A DNA stretch of 64,000 bases from Bartonella queenslandensis. GTDB lineage: Bacteria; Pseudomonadota; Alphaproteobacteria; Rhizobiales; Rhizobiaceae. Shown one piece after another: positions 1 to 64,000 of the stretch. A program made the translations under genes and the position numbers. Every line of letters begins with the position of its first letter. Within the stretch, counting starts at the first letter, position 1. The notes under the pieces were generated by a model. That model searched no databases, was not told the origin of the DNA, and saw only the letters and a list, made by a program, of their open reading frames with translations. The stretch is taken from assembly GCF_018155095.1 (NCBI RefSeq), contig NZ_NAAI01000006.1:1-64000 (forward strand), written 5' to 3'.

Positions 1-261
1 GATACAGCCTCACCCTCATAAGGCATGGTCCCAATCTCATAGAGGATGCACTCTGCCCTCAAAAGAGTGCATCCTCCCCCTCACGGGATACAGCCTCACC
101 CTCATAAGGCATGTATCCAATCTCATAGAGGATGCACTCTGCCCTCTAAAAGAGTGCATCCTTCCCCTCAAGGGATACAGCCTCACCCTCATAAGGCATG
201 GTCCCAATCTCATAGAGGATGCACTCTGCCTTCTAAAAGAGTGCATCCTTCCCCTCAAGGG
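1..261. repeat. 86-87 bp tandem repeat with internal hairpin, three copies
   Basis: Three near-identical units begin at 1, 87 and 174; the array runs off the left edge, so the copy number is a minimum. Each unit carries an 11-bp perfect inverted repeat (GGATGCACTCT / AGAGTGCATCC) around a short loop, so each can form a hairpin on either strand. Open reading frames across the array simply follow the repeat and lack codon-like character, so I treat it as non-coding. Function is unknown. Confidence 0.85.
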
Positions 262-588
262 TTTTACTCAACTTTCACCACAACGCATTTTAATTTTACT
301 GAACCCTCATTCTTACAAATCTTCGCTCAATGGCATAAAAAGAAGTTTGTCAGCCGTTCTTTTCACCCATCTTACGGGATTCCACTTCCGGACAGAGCTT
401 TAAAAAAATATCCATAAAATAGAATCTGACAGAATTGATTGAGGCAATTAATAGTAAAATTTTGTCAAAATGTAGACAAAGTTTATTCTTTTTTATGACT
501 GTTGTATTTTTACTATAGTCAGTTAAATTGAATCTATATATGATACGTATCGATATTTATTTATAGAAATAAATATAGGAGAAAAACT

Positions 589-912
589 ATGAGTATCAGA
601 TATTTTTTCATAGCGGGGGCAATCACAAGTGGTTTAGCTCTCGCAATTCAAAAATCTGATGGTATAGTCAATAAACAGCCCTCTCCTATTGTTGCTCCTT
701 ATACTGTTGAAAAAACACATTTAGAGTTTTTTAAACAAGTAAAGAGCTCTTCGGATACATTGAATATACTGAGAATAAGCGGTAGAACTGCATCAGAACA
801 AGCATCAATAAATGATATATATGAAAAAGGTATAAATTTATTAAACGCCTTCGCTAGTTTTTTAGGCTCACTTGTTATATATTTCATACAGCTCATTGCT
901 GCTAGAATATAA
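589..912 (+). CDS. small hypothetical membrane or secreted protein
   Basis: This 107-residue protein is not a family I recognise. The ATG follows a good ribosome-binding site (AGGAG, about 7 bases upstream). Residues 5-20 form a short hydrophobic segment that could be a signal peptide or membrane anchor, and residues 85-105 form a second hydrophobic segment ending at the C-terminus. The region between is polar. The gene stands alone, with a strong terminator 49 bases after its stop, so it is probably a monocistronic unit. A small inner-membrane or exported protein is the most that can be inferred. Confidence 0.55.
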   Translation: MSIRYFFIAGAITSGLALAIQKSDGIVNKQPSPIVAPYTVEKTHLEFFKQVKSSSDTLNILRISGRTASEQASINDIYEKGINLLNAFASFLGSLVIYFIQLIAARI

Positions 913-960
913 GATACAAAAAGTTATTATAATAAAATTGTATACATTGCAAAATTAAAT

Positions 961-992
961 AAAAAGGCCCTTTTGAAACGGGGCCTTTTTTA
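961..992 (+). terminator. rho-independent terminator
   Basis: The stem AAAAAGGCCC / GGGCCTTTTT with a 10-base loop is followed by a T-run. It lies just after the small gene at 589-912 and ends its transcript. The A-run on the other side could let it work in both directions. Confidence 0.85.
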
Positions 993-1163
993 GTTTTATT
1001 TTTATTGTGTTTTTTTATTTTTACTTGCCTCATATTAGCCCTTTAATAGCCTTATATTAGCCCTCAAGAACAGCACTTTGATTTAATTTTCTCCACATCT
1101 TAAATGATGAAAACTCTAAAATTTCAAGTTCTCATCTCCATATTGTGAAACAGGGAAAATCTT

Positions 1164-1727
1164 TTGAAGATAGCAATTATTTTGGGATCGGTGCGTCAAC
1201 CTTCCTTAACAAAAACTTTAGCCCGTTATTTAGCAGATTGCTTAATGAAGCGTTAAGCATCACTTCATTGGGTTGATTTACGTGACACTCCCTTGCCAAT
1301 AACAGATCCAGATTATCATCACCAAGTCGAAGCTAATCCAAGCGTCGCGGTAAAACAGTTTGTAAAAACCATCGCAGCCGCTGATGATATTATTCTCGCA
1401 AGTCCTCTTTCTCAAGGATCTTATTTAGGTGTTTTAAAAAATGTTCTTGTTAATTTATCCTATAATGCCTTTTTAAATAAACCTGTTGGGCTTATCTCGC
1501 ATGGAAGTTCCGCCAAAAGATGTACACAACCGTGTGAGCATTTATTGCCGGAGGTGCGCACGCTTTATGGTTATGCACTTCAATGTCAAATTTCTTCTTC
1601 CAACGAAGATTTTTCCTCGAATGAGGAAGGTCGTACTTGGAAAATTATCAGTAAAGAGATACAAACACGTTGTGAACAGCTTGCTGATGAAATGTGCACA
1701 TTTTTACAGAAAAGAGGTGGCATTTAA
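1164..1727 (+). pseudogene. NAD(P)H-dependent FMN reductase, interrupted by in-frame stop
   Basis: Reading from TTG at 1164, the product begins with the flavodoxin-like nucleotide-binding start KIAIILGSVRQPS. It continues in the same frame to 1727 with the family's ASPLSQGSYLGVLKN segment, which corresponds to the flavin-binding loop of NADPH-dependent FMN reductases. A single TAA at 1254-1256 (codon 31) breaks the frame; no indel is involved. The remaining downstream frame lacks the N-terminal phosphate-binding loop, so it should not make an active enzyme. The next gene starts 19 bases after the stop, suggesting a former two-gene operon. The family assignment is by recognised motifs only. 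Confidence 0.7.
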
Positions 1728-1745
1728 AGCCAAGGGGGAGGGGAT

Positions 1746-2261
1746 ATGCAAAAAAAAGATACGCAATATCGTTATTTAGTTGTAGGTGGTACGGGGATGC
1801 TTGCTCCTTTGTATCAATCACTAGAACCACAAGAGGTCATTATTGCTGCACGTTTTTTTTCTCATAAAACCCAGCTTGAGGCATTACAAAATAAACATCT
1901 GTGCGTCCCCTTGGATTATGATTGTGCGGCATCACAGGCACAATTTTTAGAAGCTGTGAAGCAATGGCATGGTCTAAAATATTGCGTATTATGGATTCAT
2001 TCACCCGCGCATGCATTTTCTTGCGCATTAATTGAACAGTTGGCTCTTTTGCCTCACCCACCGTGTATTCTTCATATTTTTGGTTCCAACATTCATGATC
2101 AAATGATTGTTGAATGCGCACGTAAAAACAAGATTGATTTCATTTCCATTCAATTAGGACAAAAAGCAACATCAAAAGGTTTTCGATGGCTAACCCATCA
2201 GGAGATAAGCCAACAGGTATTGGATGCCATAAAAAATCATATGAAACAACACAGCTTGTAA
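1746..2261 (+). CDS. Rossmann-fold short-chain dehydrogenase-like protein
   Basis: This 171-residue protein has an N-terminal beta-strand and glycine loop (YLVVGGTGMLAP, residues 10-21) typical of NAD(P)-binding Rossmann folds. It lacks the YxxxK catalytic motif of classical short-chain dehydrogenases and is shorter than usual (about 250), so it may be a non-catalytic or atypical member. A strong ribosome-binding site (GGGGGAGGGG) precedes the ATG. It follows the broken FMN reductase closely and was probably co-transcribed with it. Substrate is unknown. Confidence 0.6.
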   Translation: MQKKDTQYRYLVVGGTGMLAPLYQSLEPQEVIIAARFFSHKTQLEALQNKHLCVPLDYDCAASQAQFLEAVKQWHGLKYCVLWIHSPAHAFSCALIEQLALLPHPPCILHIFGSNIHDQMIVECARKNKIDFISIQLGQKATSKGFRWLTHQEISQQVLDAIKNHMKQHSL

Positions 2262-2450
2262 TTCAATCCTTGCTTTTGTTTTTTTTTGACAAACCACTCA
2301 CCCTTATCTTTACATTTCTGCGTTTTTACGATTTTGTTTATTTACAGAAAGCTGTAGAAACGAGATAAACAGTCCAAGCCCATTGATCACCAACCTTTCC
2401 TCCAACTCCTCCACACCATTGCAACCGTTCCACCCCCGTGCCATGTCAAA

Positions 2451-2931
2451 ACCTTTGTGCTTCATTCACGCCCTCTTTTCCCCACCGTCCTTCTCACAAC
2501 CACCATGCTCTTGATCAAGCACACATCCTTGGCTTTACGTTTCCACGTTTTTATGATTTTGCTTATTTACAGAAAAGAGCAGAGATCAGATAACCATCCA
2601 AGCACATTGTCCAAACCTATTGATTGGTATTAGCCTCTTCAAACACAGGTCAACCTGAAATGAAAAGAAACAATATGCCCTCTGCATCTCACTATGACAT
2701 GAAGGCATAAAGATTTGGACACGGCACGGGTGGAAAGATTACAATGGTGTGGGGGAGTTGGGGAAAAGGCTGGTGATCGATAATCTTGGAATGGTTATCT
2801 CGTTTCTACAGATTTCTGTAAATAAGCAAAATCGTAAAAGCGTGTAAACGTAAAGACAAGGGTGTGTACTTTATCAAGAGCATAGAGGTTGTGAGAAGAA
2901 TGGTGGGGAAAAGAGGGCGTGAATGAAGGCT
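2451..2931. repeat. large inverted repeat, arms of about 150 bp
   Basis: The stretch 2451-2606 reappears in reverse complement at about 2780-2931 with moderate divergence. Both arms contain TTTTACGATTTTGCTTATTT, and a shorter direct copy sits at about 2318-2370. Related sequence recurs in the repeats at 17.9-18.9 kb. I see no gene between 2262 and 2929; the region holds only these repeats. Confidence 0.7.
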
Positions 2932-3094
2932 ACACGCGCTTTTTCATTGCTGCTTTTAATTGCCGTGTAACCTTATAATACGAGATCAGACGCTTGATAA
3001 AAGAAATATACAGTGCCACAATGGGTATTGTTAAGAACAAATCAAAAATCCCCCCCAACAGAACCATTAAAACCACTGTGGATGCAGCCGCCAT
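2930..3094 (-). CDS. 54-residue membrane protein, module A of the local paralog family
   Basis: This gene encodes 54 residues from ATG at 3094 to TAG at 2930. A hydrophobic segment covers residues 5-31, followed by SFIKRLISYYKVTRQLK. The latter matches the first module (membrane helix, then a basic LIKRxRLYxKVKxELK-like stretch) found at the N-termini of the genes at 3121, 4161, 6967, 7154 and 7781. It ends with the inverted repeat's right arm. It may be a truncated relic of a longer paralog or a real small protein. Function is unknown. Confidence 0.5.
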   Translation of the reverse strand: MAAASTVVLMVLLGGIFDLFLTIPIVALYISFIKRLISYYKVTRQLKAAMKKRV

Positions 3095-3120
3095 CCCGTA
3101 ATGCATTTATTCTCTTCCTT

Positions 3121-3690
3121 TTATAAATTGATTGATTGGGGTGATTTACTCACCTCTTCCAATTGCTGAATCTTCTTGTTGAGCCGAGAGGTTAAAATTT
3201 CATGAAGGATGATAATAACAGGAACTGTTGCCAAAATACATGCCCATAAAAGAACAAAGAAAAAAAAGTAAGTGGTAATATAGACAAATCTCTTCTCATC
3301 TGCCACAAAATTCCCAACATTAAAAAAAATCACATAGGCATAAACTTTAAAAACCATCATGATGAGAGAGAGGCATGAGAAGATGACATAATCTTTATCT
3401 GAAAAAGCGAGCCATTTTTTAAATGAATAGAAACTTATTTTTGTATCCAGTGCTAAATTTTGCTGCACAATTTCTTTTAGGCTTTTTTTAGAGAAACAAA
3501 AATGCTGCGGCTGTTCCTTCATCAAGCGTCTTTGTTTTTTCACTCTGAAATAGAGCCTCAAACGCTTAATTAAACAATAATAAGGCGCCACGATAAGCAT
3601 ATTGATAAAAATGGCAAAAACCGTCACGAACTCGAGCAGAAAAAGTCCCAACGGCAGAAAAACAATAAAAAGCGCGACCTCATTCTTCAT
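3121..3690 (-). CDS. paralogous membrane protein with modules A and B
   Basis: The protein has 189 residues. An N-terminal membrane segment (about 7-35) precedes the basic stretch YYCLIKRLRLYFRVKKQ (module A). Then comes a conserved FSFKKWLAFSDKDYVIF-type motif leading into two further membrane helices and a charged tail, TSRLNKKIQQLEE (module B). The same order occurs in the proteins at 7154 and 7781. A GGGG ribosome-binding site precedes the ATG. I do not recognise the family from elsewhere; an inner-membrane location is inferred from the helices. Confidence 0.65.
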   Translation of the reverse strand: MKNEVALFIVFLPLGLFLLEFVTVFAIFINMLIVAPYYCLIKRLRLYFRVKKQRRLMKEQPQHFCFSKKSLKEIVQQNLALDTKISFYSFKKWLAFSDKDYVIFSCLSLIMMVFKVYAYVIFFNVGNFVADEKRFVYITTYFFFFVLLWACILATVPVIIILHEILTSRLNKKIQQLEEVSKSPQSINL

Positions 3691-3714
3691 GGCGATCGCC
3701 CCATCGATTGATCT

Positions 3715-4074
3715 TTAGCGGCTTTGTTTTTTTTCCAGTTTTTGCCTTATTTTTCTCAATTTTCGCTCTTTAAAACTGCGCAGCCCCCAAAGGATCGGAA
3801 GAGGTGTGAGAAGACAAAACCAAATCAACACCGGTAAGAGAAAAATCAGAGAACCAATCCCCTCCCATCTTTCCCACTGCAACGGCTGTACAAAAGACTT
3901 TGCACCCGCAGGAACTTTTAAAGCCATCATGATAAGATATGCACAAAACATGATGGAAAAGGACTTTCCTATCATTTTACGCCTTTTCCCCCCTTTACGG
4001 CTTTCTTCTAAAGAGATCCTAAATTTCTTAAAAGAAAAGAAAGACTCTTCAAATGTTGCGTTTTTCTCCTGCAT
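3715..4074 (-). CDS. paralogous membrane protein, module B only
   Basis: This 119-residue protein starts with a charged region containing SFFSFKKFRISLEESRKG. Two membrane helices follow (about 38-58 and 72-95), then the basic tail SFKERKLRKIRQKLEKK. It corresponds to module B of the neighbouring paralogs, although the KDYKIIF signature is replaced by a basic KGGKRRKMIGK stretch, so this is a diverged copy. The start follows GAGGGG at good spacing. It lies 24 bases upstream of the gene at 3121-3690 and is probably in the same transcript. Confidence 0.6.
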   Translation of the reverse strand: MQEKNATFEESFFSFKKFRISLEESRKGGKRRKMIGKSFSIMFCAYLIMMALKVPAGAKSFVQPLQWERWEGIGSLIFLLPVLIWFCLLTPLPILWGLRSFKERKLRKIRQKLEKKQSR

Positions 4075-4160
4075 TGATCCCCTCTGTTTTTCTCATTTTT
4101 ACGCGCCATTTTAATTTTAGTATTAAGCTTTCTTTAATGTATCTAAACTCTTTATTTTTC

Positions 4161-5306
4161 TCAATAATTTTTTTCCTCAATCCCAATTTTTACATCCATA
4201 TATTCTAATTTTCCATCCTTCATGTAAAGAATATGGGGACGAGCATTTTTTCCATCAATCTCACAAACCGTGTCTTTTTCGTAAACAATATATCCTTGTT
4301 GCCTTAATTCTTGTCTTTTCTCCTCGATCAAATTTTCGTAAATAAAGCGCCTTCTATTGCATAAATCTGGATCTGTGGCTCTAAAATATTCATAACTCTC
4401 CACCTCTAGAGAATAGGTCTTTGCCGCCTGTTGAAGCAAATCGTAACTGGGTTGCTTTGTCTTTTCTACCGCCTTAGCGATCACCATCGCGTGTGCCAAG
4501 TGCTCTTCTTCGATGCTTGTTTCAAAGCCCAGCCTTTCACCTTCCATAAAGCTTTTGTGATAAGCGTGTAAAGTTTCAACATCTCCCAGCAAAGCTAGAG
4601 CGGCAAGATAGCGCAGCGAATAAGGCGTCAATTGAGGGACCACAATTTTATTTTCCCAAGGAAGAGTGCGATATTGAGTACGAAGCATGTTGCCAAGATC
4701 AACATCGCCCATTGCCTTTTCTAAAGCTGTCTCGAGCGCATGGCATAAACGCGTTGCGCTTACCTTTTCTTCAAAAATTTCTAATCCCTTCACATCAAAA
4801 CTCAATTCCAGAGCAATCAAGCCTCCAGAATTATAAGGGTCGATCGTTTGGCAAGCCGCCGCATGAATACCTGAGACCACCGCAATTCCATAATCAAATT
4901 GTGGATACCCCTTCTCAGCATGATAAAGAAACTGTACTTCACGATCTGGTAAATAATAGGTCGCCAAATGATCGCCTTTTCCTTCAATTTCCACTTTCCA
5001 TCCCAAACTCTTTAAAAGTGCCGTTGCACTGTCCATCGTTAGAATATCCTCATCAAAAAGAGAAAACGCGTTCAAAGCGTTGTCTTCAAATGATGGCTTC
5101 ATCATCGGTGTTTTTCCACTGGGCTGCTCAAAAGCGATAGGATTTTCAAGCACGCGCTTTAATTCTTTTGTCACTTGGCAATACAGCCTCACCCGCTTGA
5201 AAGCAGAATAATACAATGCCCAAATAAACATCATAACCACAGCAGAAAGCAGCGTGAAGATTGTCACCCCCACACCCCATGAAAATACGACAATGATATC
5301 TCTCAT
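4161..5306 (-). CDS. membrane-anchored fusion protein: module A plus a large soluble domain
   Basis: The protein has 381 residues. The first 45 or so repeat module A: a membrane helix (about 5-32), then YYSAFKRVRLYCQVTKELK. The rest is soluble and unlike the short neighbours. Residues 90-230 hold a segment with SLGWKVEIEGKGDHLATYY, and the C-terminal 80 residues are rich in charge (for example NLIEEKRQELRQQGYIVYEK). The soluble part presumably faces the cytoplasm, but topology is an inference. A decayed copy of its C-terminal segment lies at 6370-6540. I do not recognise a domain family or an enzyme motif. Confidence 0.65.
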   Translation of the reverse strand: MRDIIVVFSWGVGVTIFTLLSAVVMMFIWALYYSAFKRVRLYCQVTKELKRVLENPIAFEQPSGKTPMMKPSFEDNALNAFSLFDEDILTMDSATALLKSLGWKVEIEGKGDHLATYYLPDREVQFLYHAEKGYPQFDYGIAVVSGIHAAACQTIDPYNSGGLIALELSFDVKGLEIFEEKVSATRLCHALETALEKAMGDVDLGNMLRTQYRTLPWENKIVVPQLTPYSLRYLAALALLGDVETLHAYHKSFMEGERLGFETSIEEEHLAHAMVIAKAVEKTKQPSYDLLQQAAKTYSLEVESYEYFRATDPDLCNRRRFIYENLIEEKRQELRQQGYIVYEKDTVCEIDGKNARPHILYMKDGKLEYMDVKIGIEEKNY

Positions 5307-5319
5307 TTTCCCCTCCCCT

Positions 5320-5682
5320 TCATGTGCTTTTTTGTCGATACGGAGCAGCTATCCGCTTCCAGATTGCCTGCTCCAACTGATCGATCTTTTTTTGCAACAA
5401 ACGTGTAAAGATGATACGGACCACAAAGGCAACAGGAATGAACACAAAAATAAACCCTGTTATCAACTGCGCGACGAAAAAGAAAGAAACCAAAATAGTC
5501 ACTTCCCACTCTGTCAGCTTCCACCCAAGCAGCAATGATCCCCAAAAAACCGTTCTAACAGCAGCAAAAATAAAAGTAATGCCAAAAATAACTTTATAAT
5601 TTTTGCGTGTCAGATACGCTTCTTCAAGCGAAAAAGACCGTGGTTTCCTATCCAATGCTGCATTTTGTTCATCGCTCCTCAT
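5320..5682 (-). CDS. paralogous membrane protein, module B only (tandem copy 1)
   Basis: The protein has 120 residues: MRSDEQNAALDRKPRSFSLE, then TRKNYKVIF (the KDYKIIF-like signature), two membrane helices (about 32-53 and 62-90), and the tail RLLQKKIDQLEQ. Its first 30 residues are nearly identical to those of the gene at 5923-6264, and the upstream non-coding sequence is shared as well, so the pair is a recent tandem duplication. The start follows GAGGGG. Function is unknown. Confidence 0.65.
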   Translation of the reverse strand: MRSDEQNAALDRKPRSFSLEEAYLTRKNYKVIFGITFIFAAVRTVFWGSLLLGWKLTEWEVTILVSFFFVAQLITGFIFVFIPVAFVVRIIFTRLLQKKIDQLEQAIWKRIAAPYRQKST

Positions 5683-5922
5683 TTTTTGCCCCTCATTTGT
5701 CTAAAACTTTAAACCATTCGCATGAATCCAACCTTTTGTCTTTACAATAAATTCAATTCATCACGATCAATCGCCTGTTCAATCAATCACTTTGTCTTTT
5801 TCCATCTTTTATGCGAGAGAGCATCTTTTCCCTTGACTTTAAACATCACACCAATAGAAGCGTGCCTATAATGCATAAATATCAATATTCGTTTTGCCCT
5901 TCTCCCTCACGCGCTTATTTTG

Positions 5923-6264
5923 TTAATAAATGGTTTTTCTTTGCTGCCAGATTACTTGCTCCAACTGATCGATCTTTTTTTGCAACAAACGTGTAAAGAT
6001 GATACGGACCAAAAAGCCAACAGGGATCAATAAAAAAAGAAGCGTTGATATAAAACCCAATATTAATGTGAGAATGAATAGGCTATAATTCCACCACCCT
6101 GTCAAATCCCACTCAAATAACAGTATAAGTGCTATCTTAAAAGCCTCAATCATAAAAGCAATGCAAAAGATGACTTTATAATTTTTGCTTGTCAGAAACG
6201 TTTCTTCAATCGAAAAAGACCGTGGTTTCCTGTCCAATGCTGCATTTTGTTCATCGCTCCTCAT
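5923..6264 (-). CDS. paralogous membrane protein, module B only (tandem copy 2)
   Basis: This 113-residue protein is the duplicate of the gene at 5320-5682. It has the same N-terminal 20 residues, the TSKNYKVIF signature, two membrane helices, and the tail RLLQKKIDQLEQVIW. The second helix region has diverged and the C-terminus is shorter. A strong GAGGGGG ribosome-binding site precedes the ATG. Retention of start, frame and signature after duplication suggests it is still expressed. Confidence 0.65.
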   Translation of the reverse strand: MRSDEQNAALDRKPRSFSIEETFLTSKNYKVIFCIAFMIEAFKIALILLFEWDLTGWWNYSLFILTLILGFISTLLFLLIPVGFLVRIIFTRLLQKKIDQLEQVIWQQRKTIY

Positions 6265-6369
6265 TTTTTCCCCCTCATTTGTCTAAAACTTTAAGCCATT
6301 TGTATGAATCGACACTTTTGTCCTTCCCAATAAATTCAATTCTCACGATCAATCGCTTGTTCAATCAAT

Positions 6370-6540
6370 CGCTTGTCTTTTTTCATCTTTTATGAAGACA
6401 AAATCGGAGAAGCGTTTTTTATCAACTTCAAATAGCATGTTTTTATCTCTCACAATGCATCCCTGTTGTCTTAATGCCTGCTTTATCGCTTCAAGCTATT
6501 TTTGATAGAGATATCTTTCTATTATCTCAAGAACCCCAAC
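6370..6540 (-). pseudogene. relic of the C-terminal part of the 4161-5306 fusion gene
   Basis: Translating the minus strand gives a fragment with ALRQQGCIV and LFEVDKKR, lined up with LRQQGYIVYEK and VCEIDGKNA of the fusion protein's C-terminus. An in-frame stop interrupts it early. A shorter trace of the same end lies at about 5790-5820 upstream of the first tandem copy. The array therefore once held more than one full-length fusion gene. Confidence 0.5.
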
Positions 6541-6637
6541 TCTTTTCAAAACACAACACAAGCATTAAAAAAGCATAAAATGCAAAGAACCCCCATTCTC
6601 TCTTCAAGAACACGGCAAAGGCAAAAAGCTCCCCTCT

Positions 6638-6970
6638 TCACTTTTCCCCTTCATTTTCATGATAGAGGATCATCGGTACTTTTTTCTGTTCAACCTCTTC
6701 TTCCAATTGTCGGATCATTTTCTTCAATTGACGTGTTACAATAAAAAGCATCATAAAAACAATGGGTAAGAATAAAAAAGCACCGGCAAGAATCCATGCC
6801 AATGGCTCTAATATAGCCGCAGTAAAAAAGTCCTTCTTTCTCCATATCTTAACGAGAAGCGTTATAACTGTCGGAAGTGTCACCATAATGGTCGAAAGAT
6901 AGAATATTCTTTTATAGTCTTGCCAAACAAGCGAAAGCTGTTTCTTATCAAACACGCTGCTGCTTTTCAT
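6638..6970 (-). CDS. paralogous membrane protein, module B only
   Basis: The protein has 110 residues. A short polar start with FDKKQLSLVWQDYKRIF (module B signature) is followed by two membrane helices (about 27-45 and 54-80) and the tail TRQLKKMIRQLEEEVEQKK. Its ATG overlaps the stop of the upstream gene (6967-7164) as ATGA, so the two are translationally coupled. Module A (upstream gene) and module B (this gene) here look like a two-gene split of the single proteins at 3121 and 7154. Confidence 0.65.
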   Translation of the reverse strand: MKSSSVFDKKQLSLVWQDYKRIFYLSTIMVTLPTVITLLVKIWRKKDFFTAAILEPLAWILAGAFLFLPIVFMMLFIVTRQLKKMIRQLEEEVEQKKVPMILYHENEGEK

Positions 6971-7164
6971 TTTTGAGAGATCTGTTTTAAAGCGATATCA
7001 CGTTCATTCAGCACGCATTTCAGTTCTTTTTTCACCTTACAATAGAGCCGCGCACGCTTGATAAACAGGTAATAAATGATAAAAATTGGCACCCATATTA
7101 CAACATTTATGAGCATAAAGACTAGGAAAGAACAGGCTGCTAATGCTATCATACTACTCGTCAT
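6967..7164 (-). CDS. paralogous membrane protein, module A only
   Basis: This gene encodes 65 residues from the ATG at 7164, chosen because AGGGGA lies directly upstream. A longer frame reaches 7182 but lacks such a site. The helix at about 4-30 is followed by YYLFIKRARLYCKVKKELK, the module A signature. It overlaps the end of the gene at 7154-7723 by 11 bases and the start of the gene at 6638-6970 by 4 bases, so all three are coupled in one operon. Confidence 0.6.
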   Translation of the reverse strand: MTSSMIALAACSFLVFMLINVVIWVPIFIIYYLFIKRARLYCKVKKELKCVLNERDIALKQISQK

Positions 7165-7723
7165 TTTGTTCCCCTTGCACATTCTGCATACGGATTGCCT
7201 GATCGCGTTGTTTTATGGCTACTTCCAATTGTTGAAGTGTTTCTCTCAATTTTCTCGTTAATTTTATGCACATGAGCCCAATGATCGGAAACAAGAGAAA
7301 AATTCCTAACCATATAAGCATGCGAATTCCTAAAAGCGGCGGCATTATAAAGTCAATCATATACCCCTTCCACCATACAAGATTTGCGATAGAGAAAGCA
7401 AATTGTAGAAGGTAAATAAGAATAAAGACAAAAAGAATTATTTTCCCTTCTTTTGCATAAAGAGGCAGAGATTCTTTAAAGTTCAGAAAGCACACTTTTG
7501 CATCAAGGGTCTTATGCGTGAGATTCTGCCTTTTCATTTCTCCCTGATCATTGCACAATTGTTGTATGGCTTGCTTTTGTTGCGTCGTCCTCTTTTTCAA
7601 TTCTTGAGCAAGTTTAAAGGATAACCTCATATGCTTGATCAACAGGTAAGGAAGTCTGATCATGACCATAAACATTAAAATGGCAATAATCATGCCCCCT
7701 AAAAAAGCCCAATATTCTACCAT
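7154..7723 (-). CDS. paralogous membrane protein with modules A and B
   Basis: The protein has 189 residues. An N-terminal helix (4-28) is followed by LIKHMRLSFKLAQELKKR (module A) and a linker. Next come FLNFKESLPLYAKEGKIILF, two membrane helices (about 93-113 and 128-155), and the tail TRKLRETLQQLEVAIKQRD (module B). It has the same length and architecture as the gene at 3121. The ribosome-binding site AAGGGAG is well placed. The tail is predicted to be a short coiled coil. Confidence 0.65.
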   Translation of the reverse strand: MVEYWAFLGGMIIAILMFMVMIRLPYLLIKHMRLSFKLAQELKKRTTQQKQAIQQLCNDQGEMKRQNLTHKTLDAKVCFLNFKESLPLYAKEGKIILFVFILIYLLQFAFSIANLVWWKGYMIDFIMPPLLGIRMLIWLGIFLLFPIIGLMCIKLTRKLRETLQQLEVAIKQRDQAIRMQNVQGEQNDE

Positions 7724-7780
7724 AACGCTCCCTTTTTCCCCTTATCGTATTGATATGAAATCATCATTTTTATTCTCTAC

Positions 7781-8332
7781 TCAAGCCAATGATTCTAATT
7801 TCTTCACTACTTTTTTCACGCCATAATGAAGGAGACTATGAAGAATTAAAATGACAGGCAAACTAAAAACACTCAATGCCAAAATAAACAATAACGGCAG
7901 CGCACCAATAAAAAACAAAGGCAATATATCACTGTGTGGAACAGCCGTATATCGTGTGATCAAAGATAAAAGAAACGTAACAAATGTGAAAAGCGCAACC
8001 GCAATAAAAGTTATATAAGATATTATTTTATAATCTTTTTTTGAAAGTTCTAAAGATTCTTTAAAAGAAAGAACACTGAACTGTGTTGCAGGAACTGTAT
8101 TCTTCCCTCGACCCTCTGCCTGATAATGTCTTAAATTCTGCGCTGTTGCCTTTTTAAATTTCCTTCGCATCTTACATAACAATATTGCCCGTTTTATCAA
8201 AGAATAATAAAGCGCCAAGATAATCTTCACGGTAGAAAAGAGTATCATGGTCCATGCAGAATAAATAAAGATACTCACCCCTAAGGATATCAAGAATAGA
8301 ATTATTAAAAAAGTCGTTAAAGAAGCGGTCAT
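7781..8332 (-). CDS. paralogous membrane protein with modules A and B
   Basis: The protein has 183 residues. A long N-terminal hydrophobic region (about 5-45) is followed by YYSLIKRAILLCKMRRKFKK (module A). Then come FSVLSFKESLELSKKDYKII (the clearest form of the module B signature), two further helices, and the tail YGVKKVVKKLES. The strong ribosome-binding site AGGGGGAGG is 2-8 bases from the ATG. It lies 8 bases downstream of the gene at 8341 and is probably in the same transcript. Confidence 0.65.
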   Translation of the reverse strand: MTASLTTFLIILFLISLGVSIFIYSAWTMILFSTVKIILALYYSLIKRAILLCKMRRKFKKATAQNLRHYQAEGRGKNTVPATQFSVLSFKESLELSKKDYKIISYITFIAVALFTFVTFLLSLITRYTAVPHSDILPLFFIGALPLLFILALSVFSLPVILILHSLLHYGVKKVVKKLESLA

Positions 8333-8340
8333 TCCTCCCC

Positions 8341-8850
8341 CTATCGTATTTTGTCGAGAGATTGGTTATCTAACCGTTGCTGCTCCGGCACTGTTTCCCA
8401 CAGCAGCATCATTTCCTTCACATCCCGTTTCAATATGGCGTTAAAAATAGAAAAGAGTGGAAAGAACAGAATAAGAGCGCCAAAAATCACTTGCGGTACA
8501 AAACATAAAAAAGCCCAAACACTATTCCACCCTACGTTACGAAGATATTCAATCGCAGGATTGTTTTGAAAAGATCGTATTAAACTTTCCTGAAGTAATT
8601 TATCAAAACCTTGTTTCCCCATTTCTTGAAGCTGTTCTTTAGATATAACGTGGAAAAAATCCCACGGCTGCATATAGGTAATCGCGACAAAAAGCACCAA
8701 CAAGAGGATAGCTAAGCAAAAAATGATGACATAATCTTTTGTTGAGAGAAGCATTCCTTTTTTAAAAGCAGCCGATTGATCCAACACGGACTGCGAGATA
8801 AAACCCTTCCCCTCATCGGTAGATTGCTGTTGTGATTGATCTTTGATCAT
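8341..8850 (-). CDS. paralogous membrane protein, module B with extended loop
   Basis: The start is placed at the ATG at 8850 (169 residues) because GGGGGA lies 7 bases upstream; the frame is open to 8880. The protein carries AFKKGMLLSTKDYVIIF (module B signature), a helix, and then an unusually long loop of about 50 residues. A second helix and the tail LKRDVKEMMLLWE follow. It is the first gene of the array in the direction of transcription, so the promoter should lie upstream of 8880. Confidence 0.6.
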   Translation of the reverse strand: MIKDQSQQQSTDEGKGFISQSVLDQSAAFKKGMLLSTKDYVIIFCLAILLLVLFVAITYMQPWDFFHVISKEQLQEMGKQGFDKLLQESLIRSFQNNPAIEYLRNVGWNSVWAFLCFVPQVIFGALILFFPLFSIFNAILKRDVKEMMLLWETVPEQQRLDNQSLDKIR

Positions 8851-8880
8851 ACGGATTTCCCCCATGTCTAAAATGCCCAC

Positions 8881-10217
8881 GCTTCAATACTTGATACCAC
8901 GCAACCAGCGTGACGAATCCGCCTAACACTCTTTTTACCACGAAGCAAGCACTAATAATTTCTTTTAAGTGTTGTTTTTAATTCCTTGAATCCATGACAA
9001 CAGACACTCTCTCATGCTTACAAGCCTGAATGCCCCTCTTCCCCCTTATCAATTACACGCCCCTAAAGGACGCCGTTTCACAAAAACCAAGAAACAACAC
9101 CCCACTGAACACTCCACTGGCAAAAAAAAACAATCGATAATCTAAAATGCACCCACAGCCGCCTTAAAGTTTTGCAATTCTCATCTTTAAATTTCTTAAA
9201 TTAAAGAAGATCTTCTTTTAAAATTACAAAGAACTGTCTCGTATCTCACAAGTCCCTCAGCTTTATAAAATCCTCTTTTATAAATCCCTCTTTTATCAAG
9301 GTATGTTCTTATAATTCTTCTTTGGGTCTTGCATCACGCCATTTAAACAATATCGCCCTTTTCATGCTCATCCTAAAAACCGCAACAGAAACTTTTACTC
9401 TCCATTAACTAAGGAGAGATAAAAGGAACTTTCTACCCCAAATCGCTTAATCCTTTACAGTTTATTTTGAGCCGATAAACGATATTTTATTTGAAAATAG
9501 AGGGCATCTTATGCTATAATAATGGGGGTGGAGAAGTTCTTTATATCATGCTCTTTTCCTTCAACATCCGGCAAAGTTTCTCTGTAAAGGGCTATTTTAT
9601 AAGATAAGCGATATCATAACAGACGACGCACAAAGAATAAGATACGCTTAAACAGCGTGATAGAAATCAGATATTTTTATCCAGCGCTCCAAAGCATGCC
9701 CCCTCTAAGAAAATTCAATAATAAACCCCAATAATAAACTAATGTCTTTTTAAAGGAGAAATTGAAAAGTTTCCGCAAAAGCGCTCATAAGAAAAAAGCC
9801 AAACAATCTTATGAGAAAAGACAAAGGGGATAGCGATAGGATTTTATTTTTTCATTCACATGTGACAAAAATTTCTTTTTTTCCAGAGAGTTTGAGAGAT
9901 CTGTAGCAAGTAAATCATCCGCTATCGATGCTAAAAGATAAGGATAAACATGATAGGGGAGAAATAACACTGATAGGATCAAGAAAAGAGGAGAAAACAC
10001 CAGAGGATCTTTTCACTCCATACCGCTGCTGTTCTTTACAAAAGAGTGCGTATCGTTTCTTTTTTTGCTCTGCAACGGCTTATATCCCCCAAAATATTAT
10101 CTTCCTCCAAATAATTTCCTCCTCCTCAGTATTTTCCCCCACTCTTTGCTTCAAGTGCTTTTTACAACACTGTCCCCCAACAACAGGCAGTTTCTTTTTC
10201 ATTTAAATGGTAAGTTC
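8881..10217. other. non-coding, A+T-rich stretch
   Basis: No credible gene is visible on either strand. Short open frames here have neither ribosome-binding sites nor recognisable composition. The stretch should contain the promoter of the minus-strand membrane-protein array (near 8880-8960). Confidence 0.5.
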
Positions 10218-10787
10218 ATGAAAATAGGTAAAAAACGCGGTAGACCGAAAATAACAAGCAAACTGAGAGAGCCCAATGGCCGTATTTCACGAGCCAAAGG
10301 TCAGGGAAAATCTGCACCTCAATCAGCCATTGAAATGCGTGCAAAACATTTTGGGATAAGCCTCGAAGAAGCAAAAAATCCGCTTGTAGGAACTTATATT
10401 GGGCGTCTTTGTTTACTTGGCTATAAAGAGGATTCATCAGGCATCAGTAAAGAGCAATATGACACAGCGCAACAATACTTGCAAATCAGAAATGATTATT
10501 TATGTGCCAAAGGTTTACCAAACGGCTATTATGATGGCTTTAAGCACAGTGCCTCCGATGAGAAAGCCAAAAAGCAATGGATTGAAAGAGCCACACAACG
10601 CTATGAAGAGATGCAAGAAGCAATTAAAGAAGCACAATATCTTCATCGTCAACACAACTTTCATGCGGCATTACAATATCTTGTGAGTGAAGATCAACCA
10701 CTGCCAACGCTTGTTGCTTCGTTGCGCATTATTCTTGATGCTCTTTATAAACATTTTGACTGTTCTCGCCAAAAGCGCATTCGCTAA
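10218..10787 (+). CDS. phage-related protein with basic N-terminus
   Basis: The start is placed at ATG 10218 (189 residues) because the product then begins MKIGKKRGRPKI. This is an AT-hook-like basic stretch (GRP core) often found at the start of DNA-binding or terminase-associated phage proteins. The upstream extension of the frame has no protein-like character. The rest is mainly alpha-helical and charged, without membrane segments. Its position before effector genes and a lysis cassette suggests a prophage remnant. The exact role, such as a terminase small subunit or a regulator, is not established. Confidence 0.55.
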   Translation: MKIGKKRGRPKITSKLREPNGRISRAKGQGKSAPQSAIEMRAKHFGISLEEAKNPLVGTYIGRLCLLGYKEDSSGISKEQYDTAQQYLQIRNDYLCAKGLPNGYYDGFKHSASDEKAKKQWIERATQRYEEMQEAIKEAQYLHRQHNFHAALQYLVSEDQPLPTLVASLRIILDALYKHFDCSRQKRIR

Positions 10788-12892
10788 AAACCCCTCCTCC
10801 CCCTCAAAAAAGCACAAAGATTCGACACCCCACGCTGGATTTTTCCTCCCCTCAATAGGATCTCTTGAGATCCACAAAAATCTTGCCCTTGTCATAGGGA
10901 TTTTCAAACTTAAAATGCATGCGCAATAAACAAGCCTAAAAATAGTCCCCACCCCCTAAACCAATCCAAGAAACAGACACCCTCAAAGGACACTATTTCC
11001 GGCATAACACGAGCCACCTCTTCACACCTCTCTCTGTCGCAATAAACCACACGCCTCATACACTTTATGCTCCCAATGTTGATATCGCAACAACCTTACG
11101 ATTTTAGACTATTCATTATCGATCTTTTAAGTTCTTTCTTGTACAATTCTATAGGTCAATAAAACTTCCACTCTTTCATAACAGATAAGACATGATTGTA
11201 ATTCAACATACGTTTTAAATGAGAAAATTTTACGCTCTTGAGATCTCTCATTCAAAATGAATAAAGATAATCTATCATTATAAATCACTCTATTGATCTT
11301 GAAAACAACACCTTAACTTTTTTACAAAGAAGCAATGTTTTTAACCCCCAAAAATCTCTACCAACAATCCATCCCCTGTCCCCCTTATATCGACCACAAT
11401 CCCCCATCCACGCGCCTTCTCCACACACCACACCACAAGCCTCAATCCCCCACACCATTGCAATGATCTCACCGTAATCCCCACCAACAGCTGCCAAATC
11501 TCAACATCTCCCAACCACACCGTTCCATCAATAAAGGACCACGAAGTTTAAAGCCACAATTTACCCTCCCCTTTGCCTTTCCTTTTTCAAAAGAAAAAAC
11601 GTTCTTTGCCACCTCAAAGAAACTTCCCATGAAGACAAGCATATTTTACGGCACAATCAATGAATGCACTTTTTTCTATAGATTTGTTTCCGCGATAAAA
11701 AAGGAAAAATAATTGTTTTTCTGTTGACAGAATATGAAAAATCGTATTTAATGACAAATGCGGTAGAGGGGTTTTTGCGTTTAGATTTCATCATTAAATT
11801 TTTGTATTGCGATAGGCTGTTAGAGGGCATTGCGTATTATAAAGCGGTGTGTTTTGCAGCAATGTATGGAGTTATATGAAATTTTGCGGTTTGAGAAGAT
11901 TGCGCTTTGACTGTTAAAGGGGGCAGAAGTTTACTGTCTGATGGTATTTTCTATCTTTTTTAAATCATTTTTCTTTTGCATCATCCAAACCCGTATTTTG
12001 AGATATTGAGAGAAAATAGTATCCCCGCCCCTCTCTAAAAAAACATCCCCAACAAAACCTCATTGCAATACATCACAACGTTTCAATACATCACAAAAAG
12101 AGTAAGCAATACACAAACAGCAATAAGATGAATACAGCTGTTTCTATTGATACACGACACATTTTAGCCTCACATCTCAAAGCCCCACATCTCTCAAAGC
12201 CCTCCACACTTCAAAGAATGAAGCTTTTAACCCACATCACTTTGTTAAGAAATGACAGTTCTTGGGCAGGCGTGCTTGGGATCTACAAACCTTTCCTCTT
12301 AAAATTTTCTCATGTTATTTGCTCAGAACTAAAAAGTGCGATACATAAGCCTAAAAATAACCACCACGCTTAAAAAAATACTAAAAATGTATCAAGGGAG
12401 GTTTTCCTGATATTACAACAACTCAAGGGATAGTATCGTACGGCATAACGATGTTTTAAAGCAGAGGTAGATAATTTGAGAGCAGATGATGAATATCTTT
12501 TTCCGGAAAAAATCAAAAGCATATTCTTAAAAAATAAGCATTGTTTTACACCCAACATCTATTGTGGATGATGTCATTGTTTCATCCGTAAAACTTTTGA
12601 AAAAAGGTTGTCATCGCTTTATTGAAATGAGCCATGCGATAGAAATAACTCAGAATATAAAGATAACATCGTCCCCCAAACTTCTTACAATTTTTCCAGA
12701 TTTTACAGCTGTAAAAAATCTGCTCATTTTTAAAATTAAGAAAGTTTTTGGTTTTAAAAGTTCTCTTATAAAAAGACCAAAAGTACGATTTTTTCTTTAA
12801 TTTTCAAGAGTCAAAGTCTTTCCTTTAAAACATTATTTGGTCAAAATGTAAGAAAATAATATGGCCTATCGATCATCAATACAAAGGTTGAT
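10788..12892. other. long non-coding stretch
   Basis: No supportable gene was found. Frames at 12128-12373 and 12564-12800 are open, but they lack good ribosome-binding sites and recognisable features. The last 90 bases (about 12805-12892) are the conserved upstream region shared by the two yopJ-like genes. Confidence 0.45.
12800..12892 (+). promoter_or_regulatory. upstream region shared by both yopJ-like genes
   Basis: The 90 bases before the first yopJ-like gene match those before the second (about 14150-14245). The shared elements are TTCAAGAG.CAAAG, AAAACATT.TTT and AAAATGTAAG.AAATAAT. The duplication therefore copied the promoter region, and both genes are likely controlled alike. No known operator was recognised. 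Confidence 0.45.
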
Positions 12893-13876
12893 ATGATGAA
12901 ACCACAAGATTCACAAGACGCCCTCCCTCATTCACCACAAATACCAGAAGGGGCAAGCACACCAGAACCAGAAGGGGCAAGCGCAACAGAACCAGAAGGA
13001 GCGCGTGCAGATGCAGCTTTCGAAAACCTTGCAACACATTTAGAGCAGCTCAATATCGAAAAAATAAATTATACCCCTTTCAATCGTGCGGAATTAAAAG
13101 ATATCATCGCAGGTTTAGAACAGCATAATGCCGATGGAAGTTGGATCAAAAACTATTATGATATTTTAGATCTTTACATGATGCCAGCCTTGGTCGATCA
13201 AGCAAATCGTAAATATCCAGAGATGAATCTCAAACTAACCAGCCCCCCTAACGGCTTTGCTCTTGCACTCAAAGACACACTCGAGAACGGTATAAAATCT
13301 TCCAGATTTATTGTTAATGCACAAGATAGGGGCATCCATTTTGCGGTTGTTGATCATCAAACCATTGGCGATCAAATATCTTTGATCTTTTTTGAATCGA
13401 CCTCACTGCGTGACACGCTTCCCGCATTACTGGCATTAAGGACGCGACAAGCTCTTGGATATTACCCATTTCCTCCTATTCATTTTGCCATGGTCGAAAT
13501 GGATATTCAACGAAGCTCCTCTGAATGTGGAATGTTCAGCTTAGGCCTTGCCAAAAAACTTTATCTCGAATCTCAAAAATTAGAAAGGCTGCACAAAGAT
13601 AATGTTAAAGGTGTCTTATGTGAACCAGACATGCCTTTACCGGCTGAAAAATTGGATCCGTATATTCCTGCTCGTTTATACAAACACCTGCAAGGAAGAA
13701 GACGCCTTATGGAATATTTACAATCCAATCCGGATGCTGAACATGAAAAAGTCAACAAAAAAGGTGAAACTCTTGTCGAGAGATTTGAGAAAAACTTGGT
13801 GAAAACGGAGACAAAAATGGCCTCTGTTTCGCAACACAGAAAAAGAGCAACGGAATACAAATCTCTGATGCTGTAA
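12893..13876 (+). CDS. YopJ-family effector acetyltransferase (copy 1)
   Basis: This 327-residue protein is of the YopJ/AvrRxv family, whose members acetylate Ser/Thr/Lys of host kinases and block MAPK and NF-kB signalling. The C55-peptidase-like catalytic triad is intact: His149 (IHFAVVDH), Glu168 (LIFFES) and Cys212 (SSSECGMFSL). The stretch MVEMDIQRSSSECG is very close to Yersinia YopJ. The C-terminal half (NKKGETLVERF, SVSQHRKRATEYKSL) also follows YopJ and holds the inositol-phosphate-responsive region known from the family. The first 45 residues are a low-complexity PEGAS-rich leader, a likely secretion or flexible signal. There is no type III system in this window; the export route is unknown. 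Confidence 0.9.
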   Translation: MMKPQDSQDALPHSPQIPEGASTPEPEGASATEPEGARADAAFENLATHLEQLNIEKINYTPFNRAELKDIIAGLEQHNADGSWIKNYYDILDLYMMPALVDQANRKYPEMNLKLTSPPNGFALALKDTLENGIKSSRFIVNAQDRGIHFAVVDHQTIGDQISLIFFESTSLRDTLPALLALRTRQALGYYPFPPIHFAMVEMDIQRSSSECGMFSLGLAKKLYLESQKLERLHKDNVKGVLCEPDMPLPAEKLDPYIPARLYKHLQGRRRLMEYLQSNPDAEHEKVNKKGETLVERFEKNLVKTETKMASVSQHRKRATEYKSLML

Positions 13877-14245
13877 TAAACATTTTAGCCATAGCTCTAT
13901 TGCACATCCACAAAGAATGAAGTGATGTTGCTTTATGGTTAAGATTGTCTCAGCACATTGGTTTTCCTATTTGAAAGAAATCAAGAGGTAAGCGATGTGT
14001 CTTTTAAAGACAAAGCGTCATTATTCGATCAAAATCAGCCCATTTTAAAGCTCGTATGTTAAAATTTTGAAGAAACAAAAATCACACGAGAATTTTGAAA
14101 ATACCCACCCCACTTTCTTATAAAAATAGCTCAAAGATGATTTTTTCCTTAATGTTCAAGAGACAAAGGCTTTTTTTCAAAACATTGTTTAGCCAAAATG
14201 TAAGCAAATAATCATCTACCGATTATCAATATGGAGGCTAATAAT

Positions 14246-15178
14246 ATGAAGCCACAAGATTCAAAAGACATCTCTCCTCGTTCATCACAAACACCCGAAG
14301 GGGCAAGCGCGGAAGAATCCTTAGAAGATCTTATTTCCCGTTTAATGCAGACTTCCGTCCCAAAAGAAGAAGAACATGTTGCACCTAGTTCCAAAGAATT
14401 AAAAGATATTATTACAGGCTTAGAAGATGATCTCGCCACGGATCGTTGGCTGAATGCTTATTATGAAGAGACCGATATTAGAGTGATGCCATCTCTCGTA
14501 GAAAAAGCCAACAGCAAATATCCGGACATGAATCTTAAATTGGCTCTTACAGCAGAAGAGTTTTCTCACGCACTCAAAGAAGTCGTTGAGAGCGACGCAA
14601 AATCTGCCCGATTTATCGTCAATTCGGGAAGCAAAATCCACTTTGCAGCCATTGATTATCAAAAATTTGATGACAAAATCTCTTTGATCATGCTTGAACC
14701 TACAACATTCCAGAATATCGCTGCTTGCAAATTAGGGATAAAAATAAATCAAACTCTTGAATGTCTTCAACTGCCTCCTTATTCTTTTACCATGGCGGAA
14801 ATGGATATTCAACGAAGCCCTTCTGAATGTGGGATGTTCAGCTTAAACCTTGCCAAAAAGCTTCATCTTGAATCTGAGAAATTAGAAAGACTTCATAAGG
14901 ATAATGTTAAGGGTGTATTATGTGAACCTAATGCATCTTTATCTGCTGAAAAATTAGATTCCTATCTTCCAACCACTTTTTACAAACATGCGCAAGGAAG
15001 AAGACGTCTTGACCAATATCTAAAAGCCAATCCAGGTGCTGAACATGAAAAAGTCAACAAAAAAGGTGAAACTTTAACCGAGAGATTTGAAAAAAACTTA
15101 AAGAAAGAAGGAGAAAAAACTGTTTCTGTTTCACAACACAGAAAAAGGATTACGGAATACAAATCTTTAGCAATGTAA
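14246..15178 (+). CDS. YopJ-family effector acetyltransferase (copy 2)
   Basis: The start is set at 14246 (310 residues) because GGAGG at 14234-14238 lies 7 bases upstream and the product then aligns with copy 1 (MKPQDS). The frame is open to ATG 14231. Numbered from that upstream ATG, the triad is His137 (IHFAAIDY), Glu156 (MLEP) and Cys200 (SPSECGMFSL); all three are intact. The leader is shorter than in copy 1 and one SSSE is SPSE. The second half is highly conserved between the copies, while the residues around 160-185 vary. This suggests shared chemistry but different targets. The two genes lie 370 bases apart and share promoter sequence. Confidence 0.9.
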   Translation: MKPQDSKDISPRSSQTPEGASAEESLEDLISRLMQTSVPKEEEHVAPSSKELKDIITGLEDDLATDRWLNAYYEETDIRVMPSLVEKANSKYPDMNLKLALTAEEFSHALKEVVESDAKSARFIVNSGSKIHFAAIDYQKFDDKISLIMLEPTTFQNIAACKLGIKINQTLECLQLPPYSFTMAEMDIQRSPSECGMFSLNLAKKLHLESEKLERLHKDNVKGVLCEPNASLSAEKLDSYLPTTFYKHAQGRRRLDQYLKANPGAEHEKVNKKGETLTERFEKNLKKEGEKTVSVSQHRKRITEYKSLAM

Positions 15179-16191
15179 TTGACATTTTTTCTCTCTTCGC
15201 TCTTCAACAAAGAAAGCAGTGATATTGTTTTACAGCAGAGATTTCTCTAAGCAAGTTGTTTTTTGTGTTTGTAAAACAAAAATAGCAAACAACTCGCTTC
15301 TTAAAGACTCCTCCCTCTTAAAATTGTATCGAAATTCCAAAGCTCTTCTTCGCTCAAAGCTCTTTTAATAATGATCCTATTTGGGTATGCAGAACACTGA
15401 ACCCATAAAATGCTTTTGTCTTTAGTAAAAGCCCTTTAATAAAATCCTACGTCTTGTTCTTTTGAGAGTGTCCGCTTTATCTCAAGCATCTCCATGCCGT
15501 ATAACCAACATAACCGCAATAAACCGCGCTTATCGTGCATCAACCCAACACCTACCACACCCACAAGACTCCATCAAAAAAACCAACACAAACTATCGAC
15601 CACAAGGGAAACACACAACCCCCCTTTCTCTTGCAACACAATTTACTGTTTAGCACCATTACTGTTTCGCACCACGGCTCCTTTTCTCAAAAGAGCAAAA
15701 GAATGATGACACGCACCGCAACCTTTATTGAGAAGTTTCACAAGATGCCAGCAATCAACAGCCACTTATACCCCCCAAACCACCGTCCCCATGATAACCA
15801 CACCAGCCCCCGTCAACGACGATATCGGCAACACTCTCACCTCCCCTATACGATAGACACCATAGCCCCACCAGAGCTCTTACCACCAAACAACCGCAAT
15901 AGACCACGCTTATCGTGCATCAACCCAACACCTGTCCCACCAACAGGACTCTACCAAAAAAACCAGTACAAGATCTCAAAGCCAAACCATCTACCAAAGG
16001 AAACACTCCCACAAACACCCCATTTTCTAAGGAAAACATCACCAACCATTATCCATTTAGCATCTCATAACCAATCTTTTGATTTCATCAAAGTTTCACG
16101 TCTCTTCTATTCTTGAAGCGTAAAAAAAATTCATTTTTAATCTGTCAACCAGCCTCACTTTAAAGTGGGGCTTTATTTTATGGAGAAGTAA
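15179..16191. repeat. non-coding region with dispersed repeats
   Basis: There is no gene here. The segment about 15500-15770 (AACCGCAATAAACC..CTTAT, CATCAACCCA, CTCCTTTTCTCAAAAGAGCAA) recurs at about 18150-18430, and part of it recurs at 15890-15990. A short inverted repeat in front of the lysozyme gene (CCTCACTTTAAAGTGGGG) may be a terminator or attenuator. Confidence 0.6.
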
Positions 16192-16854
16192 ATGAGAAAA
16201 ATATCATCTGAAGGGCTTGCACTCATTAAACAATGGGAAGGCTTGCGTTTACATGCCTATAAAGATACCATCGGCGTGTGGACAATCGGCTATGGTCATA
16301 CCAGCACGGCTGGCAAACCGTTTGTTCATAAGGGCATGATCATCACGGAAAAACAAGCCGAAGAAGTTCTTTATCAAGATTTAAGACAATTTGAGAATAC
16401 CGTTGAAAAAAATGTGACGGTTTCCTTAACAGATGAACAATTCGCCGCACTCGTATCATTTTGTTATAATGTAGGGACAGCAGCTTTTTGCAAATCAACC
16501 CTGCTCAAGAAACTCAATAATGGCGAATATGAAGCTGTACCTTCTGAATTACAAAAGTGGACCAAAGCAGGAGGAAAACGTCTTTACGGTCTTGTCCACC
16601 GTCGTGCAGCAGAAGCGGGATTATGGGCAAAAGGCGCTTATGTTTCTCCCAATTATCAAACTGTGGAAACAAAAGAACCAATGGGTTTTTTCAAAGCAGA
16701 AGCACTAACACCCATTATAGGTTCTTTTTCTGGACTTGGAGGCTTATTGGCAGGCAATGGCCCCATCCAATGGGCATTAGCAAGCATTATGGTTTTAGCC
16801 GCCTGTGCTGGCATTTTCTTTGTGGTAAAACGCTTTCGGGAGCAACGTTTATGA
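16192..16854 (+). CDS. phage lysozyme (endolysin, GH24) with C-terminal membrane segment
   Basis: This 220-residue muramidase of the T4/P21 lysozyme family (GH24) cleaves peptidoglycan. The catalytic residues are in place: Glu16 (KQWEG), Asp25 (AYKDTIGVWTIGYGH) and Thr31. Unusually, a glycine-rich linker is followed by a hydrophobic helix (about 190-212) and a basic end (VKRFREQRL). The enzyme may thus be tail-anchored in the membrane rather than freely soluble. Its stop overlaps the next start as ATGA. It is the first gene of a lysis cassette. Confidence 0.85.
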   Translation: MRKISSEGLALIKQWEGLRLHAYKDTIGVWTIGYGHTSTAGKPFVHKGMIITEKQAEEVLYQDLRQFENTVEKNVTVSLTDEQFAALVSFCYNVGTAAFCKSTLLKKLNNGEYEAVPSELQKWTKAGGKRLYGLVHRRAAEAGLWAKGAYVSPNYQTVETKEPMGFFKAEALTPIIGSFSGLGGLLAGNGPIQWALASIMVLAACAGIFFVVKRFREQRL

Positions 16855-17087
16855 TGGGGTGGATGAAAAAAAATTTGACGATAACAGGAGCGGTTCTGAC
16901 CGCTTTTTTTATCACTTTAGCAAAAGCTTTTACGCTTGGAAAAAAGATTGAACAGCAAAAGCAAACAGAAAAAACATTAAAGTCATCAACAACACGGCTA
17001 GAGGTGGAAAATGAAATTAATCAAAAAAGTGATGCTGATGTACGCGCTGGTCTTACTCACTGGTTGCGCAATAAAAACAATCAATGA
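16851..17087 (+). CDS. Rz-like inner-membrane spanin subunit
   Basis: This gene encodes 78 residues from ATG 16851, overlapping the lysozyme stop. An N-terminal membrane helix (about 8-28) is followed by a charged, coiled-coil-prone stretch (KKIEQQKQTEKTLK). That is the usual layout of an i-spanin such as lambda Rz. A small lipoprotein gene begins inside it in another frame (17011), which is the nested arrangement typical of Rz/Rz1 pairs. It is shorter than lambda Rz (153). The assignment rests on topology and gene context. Confidence 0.6.
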   Translation: MMGWMKKNLTITGAVLTAFFITLAKAFTLGKKIEQQKQTEKTLKSSTTRLEVENEINQKSDADVRAGLTHWLRNKNNQ

Positions 17088-17223
17088 GCCTTCATCTTGC
17101 ATTGGTTGGCTGCCCATTTATTTAGATCAAAAAGATCTCAAGAATATCAGCTCAAATCTCGCCAGAGATATTTTAAAGCATAACAAACAAGGGGAAGGCT
17201 TGTGTGGGTGGAAACATGGCTAG
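17011..17223 (+). CDS. Rz1-like outer-membrane spanin lipoprotein
   Basis: The protein has 70 residues. The signal peptide ends in a lipobox, VLLTGC, with Cys at about residue 19, so the mature protein should be an outer-membrane lipoprotein of about 52 residues. The gene starts inside the upstream Rz-like gene in a different frame, as in phage spanin pairs. The paired proteins would fuse inner and outer membranes in the last lysis step. It is not proline-rich as lambda Rz1 is, so the identity is likely but not certain. Confidence 0.55.
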   Translation: MKLIKKVMLMYALVLLTGCAIKTINEPSSCIGWLPIYLDQKDLKNISSNLARDILKHNKQGEGLCGWKHG

Positions 17224-17428
17224 AAAAAAAACAGAAAAACAAACAGAGCTTACAGAAAAGGAAAAAGAAATTCTCCAAGAAATCATCATGACTTATAAAA
17301 GTATAAAAGTGATGTCACGCTATACGAAGTGGGTTATATTCATCATTTTCCTCTTAGTGCTTGATTTTTCACGTATCTTGGATGCATTAGCAAATATTTT
17401 TACACAAAAATCGAATATTCAGTTCTAA
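17216..17428 (+). CDS. small phage membrane protein, holin-like candidate
   Basis: The start is placed at ATG 17216 (70 residues), overlapping the end of the lipoprotein gene by 8 bases. The first 35 residues are charged and helical (KQTELTEKEKEILQEII). A single membrane helix follows at about 41-60, with a short tail. Lysis cassettes need a holin, and this is the only remaining candidate here, but the topology (one helix, long cytoplasmic N-terminus) fits only some holin classes. The function is a guess. Confidence 0.5.
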   Translation: MARKKTEKQTELTEKEKEILQEIIMTYKSIKVMSRYTKWVIFIIFLLVLDFSRILDALANIFTQKSNIQF

Positions 17429-17442
17429 AATAAACGATGAAA

Positions 17443-17522
17443 CATGAGACGTGTTCAATTAAAAAAACATCCGTTATTAAAAATAACACGGAGATTTTAT
17501 TGATGATTTTTCACGTCTCATG
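17443..17522. repeat. perfect 11-bp inverted repeat
   Basis: CATGAGACGTG (17443-17453) and CACGTCTCATG (17512-17522) flank 58 bases just after the lysis cassette. This may be a weak terminator or a mobile-element scar. The sequence from here to 18474 has no gene. Confidence 0.5.
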
Positions 17523-18474
17523 GACCTTACACGCTGCACAAACGCCATGATGAAATGAATTTTCAAGCATTATAGCGACATTAATTCTATCGGCATGAAA
17601 AGAGATTCAAAAAAAATCACGCGGACGAAACTTAAGCTGACACAAGAGAATAATCTTGGAAAACAAATATGCCAACGTGCATTTTTTAAATAACATATTG
17701 ATATGTGAAGAATTTTATCTTCATCATCCATACCATTAAAACCATTCAAAGAGTTTTCTTTTAAATAAACGCATTAGTTAAGCAAACAAAGATCGTATTA
17801 TGGGATACTCTCTTCCATCTTTTATGAAGCATAAAGGGGGGCTCCTATAAGTTCCATACGCTTCATAGGAGCATTATACCACGACATCAGCTCCATACCA
17901 CACACCAGCCCATCCCCACGCACCAATCCCGCACCACGCACCAACTCCATCACGAAATAGGCTTGAAAGCACAAGGTCTCTTCTCTACTGCTTTCTGTAA
18001 ATTTAGAAAATCGTAAAAGCGTGAATCTGTAAAACAAACCTTAAGAATGTGCACTTTAGCCCCCATACCACACACCAACCTCGCACCACGCAACACCCCC
18101 CGTACTACACACCACCCCCTATACGACAGACACCATACCTCTATCCTCAAAACAACCGCAATAAACCACGCTTATTGTGCATCAACCCACCCCCTGCCTC
18201 CACCAACAAAATTCTATCAAAAATACAAAACAAGATCTCAAAGCCAACATAAACCATCTACCAAGGAAAAACACCAGCACAAACAACCCACTTTCTCTTT
18301 CAACACAACTTACTTTTTCGCACCATAGCTCCTTTTCTCAAAAGAGCAAAAAAATGATGACACGCAAAGCAACCTTTATTGGAAAATTTTTACGAGACAC
18401 CAGCAATGAACTGCCACTTCTCACCCCCCGTACCACACACCAACCTCGCATCACGCACCACCCCGTACCACGCA

Positions 18475-18933
18475 CCAACTCCATCACGAAATAGACTTGA
18501 AAGCACAAGGTCTCTTCTCTACTGCTTTCTGTAAATTTGCAAAATCGTAAAAGCGTGAATCTGTAAAACAAACCTTAAGAATGTGCACTTTAAACCCCAT
18601 ACCACACACCAACCTCGCATCACGCACCACCCCGTACCCACGCACCAACTCCATCACGAAATAAGCTTGAAAGCACAATGTCTCTTCTCTACTGCTTTCT
18701 GTAAATTTGCAAAATCGTAAAAGCGTGAATCTGTAAAACAAACCATAAGAATATGCACTTTAAACCCCATACCACACACCAACCTCGCATCACGCACCAC
18801 CCCGTACCCACGCACCAACTCCATCACGAAATAGGCTTGATAGCACAAGAGCTCTTCTCTACTTCTTTCTGTAAATTTGTAAAATCGTAAAAGCGTGAAT
18901 CTGTAAAACAAACCATAAGAATATGCACTTTGC
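18475..18933. repeat. 170-bp tandem repeat array
   Basis: Units begin at 18475, 18645 and 18815 with the sequence CCAACTCCATCACGAAATA; the third is partial. An isolated related copy starts at 17941. Each unit contains TTTCTGTAAATTTGCAAAAT and CGTAAAAGCG, the same core found in inverted orientation near 2.3-2.9 kb. Open frames across the array only mirror the repeat. No gene is seen from 17429 to 19212. Confidence 0.8.
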
Positions 18934-19163
18934 AAGAAAAATGACAGGTGTAGTAAGGAAAGCTGGGAAAAAGGCACAAATGAAAGGGATGAAATATGGC
19001 GTGCTGCTCGTGGAGACATCAAAGCTGTGATATATTGGGAGCTATAAGGATAGACGATTAGAGATGAAGGGGGATAGAACAAGGATAGAGGAAAGCTTCT
19101 TTTCCACGTGAAGGAAACCGCTTTCCAGAACAAGAACAAGAAGAAGAAAAGAAAGAGACAAAA

Positions 19164-19190
19164 AAAACGGGTCGAAAAGACCCGTTTCTT
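19164..19190 (-). terminator. groESL terminator
   Basis: On the minus strand AAACGGGTC, a TTTT loop and GACCCGTTT are followed by a T-run, 23 bases after the groEL stop. Confidence 0.85.
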
Positions 19191-19212
19191 GATTATCTCT
19201 ATGGAAAAGAGC

Positions 19213-20856
<1,644 letters not shown>

Positions 20857-20916
20857 TTAATTTCTCCTTGGAGTTTTTTCAAAATAGTACACAATGAAAA
20901 ATTGAGCGTTCTTTAA

Positions 20917-21213
20917 TTAGCCCATAATTCCCATAATGTCAGATTCTTTCATGATTAAGAGGTCTTCCCCATTAATCTTGACTTCAGTTCCAGACCATTT
21001 TCCAAACAAAATACGGTCTCCTGTTTTGACTTCTAAAGGCACGCGCTTTCCGTTATCATCGAGAGCGCCATTGCCCACAGCAATAACTTCACCTTCTTGT
21101 GGTTTTTCTTTTGCTGTATCTGGAATGATAATCCCACCAGCGGTTTTATTTTCAGATTCAACCCGACGAACAACGACACGGTCGTGAAGTGGACGGAATT
21201 GTATATTAGCCAT
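20917..21213 (-). CDS. groES: co-chaperonin GroES (Hsp10)
   Basis: This 98-residue protein has full family length and forms the heptameric lid of GroEL. It has the N-terminal [14 protein letters not shown] and the mobile loop ([19 protein letters not shown]). It is the first gene of the heat-shock operon, with the CIRCE operator 53 bases upstream of its ATG. Confidence 0.98.
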
Positions 21214-21265
21214 GTTTTAAATCCTTAAAACTGAACACAATTGCATTAATCTTAGAAAGTTCTTG

Positions 21266-21292
21266 CTAGCACTCTTAAGTCACGAGTGCTAA
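21266..21292. promoter_or_regulatory. CIRCE operator (HrcA site)
   Basis: The sequence CTAGCACTC, a 9-base spacer and GAGTGCTAA match the CIRCE consensus (TTAGCACTC-N9-GAGTGCTAA) with one change. It sits just upstream of groES. HrcA bound here would repress groESL, with relief on heat shock. Confidence 0.93.
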
Positions 21293-21443
21293 CACTATGC
21301 AAGATATAAAATCGGCTTTTCTCAATGTCAAGGATAGCCATAAAATAATTTCTCTATAAATGAGACTTCAACGACTTGCTTCTTCTTGCACTTTCGCGTT
21401 ATTTAGCTTTTTTAAGAACCCGTGAACAAAAAAGGATCTTATC

Positions 21444-22832
21444 ATGGTTGAAACACGTCAGGAAACGGATAGCTTTGGAACGATTTCGGTACGCCAAGAT
21501 CGTTATTGGGGAGCACAAACTGAACGTTCTCTGCATAATTTTAATATTGGCACAGAAAAGCAGCCCCTTACGATCATTTACGCTTTAAGCCTTATCAAGA
21601 AAGCGGCTGCTCTTGTGAATATGGACAAAGGCAAACTTTCTCCCAAGATTGGAAAAGCGATTGTCACTGCTGCCGATGAAGTTCTCTCTGGCGCCTTCGA
21701 TACACATTTTCCGCTTTCTGTTTGGCAAACAGGCTCAGGGACCCAAAGCAATATGAATGTCAACGAAGTGATTGCCAACCATGCCAGCATGCTTTTGGGA
21801 GGAAAACTGGGAAGCAAAAAGCCCGTTCATCCTAATGACCATGTCAATATGAGTCAATCATCCAACGATTCCTTTCCCACGGCGCTTCACATTGCCACCA
21901 CGCTGCAAACGCGCCAACATCTTTTTCCTATTCTTGACGCCCTTATTACCACTTTCAAGAAAAAAGAAGAAGAATTTGCCGACATCATCAAAATCGGACG
22001 CACCCATACGCAAGATGCCACGCCCTTAACGCTTGCCCAAGAATTTTCAGGCTATCGAGTCGCCTTAGAAGCTAATCGTCATCGAATTGAAACAGCCCTT
22101 TCTGATGTTCAAATGCTTGCCCAAGGTGGAACAGCTGTTGGAACGGGTCTCAACGCCCCGAAAGGTTTTGACGTTGCCTTTGCGGAAACAATCAGCGCCC
22201 TCACAGGCATATCCTTTAAAACGGCGCACAATAAATTTGAAGCACTTGCCCATCATGGTGCTCTTGCGCATTTTCATGGCAGTTTGAATGCCTTAGCTGC
22301 TGATCTCTTTAAAATTGCTAATGACATTCGGTTTTTAGGCTCCGGTCCCCGTTCCGGCTTAGGGGAACTCACCCTGCCTGAAAATGAACCGGGCTCTTCT
22401 ATTATGCCTGGCAAGGTTAACCCCACCCAGTGTGAAGCTATGACCATGGTTGCAGCCCAAGTCTTTGGCAATCATACCAGCGTAACCTTTGCTGCAAGCC
22501 AAGGGCATTTTGAACTCAACGTCTATAAACCTGTTATTGGCTATAACGTTTTACAATCCATTACCCTTCTTGGTGATTGCATGCGTTCTTTTGATCTGCA
22601 TTGCATTCAAGGATTACGCGCCAATCGTGTTCATATTCACGCGCTCATGGAGCGTTCACTCATGTTAGTCACAGCACTTGCCCCAGAAATTGGCTATGAA
22701 AAAGCCGCTGAAATTGCCAAAGCAGCGCACAAAAATGATACAACGCTGCGCACTGAAGCCCTCAAAGCAGGCGTTTCTGGAGAAGATTATGACCGGCTGG
22801 TTGATCCCAAAAAGATGATCGCGCCCCAATAA
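21444..22832 (+). CDS. fumC: fumarate hydratase class II
   Basis: This 462-residue enzyme of the fumarase/aspartase superfamily interconverts fumarate and L-malate in the TCA cycle. The signature [16 protein letters not shown] is present, as are the [17 protein letters not shown] and [12 protein letters not shown] substrate-binding segments. An AGGA ribosome-binding site precedes the ATG. The last 143 bases of the gene plus its 3' flank are repeated twice more downstream, and a decayed internal fragment lies at 23690-23912. The gene itself looks intact. Confidence 0.97.
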
Positions 22833-23402
22833 AAAATCCGATCAAAGAAGATGCAAACTTCTTAAACCTTATCCATCAAACATAATCGGGGCACCCACGC
22901 CTCGATTATATTGGATGATGATCCCCCCCAGTGTTTATTTTAAACGCTCACTCCCATTCCAACTCTTATAATTTGGCTATGAAAAAGCCGCTGAAATTAC
23001 CAAAGCAGCGCACAAAAATGATACAACGCTGCACACTGAAGCCCTCAAAGCAGGCGTTTCTGGAGAAGATTATGACCGGCCGGTTGATCCCAAAAAGATG
23101 ATCCCGCCCCAATAAAAAATCCGATAAAGAAGATGCAAACTTCTTAAACCTTATCCATCAAATATAATCGGGGCACCCACACCTCGATTATATTGGATGA
23201 TGATTCCCCCCAGTGTTTATTTTAAACGCTCACTCCCATTCCAACTCTTATAATTTGGCTATGAAAAAGCCGCTGAAATTACCAAAGCAGCGCACAAAAA
23301 TGATACAACGCTGCACACTGAAGCCCTCAAAGCAGGCGTTTCTGGAGAAGATTATGACCGGCCGGTTGATCCCAAAAAGATGATCGCACCCCAATAAAAA
23401 AT
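22690..23402. repeat. 283-bp tandem repeat made of the fumC 3' end and flank
   Basis: Units start at 22690 (inside fumC), 22973 and 23255 with TTGGCTATGAAAAAGCCGCT. Each holds the last 47 codons of fumC and its stop; the first two also carry about 140 bases of 3' flank. The flank contains a hairpin (ATAATCGGGG ... CTCGATTAT) that could end transcription. Copies 2 and 3 share changes absent from fumC (for example CCGGCCGG), so one was duplicated from the other. Confidence 0.9.
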
Positions 23403-23407
23403 CTAAT

Positions 23408-23682
23408 CTTGAATGAGAGTCCTAAATACCGATAAGATTCTCTCATTTTAAATCCCTTTATGTTGCATCACAAAATCACCTGCTTGCTTATCATAAGCAA
23501 GCTAAGTGTATGGCGTAAAATTGTATAAGACAAGGATTCAAAAATGCCTCTCATGAACCGTCTCAAGAACGAAGGGGGCTCACAATATTTTAGAGCACGT
23601 TAGAGCAATCCCCAAGCGTGTGCCAAGTGTATGATAGTGCCGACTTGCTCTTTTATGATCCATAAAGATGAGCGTGCTCAAT
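23408..23682 (+). pseudogene. integrase leader repeat with decayed integrase start (copy 1)
   Basis: This is a leader of about 130 bases (AGATTCTCTCATTTTAAATC ... TTGTATAAGA.AAGGATT), followed by ATG at 23544 and a short MPLMNRLKN-like reading frame that stops quickly. The leader recurs upstream of the integrase fragments at 26883, 29208 and 30681. Confidence 0.5.
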
Positions 23683-23689
23683 AGAAAAA

Positions 23690-23912
23690 CAACGGTTGGA
23701 ACAAAATGCAACACCTCGCAAAGCTTTGACGTTGCTTTTACTCAAAACAATCAGCGCCCTCACAGAGATATATCCTTGACAGTGCGTAATCAATTTGAAG
23801 CATTTGAGTCACTTGCCCATCATGGTGCTCTTGCGCATTACTCCCAAAAGCCTAAATCCATGCGCTGTTCTCTTTAAAATGACCAATGACATTCGGTTTT
23901 TAGCTCCAAACT
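23690..23912 (+). pseudogene. decayed internal fragment of fumC
   Basis: The segment matches fumC 22110-22350: it shares GACGTTGC.TTT, AACAATCAGCGCCCTCACAG, TTGCCCATCATGGTGCTCTT and ATGACATTCGGTTTTTA. It carries deletions and stops. Confidence 0.75.
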
Positions 23913-24631
23913 GAGACGAACGAGAAGAATAGTTTATCATTGTACATGAATAAGAAATCTTCATAGAAGAATGCTCTCCCACGCCTCTCTTTATTATTCT
24001 TTTTATTGCCCCTTGTTATTTTTCATGCTTCCCCCTGCTTATTTCTCATATCCCCCCTTCTCATATCTTATTGAATCAATCCAAACGATGCGTTTGGATT
24101 ATCGCAAGCAAACGTAGCCTATCGATAAAAAGAATTGAAAAAGAAAATTGTTCTTCTTCTCACCTCCCCAAGGCTATCGCCATATAAAGACATTCGCCAT
24201 ACAAAAGCACTCACAATATTAAAAACGGGCCAAGCATATGAGGAAACACCATGAACTTTTTTAACACGAGGCACATCCATATTATATTAAGCATCAACAT
24301 AATCACCATTATGGATGATATAGTTATAACTAAATAATAAAAGATATTTTACACAAAATGTTTCTTTTAATAATTTAAAAGATTATTTATTACGCCATAA
24401 TGTTTTATAAAACACAGAGAATATTTAAGGAAATAAATCCCCAAAAAAATCATGAGAACTAAGAATTATATGGGAAATAAGCAAGACAAACATGTTTCAA
24501 AAAAGCTTAGCTCATGAAAAATTATAGATTTTTAGAGTGTTTTATTTTTCATAATGATAATTATATATAGATTTTTTTAACCAATTCATGCATAATAAGT
24601 TACGTTATTGAAATAAATTGGGGACGTTTTT
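23913..24631. other. A+T-rich non-coding region before hbp-like gene
   Basis: No gene was seen. The last 300 bases are very A+T-rich and should hold the promoter of the outer-membrane protein gene. Confidence 0.4.
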
Positions 24632-25522
24632 ATGAATAAAAAATGTTTAATTGCACTATCTCTTTTCACTTTTATGGCCACTTCAACAGCGCAAGCAGCC
24701 GATACGGTCATCTCTCAGCAATCAAAACCACATGTTTCAGCGCCAGGTGGTTTATCAGCGCGGATCTCGCCGGTTAATGTTCCAGTACCTTTTTCTTGGT
24801 CTGGTTTTTATTTTGGTGGACAAATTGGACATCTTTCCAGTAAAAGCACTTTAAATTACCCACCAGAAGCGCGAGACGGAAAATGGGCTTTGGTCGATAG
24901 AGATTTATCACCAGAACTAAAAGGATTTGTCGCCGGTTTTTATGCAGGTTCTAATATTGATTTAGGAAATAACCTTGTTGTCAGTTTTGATACGGATATG
25001 ATCTGGTCGGGGAGGAAAAACACCCAAACAGACAATGGGAAAGAAATTCTCGATAAATTAGACTCTGTCAATGCTACCTTTCACGACGCTGGGATTCCTA
25101 TTATAAAACCAGCCGCTCAGAATGAAACGATCCCCAACTATGGTGATATTATTGTCAGCAGTGTAACGTTGAAAGAAAAATGGGCTGGCGCTGCCCGCGC
25201 ACGTATTGGTTTTGCTTCCCATCGCCTTATGCCTTATATTGCAGGGGGTGTTGCCTATACACAGATGCAATATATCTTATCACTTTTAACAAAATTGCAA
25301 GAAGATTCGACGGTATTTGCTTCTGGTGATGTATTCAATAAAACAAAAACAATGATTGGTTATACTGTGGGTGGTGGTTTTGACCTTGCCATGACCGATG
25401 ACATTATCATGCGTACAGAATATCGTTATACAGATTTTTTTAAACAGAAATTTGCAAATGATGAACTTAAAATGAGCACCCAAACGCATAATTTTCGCCT
25501 TGGCGTCGCTTATAAATTCTAA
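24632..25522 (+). CDS. Omp25/hemin-binding-protein family outer-membrane porin
   Basis: The protein has 296 residues. Its signal peptide is cut after about residue 22 (STAQA-A). The conserved start of the mature barrel, PFSWSGFYFGGQIGH, is characteristic of the Brucella Omp25/Omp31 and Bartonella Hbp family. The C-terminus RLGVAYKF ends in phenylalanine, as outer-membrane barrels do. Bartonella Hbp proteins bind hemin at the cell surface; that role is inferred from the family. A GGGGACG ribosome-binding site precedes the ATG, and a strong terminator follows. Which Hbp paralog this is cannot be told from the sequence. Confidence 0.88.
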   Translation: MNKKCLIALSLFTFMATSTAQAADTVISQQSKPHVSAPGGLSARISPVNVPVPFSWSGFYFGGQIGHLSSKSTLNYPPEARDGKWALVDRDLSPELKGFVAGFYAGSNIDLGNNLVVSFDTDMIWSGRKNTQTDNGKEILDKLDSVNATFHDAGIPIIKPAAQNETIPNYGDIIVSSVTLKEKWAGAARARIGFASHRLMPYIAGGVAYTQMQYILSLLTKLQEDSTVFASGDVFNKTKTMIGYTVGGGFDLAMTDDIIMRTEYRYTDFFKQKFANDELKMSTQTHNFRLGVAYKF

Positions 25523-25546
25523 TATCTTTTAGAAAAAATGAAACAT

Positions 25547-25577
25547 TAAAAAAGCCCTGTTAAAACAGGGTTTTTTT
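25547..25577 (+). terminator. terminator of the hbp-like gene
   Basis: The stem AAAAAAGCCCTGTT / AACAGGGTTTTTTT follows the stop by about 25 bases. Confidence 0.9.
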
Positions 25578-26754
25578 GTGATTCCACCCCTTAAAAAAAC
25601 AAAAACTCTAAAAACCAGCACGCGACTATCAACAAAGGATCGTGAAAAAGTCCCACTTCTAGCAAGTTTCTATTCTCTCATTCTTTTAGAGGATACATTT
25701 GCAATAGCAAGAGCTTTACCATCACCCCATTGGTTCATTGGCGCTCTTATGAAATAAGGGGGAGCACTGATTTTTTTTTTAAGTAAATACGGATAATGTA
25801 TATTAATTGCAGCGGATGATGATAGAGAAGATGATATGTGTTCATTTTTCAACCTCTTCTCCACGCCCTAAATAAAGCTTCTTCATTGATGAACAATCCG
25901 TTTTTTCAATGTTACTTCACCTCTCACCTTTATTTTTCTTAATAAGATCACTTTATAAACGAACAAGAATTGATTTTTTCGCTACATTTCAAAGAACAAA
26001 GATTTTAAACCCCATTTTACCCCCTACTTGCCCCCCCTAAAATCCGATATTGGTTTGTAAAGAAACGACAACTCTTGGGGCAGTTTTTTCTTGACTTCCC
26101 ATTTCATAGGGCTTCACTTAACTTTTAAAACGCTATAGGCAAACCCTAACCTGAATATTCAATAGATACTGAAAAAAACACACTTGAATGTTTTAAAAAA
26201 AGCTCCCTTCTATCACCATACTTTTCAAGCGACGAGGTTTCAAACTGTTTTTATGCCAGAATGGAGCAAGGATATTACCGATTCTGTTTGTGTAATTTCT
26301 AAAACGAGAGAATTAATCTCATTTGGGGAGAATATGAAATTATAAAAACCCAAAAAACCATTTGTGAAACCCCTCTTCCATCCCACCTCTCTTCTTTCAC
26401 TTCTACTTCAGCCATCAAAAGCCAAACACTGTCTTTTAACAAGCACTGTCTTTTAAAAAATAAAGATTACACATGGACCGCACGCTTTTGTTTTTTACCT
26501 GTTTGTGATCACACCCTTCATGTCATAGGAGACGCTCAAAACCAAACCACGCCTCCCTCAATACACTGGCTCATTCACGGGCTTATTCACGGGCTTATTC
26601 ACGGGCTTATTTTTAAGCAACATTCAACCTGTAAACCCATTTCGCAACAGAAGCGATAAAGAATAAAATCTATTGTGCACCCTCTTTATACTTCATCAAA
26701 AAGCAGACAATATATTGATTTATATGGATAATTTAGCGTTATTCATATTGAGTT
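25578..26754. other. non-coding stretch
   Basis: No supportable gene was found. A minor tandem repeat of GGGCTTATTCAC (three copies, about 26578-26612) is present. A 64-codon frame on the minus strand (25670-25864) has only weak support. Confidence 0.4.
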
Positions 26755-27200
26755 AGAATCCCGAATAACGTAAGATTCTCTCATTTCAAATCTGTTTATC
26801 ATCAATCAATTAAAATCACTTGCTTGCACACCACAAGCGGGACTGGCGTATAGGTAAAAATTGTATAAGAAAGGATTAAAAAATGGCTCTTATGAACCGT
26901 CTTCATGCAAGATCTGTTGCAACACCCACAGGGCGGCAAATAGTGTGATGGCGCCGGTTTGTTACTCCATAAGCGTAAAAATGGAGGTGCTCAATGGCTT
27001 TATCATTATACCATTCATGGACGTCGTCGCGAAATGGGATTGGATACCTTAAGAAACGTTTCTTTAAAAAAAGCACGTGAATGTGCAAATCAATGGCGTT
27101 CTGTTTTACATGAAGGTCGTGCCCCCATTAAAGAGCGTGAGAAACAAAAACGTGAGTCAAAAAGCAAACACACCCCATCACACACTTTTCTCCCCTCATG
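26755..27200 (+). pseudogene. P4-type integrase N-terminal fragment with leader (copy 2)
   Basis: After the leader repeat (26755-26882), ATG 26883 starts MALMNRLHARSVAT. Two frames later the sequence gives LLHKRKNGGAQWLYHYTIHG, then RRREMGLDTLRNVSLKKARE. This is the arm-binding N-terminal domain (DUF4102 type) of P4-like tyrosine integrases. It is frameshifted and ends before the catalytic domain, so it is dead. It lies 300 bases from tRNA-Leu, a usual target for such integrases. Confidence 0.7.
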
Positions 27201-27491
27201 ATACCCTCACTCTTAATAAGATTCATAAAAAGGCATGCTTTTTTTATACAATTTTACACCACGCAAACGCCTCCTGCTTGCAATGCGCAAGAAACATGGG
27301 TTTAGTTGATTGACGATAAACAGATATGAAATTAAGAGAATCCTACGATATTCGAGGTCATTTATTCACGAGGAAAATTAAAGAGCGCTCTTTATACACC
27401 AATGTCTTATAAATCCTAGGGTTTTATAAATCCCAAGATTTTTAAATTAACGTGATGTGACACAACAGGATAAAGGGAAATACTCATGAAG

Positions 27492-27576
27492 TGGTGCGGG
27501 TGGTCGGACTCGAACCGACACTCCTTTCGGAACCAGATTTTGAGTCTGGCGCGTCTACCAGTTCCACCACACCCGC
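27492..27576 (-). tRNA. tRNA-Leu (anticodon CAA)
   Basis: This is an 85-base class II tRNA. The acceptor stem is GCGGGTG / CACCCGC with encoded CCA. The anticodon stem is CCAGA / TCTGG with loop CTCAAAA, giving anticodon CAA. There is a short variable arm and a T-arm with GTTCGAGTC. It reads the UUG codon. Confidence 0.95.
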
Positions 27577-27770
27577 ACTTGTGTTATAAAAGACAGACTT
27601 GTCGATTATTCCTCTGCACTATATGAAGAAGAACAGATTCGTCAACACCAGACTTCTTCTTTTTTAAGAATTCCCATCATTTTCTTCTCTGTTTTATGGA
27701 ATATTTTCTTTATCGGGTTTATAGCAATCTTATTTGTAAAGTTTTTACCTCTTAAATTTATAAAAAACGC

Positions 27771-28376
27771 ATGATATTAAACAAACTAAAGCTTTGGACG
27801 ATTTCTTTAGCAAATCGGCGTACAGCACCACACTGGCTTGGTTTTATTGCCTTTATTGAAAGTTCTTTTTTTCCAATTCCCGTAGATGTTTTATATATCC
27901 CGCTGCTGCTTATCCGTAAAAAGCATGTTTATCGCTATGCTTTAATTGCAACGATCTGTTCCGTTTTAGGAGGCATTGCCGGTTGGTTTATCGGACATTT
28001 TGCCTATGACACCCTCGCCAAACCCATTTTAGAATTTTACGGTAAAGTTGAAAGTTTTGAATCTCTAAAAAACAGTGCAACCCTGCAATTTCTGATTATT
28101 TTACTGATAACATCAGGCTTTTTTCATCTTCCCCCCATCAAAATTGTCACAATTTTGGCTGGTGTCATGAGTATACGTCTTGAACTTTTCATTCTCGTTT
28201 GTATTTTTTCCAGAGGCGCTCGTTTTTATCTTCTCGCATGGCTGATTAAACATTTTGGACAAAAAACAATGAATTTTCTACGACAGCATTTCAAATGGAT
28301 TGTCCTCATGGTGTGTGTTAGTCTCCTTTTAATTTATGGGATTTTTATTGCCTTTTTAAACCAGCAGCTTTTATAA
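27771..28376 (+). CDS. YqaA/DedA-family (VTT domain) membrane protein
   Basis: This 201-residue inner-membrane protein has four or five hydrophobic segments. It carries the family's N-terminal re-entrant motif (ESSFFPIPVDVLYIPLLL) and a GxxxGWFIGHFAYD segment. DedA/YqaA proteins are linked to lipid scrambling and envelope homeostasis. The gene ends 12 bases before dsbB, so the two are probably co-transcribed. The family assignment is good; the substrate is unknown. Confidence 0.8.
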   Translation: MILNKLKLWTISLANRRTAPHWLGFIAFIESSFFPIPVDVLYIPLLLIRKKHVYRYALIATICSVLGGIAGWFIGHFAYDTLAKPILEFYGKVESFESLKNSATLQFLIILLITSGFFHLPPIKIVTILAGVMSIRLELFILVCIFSRGARFYLLAWLIKHFGQKTMNFLRQHFKWIVLMVCVSLLLIYGIFIAFLNQQLL

Positions 28377-28388
28377 GGAGCAACCCCA

Positions 28389-28958
28389 ATGGCCTATGTT
28401 TTGTCTTCCCATTCGCTTTTAAAGAAACACCTTCATCTTGAACCCAGCAGAAAAGAACAAAGTTTATGGGCTTTTTTTCTCGCTTTTTGCTTGTCCGCTA
28501 CCATAGGTATTGCCCTTGGCTTTGAACATCTTGGAGGATATCTTCCTTGCGATTTATGTCTTATCGAGCGTTTTCCCTATTACGGTGCCATACCCTTTTT
28601 GCTCTTAGCAGGTTTTGGGGCATGGTTTTTTCGCATGTCTTCTTGGATACAACTTTTATTTTTATGTGTTTTTGTCTTAATGAGCATCAGCCTTGTTTTA
28701 GCCATTTATCATGCAGGTGTTGAATATGGCTTTTGGACAGCTCCTCTCAGTTGTGGTTCAACCGCCGTACGCAAAGCCTCAGACGTTAACCAACTGCTTA
28801 ACCAATTAAACAACATTCACCCTCCTTCTTGTTCTGAAGCACCCGTACGTTTTCTTTTTCTCTCATTTGCTGGTTGGAATGTCGTCTCAAGCCTATTTTT
28901 CACCCTTATAAGCCTCTATATTACTTCAAAAGGCATTCTTTCAGACCACAAAACATAA
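28389..28958 (+). CDS. dsbB: disulfide bond formation protein DsbB
   Basis: This 189-residue inner-membrane protein would reoxidise DsbA and pass electrons to quinone. Four membrane helices are visible. The first periplasmic cysteine pair is Cys54-Cys57 in GYLPCDLCLIERFPYY; the second is Cys122 and Cys148. The ribosome-binding site AAGGAG lies upstream of the ATG. It is in a likely operon with the YqaA-type gene. Confidence 0.9.
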   Translation: MAYVLSSHSLLKKHLHLEPSRKEQSLWAFFLAFCLSATIGIALGFEHLGGYLPCDLCLIERFPYYGAIPFLLLAGFGAWFFRMSSWIQLLFLCVFVLMSISLVLAIYHAGVEYGFWTAPLSCGSTAVRKASDVNQLLNQLNNIHPPSCSEAPVRFLFLSFAGWNVVSSLFFTLISLYITSKGILSDHKT

Positions 28959-29079
28959 CAATTCCTGTCTCCCACACACAGAGCATTGCTTGCTCTTAAA
29001 AACGCCTCATAGGGCATGGGGTCTCCACAAGCATACGACACGTTGATTTATAATGATAAATTATTCTTTTACAACTTAA

Positions 29080-29420
29080 ATCATAACCCCGAATACTGTG
29101 AGATTTTCTCATTTCAAATCATCTCAGATATGAATCAATATCACTTTCTTACACGACATAAGCGCAGCTGATGTGGGGGTAAAAGTTGTACAAGAAAGAA
29201 ATAAAAATGGCTTTTAATGAACGCTCTCAAGTGCCAAGGGCTATCGCAATATGGCAATTGGCAAAGTGTGTGATGATACTGGCTTGCTTCTCCATAAGCG
29301 TAAAAATGGAGGTGCTCAATGGCTTTATCGTTATACCATTCATCGTCGGCACCGTGAAATGGATGTGACGAGCGTTAAGACATGTTTCTTTTAAAAAGCC
29401 CGTGAATTGGCAGCTGGATA
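29080..29420 (+). pseudogene. integrase N-terminal fragment with leader (copy 3)
   Basis: The leader repeat is followed by ATG at 29208 and a MAFNERSQVP-like start. KRKNGGAQWLYRYTIH then appears in a shifted frame, with HREMDVT and KKARELAA-like remnants after it. Frameshifts and early truncation show that it is non-functional. Confidence 0.6.
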
Positions 29421-29769
29421 ACGTTTTGTTTTGCCCCCATCACAAAACCTCCAGAGCACAAAAATTAACCCTTTAATACGGCAGCCTACAAACATCATCT
29501 CCTCATCAAACTTCCCTTTAACTTTTAAACAGATGAAACAATTTTTTGTTGTAAAATATCCCTGTATTTCTTTTTTCATACATTTGCAGATTTCATGTTG
29601 TTATCAATGTTTTCCTCTCCAAAGGGAAGCAAAACAAAAAAAGCAACGAATATTTGTATTTTATTGTTTTGCTTCTCTATACGCATAAGCAATATTTTGA
29701 TAGAAGCAGGCGTAGAAAAGCGATGAGATAAAATGAGTGAGGGGACCAATAAATATTGAATGGTCAACC

Positions 29770-30288
29770 ATGCCTGAGGATAAAAATACAGCACCTCCCT
29801 TGCTCACTCCTTTAGATATCTGTCACCTTGAAGCACCGCATATTGGGATGGAACATGATCATGCCGCATGGCGAGAGCATGAGAAATTGGGAGATTTAAA
29901 TGCTCCTTACAAAAAACCCCCTCATATAAAACCTCGGCTTAAATCGGCACCTCGCATTAGACAAGTTTTTTGGTGTGATTTTCCTCATGATTCGATCTTA
30001 CCGGAATTCTGGAAAAAACGTCCTGTTTTAGTGCTCTCTAAGAATGCAAAACTCTACGGTAATGTTACGGTTTTGCCATTTTCGACAAAATCGCAACCGA
30101 ATAATCCTGCGGCTTATCCCCTACAATCTCCAATAGAACATAAAAAAGCATGGATTATCTGCAATTATGTGACAACAGTTTCGGTAAGCCGTCTTAGTTG
30201 TTCACGGAGCATTCCAAGGTTATCGGAAGAAGAATTTCATAAAGTTGTTTCTCTTATGCTTAAACATTTACCTCGTTTACACCATTGA
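29770..30288 (+). CDS. PemK/MazF-type toxin-like protein with N-terminal extension
   Basis: The protein has 172 residues from ATG 29770; an in-frame GTG at 29737 is an alternative start. The C-terminal 100 residues show the MazF/PemK fold: RQVFWCDFPHDS, KKRPVLVLSKN, GNVTVLPFSTK, and an arm with NYVTTVSVSRLS. Family members are ribosome-independent mRNA interferases. About 65 extra residues precede the domain, and no antitoxin gene is visible next to it. It may therefore be an orphan, a type II toxin with a remote partner, or a domesticated protein. Activity is not certain. Confidence 0.7.
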   Translation: MPEDKNTAPPLLTPLDICHLEAPHIGMEHDHAAWREHEKLGDLNAPYKKPPHIKPRLKSAPRIRQVFWCDFPHDSILPEFWKKRPVLVLSKNAKLYGNVTVLPFSTKSQPNNPAAYPLQSPIEHKKAWIICNYVTTVSVSRLSCSRSIPRLSEEEFHKVVSLMLKHLPRLHH

Positions 30289-30299
30289 CTTTTTCAAAA

Positions 30300-30420
30300 A
30301 ATAAGCGTATATAGATAAGCATATACGGCATCAGCAATGGTGGCCGCTTCCCCGTAAGGGGAGATAGGAACGAAGGAGTGGGAAACCGCTCCTTTCGTCA
30401 TTGAGGTTCTCCCTTTGACT
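30300..30420 (+). other. structured region with three hairpins after the toxin-like gene
   Basis: CGTATA..TATACG, CTTCCCCGTAAGGGGAG and CGAAGGAG..GCTCCTTTCG form successive hairpins. None has a good T-run, so it may be a processed 3' end or a small RNA rather than a simple terminator. Confidence 0.35.
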
Positions 30421-30544
30421 TAAGATATCCAACAATATCATAATCATCCTCACGCAAAAAAAGCAATAACAGACTGAAACAATGAAGAAGCTTATCCGAT
30501 AGTAAGCAATGCATTGATTTATAATAATAAATCACTGTTTTGCA

Positions 30545-30870
30545 TATTGAATGAGAGTCCCGAATAACGTAAGATTCTCTCATTTTAAATCTGTGTATGT
30601 TGAATCAATCACAACCATTCCTTTGCACGTCATAAGTGGATGAACCATGGGGGTAAAAACTGTGTAAGAAAGGATTAAAAATGGCTTTTAATGAACGCTC
30701 TCAAGTGCTAACGGCTGTCGCAACACTGGGAGCAAAGATATATGATGATCCGGCTTGCTCTTTTATGCAGCTTGAAAGTAAGAAAACTCAATGGAGTTTA
30801 TATTATTGTATGAAGACTTGACCGTTCTACTCTTCTATATTCTTCACATATACTCTTCACGGACGCCCTT
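30545..30870 (+). pseudogene. integrase start fragment with leader (copy 4)
   Basis: The leader AGTCCCGAATAACGTAAGAT is followed by AAGAAAGGATTAAAAATGGC, with a MAFNERSQVL-like start at 30681. Downstream, a badly decayed trace of the arm-binding domain is present (TTCACGGACGCCCTTATGAA). Confidence 0.5.
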
Positions 30871-31268
30871 ATGAAATAGGGTTTTGTCTCTTGAAAAAAG
30901 TCTCTTTTAAAGAATGATCTCAAATTCCAACGGTTATGATCGTCTTTTAAAGGCGTCAAATAAATAATACCGCAATCTTCGTTCCATATATTTTCAAGCT
31001 TCAATACATTGAGAAGACTCCATTGAAAACGCCCCTTTAGAAAAATAAAGCATATTTTCTCTCAATTCTTTCACGCGCCCCCTCTCGACTCCACTTTATA
31101 AATACCCCTACTTGATAAATCTTCCCACCTGATAAATGTTCTTGTACTTCCTTTATTTGCCAGCTTTATTTTCATGGCATCCCAACACTCTTTGTTTTGC
31201 AGCGCAACCTTTTTGCAATTTTTCAGTTTTTAACTTTTAGGTTGACTTTCCGTTTATTTTTCTTATTG

Positions 31269-31285
31269 TTTAGAATTATTCTAAA
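31269..31285. promoter_or_regulatory. ICE-type iron box (Irr site) before mbfA
   Basis: TTTAGAA-TTA-TTCTAAA is a perfect palindrome with 7-base arms. It matches the iron-control element bound by Irr in rhizobia and Agrobacterium, and it lies 18 bases upstream of the mbfA-like start. In those bacteria Irr represses mbfA under low iron; the same control is inferred here. Confidence 0.75.
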
Positions 31286-31302
31286 GTGCAAAGGAACAGA
31301 GA

Positions 31303-32112
31303 ATGTTGAAATCGTTTTTTTCATTTGTACAGCGTAAAGCTCTGTTCTTTCGTTCAACACACAAACTAATGCTTCAAGCGCTCAAAGCAAAAGAGCAACA
31401 TGCCGCGCTTTATTTAAAATATGCAAAAGCTCTAGAGCCTTATTCCTCTAGAGAAGCCGCGGTTTTTACCGCCATGGGGCTTCAAGAGCTTGAAAATTAT
31501 AAGCAACTTTTGTGTCTTTCTTGCCATAATCGTGCCCACACTGCTAATGAACTGTGTGAGCAAACTTCTTTTGTAAAAAGCAAGGGGGGTCAACCTTCGC
31601 AGAAAAAAACAGCGGCAAATCAGCCCCTAAAAAAGCCCACGAAAGCACAAAAACAAACACTTTTGACATGGATTCAACCGGGTCTTGCAGGATTAATGGA
31701 TGGCTCTGTCTCCACCCTTGCCCCCATTTTTGCCGCAGCTTTTGCCACAGGAGAAACGCATCAAACCTTTTTGATAGGGCTCTCAGCTTCTATTGGTGCG
31801 GGGCTTTCAATGGGTTTCACAGAAGCAGCCCATGATGATGGAAAATTATCAGGGCGTGGTTCACCATTGAAAAGAGGTCTTGCCAGCGGCATTATGACAA
31901 CATTAGGGGGGTTAGGTCATACGCTTCCCTATTTGATCCACTCTTTTTACCTTGCAACAGTGATTGCCTGTATTATTGTTTTTTTCGAACTAGGCGCCAT
32001 TGTTTGGATTCAGAACAAATACATGTCGACCCCTTTTTGGCGCGCCTCTTTACAGGTCATCATTGGGGGCGCTCTGGTTTTTGCCACTGGGATTCTTATC
32101 GGGAGTATTTAA
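31303..32112 (+). CDS. mbfA: MbfA-like iron exporter (erythrin-VIT family), shortened
   Basis: The protein has 269 residues. The C-terminal 150 form a VIT1/CCC1-type membrane domain (IQPGLAGLMDGSVSTLAPIFAA; GLSASIGAGLSMGFTEAAHDD) with about five helices. The N-terminal helical region (about 15-75) resembles the second half of the ferritin-like erythrin domain of MbfA. However, it is shorter than the usual protein of about 325 residues, and an expected ExxH pair is not evident (QELENYKQL). Iron export is inferred from family and promoter. The ferroxidase site may be reduced or lost. Confidence 0.8.
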   Translation: MLKSFFSFVQRKALFFRSTHKLMLQALKAKEQHAALYLKYAKALEPYSSREAAVFTAMGLQELENYKQLLCLSCHNRAHTANELCEQTSFVKSKGGQPSQKKTAANQPLKKPTKAQKQTLLTWIQPGLAGLMDGSVSTLAPIFAAAFATGETHQTFLIGLSASIGAGLSMGFTEAAHDDGKLSGRGSPLKRGLASGIMTTLGGLGHTLPYLIHSFYLATVIACIIVFFELGAIVWIQNKYMSTPFWRASLQVIIGGALVFATGILIGSI

Positions 32113-32484
32113 AAAAACGCATACCCCATAATTTCGATCTCTCATGGATTGTCCCTTTTAGCGAAACATCAAATCATCATTGGCAATGCCCTTATTAAAA
32201 GTGCTCTTATGGTGCCTTAATATTTTTACCTGTAGAGAAATCTTACCTATAATAAATCATTGAGATCTCAAATACACGTTCTCCTTCATAGGCATAAGCC
32301 ATCATTGATAATGCCATTTCTGAAAATTGCATTGGAAGTGCTTTGGAAGCTTATGAATCAACAAGAGATGATAAGCAAGCTCTGGGGACAACCTGTATCA
32401 AAAACCTTTATCGACTTGTTTTATGGATATCTTTTGTTAAAGTGCTCTTTTTTCTAGAACACATATTTCGGAAATACCTTGATC

Positions 32485-33024
32485 ATGACGCATACTGAAA
32501 CCAACGCCCCTCTCAACAACCAAGAAAATGGTGTTTCTTCTCACGCTTCACACCCTGTGACTTTATTTGTTCAACGTCTTGCACACGGACAAGGTTTAGA
32601 ACTTCCTCACTACGCGACAGCGGGTTCTGCCGGTCTTGATCTCCGTGCAGCCCTTGGAGAAGAAGAAACTCTCGTTCTTGCGCCAGGGCAGCGAGCCCTT
32701 ATTCCAACGGGCCTCATTTTTCATTTATCACCAGGGTATGAAGCACAAATACGTCCACGCTCTGGCTTAGCCTTAAAGCACGGCATCACGTGTCTCAACA
32801 CCCCAGGAACGATTGATAGTGATTACCGTGGTGAAGTCAAAGTCCTTCTCATTAATTGTGGTCAGGAAGACTTTTCCATTCAACGGGGAATGCGTATTGC
32901 CCAAACAGTTATCGCCCCCGTATCCCAAGTCAATGTTTGCGCCATTGAACCAGAGCAAAAAGACAACCAAAACCATAACGAAAGCCGTGGAACAGGCGGT
33001 TTTGGTTCAACAGGGCATACTTAA
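32485..33024 (+). CDS. dut: deoxyuridine 5'-triphosphate nucleotidohydrolase
   Basis: The protein has 179 residues from ATG 32485. It hydrolyses dUTP to dUMP and pyrophosphate, keeping uracil out of DNA. The five family motifs are visible: [33 protein letters not shown], and the C-terminal arm [10 protein letters not shown] that closes over the substrate. It has about 25 extra N-terminal residues compared with the minimal trimeric enzyme. A decayed partial copy lies about 300 bases downstream. Confidence 0.95.
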
Positions 33025-33301
33025 ATAGCTCTGAAAAATTTGCTTTTAAAGGAACACGGGCTCATTCACACGACTCTTTCACTTCTGGGATCCTTGATTT
33101 TTTTTGAGAGTCTTTGGGCTTTAAAGCGTAGGAGCATGCATAACGCCCATTGACGCCCAAGACTCCTTCGCTAGACATACCCCTAAAAAAGCTTGAGAGC
33201 AGCATCTTTTTTTCCTATCTCTTCTAAAAGCTTCACAATCCCGTTACTTTATCAATTCAGTGTCTTGCGTTTGAAACAATGCAACGTCCTTATATGGCTG
33301 T

Positions 33302-33407
33302 TTCTGCTGATCTTGATGACATACAGCCCTTGGAGAAGAAGGAACTCTCGTTCTTGCGCCAGAGCAGCGTGCCCTTATTCCAACACATCTTTCATTGATC
33401 ACTTGGA
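33302..33407 (+). pseudogene. decayed fragment of dut
   Basis: CTTGGAGAAGAAGGAACTCT and GTTCTTGCGCCAGAGCAGCG match dut around 32640-32740 with a few changes and a small deletion. Confidence 0.75.
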
Positions 33408-33459
33408 GCTTTAAAACTTTTAAAGTACACATCCTTCTAGGCTTCTCATTCAGCCTCCT

Positions 33460-33603
33460 CCCTTCACATGCCACAACACCCTTCACATGCCACAACACCC
33501 TTGAAACGCCTCAATACCCTTGAAACGCCTCAATACCCCTGAAACGCCTCAATACCCCTGAAACGCCTCAATACCCCTGAAACGCCTCAATACCCCTGAA
33601 ACG
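33460..33603. repeat. 19-bp tandem repeat
   Basis: About 7.5 units: two of CCCTTCACATGCCACAACA, then CCC(T/C)TGAAACGCCTCAATA repeated. The change of unit sequence within one period shows stepwise expansion. Confidence 0.9.
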
Positions 33604-33649
33604 ATTGACGATGATGATCCGGAAGACGCATCATCTTGATTGATAAGAA

Positions 33650-33965
33650 TAATTCATTTCCTTGTAAAATAAGAGATCCAAATGTCATGAGATTTTCTCA
33701 TTGCAAATCTGTTTGCCCCCATCAAAGCCAAGTCTCTTATCCGTAACAAGCGCTGCTGACCATGTAGATAAAAACTGAAAAAATGCTTCTTATGCCCCCC
33801 ATGAGCCAAAGACTGTCACAACCTTGCACAATACATTGATTTATAATGATAATTCACTGTATTGTCTGATGAATAAGAGTACCTAATACCGTAAGATTTT
33901 CTCATTCCAAGCCCATTTATATTGAATCAACCCAAACCATTCGCTTGCACATCATAAGCAGAATG
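33650..33965 (+). repeat. two further integrase-leader repeats
   Basis: Leader copies begin near 33665 and 33876 (TGAGATTTTCTCATT and GTAAGATTTTCTCATT cores). Each is preceded by a CATTGATTTATAATGATAA-like motif. No integrase reading frame follows. Confidence 0.55.
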
Positions 33966-34032
33966 CCATCATTAATTTCACTCTATGACTGTGATAAAAT
34001 TGCTTTATTTTCTTCAAAAAAGGCTTTTTTTA

Positions 34033-34638
34033 TCACGGGTCCAAAGCTGTTCCAGAAGTTGCAGAAATATGAGGGTTTAAGGCATCGCTCGTTGTTTCTG
34101 CCTGCTGCCCCACCATGTTAGCGTCCGCTCTCTCAATAACACCGTCTGCCACACTAGGTCCCTCTGTCCCATCAGCTGTTTTATGATTAATCACACCTCT
34201 TGCATCAAGATTGGGAGAACTTTGCAATCCGACAAGACCGATTTTACGATATCCAGCCATACGTATTTGGTTTAACAAATCAATGACAATGCCATAATCA
34301 ATTTCACTATCCGCTTTAATTAAAATTTTTGTCTCTAAATTTTGCTTAGTTTCCCTTAACAAAGTTTCTCTCAAAGCTGCTTGTTTTATAAGATGATCGG
34401 CAATGTAAAGAGAATGATCTTTTTGCAAAGTGACATACAAAGGCTCATCGGGTTGAACCGCAGAAGGTTCTTGCGTTATAGAAGGAAGCTGAACAGGAAT
34501 AACAGATGTTGCCAGTGGTGCAGCAACCATAAAAACAATCAGCAACACCAACACAACATCAATAAAAGGCGTTACATTGATTTCGCTGTGCAACCCGCTT
34601 TCATCAGTATCCCAATCATCATTAAAGCTTGCTTTCAT
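34033..34638 (-). CDS. exbD: biopolymer transport protein ExbD (TolR family)
   Basis: The protein has 201 residues. A single N-terminal membrane helix carries the essential proton-path aspartate Asp27 in NVTPFIDVVLVLLIVFMV. A periplasmic domain follows (ITQEPSAVQPDEPLYVTLQK; LLNQIRMAGYRKIGLVG). The last 55 or so residues are a low-complexity extension beyond the usual length of about 145. With ExbB it energises TonB-dependent uptake, probably of heme. It overlaps exbB as ATGA. A TolR identity cannot be excluded on sequence alone. Confidence 0.8.
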   Translation of the reverse strand: MKASFNDDWDTDESGLHSEINVTPFIDVVLVLLIVFMVAAPLATSVIPVQLPSITQEPSAVQPDEPLYVTLQKDHSLYIADHLIKQAALRETLLRETKQNLETKILIKADSEIDYGIVIDLLNQIRMAGYRKIGLVGLQSSPNLDARGVINHKTADGTEGPSVADGVIERADANMVGQQAETTSDALNPHISATSGTALDP

Positions 34639-35510
34639 TTTGTATGACTTTTCTGTTGTTTTTGTCGATCAAGTTCACGGCTCAAGAGCCTTTCAAGAGC
34701 AGCAGCGATATCCCCTAAATCACTGCGATAGCCATTCAAAGCACGCATAAGACTATTATACATAACAACGGCGGGAATAGCTACAAAAAGCCCCATAGCC
34801 GTTGCGAATAAGGCTTCAGCAATTCCAGGAGCAACCACATCAAGCCGCGTTGTTTGAGATTGAGCAATTCCAATAAAAGAATTCATAATTCCCCAAACCG
34901 TTGCAAAAAGCCCCACAAAGGGTGCAATGGCACCAATGGTTGCAAGAACAGCGTTGCCATACGCAACACGCCGTGTCGCAGCCAGCAAGCAGCGCGACAA
35001 AAGTGAATGAACTCTTTCTTTTAAACCTTCATGAACATCGCGGATATAACCATCGCGAGAAGTACCTTCATATTGATCGTTTTCTTCATAAAAGAGAATA
35101 TCTTCAAGTGTTTGTGCACTTTTTCTTGTATGAGCTCTCTCACCAAAGCTTTCACTTGTCCCTTCAGAAGTAACAAAATGAACCTGTTGTGTAGAAAGAT
35201 AGACTTCCTTAAGAACCTCTTTGAGAAAAAACACCCCAGCTCCTTTGCTTTCTTTCAAGCTTGCTGCCAAACGCGTAAGAGTCTGAGCATTAAGAACCAA
35301 TTGTAGTTCATGACGCACGCGTCGTTTTGCCAAAGTAATCTCAATAATTTTTACAAAAGCAATTGTCCAAGACATCAAAGAAGCAAGCAATAAAAGAATG
35401 ATAACAGCTTTCACCACCCAATCAGCAGCCATAAACATAGAAAAAGGAGAAAAATCATGCGCTGTCAATACAGCAGAATGACTCTCTAAAGGGACAGTTT
35501 CAGATTCCAT
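34635..35510 (-). CDS. exbB: biopolymer transport protein ExbB (TolQ family)
   Basis: The protein has 291 residues. Three membrane segments are visible (about 30-52, 188-210 and 232-255), and the conserved MotA/TolQ/ExbB region is present (ATIGAIAPFVGLFATVWGIM and GIAEALFATAMGLFVAIPAV). The cytoplasmic loop is longer than in enteric ExbB. It forms a proton channel with ExbD to drive TonB. The two genes form an operon; a short palindrome lies upstream. Confidence 0.82.
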   Translation of the reverse strand: MESETVPLESHSAVLTAHDFSPFSMFMAADWVVKAVIILLLLASLMSWTIAFVKIIEITLAKRRVRHELQLVLNAQTLTRLAASLKESKGAGVFFLKEVLKEVYLSTQQVHFVTSEGTSESFGERAHTRKSAQTLEDILFYEENDQYEGTSRDGYIRDVHEGLKERVHSLLSRCLLAATRRVAYGNAVLATIGAIAPFVGLFATVWGIMNSFIGIAQSQTTRLDVVAPGIAEALFATAMGLFVAIPAVVMYNSLMRALNGYRSDLGDIAAALERLLSRELDRQKQQKSHTK

Positions 35511-35635
35511 TTCTCTCTCACACTCTTGTGGTCTTAATCTTTTTGACGCAGCATACCATCCCGCCGCACAGCATCACTGTTCCGCAATGCACCTTTCCTT
35601 CAACGTCACTTTCACATTTCTCTTAAGAAAGAAAA

Positions 35636-35649
35636 CTTGATAAATCAAG
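35636..35649. promoter_or_regulatory. palindrome upstream of exbB
   Basis: CTTGAT-AA-ATCAAG lies about 126 bases before exbB, within a longer imperfect dyad (GAAAAC ... GTTTTC). It may be an operator; no known regulator matches exactly. Confidence 0.35.
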
Positions 35650-36513
35650 TATAGTTTTCTTCACTCAATTCTCTTTTATTCTAGGAAATTCATTCAAAAA
35701 AAATTTTATAATCCTTCAAAAAATTTATCTACCCCAACCGATTTACACCATAAATTTGGCAAAATGATAGACTTGTAAGAAATATCCCATATAATATTTT
35801 AATTTTTAAAAATAACACATTGATTTATAATAATAATTTATCATAACGGCTCTTGAATAAACCCAACAACACAGCTCCTTATACGGAATAATTTGTATGA
35901 AATAAGCAGCAAAGATGAAGTATTTTAAGAAAAGATATTGATCTTTTAAAAACTCAATTCTTTAAACTTCTCTTCTCACAATTAAACATATACCATACAT
36001 CTTTAAAAAAGGACGATCGCACTCTTTTAAACAGATAAAGAATACAATGAGGCGTGTTCATTTGGCCCCTCCAATGCATAAGAGAAAAAGAACAAGCAAT
36101 ATTATTTTTCTTCTCTGCTTCAAAAATATAACAATAGTATAATTTCTCTTGTAAAATTTTTCCTGCAAAATCGCCAAAACCATATTTTTTGATTTGTCAC
36201 AAGTCTTTAAAAAACCAGTTTCAACATACTTAACAAAACCGCCCCACGAGAAACTGAAGAATTAAGTTAATTTCAACAACGAGGGTCCTTTACCGACAAA
36301 ATCCAATCTTATAAGCCCAATTACATCTTATAGACGAAATTATAGGTGAAATTTATTTTATCAAAAATAATTTTAAATTCGACAAAATGAAGGGAACCCC
36401 AAAAAGCTTTGAGCGTTACCCAAGCAGTAAAAATTTTCACTCCAATGCAAATGATTACGATGAACACACCAACAAAATATCAACACAGATATACAAGAGA
36501 GGGAAAAAACATC
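35650..36513. other. A+T-rich non-coding stretch
   Basis: No gene was seen between exbB and the gene at 36514. One more copy of the CATTGATTTATAATAATAA motif lies near 35818. Confidence 0.4.
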
Positions 36514-36852
36514 ATGGCCAATAATAAAACAACACAAAAGAATAAAACAACCGCAGAAAAGGACCTACAAAATGAGCTCCAAGGACAGTTAGAAACGTTA
36601 CGCCATGAAATTTCAGATATGACCTCAGCACTGACAGATCTTGGTGCCAAAAAATTCAATGCCGCCAAAGATAAAGCAGAAAAGCTGTACCACTCCGCGA
36701 AAGAGAGCAGTGAAGACATCATGTCTCAGGCAAAAGATAAAATCAGTGAACTTGAACAAACCATGAATCAATGCGTTCGCAAAAATCCTGGTAAAAGTGT
36801 TTTGTTTGCGGCAGGTGTTGGTTTTATTCTTTCTCAATTATTGCGTCGTTAA
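36514..36852 (+). CDS. ElaB/YqjD/DUF883-type membrane-anchored protein
   Basis: The start is placed at ATG 36514 (112 residues), preceded by GAGAGGGAAA; the frame is open further upstream without protein-like sequence. A long amphipathic helix (about 18-85) is followed by the family's C-terminal anchor, KNPGKSVLFAAGVGFILSQL, ending in RR. E. coli YqjD and ElaB tether ribosomes to the membrane in stationary phase; that role here is an inference. The next gene begins 3 bases after the stop, as in yqjD-yqjE. Confidence 0.8.
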   Translation: MANNKTTQKNKTTAEKDLQNELQGQLETLRHEISDMTSALTDLGAKKFNAAKDKAEKLYHSAKESSEDIMSQAKDKISELEQTMNQCVRKNPGKSVLFAAGVGFILSQLLRR

Positions 36853-36855
36853 ACA

Positions 36856-37308
36856 ATGCATAAATTTATCGCACCTCTTTTAAACCATCTTGTCGGTGGA
36901 GGACTTAAAAGCAGAGTCAAGCAAGTGCGCCTTCAAGCCATTTGCTGTGGGTTTATTGGTATTTCATTTTTTATGGCTTTGCTTTTTTTATGTGTTATCG
37001 GTTTTCTTTCGTTATGTACTGTTGTAAAGCCTCTTACCGCCGCCAGTATCATGTTTTTAATTTGGCTTTTTCTTGGGTTCTTAAGTCTTATTATCAATCG
37101 GGTTCTTAAGGCTTATCAACGCTATGACCAACAAAAAAAGACCGCAGAACAACGCCACAAATTGATGACAGATGCAACCGTTTCCAGCCTTACCGTTCTC
37201 AGTCAACATCTTCCTTTTGCCAAATTGAGTGTCCCCATTCTCGGACTAGCAACTTATTTTCTGTGGAAAAAAGATAAAAAAGACCGCTTTTCAGATGAAA
37301 ATATGTGA
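36856..37308 (+). CDS. YqjE/holin-superfamily-like membrane protein
   Basis: The protein has 150 residues. Two adjacent membrane helices (about 28-52 and 58-80) are followed by a charged helix, a short third hydrophobic stretch (PILGLATYFLW), and a lysine-rich end. It directly follows the ElaB/YqjD-type gene, matching the conserved yqjD-yqjE arrangement. A strong terminator closes the unit. Confidence 0.65.
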   Translation: MHKFIAPLLNHLVGGGLKSRVKQVRLQAICCGFIGISFFMALLFLCVIGFLSLCTVVKPLTAASIMFLIWLFLGFLSLIINRVLKAYQRYDQQKKTAEQRHKLMTDATVSSLTVLSQHLPFAKLSVPILGLATYFLWKKDKKDRFSDENM

Positions 37309-37330
37309 GACTATGACTCTAATCCCCCCC

Positions 37331-37366
37331 AAGTGCTTTCTTTTATTGTAAAAGAAAGCACTTTTT
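37331..37366. terminator. bidirectional terminator
   Basis: The 14-base stem AAGTGCTTTCTTTT / AAAAGAAAGCACTT is followed by T5. It lies between the converging gene at 36856-37308 and the repC relic. Confidence 0.9.
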
Positions 37367-37393
37367 GGTCATTTTTTTAATTTCTTCAAGGGC

Positions 37394-38421
37394 TTAAGAA
37401 GAAATTCCCTTCATTTTGGCTAAAAATTCCATAGAGCCTATCAAATCCCTTTCGGATTGCAATCCATGTTTCATGAACATAGTAACATTAGGCAAAGCTT
37501 GTGCTAAAAGTTCTGGTTTGATTTGAAGCGATTTACTGTTTTTTGAAGGTAATGTATTTTCAGTTTTGCCTTTTTCTATTTTTTCATAAGCTATTTTTGT
37601 CTTTTCGATTTTCTCTATATTTTGATTATTTTCGTTAGAGTTTAAACATTCACTTTCGTTACAGTTACTAATTAGATTAGAGGTTGTATATTCTATATGC
37701 ATTTCGTCAGCAAAATGCCTGTATTTTGTTTTTGATGTTTTTTGCTTAAAAAAGCCCTCTAAAATCCACTGAAAAAGATCTATTGCCTTATGCAATTTTT
37801 CCACTGAAGCTTTGACTGGGCGACCAATAATATGAATAATTTTTTGCATTCTAGAAAAAAGCAAGGATGTAAATGGAGTAGATTCAATTGATGCGTAAGA
37901 AGCTTTAATTTGTCGCACCAACCCCTAAAAAAATGCAAAACATCCTTTTGTTTGCTCTTAGCCTCTAGAACTTCATTAATTTTTTGTTTAAGTTCGTCGT
38001 ATCGAGCAACAAGAATACGTAAATCAATCCCACAAGCTGTTATAATTCCATGACTACGGCTTCGCGATGAATAGCGTTTAAAATTACCAGAATCCCGCAT
38101 GACAATAAGACCACAATCATAAAGACGTGAAAGCAATATACTCACGCGTGATTCACTACGGCAAATTTCATTACCAAGACAGTAATTGCTTTTAAAAACG
38201 ATAGGAACTCCACCTTTTTCAAATGAAGACGTCGAAGCTGTATTCAATAAAGGCAAGAGAAGTTTTGCTTCTGTCTCTCGTATAAAACCAGCCATCTCTA
38301 ATTTTCTAGCCAGTCCAATTAATTGCCCCCGACTCACGGAACCAATTTCAGCAGTTTCAGCTAATTTTCTATATTCTATATGATGTTCACTTAACTTTCT
38401 TCCAGAAATTTTATTAACCAT
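37394..38421 (-). pseudogene. repC: plasmid replication initiator RepC, frameshifted
   Basis: The minus-strand product from 38421 shows the RepC N-terminal winged-helix region: STSSFEKGGVPIVFKSN, then LSRLYDCGLIVMRDSGNFKR, then FGxDL-like ACGIDLRILVARYDEL. RepC initiates repABC plasmid replication. The frame is lost near 37921-37930, at a run of seven T. The rest (MVRQIKASYAS onward) continues in another frame to 37394. repA and repB are absent. This marks the start of plasmid-derived DNA in the chromosome. Confidence 0.65.
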
Positions 38422-38721
38422 AATTGTTGCAACCTCTCTATAAGAGGCAAAAAAATGTAAAAAACACCCTTTTTCTACAAAATTTCTCTTGCAGAATGCA
38501 TCACGATAAATTAAATTAGAAGAAATTTTTAGGATTTAATTCACCGTATAGGTATTTTAGAAACCCTTCTGTTGTCGCAGTTGGGTTTTTATTTTTCTGT
38601 CATTGTGTTTTCCCTCTATTTGAGTAGACTCACGACATTACACAATAAGTCAAAGTGCAACTGTACTGAAAAGAATAAAAATTTTAACATAGTTAAAATT
38701 AGGTTTCCGTATCTCTATTTT

Positions 38722-38850
38722 TCAATCCAGTATCGTTTGTGAAAAGAACACGCATGCCGTAAAAACAAAATTTGGATTGATAAGATACCAAGCTCTATGT
38801 TTTTGTTTAGCAATAATACCAGCTTTTTCTAACTCAGCTACACCACATAA
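38722..38850 (-). pseudogene. fragment resembling a RepL-type replication protein
   Basis: A short open stretch reads AELEKAGIIAKQKHRAWYLI, then NPNFVF. This resembles the winged-helix end of plasmid RepL-like proteins (aG.I......Y.iNP..f). Only about 40 residues remain, so the assignment is weak. Confidence 0.35.
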
Positions 38851-38972
38851 AAAGGTTGTTTATGATAATGCCAGTTTCTTATCTTGAGACGCAAGAAACA
38901 TTTTCAAAACAGCTTTATCCAAAACTACTGTATCAGTGCAAATTAATCTGCTCCGGAGTATCCAAACCAAAA

Positions 38973-39146
38973 CTAAAAAACTTTTATTCCTGCTGCTTTG
39001 AGCTCAAACATGAGCGCAACATTAATAATGATCTTCTCTTCTGAGTCCTTATTGCCATCCATGAAAGGACACTGATCGTACCTAACGGTTTGCTTTCTTG
39101 GTTTAGTTGATATACTAACGGTCATTTGTGCTAACTTAATTGCCAT
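38973..39146 (-). pseudogene. Doc/Fic-like toxin fragment
   Basis: A 57-codon frame contains CPFMDGNKDSEEK, resembling the HPFxDGNKR motif of Doc and Fic proteins. It has Cys in place of the catalytic His. The rest of the domain is missing, so it should be inactive. Confidence 0.4.
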
Positions 39147-39369
39147 ATATAAAAAAGTTTTCTTTGATATAAGAAATGATTATTCGGTTATTGCCAAATT
39201 TATTTTTATATTTTTATGAAAAAAAATATTTCCGTAGGCAGATGGATATTCAAATGAAAGAAATTAAGTTGCGACAGAAATGGTATTCTCCATATAAAAA
39301 TCCTTTCCTCAATGAACTTGAAATTTGTACTGGTAATCAGGTTATTAAACACATATTATCAAGCAAAAA

Positions 39370-39806
39370 CTGATAAATCCAGATACTGACGAAATAATTG
39401 ATCTACCTACAATTCACGTAATTGAGAAAGAAGATGAAAAAAATTTCATAAAGGTATTTACTGCCGAGATTCAAGCAATCTTTGATCTATCTCGCACTGA
39501 GTATAGGGCTCTTGTCTTAGCTTTGCAAACATATCATACCAATAAAGGAAACCATGACGGGAGCCTCACTCTTGTCTAGTATGAGGGAGGAGTTAATGAA
39601 CAAAAACTGGATATAACCGATAGAACATTTTATAGTGGTTAAAAAAACTCACAAACAAAGGGATTTTAAAACTAAACTCACCTAATCAATATTGGGTTAA
39701 TCCAATTCTATTATTCAAAGGAGATAAAATAGAACTATCTTCTACCAAATCAGATATTTCATCTAATGAATATCAAACAGATCTCGAAGATTTTACAAAA
39801 ATATGA
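39370..39806 (+). pseudogene. RepL-like replication gene, broken
   Basis: The frame from 39370 reads EKEDEKNFIKVFTAEIQAIF, then LSRTEYRALVLALQTYHTN, and stops at 39577. Later segments (LDITDRTFYSG; YWVNPILLFKGDKIEL) follow after stops and frame changes. The order fits a plasmid RepL-like protein. It is opposite in orientation to the fragment at 38722. Confidence 0.4.
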
Positions 39807-39895
39807 CTTGTATCGCTTATCATTATATGCATATATCGCTTATCATTATATGCATATTGTGAGACTTAATCAATCATAATATTAGAGGGGGGATA

Positions 39896-40147
39896 TTGAT
39901 GACAACAATACAGATAGGTAAAAAGGGATTGTTCCTTTTTCTTTTATGGCTTCGTGCTCCATTAAGATTAATACTAAGCGTTATAACAATTATAGGGTTT
40001 GTAGGATTTACTATAATTCCTATTATGGCATTATTAATAGGTTGGTCAATATCATTAACCTATCCTATGATTCTGTTGTTTATGACAAGTTTTGGATCTT
40101 TTCTTCTCATGTTTTATTATGAGAGACTTATAAGATATTTACAATAA
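39896..40147 (+). CDS. small hydrophobic membrane protein
   Basis: The protein has 82-83 residues with two long hydrophobic segments (about 24-52 and 55-75) and a basic N-terminus. GAGGGGGG lies just upstream of the ATG. It precedes a small lipoprotein gene in the same direction, as small accessory genes of conjugative elements often do. No family was recognised. Confidence 0.5.
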   Translation: MMTTIQIGKKGLFLFLLWLRAPLRLILSVITIIGFVGFTIIPIMALLIGWSISLTYPMILLFMTSFGSFLLMFYYERLIRYLQ

Positions 40148-40288
40148 TTATTAACGCATTCTTGCATTCACAATACTCATTAAAAAACGAGCAATCATGA
40201 TCACTGAACATGTATTTTGATACAATAAAGAACTACTTTGTGTATTGGACAATACTATTAATACCTATGATATTTAAAGAGGGATAAA

Positions 40289-40453
40289 ATGCAAAAACTG
40301 ATTTTAATATGTATGGCTATATTAACTATAGGATTAAGCCTTACGGGCTGTGGTAAAAGTGAAGAGGAAAAACGTCAAGCACAACAAGAAGAACAAGCTA
40401 AAAAGTTTTTTGAGACAAAATCGCCAGATACAGATCGGGGACATGCATTTTAA
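40289..40453 (+). CDS. small lipoprotein
   Basis: The protein has 54 residues. Its signal peptide ends in the lipobox LSLTGC, with Cys at about residue 21. The mature part, only 34 residues, is charged (KSEEEKRQAQQEEQAKKFF). AAAGAGGG precedes the ATG. Entry-exclusion lipoproteins of conjugative systems have this size and form, but there is no specific match. Confidence 0.5.
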   Translation: MQKLILICMAILTIGLSLTGCGKSEEEKRQAQQEEQAKKFFETKSPDTDRGHAF

Positions 40454-40540
40454 AAAAACGCCCTATGACAATAAAATATGAGTACGAACTCTAACTAAAG
40501 AAGTTACTATCTCTTTCTTAAAAAGAAAACCATAGCTTCT

Positions 40541-41050
40541 TTAGTTTTTATCTATTGTAGATTCTGCTCCAGAAATTGTATTTTCAGAAATATTATCTGT
40601 TTTAAATTCACCGGACTGAGCTTTATTACCAGTATAAAATTGGATATCGTTATATTCTAGTGGTGTAGGTGGAGAATTAAGACTAAGATCTGTTTTAAAT
40701 TCACCGGACTGAAATTTATTACCACTATAAAATTGGATATCGTTATATTCTGGTGGTGTAGGTGGAGAATTAAGACTAAGGTCTGTTTTAAATTCACCGG
40801 ACTGAGATTTATTACCAGTATAAAATTGGATATCGTTATATTCTGGTGGTGTAGGTGGAGAATTAAGACTAAGGTCTGTTTTAAATTCACCGGACTGAGA
40901 TTTATTACCAGTATAAAATTGGATATCGTTATATTCCGGTGGTGTCGGTGGAGAATTAAGACTAAGATTTGCTGCATTTTCCATTCCTGGAATACAAAAA
41001 GAAGCCATATGTCCAGCACCTTTTAAAGTCATATCAGCAAAATCTCTCAT
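40541..41050 (-). CDS. protein with four 31-residue repeats carrying PPxY motifs
   Basis: This is a 169-residue soluble protein. Residues 29-152 are four tandem 31-residue repeats (93 bp each, 40595-40966). Each holds SPPTPPEYNDIQFYTGNK and then SGEFKTD. Repeats 1-3 contain PPEY (residues 37-40, 68-71 and 99-102); repeat 4 has PLEY. PPxY is the ligand for eukaryotic WW domains, and the YNDI and FYTG tyrosines could be phosphorylation sites. Bartonella effectors such as BepD-F also carry tandem tyrosine motifs, though with different sequences. There is no signal peptide. A host-directed role is only an inference. Confidence 0.65.
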   Translation of the reverse strand: MRDFADMTLKGAGHMASFCIPGMENAANLSLNSPPTPPEYNDIQFYTGNKSQSGEFKTDLSLNSPPTPPEYNDIQFYTGNKSQSGEFKTDLSLNSPPTPPEYNDIQFYSGNKFQSGEFKTDLSLNSPPTPLEYNDIQFYTGNKAQSGEFKTDNISENTISGAESTIDKN

Positions 41051-41082
41051 GTTTGGAAAATAAGAATCTTACGCCTGTTTTC

Positions 41083-41607
41083 TTAAAGAGAATGGCCTTT
41101 ATCGCGTGAAAGATCTATACCAATAGCTTTAGCTTGCATTTTTTCATAAAGTTTTCGCATTACCTTCATATTATCTCTTCGCACATCAATGATTGATTTT
41201 TCAACTGATGTTAAACGAGCTTTGTCAAGATTTCCCAAACGCGTATAGTGAGATGCCATTGCTTGTCGTGCTTCGTCATAAGGCAAACCACCTTTCCGAT
41301 TTTTGGATAAACTATAAGCCTCATTTATCACCTTATATTGGACAGGATCACCAACAAGCACAACATGCTTTTTAACAACATCTATTTCAGTCAATGCCGT
41401 TTTAAGGCTATTTGACATTGCCTTACTATTGGAATACCGAAACAAGTCACTTTTTATTATGCTACGCTCCATATCAAGAAGCGATGATAAATCCCCCCTC
41501 TTTCCAACGTTACGAATATGTGTACACAAATTATTTCGTATATCACATAATCTCTTAGAGGCTAATGTATCATTGATTTTTTTCACATAGCCTTCTTCGC
41601 GAGACAA
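41083..41607 (-). CDS. hypothetical helical protein
   Basis: The protein has about 174 residues from TTG 41607. The frame continues upstream without ATG, GTG or TTG to a perfect AGGAGG followed by ATT codons, so a non-standard ATT start is possible. It is a charged, all-helical protein with no membrane segment. Its C-terminal part (GLPYDEARQAMASHYTRLG, then LTSVEKSIIDVRRDNM) looks well structured. No family was recognised. It lies between two other minus-strand genes with tight spacing and is likely in an operon with the PPxY-repeat gene. Confidence 0.5.
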   Translation of the reverse strand: MSREEGYVKKINDTLASKRLCDIRNNLCTHIRNVGKRGDLSSLLDMERSIIKSDLFRYSNSKAMSNSLKTALTEIDVVKKHVVLVGDPVQYKVINEAYSLSKNRKGGLPYDEARQAMASHYTRLGNLDKARLTSVEKSIIDVRRDNMKVMRKLYEKMQAKAIGIDLSRDKGHSL

Positions 41608-41623
41608 AATCCGTTCTAATTCT

Positions 41624-41929
41624 TTAGAAATAATGACCTCCTATCATAACGCCTTTGTCTAACCAATCTGGACCATATTCCTCATCCGCATTCTTTGTAG
41701 AAAATCCCATATCACGTATAAATTGCGCTCCATTTTGAGATCTAAGAAATAAGAGTGTGTGAGCTGGTAAATCAGCCATTGCTAACCACTCCCATGCTGC
41801 TTTGTCATCACCAGCATGATCTGCTGCTTCTGATTCAGCAAGGTAGATACAGTCTTGATCTAAACCGCCTACTCGTAATTCCTCACGTTCAGCATCAGTC
41901 ATATAACTTTTTGGTAATTTCTTTTCCAT
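41624..41929 (-). CDS. hypothetical acidic protein
   Basis: This acidic soluble protein has 101 residues (SYMTDAEREELRVGG; AAWEWLAMADLPAHTLLFL). The ribosome-binding site AAGGAG is well placed upstream of the ATG. It is the first of three consecutive minus-strand genes ending with the PPxY-repeat protein. Its small acidic character would suit a chaperone or immunity partner, but there is no evidence for that. No family was recognised. Confidence 0.5.
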   Translation of the reverse strand: MEKKLPKSYMTDAEREELRVGGLDQDCIYLAESEAADHAGDDKAAWEWLAMADLPAHTLLFLRSQNGAQFIRDMGFSTKNADEEYGPDWLDKGVMIGGHYF

Positions 41930-42065
41930 AGAAAACTCCTTGTATATATTATTATATTTAAATACTAATCTAATGGTTGAATCTGATCAATCAAAATACT
42001 TATGGCTCCTTTATATAAGCCTACTTTTTCAGCCTGAAATAAGTAGAACGAGAAACATCTGTTTT

Positions 42066-42248
42066 TTACTTGATTATTTTGAATGGCACTCCTTGTTTAA
42101 TCAATGATCTCACCAGTTCTGTTTTTGGATGAGGTTTTCGTCCAAATTTCACAATATCTGCTTTCATAGCAGCATTTCGTCCTTCATTGGTACGCTCCAA
42201 AATACGTGCACATTCAGCTTCTGCTACAGCAGCTAAAATTTGAGACAT
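42066..42248 (-). pseudogene. C-terminal fragment of a serine recombinase (resolvase)
   Basis: The 60 residues contain AAVAEAECARILERTNEGRN, then FGRKPHPKTELVRSLIKQG. These correspond to the E-helix and start of the DNA-binding part of Tn3-type resolvases (AxAEFER.ll.ERT..G). The catalytic serine domain is missing. Confidence 0.65.
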
Positions 42249-42384
42249 ATTAACTTACTATTTGTCCTAAAATCCAAACTTCTACCACAGGACGGATAAA
42301 AACAACTGTTCTTAATGAGTTGAAATTGACAACACAACTAAGAGTAATTACATTTAATAGAGAGAATAAAAAGGGAAGACTACC

Positions 42385-42576
42385 ATGAAGACTATTCTTT
42401 CTCCGCTAATTTCAGAATTTGAAACCGTGGAAGAGGAAACGAATTATACCGCGTGGTTGCGTGAAAAGTTAAGAGTTAGCCTTGCAAATCCTCATCCTGC
42501 TATCTCACACGACGAAGCTATGGCTGAAATGGATAATATAATAGACCAAATTGAAGCTGAAAAAAAGAAGTCCTAA
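42385..42576 (+). CDS. RelB/ParD-type antitoxin
   Basis: The 63-residue acidic protein has YTAWLREKLRVSLANPHPAI, followed by SHDEAMAEMDNIID. This is typical of short antitoxins of the RelB/StbD/ParD class, which pair with RelE/ParE toxins. AAAAAGGGAAG precedes the ATG. The stop and the next start overlap as TAATG, the usual arrangement for such pairs. It may also autoregulate its promoter. Confidence 0.75.
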   Translation: MKTILSPLISEFETVEEETNYTAWLREKLRVSLANPHPAISHDEAMAEMDNIIDQIEAEKKKS

Positions 42577-42863
42577 TGTTACTCACTATCTGGTTAGCTT
42601 GTGCTCGCGATAATTTAAATAAAATTTTAACTTACATTGTTTATGAAAGTGCGCCTGTTGCACAACAAATGAAGAAGCTTTTAGGAGATTCTGCACTACC
42701 ATTAGCTAAACATCCATACTTATACCGCCAAAATGAGAGAGTGCCGAGATTACAAGAAATTTTAGCACATCAAAATTATCTTATATTGTACAGAGTAACT
42801 GAAAAACAAATAGAAATCACCTCTGTAGTACATGTTTGCCGTGAATTTTCAATCCCAACCTGA
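42576..42863 (+). CDS. RelE/ParE-family toxin
   Basis: The protein has 95 residues: WLACARDNLNKILTYIVYES, PYLYRQNERVPRLQEILAH, then NYLILYRVTEKQIEITSVVH ending in CREF. This is the compact RelE/ParE fold with the conserved Y-x-V strand pair and basic surface. It probably blocks gyrase or cleaves mRNA; which one cannot be told. It is coupled to the upstream antitoxin. Confidence 0.78.
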   Translation: MLLTIWLACARDNLNKILTYIVYESAPVAQQMKKLLGDSALPLAKHPYLYRQNERVPRLQEILAHQNYLILYRVTEKQIEITSVVHVCREFSIPT

Positions 42864-42942
42864 CTTTTAAAAAGTTATTGCCTATCAAACGCTAAGAGAC
42901 TATTTTTATACTGATATATCAACAAAAAAAGGAAGTGTAACA

Positions 42943-43015
42943 ATTGGATGACCTTGACAAGCAGATAAAATAATATCTTTTGCTACCATGACATTGAAAT
43001 TATAACCAGGACGAA
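42943..43015 (-). pseudogene. 73-bp duplicate of the trbI 3' end
   Basis: The segment matches 60222-60294 in the same orientation with 4 mismatches. It encodes RPGYNFNVMVAKDIILSACQ, compared with RPGYNFNVMVTKDIILPAWQ in trbI. Together the two copies bracket the biosynthetic cluster as a direct repeat 17.3 kb apart. Confidence 0.85.
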
Positions 43016-43504
43016 GTGACCTGTTGTTAACAGCTAAGTTTTCTCCTATAATTGGTTCTTCTTTTGGTATCTGAGAAATTCTCAAAATCACTAGTGAACG
43101 TGATTAAATTTTTTCTTAAAGATCCATCTCTCCAATTTCCAACATCAACAGTTATCGAAAACTTAGAACAACTAAGCCAATAAACTCAAAAAAATCCGCG
43201 AAATTGAACAACAACTAGGCGCGATGTAAATCAAACAAATAACGCCAAAAAATACCTGTATACTCAGTAGCAATGAGAAAAAATAGAGATTAAGGAGAAG
43301 TGAGATAGGCAGGCAAAAAGCTGCCCGCTGACAGAACCATAATACCGATTTCTAGACCTTACCACTAAGGATATGATTTATCTGTTTACTAGGTCTTTGA
43401 AGTGCTACCCTCAAATCACTTAACACGGTACCCCAACCTGCTTCTGCTGGGCGCGTATGACAATCTAATTTTATTTTTTCTTACTCTAAATATTCCAATG
43501 CTGA
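43016..43504. other. non-coding junction left of the biosynthetic cluster
   Basis: A short plus-strand frame (VIKFFLKDPSLQFPTSTVIE) and a following KKIREIEQQLGAM in another frame look like the tail of a broken gene of unknown family. No intact gene was seen. Confidence 0.4.
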
Positions 43505-44533
43505 TTATAGCTCACCTTCGTATCTAAAAAGAGCAGCTCCCCATTTCAATCCGGTAGATATAGTACTCATTACAACCTCATCGCCTAATTGGATTACGCC
43601 GCGTTCTGTCAGAATCTGAAGCGATAGTAAAGGATCGACGCAACCAACATGTCCTAACTCTGCCAATAGGCTAAGGTTACTTTTTTCAATGGGTATATCG
43701 GTGCGCAGACACAATTTTTCAATGCTCTGTATGCCTTCAAGGGTATGGAGTAAAAAGGGTATGCCATGCCGTTTATTACTTTTTGCTATAATATTCCGAA
43801 TAATATTCACGCTATTTTCTATACGTAGATTCAAAAAGGCTATTAAATCTGCTGAAGAAAAACGATAGTTTTCCATCATCCTTTCACGCCCCAACTTATC
43901 ATATCGGCTATCTCGCTCTTTAGGTAATAGCGGCAAAAATCCCCCACCATATTCAATGCGCATCATATCAACGTAGCGACAGTCAGAAATATCCTCCACA
44001 GCGATATATCTAAATCCACCCTGCCCTTTTCCTCGAACAGAGTTTCCGACCACTGCAACCACTGCACCATCACTCAATACGGCATTCATCAAACCAAAAC
44101 GGTCTTGGTGTTTATCACTGATGCGCTGAGCCAGCACCACTAACCCCTTTTTTCCTACAGCCAATTCAGCTGCAAGTAAAGCAGCTTGCCTCCAAACTGT
44201 AACGGCGCTACCGCATCCTTCGATTAAATTAACTGTACGAATCCATTGACAATGTAATTCGCTCCCTACCTGACAGGCAAAATCAATACCAATAAAATCA
44301 GGTATACCAGAAAATCCAGCAACAATAAATCCTATATCTTTTTCTTGAATATTGGCTTTTTCTAGAGCTTTTCGTGCAGCAAATGCAGCCATTTCTCTTA
44401 CGCTCTGCCGACTAGTCCAGAAATAGTTATAACCCGCTCGTTTTAGTGCGTCTATTTGCAAGCCATTGGGATGCGTCACATGATTTAGGCTCGCTCTTTG
44501 CAATAAGGTATGTTCTATGCTTAAAATTTTCAT
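43505..44533 (-). CDS. KAS III-like acyltransferase, candidate D-alanyl transferase
   Basis: The 342-residue thiolase-fold protein is related to FabH. The nucleophile is Cys107 in NLIEGCGSAV. A His lies in LLHTLEG (His263). Where FabH has the catalytic Asn, this protein has His295 (ELGHVGCVDPL). Such changes are known in KAS III relatives that make esters or amides rather than C-C bonds (CerJ-type). As the last gene after an adenylation enzyme and a carrier protein, it would move the carrier-bound aminoacyl group, probably D-alanine, to the hydroxymethyl of griseoluteic acid. The start overlaps the carrier gene by 4 bases. The role is inferred. Confidence 0.8.
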   Translation of the reverse strand: MKILSIEHTLLQRASLNHVTHPNGLQIDALKRAGYNYFWTSRQSVREMAAFAARKALEKANIQEKDIGFIVAGFSGIPDFIGIDFACQVGSELHCQWIRTVNLIEGCGSAVTVWRQAALLAAELAVGKKGLVVLAQRISDKHQDRFGLMNAVLSDGAVVAVVGNSVRGKGQGGFRYIAVEDISDCRYVDMMRIEYGGGFLPLLPKERDSRYDKLGRERMMENYRFSSADLIAFLNLRIENSVNIIRNIIAKSNKRHGIPFLLHTLEGIQSIEKLCLRTDIPIEKSNLSLLAELGHVGCVDPLLSLQILTERGVIQLGDEVVMSTISTGLKWGAALFRYEGEL

Positions 44534-44769
44534 TCTGCATCTAACTGTTTAAAAAAAGAAAGTTTAACCTCGCCGATCTGCTTACTGAGTAACTGCGCTA
44601 AATCAATTTTTATTCCATTACATCTTTGCAGCTTTTCAACTATTGCCATTGCCAAAAGCGAGTTTCCCCCTAGCTCAATGAAATTATCACTCAGTCTGAC
44701 ATCGTTTTCTTTCAATAAGTTTTTTATTTCTGCCACTAATGGCGATAATTCAACTTCATCATGCGTCAT
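44530..44769 (-). CDS. acyl/peptidyl carrier protein
   Basis: This 79-residue four-helix carrier protein has the phosphopantetheine attachment site Ser37 in FIELGGNSLLAM. It would hold the amino acid activated by the adenylation enzyme encoded just upstream (11-base overlap) and present it to the KAS III-like transferase. GGNSLL is the form seen in peptidyl carriers rather than fatty-acid ACP (DSLD). Its activation requires the Sfp-type transferase at 59250. Confidence 0.88.
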   Translation of the reverse strand: MTHDEVELSPLVAEIKNLLKENDVRLSDNFIELGGNSLLAMAIVEKLQRCNGIKIDLAQLLSKQIGEVKLSFFKQLDAE

Positions 44770-46243
44770 AGTACCTCCTTTTTATTTCTTCACGATCAGT
44801 TTTACCGCGAGAACTCATTGGCCACTCGCTTTGCGGAATAATTATATAACGGGAAGGGCGTAGCCACGGCGATAGTTTTATGCTAGCGCTTCTCAGCTCG
44901 CGCGTAGTCAAAGTAATACCACTCATTACGTTTACGCAAGCTATAAGCATTGCTGGTCCTTCTGCTTTCTCTTCCAGCCAAACTACCGCTTCACAAACGC
45001 CAAAAATAGATTGTAAAAATTTCTCAATCTCTAGCGGATCAACACGAAAACCATTAATTTTGTAATACCCTCCGCTGCGCCTCATAAAATGCCAAATACC
45101 ATTATCATCGCATCGGCAAATATCTCCGGTTAAATACCCTGAATCTAAAGGCTTTAATCCATCATATCCTAAAAATACTTGAACTCCTTCTAATTTCAGA
45201 TTACCGGTTTGCTCCGTTATTTTATCTTCAAGAGAAAAGCTCATATCCGAAAAAGGTTTTCCAATTGGCACCGTATCGTAAACAAAGTCTTTATTACTTA
45301 TAAACCAAGCAGAACAAAAAACTGTTGCTTCTGAAGGACCATAAGTATTTATCAGTTGCACTTTGCATTCGTCTAGAATATCAAAAAAGGGGAGTATAGT
45401 GTTAGTGGTCAACTTTTCTCCACAAAGTACTATTTTTTGTAGCATCAGCTCATTAAACTGCTGCAAGGTTCTGTAAACGAACAAATAGCGAAATTCTGAA
45501 GGTGTTACTGATAATAGATGTACTTGGCATTTTTTTAATATCGTCCACGCTAAAGTTGGATCACGTTTTGCCTTTTCATTAATCACTACGAGACAACCAC
45601 CGTGACTAAGTGTCCCAAACAATTCCCAGATAGAAAAATCAAAAGAGAGATCATGAAACCATGACCAAGTTAGTCCTGTAGGAATTGCCAGCTCTTTGTG
45701 GCAGTTTTGCAAAAATGCGTTTAACTGCTCCACGTGAATCGGCACCAGCTTAGGATCGCCGGTGGTACCGGAGGTACGAACACAATAGACTTCGTCAGCA
45801 GAAATATCACAACTTTCATTCTCAGGAATTAACCATAATTGCCACACACCGACCTTAACGCTTTGTAGCTCACTAAACTCTGTCAAATCAGAACAGATAC
45901 CTATACACCTGCTGCGAATTGTAAATTGATACTTTTGGTTAGCTGACATGGTAGCCGGCACCGATATAAAGGAAATTCCAGATAGTAAACAGGCTAGTAC
46001 CATTACATAGAGCTCGCTAGAACGGCAGCTATCTAAAGCTAAACGCTGTCCAGCACCCAACCCAACTTCTTTAAATTGCTTTACAATTTGCCAAGCGCTA
46101 TCAAACATTTGCTTATATGTTAACTGGTTATAGCCATCCCATACTGCTAATGAATCTGGGCTATCACTTAAGATGCGGATCAAAACTGGATTGAGAAATG
46201 CTAACTTTGTTTTGACCCTGCTGTTCTTTGCTTGTCGTATCAT
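44759..46243 (-). CDS. stand-alone adenylation enzyme (NRPS A-domain, DltA-like)
   Basis: The 494-residue protein has all core motifs in order: A3 RTSGTTGDPKLVPI, A5 NTYGPSEATVF, A7 YLTGDICR, A8 GGYYKINGFRVDPLEIE and A10 SRGKTDREEI with the catalytic Lys. Single-domain enzymes of this size that load separate carriers include DltA, the D-alanine-activating ligase. Given the ehp-type context, D-alanine is the likely substrate, giving an alanyl-AMP and then a thioester on the 44530 carrier. Substrate specificity was not deduced from the pocket. Confidence 0.85.
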   Translation of the reverse strand: MIRQAKNSRVKTKLAFLNPVLIRILSDSPDSLAVWDGYNQLTYKQMFDSAWQIVKQFKEVGLGAGQRLALDSCRSSELYVMVLACLLSGISFISVPATMSANQKYQFTIRSRCIGICSDLTEFSELQSVKVGVWQLWLIPENESCDISADEVYCVRTSGTTGDPKLVPIHVEQLNAFLQNCHKELAIPTGLTWSWFHDLSFDFSIWELFGTLSHGGCLVVINEKAKRDPTLAWTILKKCQVHLLSVTPSEFRYLFVYRTLQQFNELMLQKIVLCGEKLTTNTILPFFDILDECKVQLINTYGPSEATVFCSAWFISNKDFVYDTVPIGKPFSDMSFSLEDKITEQTGNLKLEGVQVFLGYDGLKPLDSGYLTGDICRCDDNGIWHFMRRSGGYYKINGFRVDPLEIEKFLQSIFGVCEAVVWLEEKAEGPAMLIACVNVMSGITLTTRELRSASIKLSPWLRPSRYIIIPQSEWPMSSRGKTDREEIKRRYYDA

Positions 46244-46313
46244 TATTCTTCTCTCACTTTTGCATATTATTTCAGCTAACTAACTATCATCGTACAGCTC
46301 CTCAGTATGCGTA

Positions 46314-47471
46314 TTAAAACATCCGTGTCAAAGAAGCAGGATCATCTCCTAAGGCCATCAGCCCAACCAATTCTTCAGGCACCAATTTGGCGAAGCCGCC
46401 GTGTCGAGCTCCTACGTTTATATCCCGCCAGATTTTTTCTAGCGGGTTACCTTTTTCAAAAGATGAAGAGCCGCGTAACCATAATAAATCTTGTACTATA
46501 TCGACGCAACCACGCATAATTTGTGTTGCTCGCCCACGTATTGCAACCCGCTCACCCACTGTCAACGTTCGCCCCTCATACGCCGCTGTATCAATAACAC
46601 TAGCATTGTATTCTGCAGCTCGTATATGTAGATCGAGTACAGAACAAAGGCGTCCTATCTCATAACGCGCCGGTCCAGAGGAGTACATAGAGCTGTAAGT
46701 ACTACCAGTTATAGGCACACCAAACTCCTCTAATACCAATGCTAAAGCACTCTCTGTTGCTCCTAACAATGTAGCTGGAAGACAATTCATCAGTACACCA
46801 GTGAAGTAGCGCACATAAGAGAGGCCACTGCTAGGATAGGATGCGGTAAGACCAGCTAACACGGGGTCATATGGCGTAACAAAAGAATCTGGAATATGGA
46901 TATTCTCCGCCTGTATAGTTACGCTTTGAGTAGCAATCAGCCCTATAGATCTCCACTCATCCACTACTTTTAGCTGATGAGAGGGTACTAGAACGACTTG
47001 GACATTTTCCTCTATAGTTTCAGCCAAGCAAAAAAAATACGAAGAATAAGGATATCCAGAGGCATATTTCCATATACCACTCAACAACCATCCATCCCCT
47101 GAAGAGGAGCGCTGCAAGCTACCTGGACGCCCTAAGACCATAGCTATCATGGAATTTACGTTCATATCAGTACAGACCGCATCTGATAGACAAAAATTGG
47201 CGCGCATTAACCAAGCAGAATTAGCTACACTAACCAGCCAACCCAGTGATGCATCAGTTTTTCCCAGTTCACGGCATACGACTACTAATTCACTTATCGT
47301 GCCTGCGGGTTGCAAACTACTTTCATCGAGAATACGTAATAAAGCGGATTTTTGTAGTGCTTCAACTGCACCGGATACCTGTTGATCTTGCTGCTTCTTT
47401 TCAGCCCAACTAGACAATAAGACGGCAATCGGTTCATGCCAGCACTGAAAACATTTTTTTGGTTTAATCAA
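46314..47471 (-). CDS. acyl-CoA-dehydrogenase-like flavin monooxygenase
   Basis: The start is set at TTG 47471 (385 residues) because GGAGGA lies 6 bases upstream; the frame is open to 47528. It overlaps the upstream SDR by 8 bases. The fold is that of acyl-CoA dehydrogenases (GKTDASLGWLVSVANSAW; SGIWKYASGYPYSSYFFCLA; RGRATQIMRGCVDIVQDL). In particular it matches the HsaA/HpaB-like group D, which hydroxylates aromatic rings with reduced flavin. It lacks an obvious catalytic Glu for dehydrogenation. In this pathway it could hydroxylate the phenazine ring before O-methylation. Confidence 0.75.
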   Translation of the reverse strand: MIKPKKCFQCWHEPIAVLLSSWAEKKQQDQQVSGAVEALQKSALLRILDESSLQPAGTISELVVVCRELGKTDASLGWLVSVANSAWLMRANFCLSDAVCTDMNVNSMIAMVLGRPGSLQRSSSGDGWLLSGIWKYASGYPYSSYFFCLAETIEENVQVVLVPSHQLKVVDEWRSIGLIATQSVTIQAENIHIPDSFVTPYDPVLAGLTASYPSSGLSYVRYFTGVLMNCLPATLLGATESALALVLEEFGVPITGSTYSSMYSSGPARYEIGRLCSVLDLHIRAAEYNASVIDTAAYEGRTLTVGERVAIRGRATQIMRGCVDIVQDLLWLRGSSSFEKGNPLEKIWRDINVGARHGGFAKLVPEELVGLMALGDDPASLTRMF

Positions 47472-48255
47472 AAGCAGTCCTCCACATATGAATTTTTTCT
47501 TGTATTTGCGTACAGAGAAAATCAACAAATACTGATGAAGTAGCGAGCATTACCGGCATCGTAGGGGTATCAAACATTTTCCAAAAAAAAGGGAGACTGG
47601 CTTGTGGTTCCTCAATGTTAAAACCGCACATCGCTCGTTTGCTTAGAGTTTCACAGTTGTAGGCTGCGGAAATTGCCTGACGTTGAGCAGAAGTTGTGGC
47701 CCAGCCTGTACGGTAAGGGCCCGGCTGTATAATTCCAACTTGTATGGCTGTGTCGTCCAATTCTAAGCGTAACGTTTGCCCCATCGCTTCAATTGCATAT
47801 TTACTCATCTGATACGCTCCTAGTAATGGCCAACACGCCAAACCACTCATACTAGAAACCAAAAGAATACGTGCTTCTGTCAATTGCCGCATCAGCGGCA
47901 ACATTGGTTTAATTATATTCAATGTTCCTTCTACATTTGTGGCAAACTGCTGTCGCAGATGTTCTGTAGAGAGATCCTCTAGGGTTCCAAATTGGGCATA
48001 TCCGGCGGCCGCAACTATTCGACTGGGGGTTCCTACTTTTTGTGCCAATTTTGGTAATATAACCGCCAAATATTGCTCATCACGCACATCTGCGACGCAA
48101 GGGATAAAGTTACCTTTGTAGAGATTTTCCATCTCTCGTGCAACCTTAAAAGAACGGGTAACACCAATCACGCGCCCCTCCCGCTCACGAATAATTGCGT
48201 CCGTCCAACAACGCCCTAAACCGCTTGAACAACCACTAATAAGCCAAGTATTCAT
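47464..48255 (-). CDS. short-chain dehydrogenase/reductase
   Basis: This 263-residue classical SDR has the NAD(P) loop ISGCSSGLGR (residues 5-14), NNAG-like AAAGYAQFG, the catalytic Ser in LLVSSMSG, and YxxxK in YQMSKYAIE. It probably reduces the aldehyde made by EhpF/EhpG (6-formylphenazine-1-carboxylate) to the hydroxymethyl group of griseoluteic acid. That step is inferred from pathway logic. It is located between the exporter and the monooxygenase in one operon. Confidence 0.8.
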   Translation of the reverse strand: MNTWLISGCSSGLGRCWTDAIIREREGRVIGVTRSFKVAREMENLYKGNFIPCVADVRDEQYLAVILPKLAQKVGTPSRIVAAAGYAQFGTLEDLSTEHLRQQFATNVEGTLNIIKPMLPLMRQLTEARILLVSSMSGLACWPLLGAYQMSKYAIEAMGQTLRLELDDTAIQVGIIQPGPYRTGWATTSAQRQAISAAYNCETLSKRAMCGFNIEEPQASLPFFWKMFDTPTMPVMLATSSVFVDFLCTQIQEKIHMWRTAFD

Positions 48256-48279
48256 TATTTCTATTCTCCAATAACGAAT

Positions 48280-49680
48280 TTAGATAATTTTCTGACTGCG
48301 TGAGAGCCACGCCCCCAAACTTAAGCAGAAGGCTATAAGCATGAAGCAACAAAATGCTGCAAAAGCTACCGCGGATGATGTTAGATTTAGTGCCAAACTT
48401 TCCGTAGAAATACGATAAAATCTGACCAAATGATCAAACAACAGGGCAACTATCACGCTACCTAGTGCACTCATCACTTGACGTATCACATTAAAGAACG
48501 CCGCGGCTCGCCCAACAGTAGTGAAAGAAGCGCGCCCAAAGGCGATATTTGCCAACGGTGCGAAAGCTAGACCAGTACCAATCCCCGCCAGCAACATGCC
48601 CGCTATTATAATGATAAATCCACTATTTACGCTAAAGCTAACAAACCCGGCACTACCGATAATTAACGTGGCAAGGGCAAAACAACCCATTCCTACACGG
48701 ACGATGATTTCCGGTACGATTTTGTCTGAAAAGTAGCCAGCAAACGGTCCCACAATCGCATTAACTAAAGCTATAGTAATCATAGCAAAGCTAATTTCTA
48801 CTGGACCAAACAACATCCGCAGTTCAAATAAAAATGCCAACGGCAAATAAAAGGCTGTTAAACTAAATCCAAGTAACCCAGATATAAGACAGGCACGAAG
48901 AAAAGGACGATCCCGCCAAAGATCTGGAGATAGCAAGTAGTGTGTATCGTATTTCAAATCATACCGGATAATCAAAACCATTACTAAGATACCTAACAGA
49001 AAAAAAATGCTACCTACCAGTGCTGCAGCGCCACCATTGCTCAAAAACTCTAAGCCCAACACGATTGCAATCAAAGCGAGTCCCGATAACCCACTAATCA
49101 CAAGCTCTATTGTTTTAGCCCCATTTCCCGTAACAGTAGGCAAACAGCTAAAAGCAAGTAAAAGCGCTAGTAACGCGATGGGAATATTAATCCACATCAC
49201 CCAACGCCAGTCTGCAACTTGTAAAATAGCCTGTGTGATGACCGGTCCAGTCGCTGTGGCAATTCCGGCTACTGCTCCCCAAATACCCAAAGCAGCGCCC
49301 CGCCCACCTTTGGCAAAAAGGATAGAAATAAATGCCATACTTTGCGGCGCTAATAATCCAGCCCCAATTCCCATGATAGCTCGTCCGGCTATCACATGTA
49401 ATAACGTCTGTCCCAAACCACTAATTAATGCACCTATTGCTAAAATCACCAAAGCGCTGCTAAGTACTACACGGCGATTAAATGCATCACCTACTCGGCC
49501 GCCTAAAAGTAAAAAACCGGCGTAGATAATTAAATAAGCGTTATTTATCCAAGCAGCGCTCCCCGGCGAAACCTCATATTTTCTAATTATTGTGGTATAA
49601 ATAAGTGGCACTGTTGTGGTATCCATCATCACAACAAAAAAACCAAGACAGAGACCAAAGAATGCAACTTTTTTTTTCAA
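48280..49680 (-). CDS. MFS drug exporter (DHA2, 14-helix type)
   Basis: The 466-residue inner-membrane transporter has about 14 predicted helices. The loop 2-3 motif is GGRVGDAFNRRVV and motif C is GAVAGIATATGPVITQ, placing it with the EmrB/QacA proton antiporters. Its place in the operon makes it the likely exporter of the phenazine product, giving self-protection alongside the EhpR-like protein. Direction and substrate are inferred. Confidence 0.85.
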   Translation of the reverse strand: MKKKVAFFGLCLGFFVVMMDTTTVPLIYTTIIRKYEVSPGSAAWINNAYLIIYAGFLLLGGRVGDAFNRRVVLSSALVILAIGALISGLGQTLLHVIAGRAIMGIGAGLLAPQSMAFISILFAKGGRGAALGIWGAVAGIATATGPVITQAILQVADWRWVMWINIPIALLALLLAFSCLPTVTGNGAKTIELVISGLSGLALIAIVLGLEFLSNGGAAALVGSIFFLLGILVMVLIIRYDLKYDTHYLLSPDLWRDRPFLRACLISGLLGFSLTAFYLPLAFLFELRMLFGPVEISFAMITIALVNAIVGPFAGYFSDKIVPEIIVRVGMGCFALATLIIGSAGFVSFSVNSGFIIIIAGMLLAGIGTGLAFAPLANIAFGRASFTTVGRAAAFFNVIRQVMSALGSVIVALLFDHLVRFYRISTESLALNLTSSAVAFAAFCCFMLIAFCLSLGAWLSRSQKII

Positions 49681-49695
49681 AACAAAATTTCCTAT

Positions 49696-50385
49696 TTATT
49701 GGGATAAAACCTGTAACACCACATGCCAGCATGGTAAGCGAGTAAAACCAGCATTATCAGTTAATATAATTAGATTTTTCCTTTCACAAAAATCCGTAAT
49801 AGCATCTGCATTACCTTTATATTCCACTCTCGATACGGAATTAATACTCCACCCTGTAGCTTCCGCATTGTAACAAATTTCTGAAAGTTGAATTGCGAGT
49901 GGTAACGGCATGCCATATTTTGCAGGAGCAAAAGTGATTATATGCAAGCGTGTTTCATTGTGAGAAAGTCTTCTCATCTCTTGCAGATAGGGAATACGTG
50001 TATTAAAAGGAATAGCATGATATAGAGCTGAATCAAGAATTAGATCAAAAGATTCATCCAGTTTTGTAGCACATACATCCCTTACGAGAAAGCGAATATC
50101 ACCTTTCATGCTCTTTTTGCAGCACATAATTGCAACAGCTGCACTATCAATTGCTGTAACTTGAAAACCTCTCTGCGCTGCAGCTTCAGCATTATGCCCG
50201 AGTCCACATCCTACATCAAGTAACTTACCCGATTCTGCTTGGTCTAATATAGTGCAAACCACAGGCTGTGCGTGACCTATATCCCACGGCACCGATTTTA
50301 TCTCGGCACTTGTTAGCAGACTTTTTCCTTTGTATACACCTTGAAAATCAGCTTGCTCGTACTCATTGTTATTGATTTTGTTCAT
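49696..50385 (-). CDS. SAM-dependent methyltransferase
   Basis: The 229-residue class I methyltransferase has motif I LLDVGCGLGHNAE, the motif II acid in VTAIDSA, and FDLILDSALYHAI. It would transfer a methyl group from S-adenosylmethionine. In a griseoluteic-acid pathway it is the natural candidate for O-methylating the ring hydroxyl to the 9-methoxy group. The small stand-alone size and the operon position support a tailoring role; regiochemistry is unknown. Confidence 0.82.
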   Translation of the reverse strand: MNKINNNEYEQADFQGVYKGKSLLTSAEIKSVPWDIGHAQPVVCTILDQAESGKLLDVGCGLGHNAEAAAQRGFQVTAIDSAAVAIMCCKKSMKGDIRFLVRDVCATKLDESFDLILDSALYHAIPFNTRIPYLQEMRRLSHNETRLHIITFAPAKYGMPLPLAIQLSEICYNAEATGWSINSVSRVEYKGNADAITDFCERKNLIILTDNAGFTRLPCWHVVLQVLSQ

Positions 50386-50442
50386 TGTATTACATCGCCT
50401 TAGCTATCTTTATATGATTCAAAGTAAATAAATGGAAGCAAA

Positions 50443-51864
50443 TTAGGTTATTCCTGTGCTAATAGCATCCGGCGCTCTAACGCGATGCCCACGTGTTATC
50501 ATTAGAAATTCAGCTAAATATCCATCATGAGGAACTTGCGGATGCATCCACACCGTAGGTATCTGACCGATATAAAGGTTGCTTACGGTAGGTATCTTTC
50601 TTATACGCTCAATTAATTGTATATCACCCGATGCAACTGTTATCACGAGAGCTGGAGCAAGCGTATTAAGATCGTCGCTTCGATTAAAAGAAGCAAACGT
50701 TACTGCGGGAACAGGTAGTTCCAACTGCATTAACGAGTCAGTCATTGATGGCGCCAGCATCACAAGGGGCGTGACCTGATATGTGTTGTCGGCCGCATTA
50801 AAAACTTGTGGCTCTTCTATTAAAAACTGGGCATATTTTTCTGACTGCGCCCGCCACCAGCTGAAACGTTGAGAAGACAAACGCGTCAACCAAATGTTGC
50901 GCTGTATTTCATCTCGTAATTTCCATGAACACCAGTGGTAGAACGCCTGCGCGAAGCTTTCGGCGTCACCCTCTACCAAGATGCTACTGGCACAAACACA
51001 GGCTGCACCGCCTAACCCAACTACCGATTCAAAAACAAGTTGCAAAGCATCTTCCTGTCGATAGTCAGCGCCGATAATAATTTTTGAACGCCCAGGGCCT
51101 TGTACCAATACATCGTTGCGAAAAGAAAAGTGTGTCACAGTAGTATCGCCACCATACAGCAGACTGAGATCTGCACTTTCCGTCATGGCATCCACTACCT
51201 CGTGATCACAAGGCAATAACGCTACATATTGCTTTAGCCCAGCAGCAACCATAGCTGCAACCAGCCGCTGTGCGGTTAGCGGCTCACGTTCCGACGGTCG
51301 TAGAACTACGCGATATCCTAACGCTACAGCTTGTGGCCAGAGCGCATGCACACCAGTGCCATTACCGGGTGTAACTACTGCTAAGACATCTCCACGTCGT
51401 ACACTCTGTGCACAGCCCAAACTCAACGCCTCAGCATCAGTTTCCCTTGATACGCCACGGGATATGCCTAACCAAGCAAATGCTAACGCCTGAGAAGTAG
51501 CCTCTGCTATTTTAGTGCTAGCATTTTCGATTACTTGCTGTGGCAGCCCCGTTAATGCGCTCACTTGTGTGTTATACTCTGCTAGCGTTAGCCCGCAAAG
51601 AGTGGACTCCGTAAAAAGCTCGCCTGCCCGCCTCAATGCCTCTTCGCGAGCAACCTCACTAAGTTCTGGAGCATGACGCAAGTGCGTTATCAAGTAGTGT
51701 GCGAAGGCTGCTGGTGCTTGCACCAGCATTGCCACAGGTTTTTCCGCGATATCATAGATAACCTTACGTTGGCCAAAAATTTGATTGCGTAATGGCGTAA
51801 TAGCCTTAATTATGGGAAGAACATTCTCACCAGAATAATGTTTTTTTTGAACAGCATCAGACAT
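50443..51864 (-). CDS. ehpG: LuxC-like acyl reductase (EhpG type)
   Basis: The protein has 473 residues from ATG 51864, which overlaps the ehpF stop (TGATG). The aldehyde-dehydrogenase-like fold is visible: nucleotide-binding LAVVTPGNGTGVHALWP, RPSEREPLTA, and the nucleophile region GLGGAACVCASS (Cys289 or Cys291). LuxC enzymes reduce acyl-AMP or thioester substrates to aldehydes with NADPH. In Pantoea agglomerans, EhpF and EhpG are proposed to convert phenazine-1,6-dicarboxylate to 6-formylphenazine-1-carboxylate; the same step is inferred here. Confidence 0.82.
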   Translation of the reverse strand: MSDAVQKKHYSGENVLPIIKAITPLRNQIFGQRKVIYDIAEKPVAMLVQAPAAFAHYLITHLRHAPELSEVAREEALRRAGELFTESTLCGLTLAEYNTQVSALTGLPQQVIENASTKIAEATSQALAFAWLGISRGVSRETDAEALSLGCAQSVRRGDVLAVVTPGNGTGVHALWPQAVALGYRVVLRPSEREPLTAQRLVAAMVAAGLKQYVALLPCDHEVVDAMTESADLSLLYGGDTTVTHFSFRNDVLVQGPGRSKIIIGADYRQEDALQLVFESVVGLGGAACVCASSILVEGDAESFAQAFYHWCSWKLRDEIQRNIWLTRLSSQRFSWWRAQSEKYAQFLIEEPQVFNAADNTYQVTPLVMLAPSMTDSLMQLELPVPAVTFASFNRSDDLNTLAPALVITVASGDIQLIERIRKIPTVSNLYIGQIPTVWMHPQVPHDGYLAEFLMITRGHRVRAPDAISTGIT

Positions 51865-52964
51865 CAATAAATGCCCTCAATCACGGGTCGTCCCTCGCTT
51901 ATTAATTGCGGTTTAATATCTGCCAGTCGGTCACCTACATATCCCGATACTCCAGGTAACCTGATGGCAGTGTCCCGTTCCACCACCCGAGGATAAAAAG
52001 CATATGGTGACAAATGAGTAACAATCACAGTTCCTCGCTCACCGTACTCTACTAGTTGCCGCGTATAACTATCTACTACCTCATAATGAATGAAAGGAGA
52101 AAAACTATCATAGATAATATGCTCACTCTCAAGTGTAATAAGTAGAGAACGCGAAACGGCTAACGCAGAAGTGCTGCCGTAGCTCGCGCTGAACTCACAT
52201 TTAGGTAGAATTTCGCTAGCAATAAACTTCACTTCATCCAGATTCAATTCTGTCCCACCCAGAGTGATTTGGGCTAGTGAATGCTTCATTTGCATTACCA
52301 CATCTTGTTGCTTTAATAGTTCACGAAGTATGGGAAGCGTGGTCACAAGAAAACGTATGTCCTGAGTAAATAACGTATTCTGCACTTGCTGTGCTAGATG
52401 TTGAGTATAACGCCGCACGCCAATTGTATCTCCTTCGCTAAGCAATCTTTTTACCCACCGAGGATCAATATCAATAGAAAAAAACAAACCGCCCAGTTGT
52501 TCGGCCCGTTCTCTATTAATTGCACCAACTATATGTGGTCCAGTAGGAATAGCAGCAAGCGTATTACCTGTAGGACGTTCTAGACGATGCTGATAACCAG
52601 ATGTACGCCAAGTGATCAGTGCTTTGATCCACTCATCATAAGCAACTACATATTTTGGAGTACCAGTAGTGCCTCCACTTTCATAAACACGGGGTACAAA
52701 ATGTTGGGGTATACCGCGGGGTATCAATTGTGAAACTGGGACGTGGCGCAATTGACCTGAGATATCAGTAAACAATTTAAGATCATTCAGCGTATTGACA
52801 GCAGAGAGAGGATCAAAATTTAAACTCCCCCGCATATCTAACCAAAAATCACAACCAGTTTCTGGCGAAAAGTGCCAACGCATCAAGATCTGCACAAATT
52901 TGTTGCTGTCCCCAGTGGCAACTGTTTGCATAAGAGTTTCTATATCAGGGCTGTAATTTTTCAT
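51864..52964 (-). CDS. ehpF: EhpF-like adenylating enzyme (LuxE/ANL family, no C-terminal domain)
   Basis: The start is placed at ATG 52964 (366 residues), which gives the size of Pantoea EhpF (about 41 kDa). Earlier ATGs at 52976 and 52979 are possible, and the frame is open to 53111. The ATP-binding loop is YESGGTTGTPKYVV and the second motif is SASYGSTSALAVS. It ends at about the position where typical ANL enzymes would begin their C-terminal lid, a known oddity of EhpF. It would activate one carboxylate of phenazine-1,6-dicarboxylate as the adenylate for EhpG. It overlaps phzG by 20 bases. Confidence 0.85.
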   Translation of the reverse strand: MKNYSPDIETLMQTVATGDSNKFVQILMRWHFSPETGCDFWLDMRGSLNFDPLSAVNTLNDLKLFTDISGQLRHVPVSQLIPRGIPQHFVPRVYESGGTTGTPKYVVAYDEWIKALITWRTSGYQHRLERPTGNTLAAIPTGPHIVGAINRERAEQLGGLFFSIDIDPRWVKRLLSEGDTIGVRRYTQHLAQQVQNTLFTQDIRFLVTTLPILRELLKQQDVVMQMKHSLAQITLGGTELNLDEVKFIASEILPKCEFSASYGSTSALAVSRSLLITLESEHIIYDSFSPFIHYEVVDSYTRQLVEYGERGTVIVTHLSPYAFYPRVVERDTAIRLPGVSGYVGDRLADIKPQLISEGRPVIEGIY

Positions 52965-53574
52965 ATTTCCATCCATCATCCGTGCGTGTATAAAATAGTC
53001 GTTTATGAATACGCGAAGCCGCAGCAGACCAGAACTCATAGCTGTTAAAAGTAATTTCCCATACCACAAAACGCTCCGGGCGAGGTAGTTTCCCTGTATT
53101 TTGCAATTCAAGGATACTGGTTAACATAGCATGAAAATCGTGGAGTGGTTTACTCTGATGAGAAACAATTGAGACAGGATCATAGGCTGCGCTTCGGCTT
53201 TGCCATATCTGCTCGGCAACATGATCAGGCAACAGCGCAACATCACCAGTCAAGCTGACTTGGCGCCCTAGTTCACGCCAATAAATGTGGCAAGAAGCGG
53301 TTTTAGTGGCACAAAAATCTAAACTTTTACGGCTACAAATATGCGTGGCACACCACATTTTCTCGCCATCTAAGTGTACAGGAAAAATTGTACGCATGGA
53401 CACTATACCACTATTGTTATGGCTAGCAACTGTCCAAGCATCTGGTTCACGAATCTTCTTTTCGTGAGCCAACTGTAACCAGCTGGTTAAGATGTTATAT
53501 GGCGCAGCAGGTGGGTTCTCATACTGAAGAAAAGGTAAATCTATCATGCCGCTCAGAGATTCAAGTCTATTCAT
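52945..53574 (-). CDS. phzG: PhzG, FMN-dependent oxidase
   Basis: The 209-residue protein has the pyridoxamine-phosphate-oxidase fold (SMRTIFPVHLDGEKMWCATH; SRKSLDFCATKTASCHIYW; GRQVSLTGDVALLP). PhzG uses FMN to oxidise the dihydro- and tetrahydrophenazine intermediates to the aromatic phenazine carboxylate. The C-terminus (RFVVWEITFNSYEFW) carries the family end pattern. It lies between phzF and ehpF in the operon. Confidence 0.9.
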   Translation of the reverse strand: MNRLESLSGMIDLPFLQYENPPAAPYNILTSWLQLAHEKKIREPDAWTVASHNNSGIVSMRTIFPVHLDGEKMWCATHICSRKSLDFCATKTASCHIYWRELGRQVSLTGDVALLPDHVAEQIWQSRSAAYDPVSIVSHQSKPLHDFHAMLTSILELQNTGKLPRPERFVVWEITFNSYEFWSAAASRIHKRLFYTRTDDGWKYEKLQP

Positions 53575-53614
53575 TTTTATTCCTTCAATTAGACAATAGG
53601 AATTATTTAATACG

Positions 53615-54478
53615 TCAGTTACAACTTCCTTGTAGCCAAGCGCAGCAATCTGAAAACAATTTTACTTGGCCAGATAGCTCAACATGACTTATTTTTTCGC
53701 CTTCTTCCTTAATCTCGCCATACATCACACAACGACGGTTTAGCAAAATTCCTTGTTCAATTATTAAACGTTCATTAGTTTTTAGTTGTCCACATTTTAG
53801 TAAATGTAAAGCTATTGGACCAACAACAGATCCAGTTCCTGCATCTTCTTTTACTCCATAAGCTGGTGAAAACATGCGATTTTCTACTCGAGTTCCATCC
53901 CATGTAAAACAATTCACGGCTAGATTCTCTAATTCGGCTAACATCTCATGGTTAGGACGTAGAGTATGCAATGTCGTAACACAGTCTACGGAAATAAGCA
54001 CATGTCTAGCGCCTGCATCATACATTACCACCGGTAATACACTGTGCTTTAGTCCGAGAGCTTTCAGAAGGTATTTTTCTGCGCTAAAAGGTATTTTTTT
54101 GGCAATCGGAACGTCAATTTTAACCGTACTTAAGGTGGTACTTTGATGTTCCACAGACACTTTCACTGCTCCGATATCGGTATGGAAAATAAATGCTTTA
54201 AGCCCGTAACGGCGAGAAAATGCACTGGCGGTGCCCATCAACGGATGCCCAGCAAAAGGCAACTCATTAACCGGTGTAAAAATACGCACGCGGGCCTCTC
54301 CTTTATGAGCCTTTTTACTAATAAATGTACTTTCAGATAATTGTAGCTGACGCGCCAAACCCTGCATCACTGACTCCGAAAATGTTTCAGACTCATAAAA
54401 AACAGCTACTGGATTTCCTTCTAAAGGCGAACTGGTGAAAGCATTTAATACGCTATACTCAATAGATGATTTTCCCAT
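53615..54478 (-). CDS. phzF: PhzF, trans-2,3-dihydro-3-hydroxyanthranilate isomerase
   Basis: The protein has 287 residues; family members have about 280. The catalytic Glu is in the LSESTF motif (Glu49, equivalent to Glu45 of Pseudomonas PhzF). The family glycine motif NELPFAGHPLMGTASAF is present, as is DAGTGSVVGPIALHLL in the second half. PhzF isomerises DHHA to the reactive ketone that dimerises into the phenazine ring. The gene starts 2 bases after the phzE stop. Confidence 0.93.
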   Translation of the reverse strand: MGKSSIEYSVLNAFTSSPLEGNPVAVFYESETFSESVMQGLARQLQLSESTFISKKAHKGEARVRIFTPVNELPFAGHPLMGTASAFSRRYGLKAFIFHTDIGAVKVSVEHQSTTLSTVKIDVPIAKKIPFSAEKYLLKALGLKHSVLPVVMYDAGARHVLISVDCVTTLHTLRPNHEMLAELENLAVNCFTWDGTRVENRMFSPAYGVKEDAGTGSVVGPIALHLLKCGQLKTNERLIIEQGILLNRRCVMYGEIKEEGEKISHVELSGQVKLFSDCCAWLQGSCN

Positions 54479-54480
54479 TA

Positions 54481-54882
54481 CTATACCACTTCTGAATAGT
54501 TTTTTTGTAAAAGAGGGGTTACAAAACTATCCAGAATCCTTGGCCCATCAATAGTTAGTATGGATTCTATATGAAACTGAACAGACGCGAATGTTGGAGC
54601 TCGTAGTGCATGCACTTGGTCCCTTCCTCTCTCACTATAAAGAGTAATTCCTTGTTGCTGCAAAGCAAACACTTCCTGAGCATTAGCTTCAGCACAGAAA
54701 GTGTTATAAAAGCCTACGGTTTCCTCATGCTCATCAAGCATTATAGTTTTTTGAACTCCTTGGTTTGGAGGAGAAAGACGGATAATAGGCAAACCAAATT
54801 CCAAACAAAGCAACTGATGACTAAGGCAAACTGCAAAGAATGGTTGCTGAATTGTCTTCATATGTATAATGGCTTCGCGCAT
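54481..54882 (-). pseudogene. phzE: PhzE glutamine amidotransferase domain (3' part of frameshifted phzE)
   Basis: This open frame of 133 codons (readable back to about 54998) is the C-terminal GATase of PhzE: GPGPGNP, the nucleophile AVCLSHQ, GVQKTIMLDEHEETVGFYNT, and the His-Glu pair QFHIES. It would supply ammonia from glutamine. It is out of frame with the upstream part. Whether it is translated alone is doubtful, because no good ribosome-binding site precedes its ATG. Confidence 0.85.
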
Positions 54883-54941
54883 AGCGTTAACACGTTTGTC
54901 ATCACTGTCGAGCGGATTACCAGGGCCAGGACCTGCAACAA

Positions 54942-56387
54942 TTAAGTCCCATCCTTGCAGATTGACCCTGCTCTGGACCTTTTCAACATGAGCAAAGCCC
55001 CCAGTGCGCTGAACAATGTTTGAAGCATGGCAGTAAAAGTGTCATTGCCATCAAGAATCAAGATCTTTTTGTGTGCAAAGGGGTACTGACGTTGGTAACG
55101 TTGTTGCGGATTAGCAAGCCAAAACTGCGAAATGTTGTTATTTCGACGGACTAGAACAGGCTGAATAAGTCGATGATTGTTTAAATCTTCGCTAATTGGG
55201 ACAACTTCCGTTTTTTTATCCGCAAGCAGGGTAGAATCTTGAGTAAGCGCGGTGTAGAGTGCTTGCGCCTTAATTCGTGTCTCTTCCGCTTCCTTTTCCG
55301 GCTCGGAGTCTCGCACTATGGTTGCACCCACGCCAATCTCTACTTTACCATCTGCAGATATTTCCGCAGTACGTATGCAAATCGCAGAATCTAATTTAGA
55401 GGACTCAAGCGAATTATCAACCAAAGCCACCACACCGCTATAATATCGACGCCCTTCCGGTTCATAACGCGCAATTACTTCGCAAGCTTGCTGAACAGGG
55501 CTACCGGTAACCGTTGGTGCAGGTAATGTTTCGCGCAAGACATCTAGCACACTAAAACATGTTCTACCCCGCAGAAAGTATTCGGTATGAATAATTTGAC
55601 TCAACTGCTTAAGATGCAAATCGCTAACTTGTGCTCCGAGTGCGCATAACTTCGACATCACTTTTAATTCTTCATCAACTACCATATGGAGCTCATTGAT
55701 TTCCTTTAAATTATTAAGAAACTGGCGAAGTTGATCAATCATTAAACCTTGTTTCGGATATTTGAATGTGCCGCTGATCGGATTCATGCAAACTTCACCA
55801 TCCCGAAGCGAAACCTGTAGCTCTGGTGAGGCGCCAACAAAAGCCTGCTCTCCAGTACTAATCAGAAAACACCAGTACGCCGATACTTCGGTTTGTAAAA
55901 GCCGTCGATATAGACTAAAAAGTTGAGCAGAGTGGTAGTCAACCAGCCTAGTGTGCAATTTACGGTGAAGCACAAAATTAGAACCTAAACCTTCACCAAT
56001 TTCGTGAGTAACTAGATTTTTAACTCGCTGACCGAACTGAATATCGTCAAGGTTAAAATGTGTGTCTCGAACTATGATTGGTGTGTTCGGCAATAGATTG
56101 AGTGCCTGTGGTAATGGCACCCATTGGCGACTAATAACAGGCATATTAAGAATGGGAGTTTTATCGTCTACTGCCTGATAACCACGTCGTGCCACCTGAC
56201 AAAATGGCACTAGAATTAGTTTTTCATGACTGTCAGTAAATTTAGTGGAAAGTGCCTCCTGCAGGGAATGTGTTTCCCCTCTCAATAACTGTAGCACTTC
56301 AAGTTTCTCGGTTGACACATCTGGGCGATATAGTAAGGCAAAAGGCTGTTCAGGTTGCGCCACAATTTTTGCTAACAAATCACTCAT
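54942..56387 (-). pseudogene. phzE: PhzE anthranilate-synthase-like domain (5' part of frameshifted phzE)
   Basis: PhzE converts chorismate and glutamine to 2-amino-2-deoxyisochorismate (ADIC), the first committed step. This 481-codon frame has the chorismate-binding domain intact (NPISGTFKYPKQG; TVTGSPVQQACEVIARYEPE; RYYSGVVALVD; CIRTAEIS) and the start of the GATase (KILILDGNDTFTAM). At the run of five G (plus 54998-55002) the frame changes to a nonsense tail. Adding one G restores LGGFAHVEKVQ and joins it to the GATase, giving 635 residues like Pseudomonas PhzE. It overlaps phzD by 8 bases. Confidence 0.9.
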
Positions 56388-57009
56388 ATTTTGTTACCTC
56401 GTTAACTGAAAGCACTCGAGCGCAGTTGTTTGCCAGGTAATCTATAGTTTGTTGATGACCAACAAGAGAAAAATCAGCAACCGCATCTGCAATCACAAAT
56501 GGTTTAATATCTCGAGTAAAAGCCTCAACTGCAGTGGCAAAAATTCCCACCGAAGCATAAATTCCCGTAATTATCAGAGAATTACACTGACGTTCTTCCA
56601 ATCTCTCAGCTAAAGAAGATTTATAAAACGCGCTATAACGCCACTTGGTTAATAGTGTATCCTCTGGACAAGGCGCAAGCTCAGCAATAATCTTGCGATC
56701 TTCTTCTGTGGTACGCATGCCTGGCCCCCATAGATCATTAAGCAAACCACGCTCTTGCGGCGTCATCCCACCAGGTTGTGCACTATAAAATACTGGAACA
56801 TGTTTTTTTCTCGCCCATTTTAAAATTTTTGCGATCGAACAAATGACTGGCACCGCAGAACTATCAGGCAGAGCATGAACAAAATAACTCTGCATATCGT
56901 GAACTAACACCGCACAGTAATCTGGTTCTATAGTCCAGCATAATGGCTGCTTAACAGGGATAGTCAGTTCTCCAAAACAATAAGATTCAGATTCCAATGT
57001 TCTATGCAT
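56380..57009 (-). CDS. phzD: PhzD, isochorismatase-type hydrolase
   Basis: The protein has 209 residues, the normal family length. PhzD cleaves the vinyl ether of ADIC to give DHHA. The catalytic Asp38 (VLVHDMQSYF) and Lys122 (LLTKWRYSAF) are at the same numbers as in Pseudomonas PhzD, and ITGIYASVGIFATA and FVIADAVADFS follow the family. It is the second gene of the operon and appears fully intact. Confidence 0.95.
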   Translation of the reverse strand: MHRTLESESYCFGELTIPVKQPLCWTIEPDYCAVLVHDMQSYFVHALPDSSAVPVICSIAKILKWARKKHVPVFYSAQPGGMTPQERGLLNDLWGPGMRTTEEDRKIIAELAPCPEDTLLTKWRYSAFYKSSLAERLEERQCNSLIITGIYASVGIFATAVEAFTRDIKPFVIADAVADFSLVGHQQTIDYLANNCARVLSVNEVTKYE

Positions 57010-57194
57010 AATATTACCCCGCTATACCTAAATAACTTAAACTAAAAATATATTATTAAAGTATTATAGACACCACCAAACACTGCCCTACAATTCGCAC
57101 ACCAGTAAGTTAGATCTAACGTAGCATCCGACACAAATTCAAGTACCATCACTTCTTAGACGCTACTTATGCAATAAGCATTAATTATAAAGCC

Positions 57195-57614
57195 TCAGGA
57201 CTGAATTCCAAAACGCTTAATTGTAGGAATATTGAACCCTAAAGCCTTTAATTGAGCGATTGGATTCATAAACTCACGATTACGAACAATTAAGCCATCC
57301 CGTAACTCAAATGAGTGGATAAAGTGATTTTTATAGTAATTTTGAGGATAACCAAGAAAACAAATTAATCCACGACCATCACATTCTACCCAAATGTGAT
57401 TAGGGTTATCCGTTGTGAATATTTGAACATTATACCATTCCCAATCAGGAAAACACTTTAAAGACCATACAGCATGCTTTTCTAGATTCTCAATGCCGCG
57501 TATAATAATCGGCTCTCCAGTTTCCGTGGTCCATAGCCCACTCTCGCCTTCATCGACAAAAAGTTTATGCCTCTCTAAACGTGCTTTACCACGAGTTGAC
57601 GACAAATAAGCCAA
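57195..57614 (-). CDS. phzB: PhzA/B-like condensing protein, 5' end interrupted
   Basis: The product strongly resembles PhzA/B (HKLFVDEGESGLWTTETGEP; HAVWSLKCFPDWEWYNVQ; WVECDGRG; FIHSFELRDG; REFMNP), the small ketosteroid-isomerase-fold protein that assists the condensation of two PhzF products. The natural frame extends upstream to GTG 57671, 6 bases from AGGAGG, and encodes the expected N-terminal helix (DLQTLREKNRETVLAYL). Codon 4 of that frame is TGA (57660-57662). Only an internal TTG (57614) remains, without a ribosome-binding site, so expression may be low or absent. Confidence 0.85.
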   Translation of the reverse strand: MAYLSSTRGKARLERHKLFVDEGESGLWTTETGEPIIIRGIENLEKHAVWSLKCFPDWEWYNVQIFTTDNPNHIWVECDGRGLICFLGYPQNYYKNHFIHSFELRDGLIVRNREFMNPIAQLKALGFNIPTIKRFGIQS

Positions 57615-57671
57615 AACAGTTTCACGATTTTTTTCCCGCAGAGTCTGTAAATCTTTATCTCATTGACACAC

Positions 57672-58322
57672 TTTCGACCTCCTCCTCCTTTTTGGTCTAA
57701 CTTCTAATATTAATGTGTAAATACAACCCTTGAGGACCTTACATCACTTAAATTAGAAAAAATCTTAGTATACACATAAACAAGTTTTATACACAAAGCA
57801 ACTATGGTTTTAACTAACTACTGTAAAAAAATCAGTACTCATGTTGTAGCTTCACGTATTTTTTAATCTTCTTGCTGTTCAACTAGTTTTCTATATTCGT
57901 TTGCACCAAAATGTTAGTATTAATATGCTCTTTTACTGTTGCTTCTTGTAAACTGGTGCCCCACCTTTTGCGTACTTCATACCGCATGTAAAACCAATAA
58001 AACCCGATAGAACTATAAAATATCTCCGCTATGGCCCCATCGACTACACAACTGTTTTATTCACTAAATCCTATCTTATACGATTGAAAGGTATTTACCT
58101 GCCCCACAGAGTGTTTATTGCAGCGCTTGATCGGTGCGATAGCCCTTCTTAAGAGTCCCATTAGCAATGTAGTAGCGGTTTTGACATTTTAGCATATAAC
58201 AATAAAAGAATAAAAACATATAAGTAAAGCATATCCGAACAGAAAAATCACAAACTGTTGTTGAAATATTTTCTACATAGATATAGAGTGTTCGAAGATC
58301 ACGACTAAAATAGGAGGAATTC
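57672..58322. promoter_or_regulatory. divergent promoter region of the phenazine operon and ehpR
   Basis: The region is non-coding and A+T-rich. The long minus-strand operon and the plus-strand ehpR-like gene both start here, so it should hold two promoters. The AGGAGG sites of both genes are clear, but I recognise no regulator box, and no regulator gene lies in the cluster. Confidence 0.55.
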
Positions 58323-58712
58323 GTGAGTAATATCCCTAGTTATTCTGTCACCCCAAACCTACAGTTGGTATACGTATCAAATGTAGAACATTCTATCACT
58401 TTTTACAAATTCATCTTCAAGAAAGAGCCTGTATTCATATCACCACGCTATGTTGCATTTGCTTCTTCGGGTGATGCGCTCTTTGCACTCTGGTCTGGGG
58501 GCGACGCACCTAAGGAAAATGTGCCTCGTTTTTCAGAAATCGGCATTATGTTGCCTACTGGAGAAGATGTAGACAAGCTATATGCGGAATGGCAAGAGCA
58601 AACCACCGTTGAGATAAATGTTTTGAAAGAACCGTATACCGACGTATTTGGGCGTACCTTCCTCATCAAAGATCCTGACGGCCATATTATTCGTGTTTGT
58701 CCACTGGATTAA
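58323..58712 (+). CDS. ehpR: EhpR-like phenazine-binding resistance protein (glyoxalase/bleomycin-resistance fold)
   Basis: The protein has 129 residues from GTG 58323 behind a perfect AGGAGG. It has the paired beta-alpha-beta modules of the vicinal-oxygen-chelate superfamily (VYVSNVEHSITFYKFIF; EPVFISPRYVAFASSGD; FGRTFLIKDPDGHIIRV). By recollection it is very similar to EhpR of Pantoea agglomerans Eh1087, which binds griseoluteic acid and protects the producer by sequestration. Divergent transcription from the biosynthetic operon fits self-immunity. Metal-dependent enzymatic activity is not expected. Confidence 0.9.
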   Translation: MSNIPSYSVTPNLQLVYVSNVEHSITFYKFIFKKEPVFISPRYVAFASSGDALFALWSGGDAPKENVPRFSEIGIMLPTGEDVDKLYAEWQEQTTVEINVLKEPYTDVFGRTFLIKDPDGHIIRVCPLD

Positions 58713-59249
58713 AAAGTCTTAGATTTGATTTTTAATTGCCTGAATTGTAATAATTATCTACTTTTAAAATCTATAAGCTATGTACTATAGAGACTTATTG
58801 GCTTTGGGGTTAGTTGATGTTATTGTATGGACAATAAATTAGTATTTTAAAGGCTTGCGTTATAGGATTGAGACACGAAAACCGCAAGATGGGGGGTGAG
58901 GTGGAATCACCTAATCTTATTAAGCGGTTTACATTGCTCCAGTTTACTATTTTCAGTACTAGTTATGATCCCCGCACTTGTAATCTTTAATTTTACCTTG
59001 TCTTGTTCTTTCTCGACGTTGCAATGCTTAGCTCTAAATTAGATCTTCTCCAATTTGCAACTCTAAACGAATTAAGCCAAGTTAGGTATGCGATTAGCCT
59101 CATTTACAAAGCTAGGAATCAGGCTGTTGTGTTTATGAAAACTTTCACACACACTAGGGCAAACTATGCGACTGACCTTTTATCCTATACCCGCTTTCTT
59201 TAATTTAGAAACAAAACAGCCTCTAAAATAATTAACCATGAAATGAGAT
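58713..59249. other. non-coding stretch between ehpR and the PPTase gene
   Basis: No supportable gene was seen. A possible hairpin (GGTGAGGTGGAATCACC) lies near 58896-58912. A 66-codon frame at 59003-59203 lacks a ribosome-binding site. Confidence 0.4.
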
Positions 59250-60014
59250 ATGCATAAAATCCAAATTTGGTACAGCCCACTGGCTAAAATTGACCAGCAG
59301 CTTTATTTGCGCTACTTAGCGCTCTTGTCGCCATGTGAACATAAACGATTTAGACAGTTCAAAGCAAAATCAGCTCAGAATGAGTATCTTGTAGGAAGAG
59401 TCCTACTCAGGACCATTTTATCTAAAATGGCGCCTATTGCGCCCCAAGAGTGGCAATTTATTAGTAATAAATATGGCCGTCCCGAAATTACTCCGACACA
59501 AAAATGGGCAGTACTTGGACTAAACTTTAATATTTCTCATAGCTGCGGCTTAGTTGTCTTAGCAATCAGCAACGATTGCTGCATTGGCATAGATGTAGAA
59601 GCAATAACCCGTCCAATAAATGCAAAAGAGCTAGCTTATCGCTGCTTTACATCCACAGAAGCAAATTTTATTTGTGACGTTAACGGCAAAAAACGCTTAG
59701 AACGTTTTTATACCATTTGGATATTAAAAGAAGCCTACAGTAAAGCTTTGGGCTTGGGCTTATCATTACCTTTTGATAGTTTTTCTTTCGACCTCTCCGA
59801 GACACAGCACAACATCATAAAGCTTACTAGCCAACACCCAAGTTCTGCACTATGGCGCTTCGCAAGATGGAAAATAAAATCCAACCACCAAATCGCATTA
59901 GCTATTCTTCCACAGCACAGCTCTTTTAAGATAAAGTTTTTCAAAAGCTTACCGCTTATAACACAGAAAGAAGATTTAAAACCAAAACTTTTAACAAAGT
60001 GGCCTCCGGATTAA
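59250..60014 (+). CDS. Sfp-type 4'-phosphopantetheinyl transferase
   Basis: The protein has 254 residues. Sfp-family motifs are present: FNISHSCGLVVLAI, CCIGIDVEAI (metal-binding Asp/Glu) and FYTIWILKEAYSKALGLGL. It would transfer phosphopantetheine from CoA to Ser37 of the carrier protein at 44530. The C-terminus is extended by about 25 basic residues. Although 15 kb from the carrier gene, it lies inside the same bracketed segment and supports a complete, self-sufficient tailoring system. Confidence 0.88.
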   Translation: MHKIQIWYSPLAKIDQQLYLRYLALLSPCEHKRFRQFKAKSAQNEYLVGRVLLRTILSKMAPIAPQEWQFISNKYGRPEITPTQKWAVLGLNFNISHSCGLVVLAISNDCCIGIDVEAITRPINAKELAYRCFTSTEANFICDVNGKKRLERFYTIWILKEAYSKALGLGLSLPFDSFSFDLSETQHNIIKLTSQHPSSALWRFARWKIKSNHQIALAILPQHSSFKIKFFKSLPLITQKEDLKPKLLTKWPPD

Positions 60015-60205
60015 AAAATGCTATCTTCATTAGCGATTTTTTATTTTTTCCCATAATATATCCCGTACTACACATCCAATTAGGATTAAGCATTTACACT
60101 ATAAGATATAATATTATATCTTATTATACGATAAGGTACTAAAATATATATTTGCTCTTTTTACATGGTAATGACAGATTTGATATTTTATTTCAAAAAA
60201 AGAAA

Positions 60206-61507
60206 TTAAGGAAATGCAGCCATTGGATGACCTTGCCAAGCGGGTAAAATAATATCTTTTGTTACCATGACATTGAAATTATAACCAGGACGAATAATAA
60301 TTGTTGGCTGAATACCTAGATTTTTACGTGTCATTTCAATCCCAACTTCGCCCCATTGCCTACCAAGCTCTGCTGCTAACGTTTCTTTTGCTGTTTCCAT
60401 TTTACTATCATCATTACCTTTATTATGTGTTTTTTGAGATAATTGTGAAGCTCCTGAAATGACAGAAAGCAGAAAAGCATTCCCAAAAATTTTTAAATAA
60501 TGATTATTGACCTTATCCTTAAATCCAGCATAACCAGACTGATCTGTCCCCGGCATATTCCCAAGAGATAAAGAAGATCCATCTGGATAAATAACTCTTG
60601 ACCAAGCAATAAGTGCTCTTTTTTGACCAGTAGATACACGACTATCATATGTTCCAATTAGCCTCGACCCCAAAGGAATTAAAACATTTTGACCCGTAGC
60701 GGAATCGTAAACACTTTCTCTTACTTGAGCTATGATTTGTCCAGGCAAATCACTGTTAATACCACTTATCATAATACTAGGAATAATGGTTCCAGCCTTA
60801 ATCTCAAGGCTTGCCTTGATAGCTTCTTGACGCGTGTTTTTTAAGTAAACTGCTGCTTCTGGTGATTGTGATAAAAAAGCAATTTTTTGTTCTTGCATAT
60901 TAGGGTTACGTCCTCCATCACCATTGTACAATGATGCATTAGACGCTACTCCACGACCAAACAAACTTTCAAGAGTTACTTTTTGAGGATTATTCTCCTG
61001 TATTTGAGATTGCGTTTTTATTTTTGAATCCATTGTAAAAGAAATCGTAGGTTCAGAATCCAAAGCTGCTTCCATTTTAGCCAAACGTCTTTCTTCAATA
61101 CGCTTTAATAACCTTTTCTGCTCTTCATATTCTTCATCTACAACTTTATCAATTTGGCTTTGTTCTAGTTTTCTTTCTTCTAGTTGTTTGATCTTAGTTT
61201 GAGTACCTGCGTCAGTTGATTTTGATGGTAAGACCTCCGGTAATTTAGGTTCTACATAATCATTTCCTTCTGGACGTATCGGCAAAGGTGTTTCATCCAC
61301 AAACAAGCGTTTTTGGTCTTCTAAAACAACACTGTTAGATTGCTGCCGCAACATAAAAGTATAAGTAATACCAATAAGCGCGAACAAAAAAACACCTATA
61401 GCCCCTATCAGAGGTAGATTGTTTAATCGTCGTATATTACGCCCTTTGGATTTTATGGTAAAAAAATCCGGTGAATCAAAAGAAACAAGTTTTGGATTTT
61501 TTGTCAC
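60206..61507 (-). CDS. trbI: TrbI (VirB10-like) conjugation protein
   Basis: The 433-residue protein is anchored by one helix (about 31-52) with a proline-rich periplasmic stretch after it. A coiled-coil region follows (about 105-150; KQLEERKLEQSQIDKVVDEE). The C-terminal VirB10 domain contains IIPSIMISGINSDLPGQIIA, PLGSRLIGTYDSRV and RPGYNFNVMVTKDIIL. It spans the envelope in the type IV secretion core complex. The last 73 bases are duplicated at 42943-43015. It is the end of the trb operon and borders the phenazine cluster. Confidence 0.9.
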   Translation of the reverse strand: MTKNPKLVSFDSPDFFTIKSKGRNIRRLNNLPLIGAIGVFLFALIGITYTFMLRQQSNSVVLEDQKRLFVDETPLPIRPEGNDYVEPKLPEVLPSKSTDAGTQTKIKQLEERKLEQSQIDKVVDEEYEEQKRLLKRIEERRLAKMEAALDSEPTISFTMDSKIKTQSQIQENNPQKVTLESLFGRGVASNASLYNGDGGRNPNMQEQKIAFLSQSPEAAVYLKNTRQEAIKASLEIKAGTIIPSIMISGINSDLPGQIIAQVRESVYDSATGQNVLIPLGSRLIGTYDSRVSTGQKRALIAWSRVIYPDGSSLSLGNMPGTDQSGYAGFKDKVNNHYLKIFGNAFLLSVISGASQLSQKTHNKGNDDSKMETAKETLAAELGRQWGEVGIEMTRKNLGIQPTIIIRPGYNFNVMVTKDIILPAWQGHPMAAFP

Positions 61508-61959
61508 TCTTTTCCCCCATCTTCTACACGAGCAGTAAAAGGAGCAGCCGGTACAGTTTTTCCAGTTGTTAAACGCACATAATAACGTGTTACTTCAATT
61601 GAACCATATCGCGCTACCAATACTATGCCTTTATCCATTGGCATAACTTTGTAAGTTAAAATTACACCTGTGTTTTTATATTTTTCTGGTTCATCTGTAT
61701 AATTAACACCATAACCATTCCGTTGTAATAGATTGATCAACGGAGATGTAAATTTATCTTCTGTATCACTTGTTTTTACAATCAGTGTTGTTGTTGCGGG
61801 TGGCAAAGAATCTCTGAGATAATTAACGAAGTCACTAGTAATTAAAGCTGCATCATTCTCAGTAACATTTTGATCAACATAATTCAAAGATGAACGATAG
61901 TTCATAGATGTGCAACCAACTGTCAACAAAAGAGGTAATAGCAATAAATATTTTAACAT
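61504..61959 (-). CDS. trbH: TrbH-like lipoprotein
   Basis: The 151-residue protein has a signal peptide with the lipobox LLTVGC, the Cys being at about residue 16. The middle portion (LPPATTTLIVKTSDTEDKF; LLQRNGYGVNY) resembles TrbH of Ti and IncP plasmids, which sits between trbG and trbI. The gene overlaps trbI by 4 bases (ATGA-type). It is probably an accessory outer-membrane component of the conjugation channel. Confidence 0.72.
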   Translation of the reverse strand: MLKYLLLLPLLLTVGCTSMNYRSSLNYVDQNVTENDAALITSDFVNYLRDSLPPATTTLIVKTSDTEDKFTSPLINLLQRNGYGVNYTDEPEKYKNTGVILTYKVMPMDKGIVLVARYGSIEVTRYYVRLTTGKTVPAAPFTARVEDGGKE

Positions 61960-62001
61960 CTTAATTACCTCTAATAATTGTTACTCTCTGTTGAGAGCTT
62001 C

Positions 62002-62841
62002 CTACACCGGAAATAAGAGCAATTTTGCTAATAACTGTATCACAACATACCGATTACCAATCATGCGATAGTTTATTAATCTCTCGCTAGGTTTTTTTAA
62101 GAAACCACCATCATCACCAATAGCAATTAAAGCTGGGGCTGTTCCTCTAATCCCATCTCCAGGCAGTTCAATGTAAGTTTTAAAGCCGTCTGTATAAACA
62201 CGTCTTGGGTACCATTTAATTTTTGGATCACTAATCGTAATACGAAAGTTAAAATCAAGAGCCGCTAAGTTTTGTCCTGTTGGCAGCGTAGTACGGCTCC
62301 TATCTGTAGCCGCTTTATAGGCCGCCCAATCTTGATCTGTATCATCCGGATAAATAAAAGAAAGGATAGGAATTGAAGAACTTTGCGTGCTAGCTAGTTT
62401 AATCATGTAAGTTCTTCTATCAGTCGTAATAAAGAGATTTGTCGTTAAACCAGCATCCGTAGGCTTTACAACAATATAAGTTGTTTCTTCTGCTCCTGTT
62501 CCACTTACGCTAGGACTAATTTTCCACCGTACCGTATCACCGGCATGTAAAGAATTTACAGTTTCACCAGCTTGCAATTGAATCGTACATATTTCTAATG
62601 GTGTACAAACCAATGTAGGCAAAGTAGCCCCATAAAGATATTTAACACTACCATCCCCAGAATATATAGGTCGTTTTGGATTATTCTTCCATTGATTTGC
62701 TAATTTGATTCCCCATGCCTCCTTATCAGTAAGAGGTATTTTTTGAGGAGAAACAAATTTAACGTTGGGTGATATACCTGTTGCCATAGCTGTTGATATC
62801 TTTAAAACAACTAAACTCAAAAAAATAATTTTTTTAAACAT
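62002..62841 (-). CDS. trbG: TrbG (VirB9-like) conjugation protein
   Basis: The protein has 279 residues with a signal peptide (about 1-21). The VirB9/TrbG domain is visible: DGSVKYLYGATLPTLVCTPL (beta strands), LQAGETVNSLHAGDTVRW, and the C-terminal lobe IKWYPRRVYTDGFKTYIELP, then FLKKPSERLINYRMIGNRYV. It is part of the outer-membrane core ring with TrbI. The order trbF-trbG-trbH-trbI is the same as in Ti plasmids. Confidence 0.88.
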   Translation of the reverse strand: MFKKIIFLSLVVLKISTAMATGISPNVKFVSPQKIPLTDKEAWGIKLANQWKNNPKRPIYSGDGSVKYLYGATLPTLVCTPLEICTIQLQAGETVNSLHAGDTVRWKISPSVSGTGAEETTYIVVKPTDAGLTTNLFITTDRRTYMIKLASTQSSSIPILSFIYPDDTDQDWAAYKAATDRSRTTLPTGQNLAALDFNFRITISDPKIKWYPRRVYTDGFKTYIELPGDGIRGTAPALIAIGDDGGFLKKPSERLINYRMIGNRYVVIQLLAKLLLFPV

Positions 62842-62876
62842 AAAAACCCCGCTTTACTCATTTACTATGGTTGTTT

Positions 62877-63554
62877 TTACAGTCTTGATGTCCAAGCAAA
62901 TTGCTTAACATACAGTCCTATTGGATTTATCATTATTTGCTGTTCAGTTTTGGGTATTGCTAAAACAATCGTAGCTGTAGCTTGCCAAAGTTTAGTATCA
63001 ATCAGGGCACCTGTCCGCGCTCTTCTGTTTTCAGTCCATTCGATTTGCCAAGTATCGCTAGAAACGGGAACAATTGCATTAACTTGAACTTCTACTGTCT
63101 CATTCGCAGCACGAGAATAGGGATCATTTTGTTTATGATATTCAACAAGCATAGTATAGGCTGGTGATTGTGGTAAAGTCATTGAATATGTTTGATTTAT
63201 AAGGCTTTCTTCTGCTCTCATATCAACGTAAACAGTACGCGCCCCAATTAACCAATTGCGTAATGCCGCCCGAATATGTGTTGCGTTCGGTTTAGCTGCA
63301 ACATTTGCTTTCGATAAATGTGTTACCTCACCCACTGAATTGGTTTGTACAATATAAGGCACGACAGTTTGTTCATTTGTTTTCCAAATGAACGCTCCTA
63401 TTGCTATGGCAGTAATGATAATCATTCCAAAAGTTGCTAAGCGCCAATTATTAGCAGCCTGAACATATTCGCCATACCTTTCCATCCATTCTTTGCGCGC
63501 TATAATATATGGATTAGAGGGTTTATACTTTGTAGAATCTTCAGTTTTCTTCAC
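62877..63554 (-). CDS. trbF: TrbF (VirB8-like) conjugation protein
   Basis: The protein has 225 residues from GTG 63554. The family start NPYIIARKEWMERYGEYVQ is followed by a single membrane helix (about 42-62), VVPYIVQTNSVGEV, and the periplasmic VirB8 fold (WQIEWTENRRARTG). It nucleates assembly of the conjugation channel in the inner membrane. It is the first of the four visible trb genes in this operon. Confidence 0.88.
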   Translation of the reverse strand: MKKTEDSTKYKPSNPYIIARKEWMERYGEYVQAANNWRLATFGMIIITAIAIGAFIWKTNEQTVVPYIVQTNSVGEVTHLSKANVAAKPNATHIRAALRNWLIGARTVYVDMRAEESLINQTYSMTLPQSPAYTMLVEYHKQNDPYSRAANETVEVQVNAIVPVSSDTWQIEWTENRRARTGALIDTKLWQATATIVLAIPKTEQQIMINPIGLYVKQFAWTSRL

Positions 63555-63693
63555 ACTTACCCCCCAATTTTAAAACTAATTACTATTCTTTAAAGATAAA
63601 TTAACTTTCTTATGAAACATTTTTTTCCTTTTGTGAAGAAAACAATCTTCATTTATCCATAAAATAATTATCTCAAACAAAAAAATTATAATT

Positions 63694-64000
63694 TTAAAGA
63701 AAAAACATACTAACTTTAAATCTCTTTATCTGAAAGATTTTGGATCTTGTTCTTTGTAATTTTAACTTTTTTCCTTTTTTCCAATATCCGGCTTGAATAA
63801 AGCCTCTTTTTGAGATTTCTTTAACAAAAATCTTGTTTAATTCAAAAAGAAGAACGTTTTTTCCCCCAACTTCTCTACGCTCTGTATACTTAAATACAGC
63901 TTCTTCACCTTTCCACATAACATGAGGTAAATTCTCAGCATATTGATCGCGATCTTTTATCCATTCTTGAATTGGATCATTAATGCTATTTTTTTTATGT
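63694..64000 (-). CDS. 3' part of an unidentified gene running off the window
   Basis: The minus-strand frame is open from the right edge to 63694 (about 101 codons seen). It reads IQEWIKDRDQYAENLPHVMW, then charged sequence and a strongly basic end (KKGKKLKLQRTRSKIFQIKR). There is no membrane segment. It sits upstream of trbF, where a trb or relaxase-associated gene would be expected, but I do not recognise it. Confidence 0.4.
   Translation of the reverse strand, partial: HKKNSINDPIQEWIKDRDQYAENLPHVMWKGEEAVFKYTERREVGGKNVLLFELNKIFVKEISKRGFIQAGYWKKGKKLKLQRTRSKIFQIKRFKVSMFFL

What the first reader, a model, noticed from the sequence alone, without database searches (positions are those of the whole stretch)
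43505..60014. Griseoluteate-type phenazine antibiotic cluster in a Bartonella-like genome
Phz B, D, E, F and G, EhpF, EhpG, an SDR, a flavin monooxygenase, a methyltransferase, an A-domain, a carrier, a KAS III-like transferase, an MFS pump, an EhpR-like protein and a PPTase lie together. The set matches each chemical step to D-alanylgriseoluteic acid, known from the plasmid-borne ehp cluster of Pantoea agglomerans. Bartonella live in blood and arthropod guts with few competitors, so an antibiotic cluster is unexpected. It might serve competition in the arthropod gut, or redox or iron chemistry. No phzC (DAHP synthase) is present here, so chorismate would come from core metabolism.
Basis: partly seen in the sequence, partly recalled or inferred. 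Interest (0 to 1): 0.95.

Follow-up and report, generated by a model that had tools for sequence, protein, structure and literature searches.

The report
Bartonella plasmid-borne phenazine antibiotic cluster, broken

Summary
All 15 genes of the Pantoea agglomerans D-alanylgriseoluteic acid (AGA, ehp) locus that I compared lie at 43505-58712 in the same order (57-79% protein identity); 13 have open frames along the match. The cluster sits behind trbI of a Bartonella-type MOBP/RepC conjugative plasmid. That plasmid has lost or broken much of its transfer gear and lies in the chromosome between repC repeats 92% alike; a same-genus genome has the near-empty site. The phzA/B family occurs in 1 of 71 genomes of the genus; so does the marker domain of the phosphopantetheinyl transferase beside the cluster. 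Two gene trees put the genes among gammaproteobacterial AGA clusters, so transfer is likely. The two broken genes show as much codon constraint as the intact ones, so the breaks are recent or are assembly errors; in a chromosomal control 3 of 94 genes were broken. My reading: a captured antibiotic plasmid whose cluster was probably silenced recently at its first committed step. Whether other strains hold an intact copy is open.

The parts
43505..44533 (-). KAS III-like protein, predicted to transfer the alanyl group
   Evidence: Pfam ACP_syn_III_C 3e-10; 67% to Pantoea orthologue; weak KAS III matches in PDB
44530..44769 (-). stand-alone carrier protein (GGNS motif)
   Evidence: Pfam PP-binding 6.7e-9; 57% over 60 aa to Pantoea
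44759..46243 (-). amino-acid adenylation domain, predicted to load alanine
   Evidence: AMP-binding 6.9e-39; 59% to Pantoea; NCBIfam AA-adenyl-dom 178 bits and DltA 136 bits, both under cut-off
46314..47471 (-). flavin-dependent monooxygenase of acyl-CoA-dehydrogenase fold
   Evidence: Acyl-CoA_dh_2; XiaF 5lvu E 6.4e-27; 65% to Pantoea
47464..48255 (-). short-chain dehydrogenase/reductase
   Evidence: adh_short 6e-28; 74% to Pantoea
48280..49680 (-). MFS exporter (EhpJ-like)
   Evidence: MFS_1 2.2e-40; 63% to Pantoea
49696..50385 (-). SAM methyltransferase
   Evidence: Methyltransf_25; 65% to Pantoea
50443..51867 (-). EhpG-like aldehyde dehydrogenase
   Evidence: Aldedh 4.7e-13; 59% to Pantoea plasmids
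51864..52964 (-). EhpF, adenylating enzyme
   Evidence: 75% to the Pantoea orthologue; PDB EhpF 3hgu E 1.9e-183
52945..53574 (-). PhzG (FMN oxidase)
   Evidence: PNP_phzG_C; NCBIfam phena_PhzG 190 bits, under the 270 cut-off; 63% to Pantoea
53615..54478 (-). PhzF isomerase
   Evidence: PhzC-PhzF 2.8e-54; 74% to Pantoea
54481..56387 (-). phzE (ADIC synthase), split: synthase part 54942-56387, amidotransferase part 54481-54882 in another frame; the frame changes between 54966 and 55002
   Evidence: Chorismate_bind 2.1e-45 and GATase 1e-16 in separate ORFs; two-frame match
56380..57009 (-). PhzD isochorismatase
   Evidence: Isochorismatase 1.2e-35; 68% to Pantoea
57195..57671 (-). phzB, with in-frame TGA at 57660-57662 behind an AGGAGG-type site; a downstream TTG would give 139 aa
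   Evidence: PHZA_PHZB read-through match with 1 TGA; PDB 3ff0; sequence
58323..58712 (+). EhpR-like AGA binding/self-protection protein, divergent
   Evidence: 74% to the Pantoea orthologue; PDB EhpR 3sk1 E 1e-64
59250..60014 (+). Sfp-type phosphopantetheinyl transferase, not part of the Pantoea locus
   Evidence: ACPS and AASDHPPT_N; the AASDHPPT_N marker is in 1 of 71 genomes of the genus
42921..43015 (-). second copy of the trbI 3' end, far side of the insert
   Evidence: 88% to 60200-60294
60206..61507 (-). trbI/virB10 of the plasmid backbone; the cluster is inserted behind it
   Evidence: TrbI 2.4e-63; inside a stretch 84% identical in DNA to B. krasnovii pOE11-1
37372..38630 (-). broken repC, left repeat; the right copy is contig C6 75274-76536
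   Evidence: 92% repeat; RP-C 4e-36; stops and two frames

Best explanation
This is a D-alanylgriseoluteic-acid (ehp-type) phenazine cluster whose 15 compared genes keep the Pantoea order and which sits in a degraded, likely Bartonella, conjugative plasmid inside the chromosome; intact it would make, carry and export AGA, but phzE changes frame and phzB has a TGA near its start, so the host has likely stopped making it. Inferred route if intact: PhzE, D, F, B and G turn chorismate into phenazine-1,6-dicarboxylate. EhpF and EhpG then activate and reduce a carboxyl group (recalled from work on EhpF). The SDR, monooxygenase and methyltransferase finish griseoluteic acid. The A-domain, the carrier protein (armed by the linked PPTase) and the KAS III-like enzyme add D-alanine. 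EhpR and the MFS pump remove the product. Inferred history: a gammaproteobacterial AGA cluster entered a Bartonella plasmid behind trbI; the plasmid was captured at a chromosomal repC remnant; transfer genes decayed, and phzE and the start of phzB broke recently, leaving tailoring, self-protection and export genes open.
For: Collinearity 15 of 15 with the P. agglomerans pASB05p2 locus, 57-79% identity, and with two Photobacterium loci. Solved EhpF and EhpR are the best PDB matches. Two trees place EhpF and PhzE within the Pantoea/Pectobacterium AGA clade (EhpF: window with Pantoea 98/88; PhzE: inside a 100/99 clade, exact sister weak at 81/71). PHZA_PHZB in 1 of 71 genus genomes; in 397 genomes sampled from the order five match, this one at 240 bits and four at 20-26 bits. 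Plasmid backbone 82-84% DNA identity to plasmids of B. krasnovii, B. kosoyi and B. harrusi, and GC3 of four trb genes 0.20-0.27 against 0.28-0.40 in the cluster. Near-empty site in genus mate G051, where the flanking genes lie about 2.2 kb apart instead of 41 kb, with a 242-base repC match between them. Breaks. Of 31 pOE11-1 proteins 11 have no match in the element, and repC (both copies), traI, the second recombinase, trbL, one hypothetical and the end of trbG are broken or cut. Constraint: position-2 changes 0.08-0.27 against position-3 0.47-0.63 in all 16 gene pieces, with phzB and phzE within the range of the rest.
Against: The two breaks rest on one draft assembly (41 contigs), and a base-call error cannot be excluded: the chromosomal control shows 3 of 94 genes broken, which could be true pseudogenes or errors. 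2 of 15 broken in the cluster against 3 of 94 is suggestive only. phzB could start downstream of the TGA. Three chromosomal genes have GC3 of 0.28-0.41, so base composition sets the cluster apart from the plasmid genes but not from the chromosome. The near-empty-site genome G051 is given as 7% contaminated. The window's PhzE is a long branch. No product, transcript or second strain was examined. The chemistry of each tailoring step is from the Pantoea system, not tested here. The genus name comes from plasmid similarity and anonymous genus mates, not from a named record.
Confidence: 0.62

Rival explanations
1. The cluster is functional: the two breaks are base-call errors or are bypassed (downstream start for phzB, separate or frameshifted synthesis of the two phzE parts), and the bacterium makes AGA.
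For: 13 of 15 genes open; phzB and both phzE pieces as conserved as intact genes; exporter, EhpR and PPTase present; the phzE break lies beside a short G run; 3 of 94 chromosomal control genes also look broken.
Against: Two separate breaks fall in core genes; the surrounding plasmid is decayed; 30 of 30 near-full-length ABC-transporter domain matches in the genome have open frames (36 matches in all, none with a stop); the first usual start codon of the amidotransferase ORF lies after its GPGPG stretch; six GATase matches in the genome, one of them the phzE piece, include none that I could identify as a stand-alone TrpG/PabA (the others were not examined further).
Confidence: 0.28
2. The cluster makes another phenazine (phenazine dicarboxylate, griseoluteic acid or another acyl ester), not AGA.
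For: A-domain specificity is untested; DUF2165, reported downstream in all Pantoea, Pectobacterium and Xenorhabdus AGA clusters surveyed (PMC11350110, passages), is not found here.
Against: Pocket-region stretches FDFSIWELFG, LLSVTPSEFRY and NTYGPSEATVFCSAW are the same as in Pantoea; a Photobacterium genome with the collinear cluster gave no DUF2165 match either.
Confidence: 0.07
3. The contig is chimeric and the cluster belongs to a contaminant.
For: Draft assembly; repC repeats of 1.26 kb bracket the element.
Against: Bartonella-type plasmid backbone lies on both sides and the outer flanks match genus mates; contamination estimate 0.14%.
Confidence: 0.03

Closest known systems
ehp (D-alanylgriseoluteic acid) cluster of Pantoea agglomerans, here plasmid pASB05p2 (NZ_CP046724.1)
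   Same: 15 of 15 compared genes, same order, divergent ehpR; on a plasmid in both
   Different: 57-79% identity; host likely an alphaproteobacterium; phzE and phzB interrupted; no DUF2165 match; PPTase beside it; plasmid captured in the chromosome
AGA-type loci of Photobacterium arenosum and P. halotolerans (L005, L006)
   Same: 15 of 15 collinear genes; P. halotolerans also gave no DUF2165 match
   Different: 48-75% identity, more distant than Pantoea for each gene compared
Griseoluteate-like phenazine loci of an E. coli O170:H18 plasmid and two Serratia (L004, L007, L012)
   Same: phz core, EhpF- and EhpG-like genes; the E. coli one also has a PPTase, 37% to the window's
   Different: EhpF 45-47%; other tailoring genes, own DAHP synthase in E. 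coli, no carrier or KAS III-like match in the stretches held
Bartonella RepC plasmids pOE11-1, pTLV-1 and pBHa (the first two typed MOBP)
   Same: Backbone of the element, 82-84% DNA identity over trb/tra
   Different: No phenazine genes in their tables; pTLV-1 carries another small-molecule cluster, pBHa a DNA methylase behind trbI

Membership tests
AGA/ehp phenazine cluster | phzB, D, E, F, G core without phzC, plus EhpF and EhpG | tested here: met
   DAHP synthase elsewhere
AGA/ehp phenazine cluster | methyltransferase, MFS, SDR, monooxygenase, A-domain, carrier, KAS III-like in the Pantoea order | tested here: met
AGA/ehp phenazine cluster | divergent ehpR | tested here: met
   74% to the Pantoea orthologue, PDB EhpR E 1e-64
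AGA/ehp phenazine cluster | all core reading frames intact | tested here: not met
   phzE frame change, phzB TGA; base-call error not excluded. This bears on whether this copy works, not on its kinship
AGA/ehp phenazine cluster | DUF2165 gene downstream (reported in all Pantoea, Pectobacterium and Xenorhabdus cases surveyed, PMC11350110) | tested here: not met
   0 matches in own genome, 1 in the Pantoea plasmid as positive control; also 0 in P. halotolerans, so I do not treat it as defining
AGA/ehp phenazine cluster | the published 16 ORFs (ehpA-O and R) one by one | tested here: inconclusive
   compared with 15 annotated genes of pASB05p2, not with the Eh1087 record AF451953 itself; the one-gene difference was not resolved
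AGA/ehp phenazine cluster | production of AGA | not testable with these tools
   needs LC-MS
Bartonella RepC/MOBP conjugative plasmid | RepC, ParA, TraI/J/K/L, TrbF/G/H/I in conserved order | tested here: met
   (repC and traI broken; ParA only 37% to that of pOE11-1)
Bartonella RepC/MOBP conjugative plasmid | complete transfer system | tested here: not met
   traG/virD4, traF, traD, the zincin-like gene, trbB-E and trbJ without match; traI and trbL broken or cut

The most novel reading that the evidence does not exclude
Bartonella conjugative plasmids are vehicles for antibiotic clusters. An intact AGA plasmid, travelling with its own carrier-activating PPTase into hosts that show none by the marker used here, circulates among blood- and arthropod-borne Bartonella and arms them against rivals in the arthropod gut; the window is one captured copy, working or only just silenced.
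Probability: 0.25. Interest if true: 0.88.

Novelty: new member of a known kind. Interest (0 to 1): 0.62.

Why it matters
A 2024 survey reports AGA clusters from Pantoea, Pectobacterium and Xenorhabdus (PMC11350110, passages); this one is in a likely alphaproteobacterial genus thought to meet few competitors. It shows a transfer route (a Bartonella-type plasmid with a cargo site behind trbI), lies beside a likely carrier-activating enzyme of its own, and makes testable whether Bartonella use antibiotics in the vector. Its breaks offer a possible case of an antibiotic pathway being lost at the first committed step while self-protection stays open.

Tried and rejected
Mis-assembly was tested and found unlikely. 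A closer copy of PhzE or EhpF in the protein database: apart from the window's own protein, the best hits listed were 74% (EhpF) and 70% (PhzE), 120 listed in each search. Viral contigs with PhzG: no relative. Near DNA match in plasmids: none. DUF2165 elsewhere in the genome: no match, with a positive control. PPTase as part of other phenazine loci: among 10 loci held, only the E. coli one matched; the best of 25 other proteins found are 38-41% identical, from environmental sources. A stand-alone TrpG/PabA to replace the broken amidotransferase part: none identified. Promoter- and terminator-like sites in 57100-60250 were within about one sd or little more of shuffles (14 against 10.3, sd 3.3; 3 against 1.7, sd 1.4). 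The KAS III-like protein has only weak PDB relatives, so ester transfer is inferred. GC3 as a mark of foreign origin was dropped: three chromosomal genes overlap the cluster's range.
Full report
Check of the observation. ORFs at 43505-60014 match, by Pfam, a KAS III-like protein, carrier protein, adenylation domain, acyl-CoA-dehydrogenase-fold oxygenase, SDR, MFS pump, methyltransferase, aldehyde dehydrogenase (EhpG-like), EhpF (weak in Pfam, under its cut-off), PhzG, PhzF, PhzE in two pieces, PhzD, PhzB, an EhpR-like protein on the other strand and an Sfp-type PPTase. EhpF and EhpR hit their own crystal structures.

Comparison with Pantoea. A protein search of plasmids with the EhpG-like protein found 17 records, four of them P. 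agglomerans at 59%. The annotated locus of pASB05p2 is collinear with the window: 15 of 15 genes, from 56.7% (carrier protein, 60 aa aligned) to 78.8% (PhzB). The published operon is described as 15 ORFs ehpA-O plus ehpR, EhpA-E giving phenazine-1,6-dicarboxylate, the others converting it to AGA, EhpJ an MFS pump and EhpR a binding protein for self-protection (PMC3175449, passages read). I did not have the Eh1087 record itself and did not assign letters beyond F, G, J and R. Two Photobacterium loci are also collinear over all 15.

Breaks. A Pantoea PhzE query matches C6 54966-56387 in one frame and 54493-55002 in another. The second ORF's first usual start codon (54882) lies after the stretch encoding GPGPGNP, so as called it lacks part of the amidotransferase domain. 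PhzB: the frame that starts at a GTG six bases behind an AGGAGG-type site meets TGA at 57660-57662; all that aligns to Pantoea PhzB residues 5-158 lies behind it and is open. A 139-residue product from TTG 57614 is possible. The other 13 genes are open along their match.

Are the breaks real? Control: of 265 ORFs from 400 kb of genus mate G006, 96 matched 200 kb of the own chromosome at 55% or more; 2 were partial and set aside, and 3 of the other 94 had a stop or frame change. Thirty near-full-length ABC domain matches out of 36 had open frames, and none of the 36 had a stop. Two of 15 in the cluster is more than that, but not decisive. All 16 gene pieces keep the coding pattern of differences (third position 0.47-0.63, second 0.08-0.27), and phzB, phzE_N and phzE_C keep 89%, 83% and 89% of the columns invariant in Pantoea and two Photobacterium, within the 81-92% of the whole set. 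So any break is recent against the time since divergence.

Vehicle. The DNA right of the cluster (60.2-67.7 kb of the contig) is 82-84% identical to plasmids of B. krasnovii, B. kosoyi and B. harrusi, and 41.1-42.2 kb, left of it, matches them too. The cluster lies behind trbI, whose last 95 bases or so are repeated on the far side (42921-43015 and 60200-60294, 88%). Since the two copies differ by about 12%, I infer recombination between related plasmids rather than a fresh target duplication. Of 31 pOE11-1 proteins, 11 have no match in the element, among them traG, traF, trbB-E and trbJ; repC (both copies), traI, the second recombinase, trbL, one hypothetical and the end of trbG are broken or cut. 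The element is bracketed by repC repeats (37372-38630 and 75274-76536, 92%). Left of it lie ExbB/ExbD-family genes, right of it a VirB4-type gene. In genus mate G051 (given as 7% contaminated) the two flanks are about 2.2 kb apart with a 242-base repC match between them, so capture by recombination at repC is the simplest history (inferred).

Rarity. PHZA_PHZB occurs in 1 of 71 genomes of the genus; 67 of the 71 are at least 90% complete and at most 5% contaminated. In 397 genomes sampled from the order, five match: this one at 240 bits and four at 20-26 bits, two of these over the cut-off. The PPTase marker PF22624 is also in 1 of 71. That marker rang in only 2 of 14 control genomes and not in E. 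coli, which has EntD (recalled), so other Sfp-like enzymes in the genus could escape it. The PPTase is not a near relative of any protein found (best 38-41%). That it came for the cluster's carrier protein is inference.

Origin. In the EhpF tree (40 rows) the window groups with Pantoea pASB05p2 and an unnamed sequence (98/88) inside an enterobacterial AGA clade. In the PhzE tree (26 rows) it lies inside the Pantoea/Pectobacterium clade (100/99), with the exact sister unresolved (81/71) and a long branch (0.43). The source group is thus likely Gammaproteobacteria; the donor is unknown. Base composition does not help: cluster GC3 is 0.28-0.40, four trb genes 0.20-0.27, but three chromosomal genes 0.28-0.41.

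Literature. Searches of the open library for Bartonella with griseoluteic gave 0 papers, with phenazine 16 and with biosynthetic gene cluster plus antiSMASH 13; by title and abstract start none is about this cluster, and I did not read those papers. The AGA survey (PMC11350110, passages) lists 11 Xenorhabdus, 10 Pantoea and 10 Pectobacterium strains, does not mention Bartonella in its main text, and gives 43.7% GC for the Pantoea cluster, against 41.3% for the insert here. My own search also shows EhpF at about 60-65% in Photobacterium, Vibrio, Photorhabdus and Facilibium. The B. harrusi paper (PMC9414547, passages) relates its plasmid to that of B. krasnovii and has no mention of phenazine in its main text.

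Verdict. The finding is right about what the cluster is and incomplete about its state. It works like, and by gene content belongs to, the AGA clusters; whether this copy still works is doubtful.

Noticed in passing
L017 (B. kosoyi pTLV-1) 6930-16969: The sister plasmid carries a different small-molecule cluster (adenylating ligase, ATP-grasp, MppP-like PLP enzyme, FAD oxidase, racemase-like, MATE pump; all but the pump under NCBIfam cut-offs), so this plasmid family has held at least two unrelated biosynthetic clusters.
   Followed up: partly
window 12893-13876 and 14231-15178: Two adjacent genes of the YopJ serine/threonine acetyltransferase family.
   Followed up: no
window 40541-41050: Piece of trbL C-terminus built of about four 93-base direct repeats, 95-97% alike.
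   Followed up: no
L013 17660-19990 (contig C6 81660-83990): Four similar short lipoprotein-like ORFs beside a VirB-type secretion operon; part of the DNA matches the EexN gene of B. harrusi pBHa.
   Followed up: no
window 42325-42863: ParE-type toxin gene with a likely antitoxin ORF between the insert and the recombinase remnant; a related DNA copy (71%) lies at contig C6 117041-117562.
   Followed up: no
G053:C57 (L041): Another genus mate has plasmid-like DNA (70% to window 39284-40457) at the same chromosomal site, hinting at repeated plasmid capture there.
   Followed up: no
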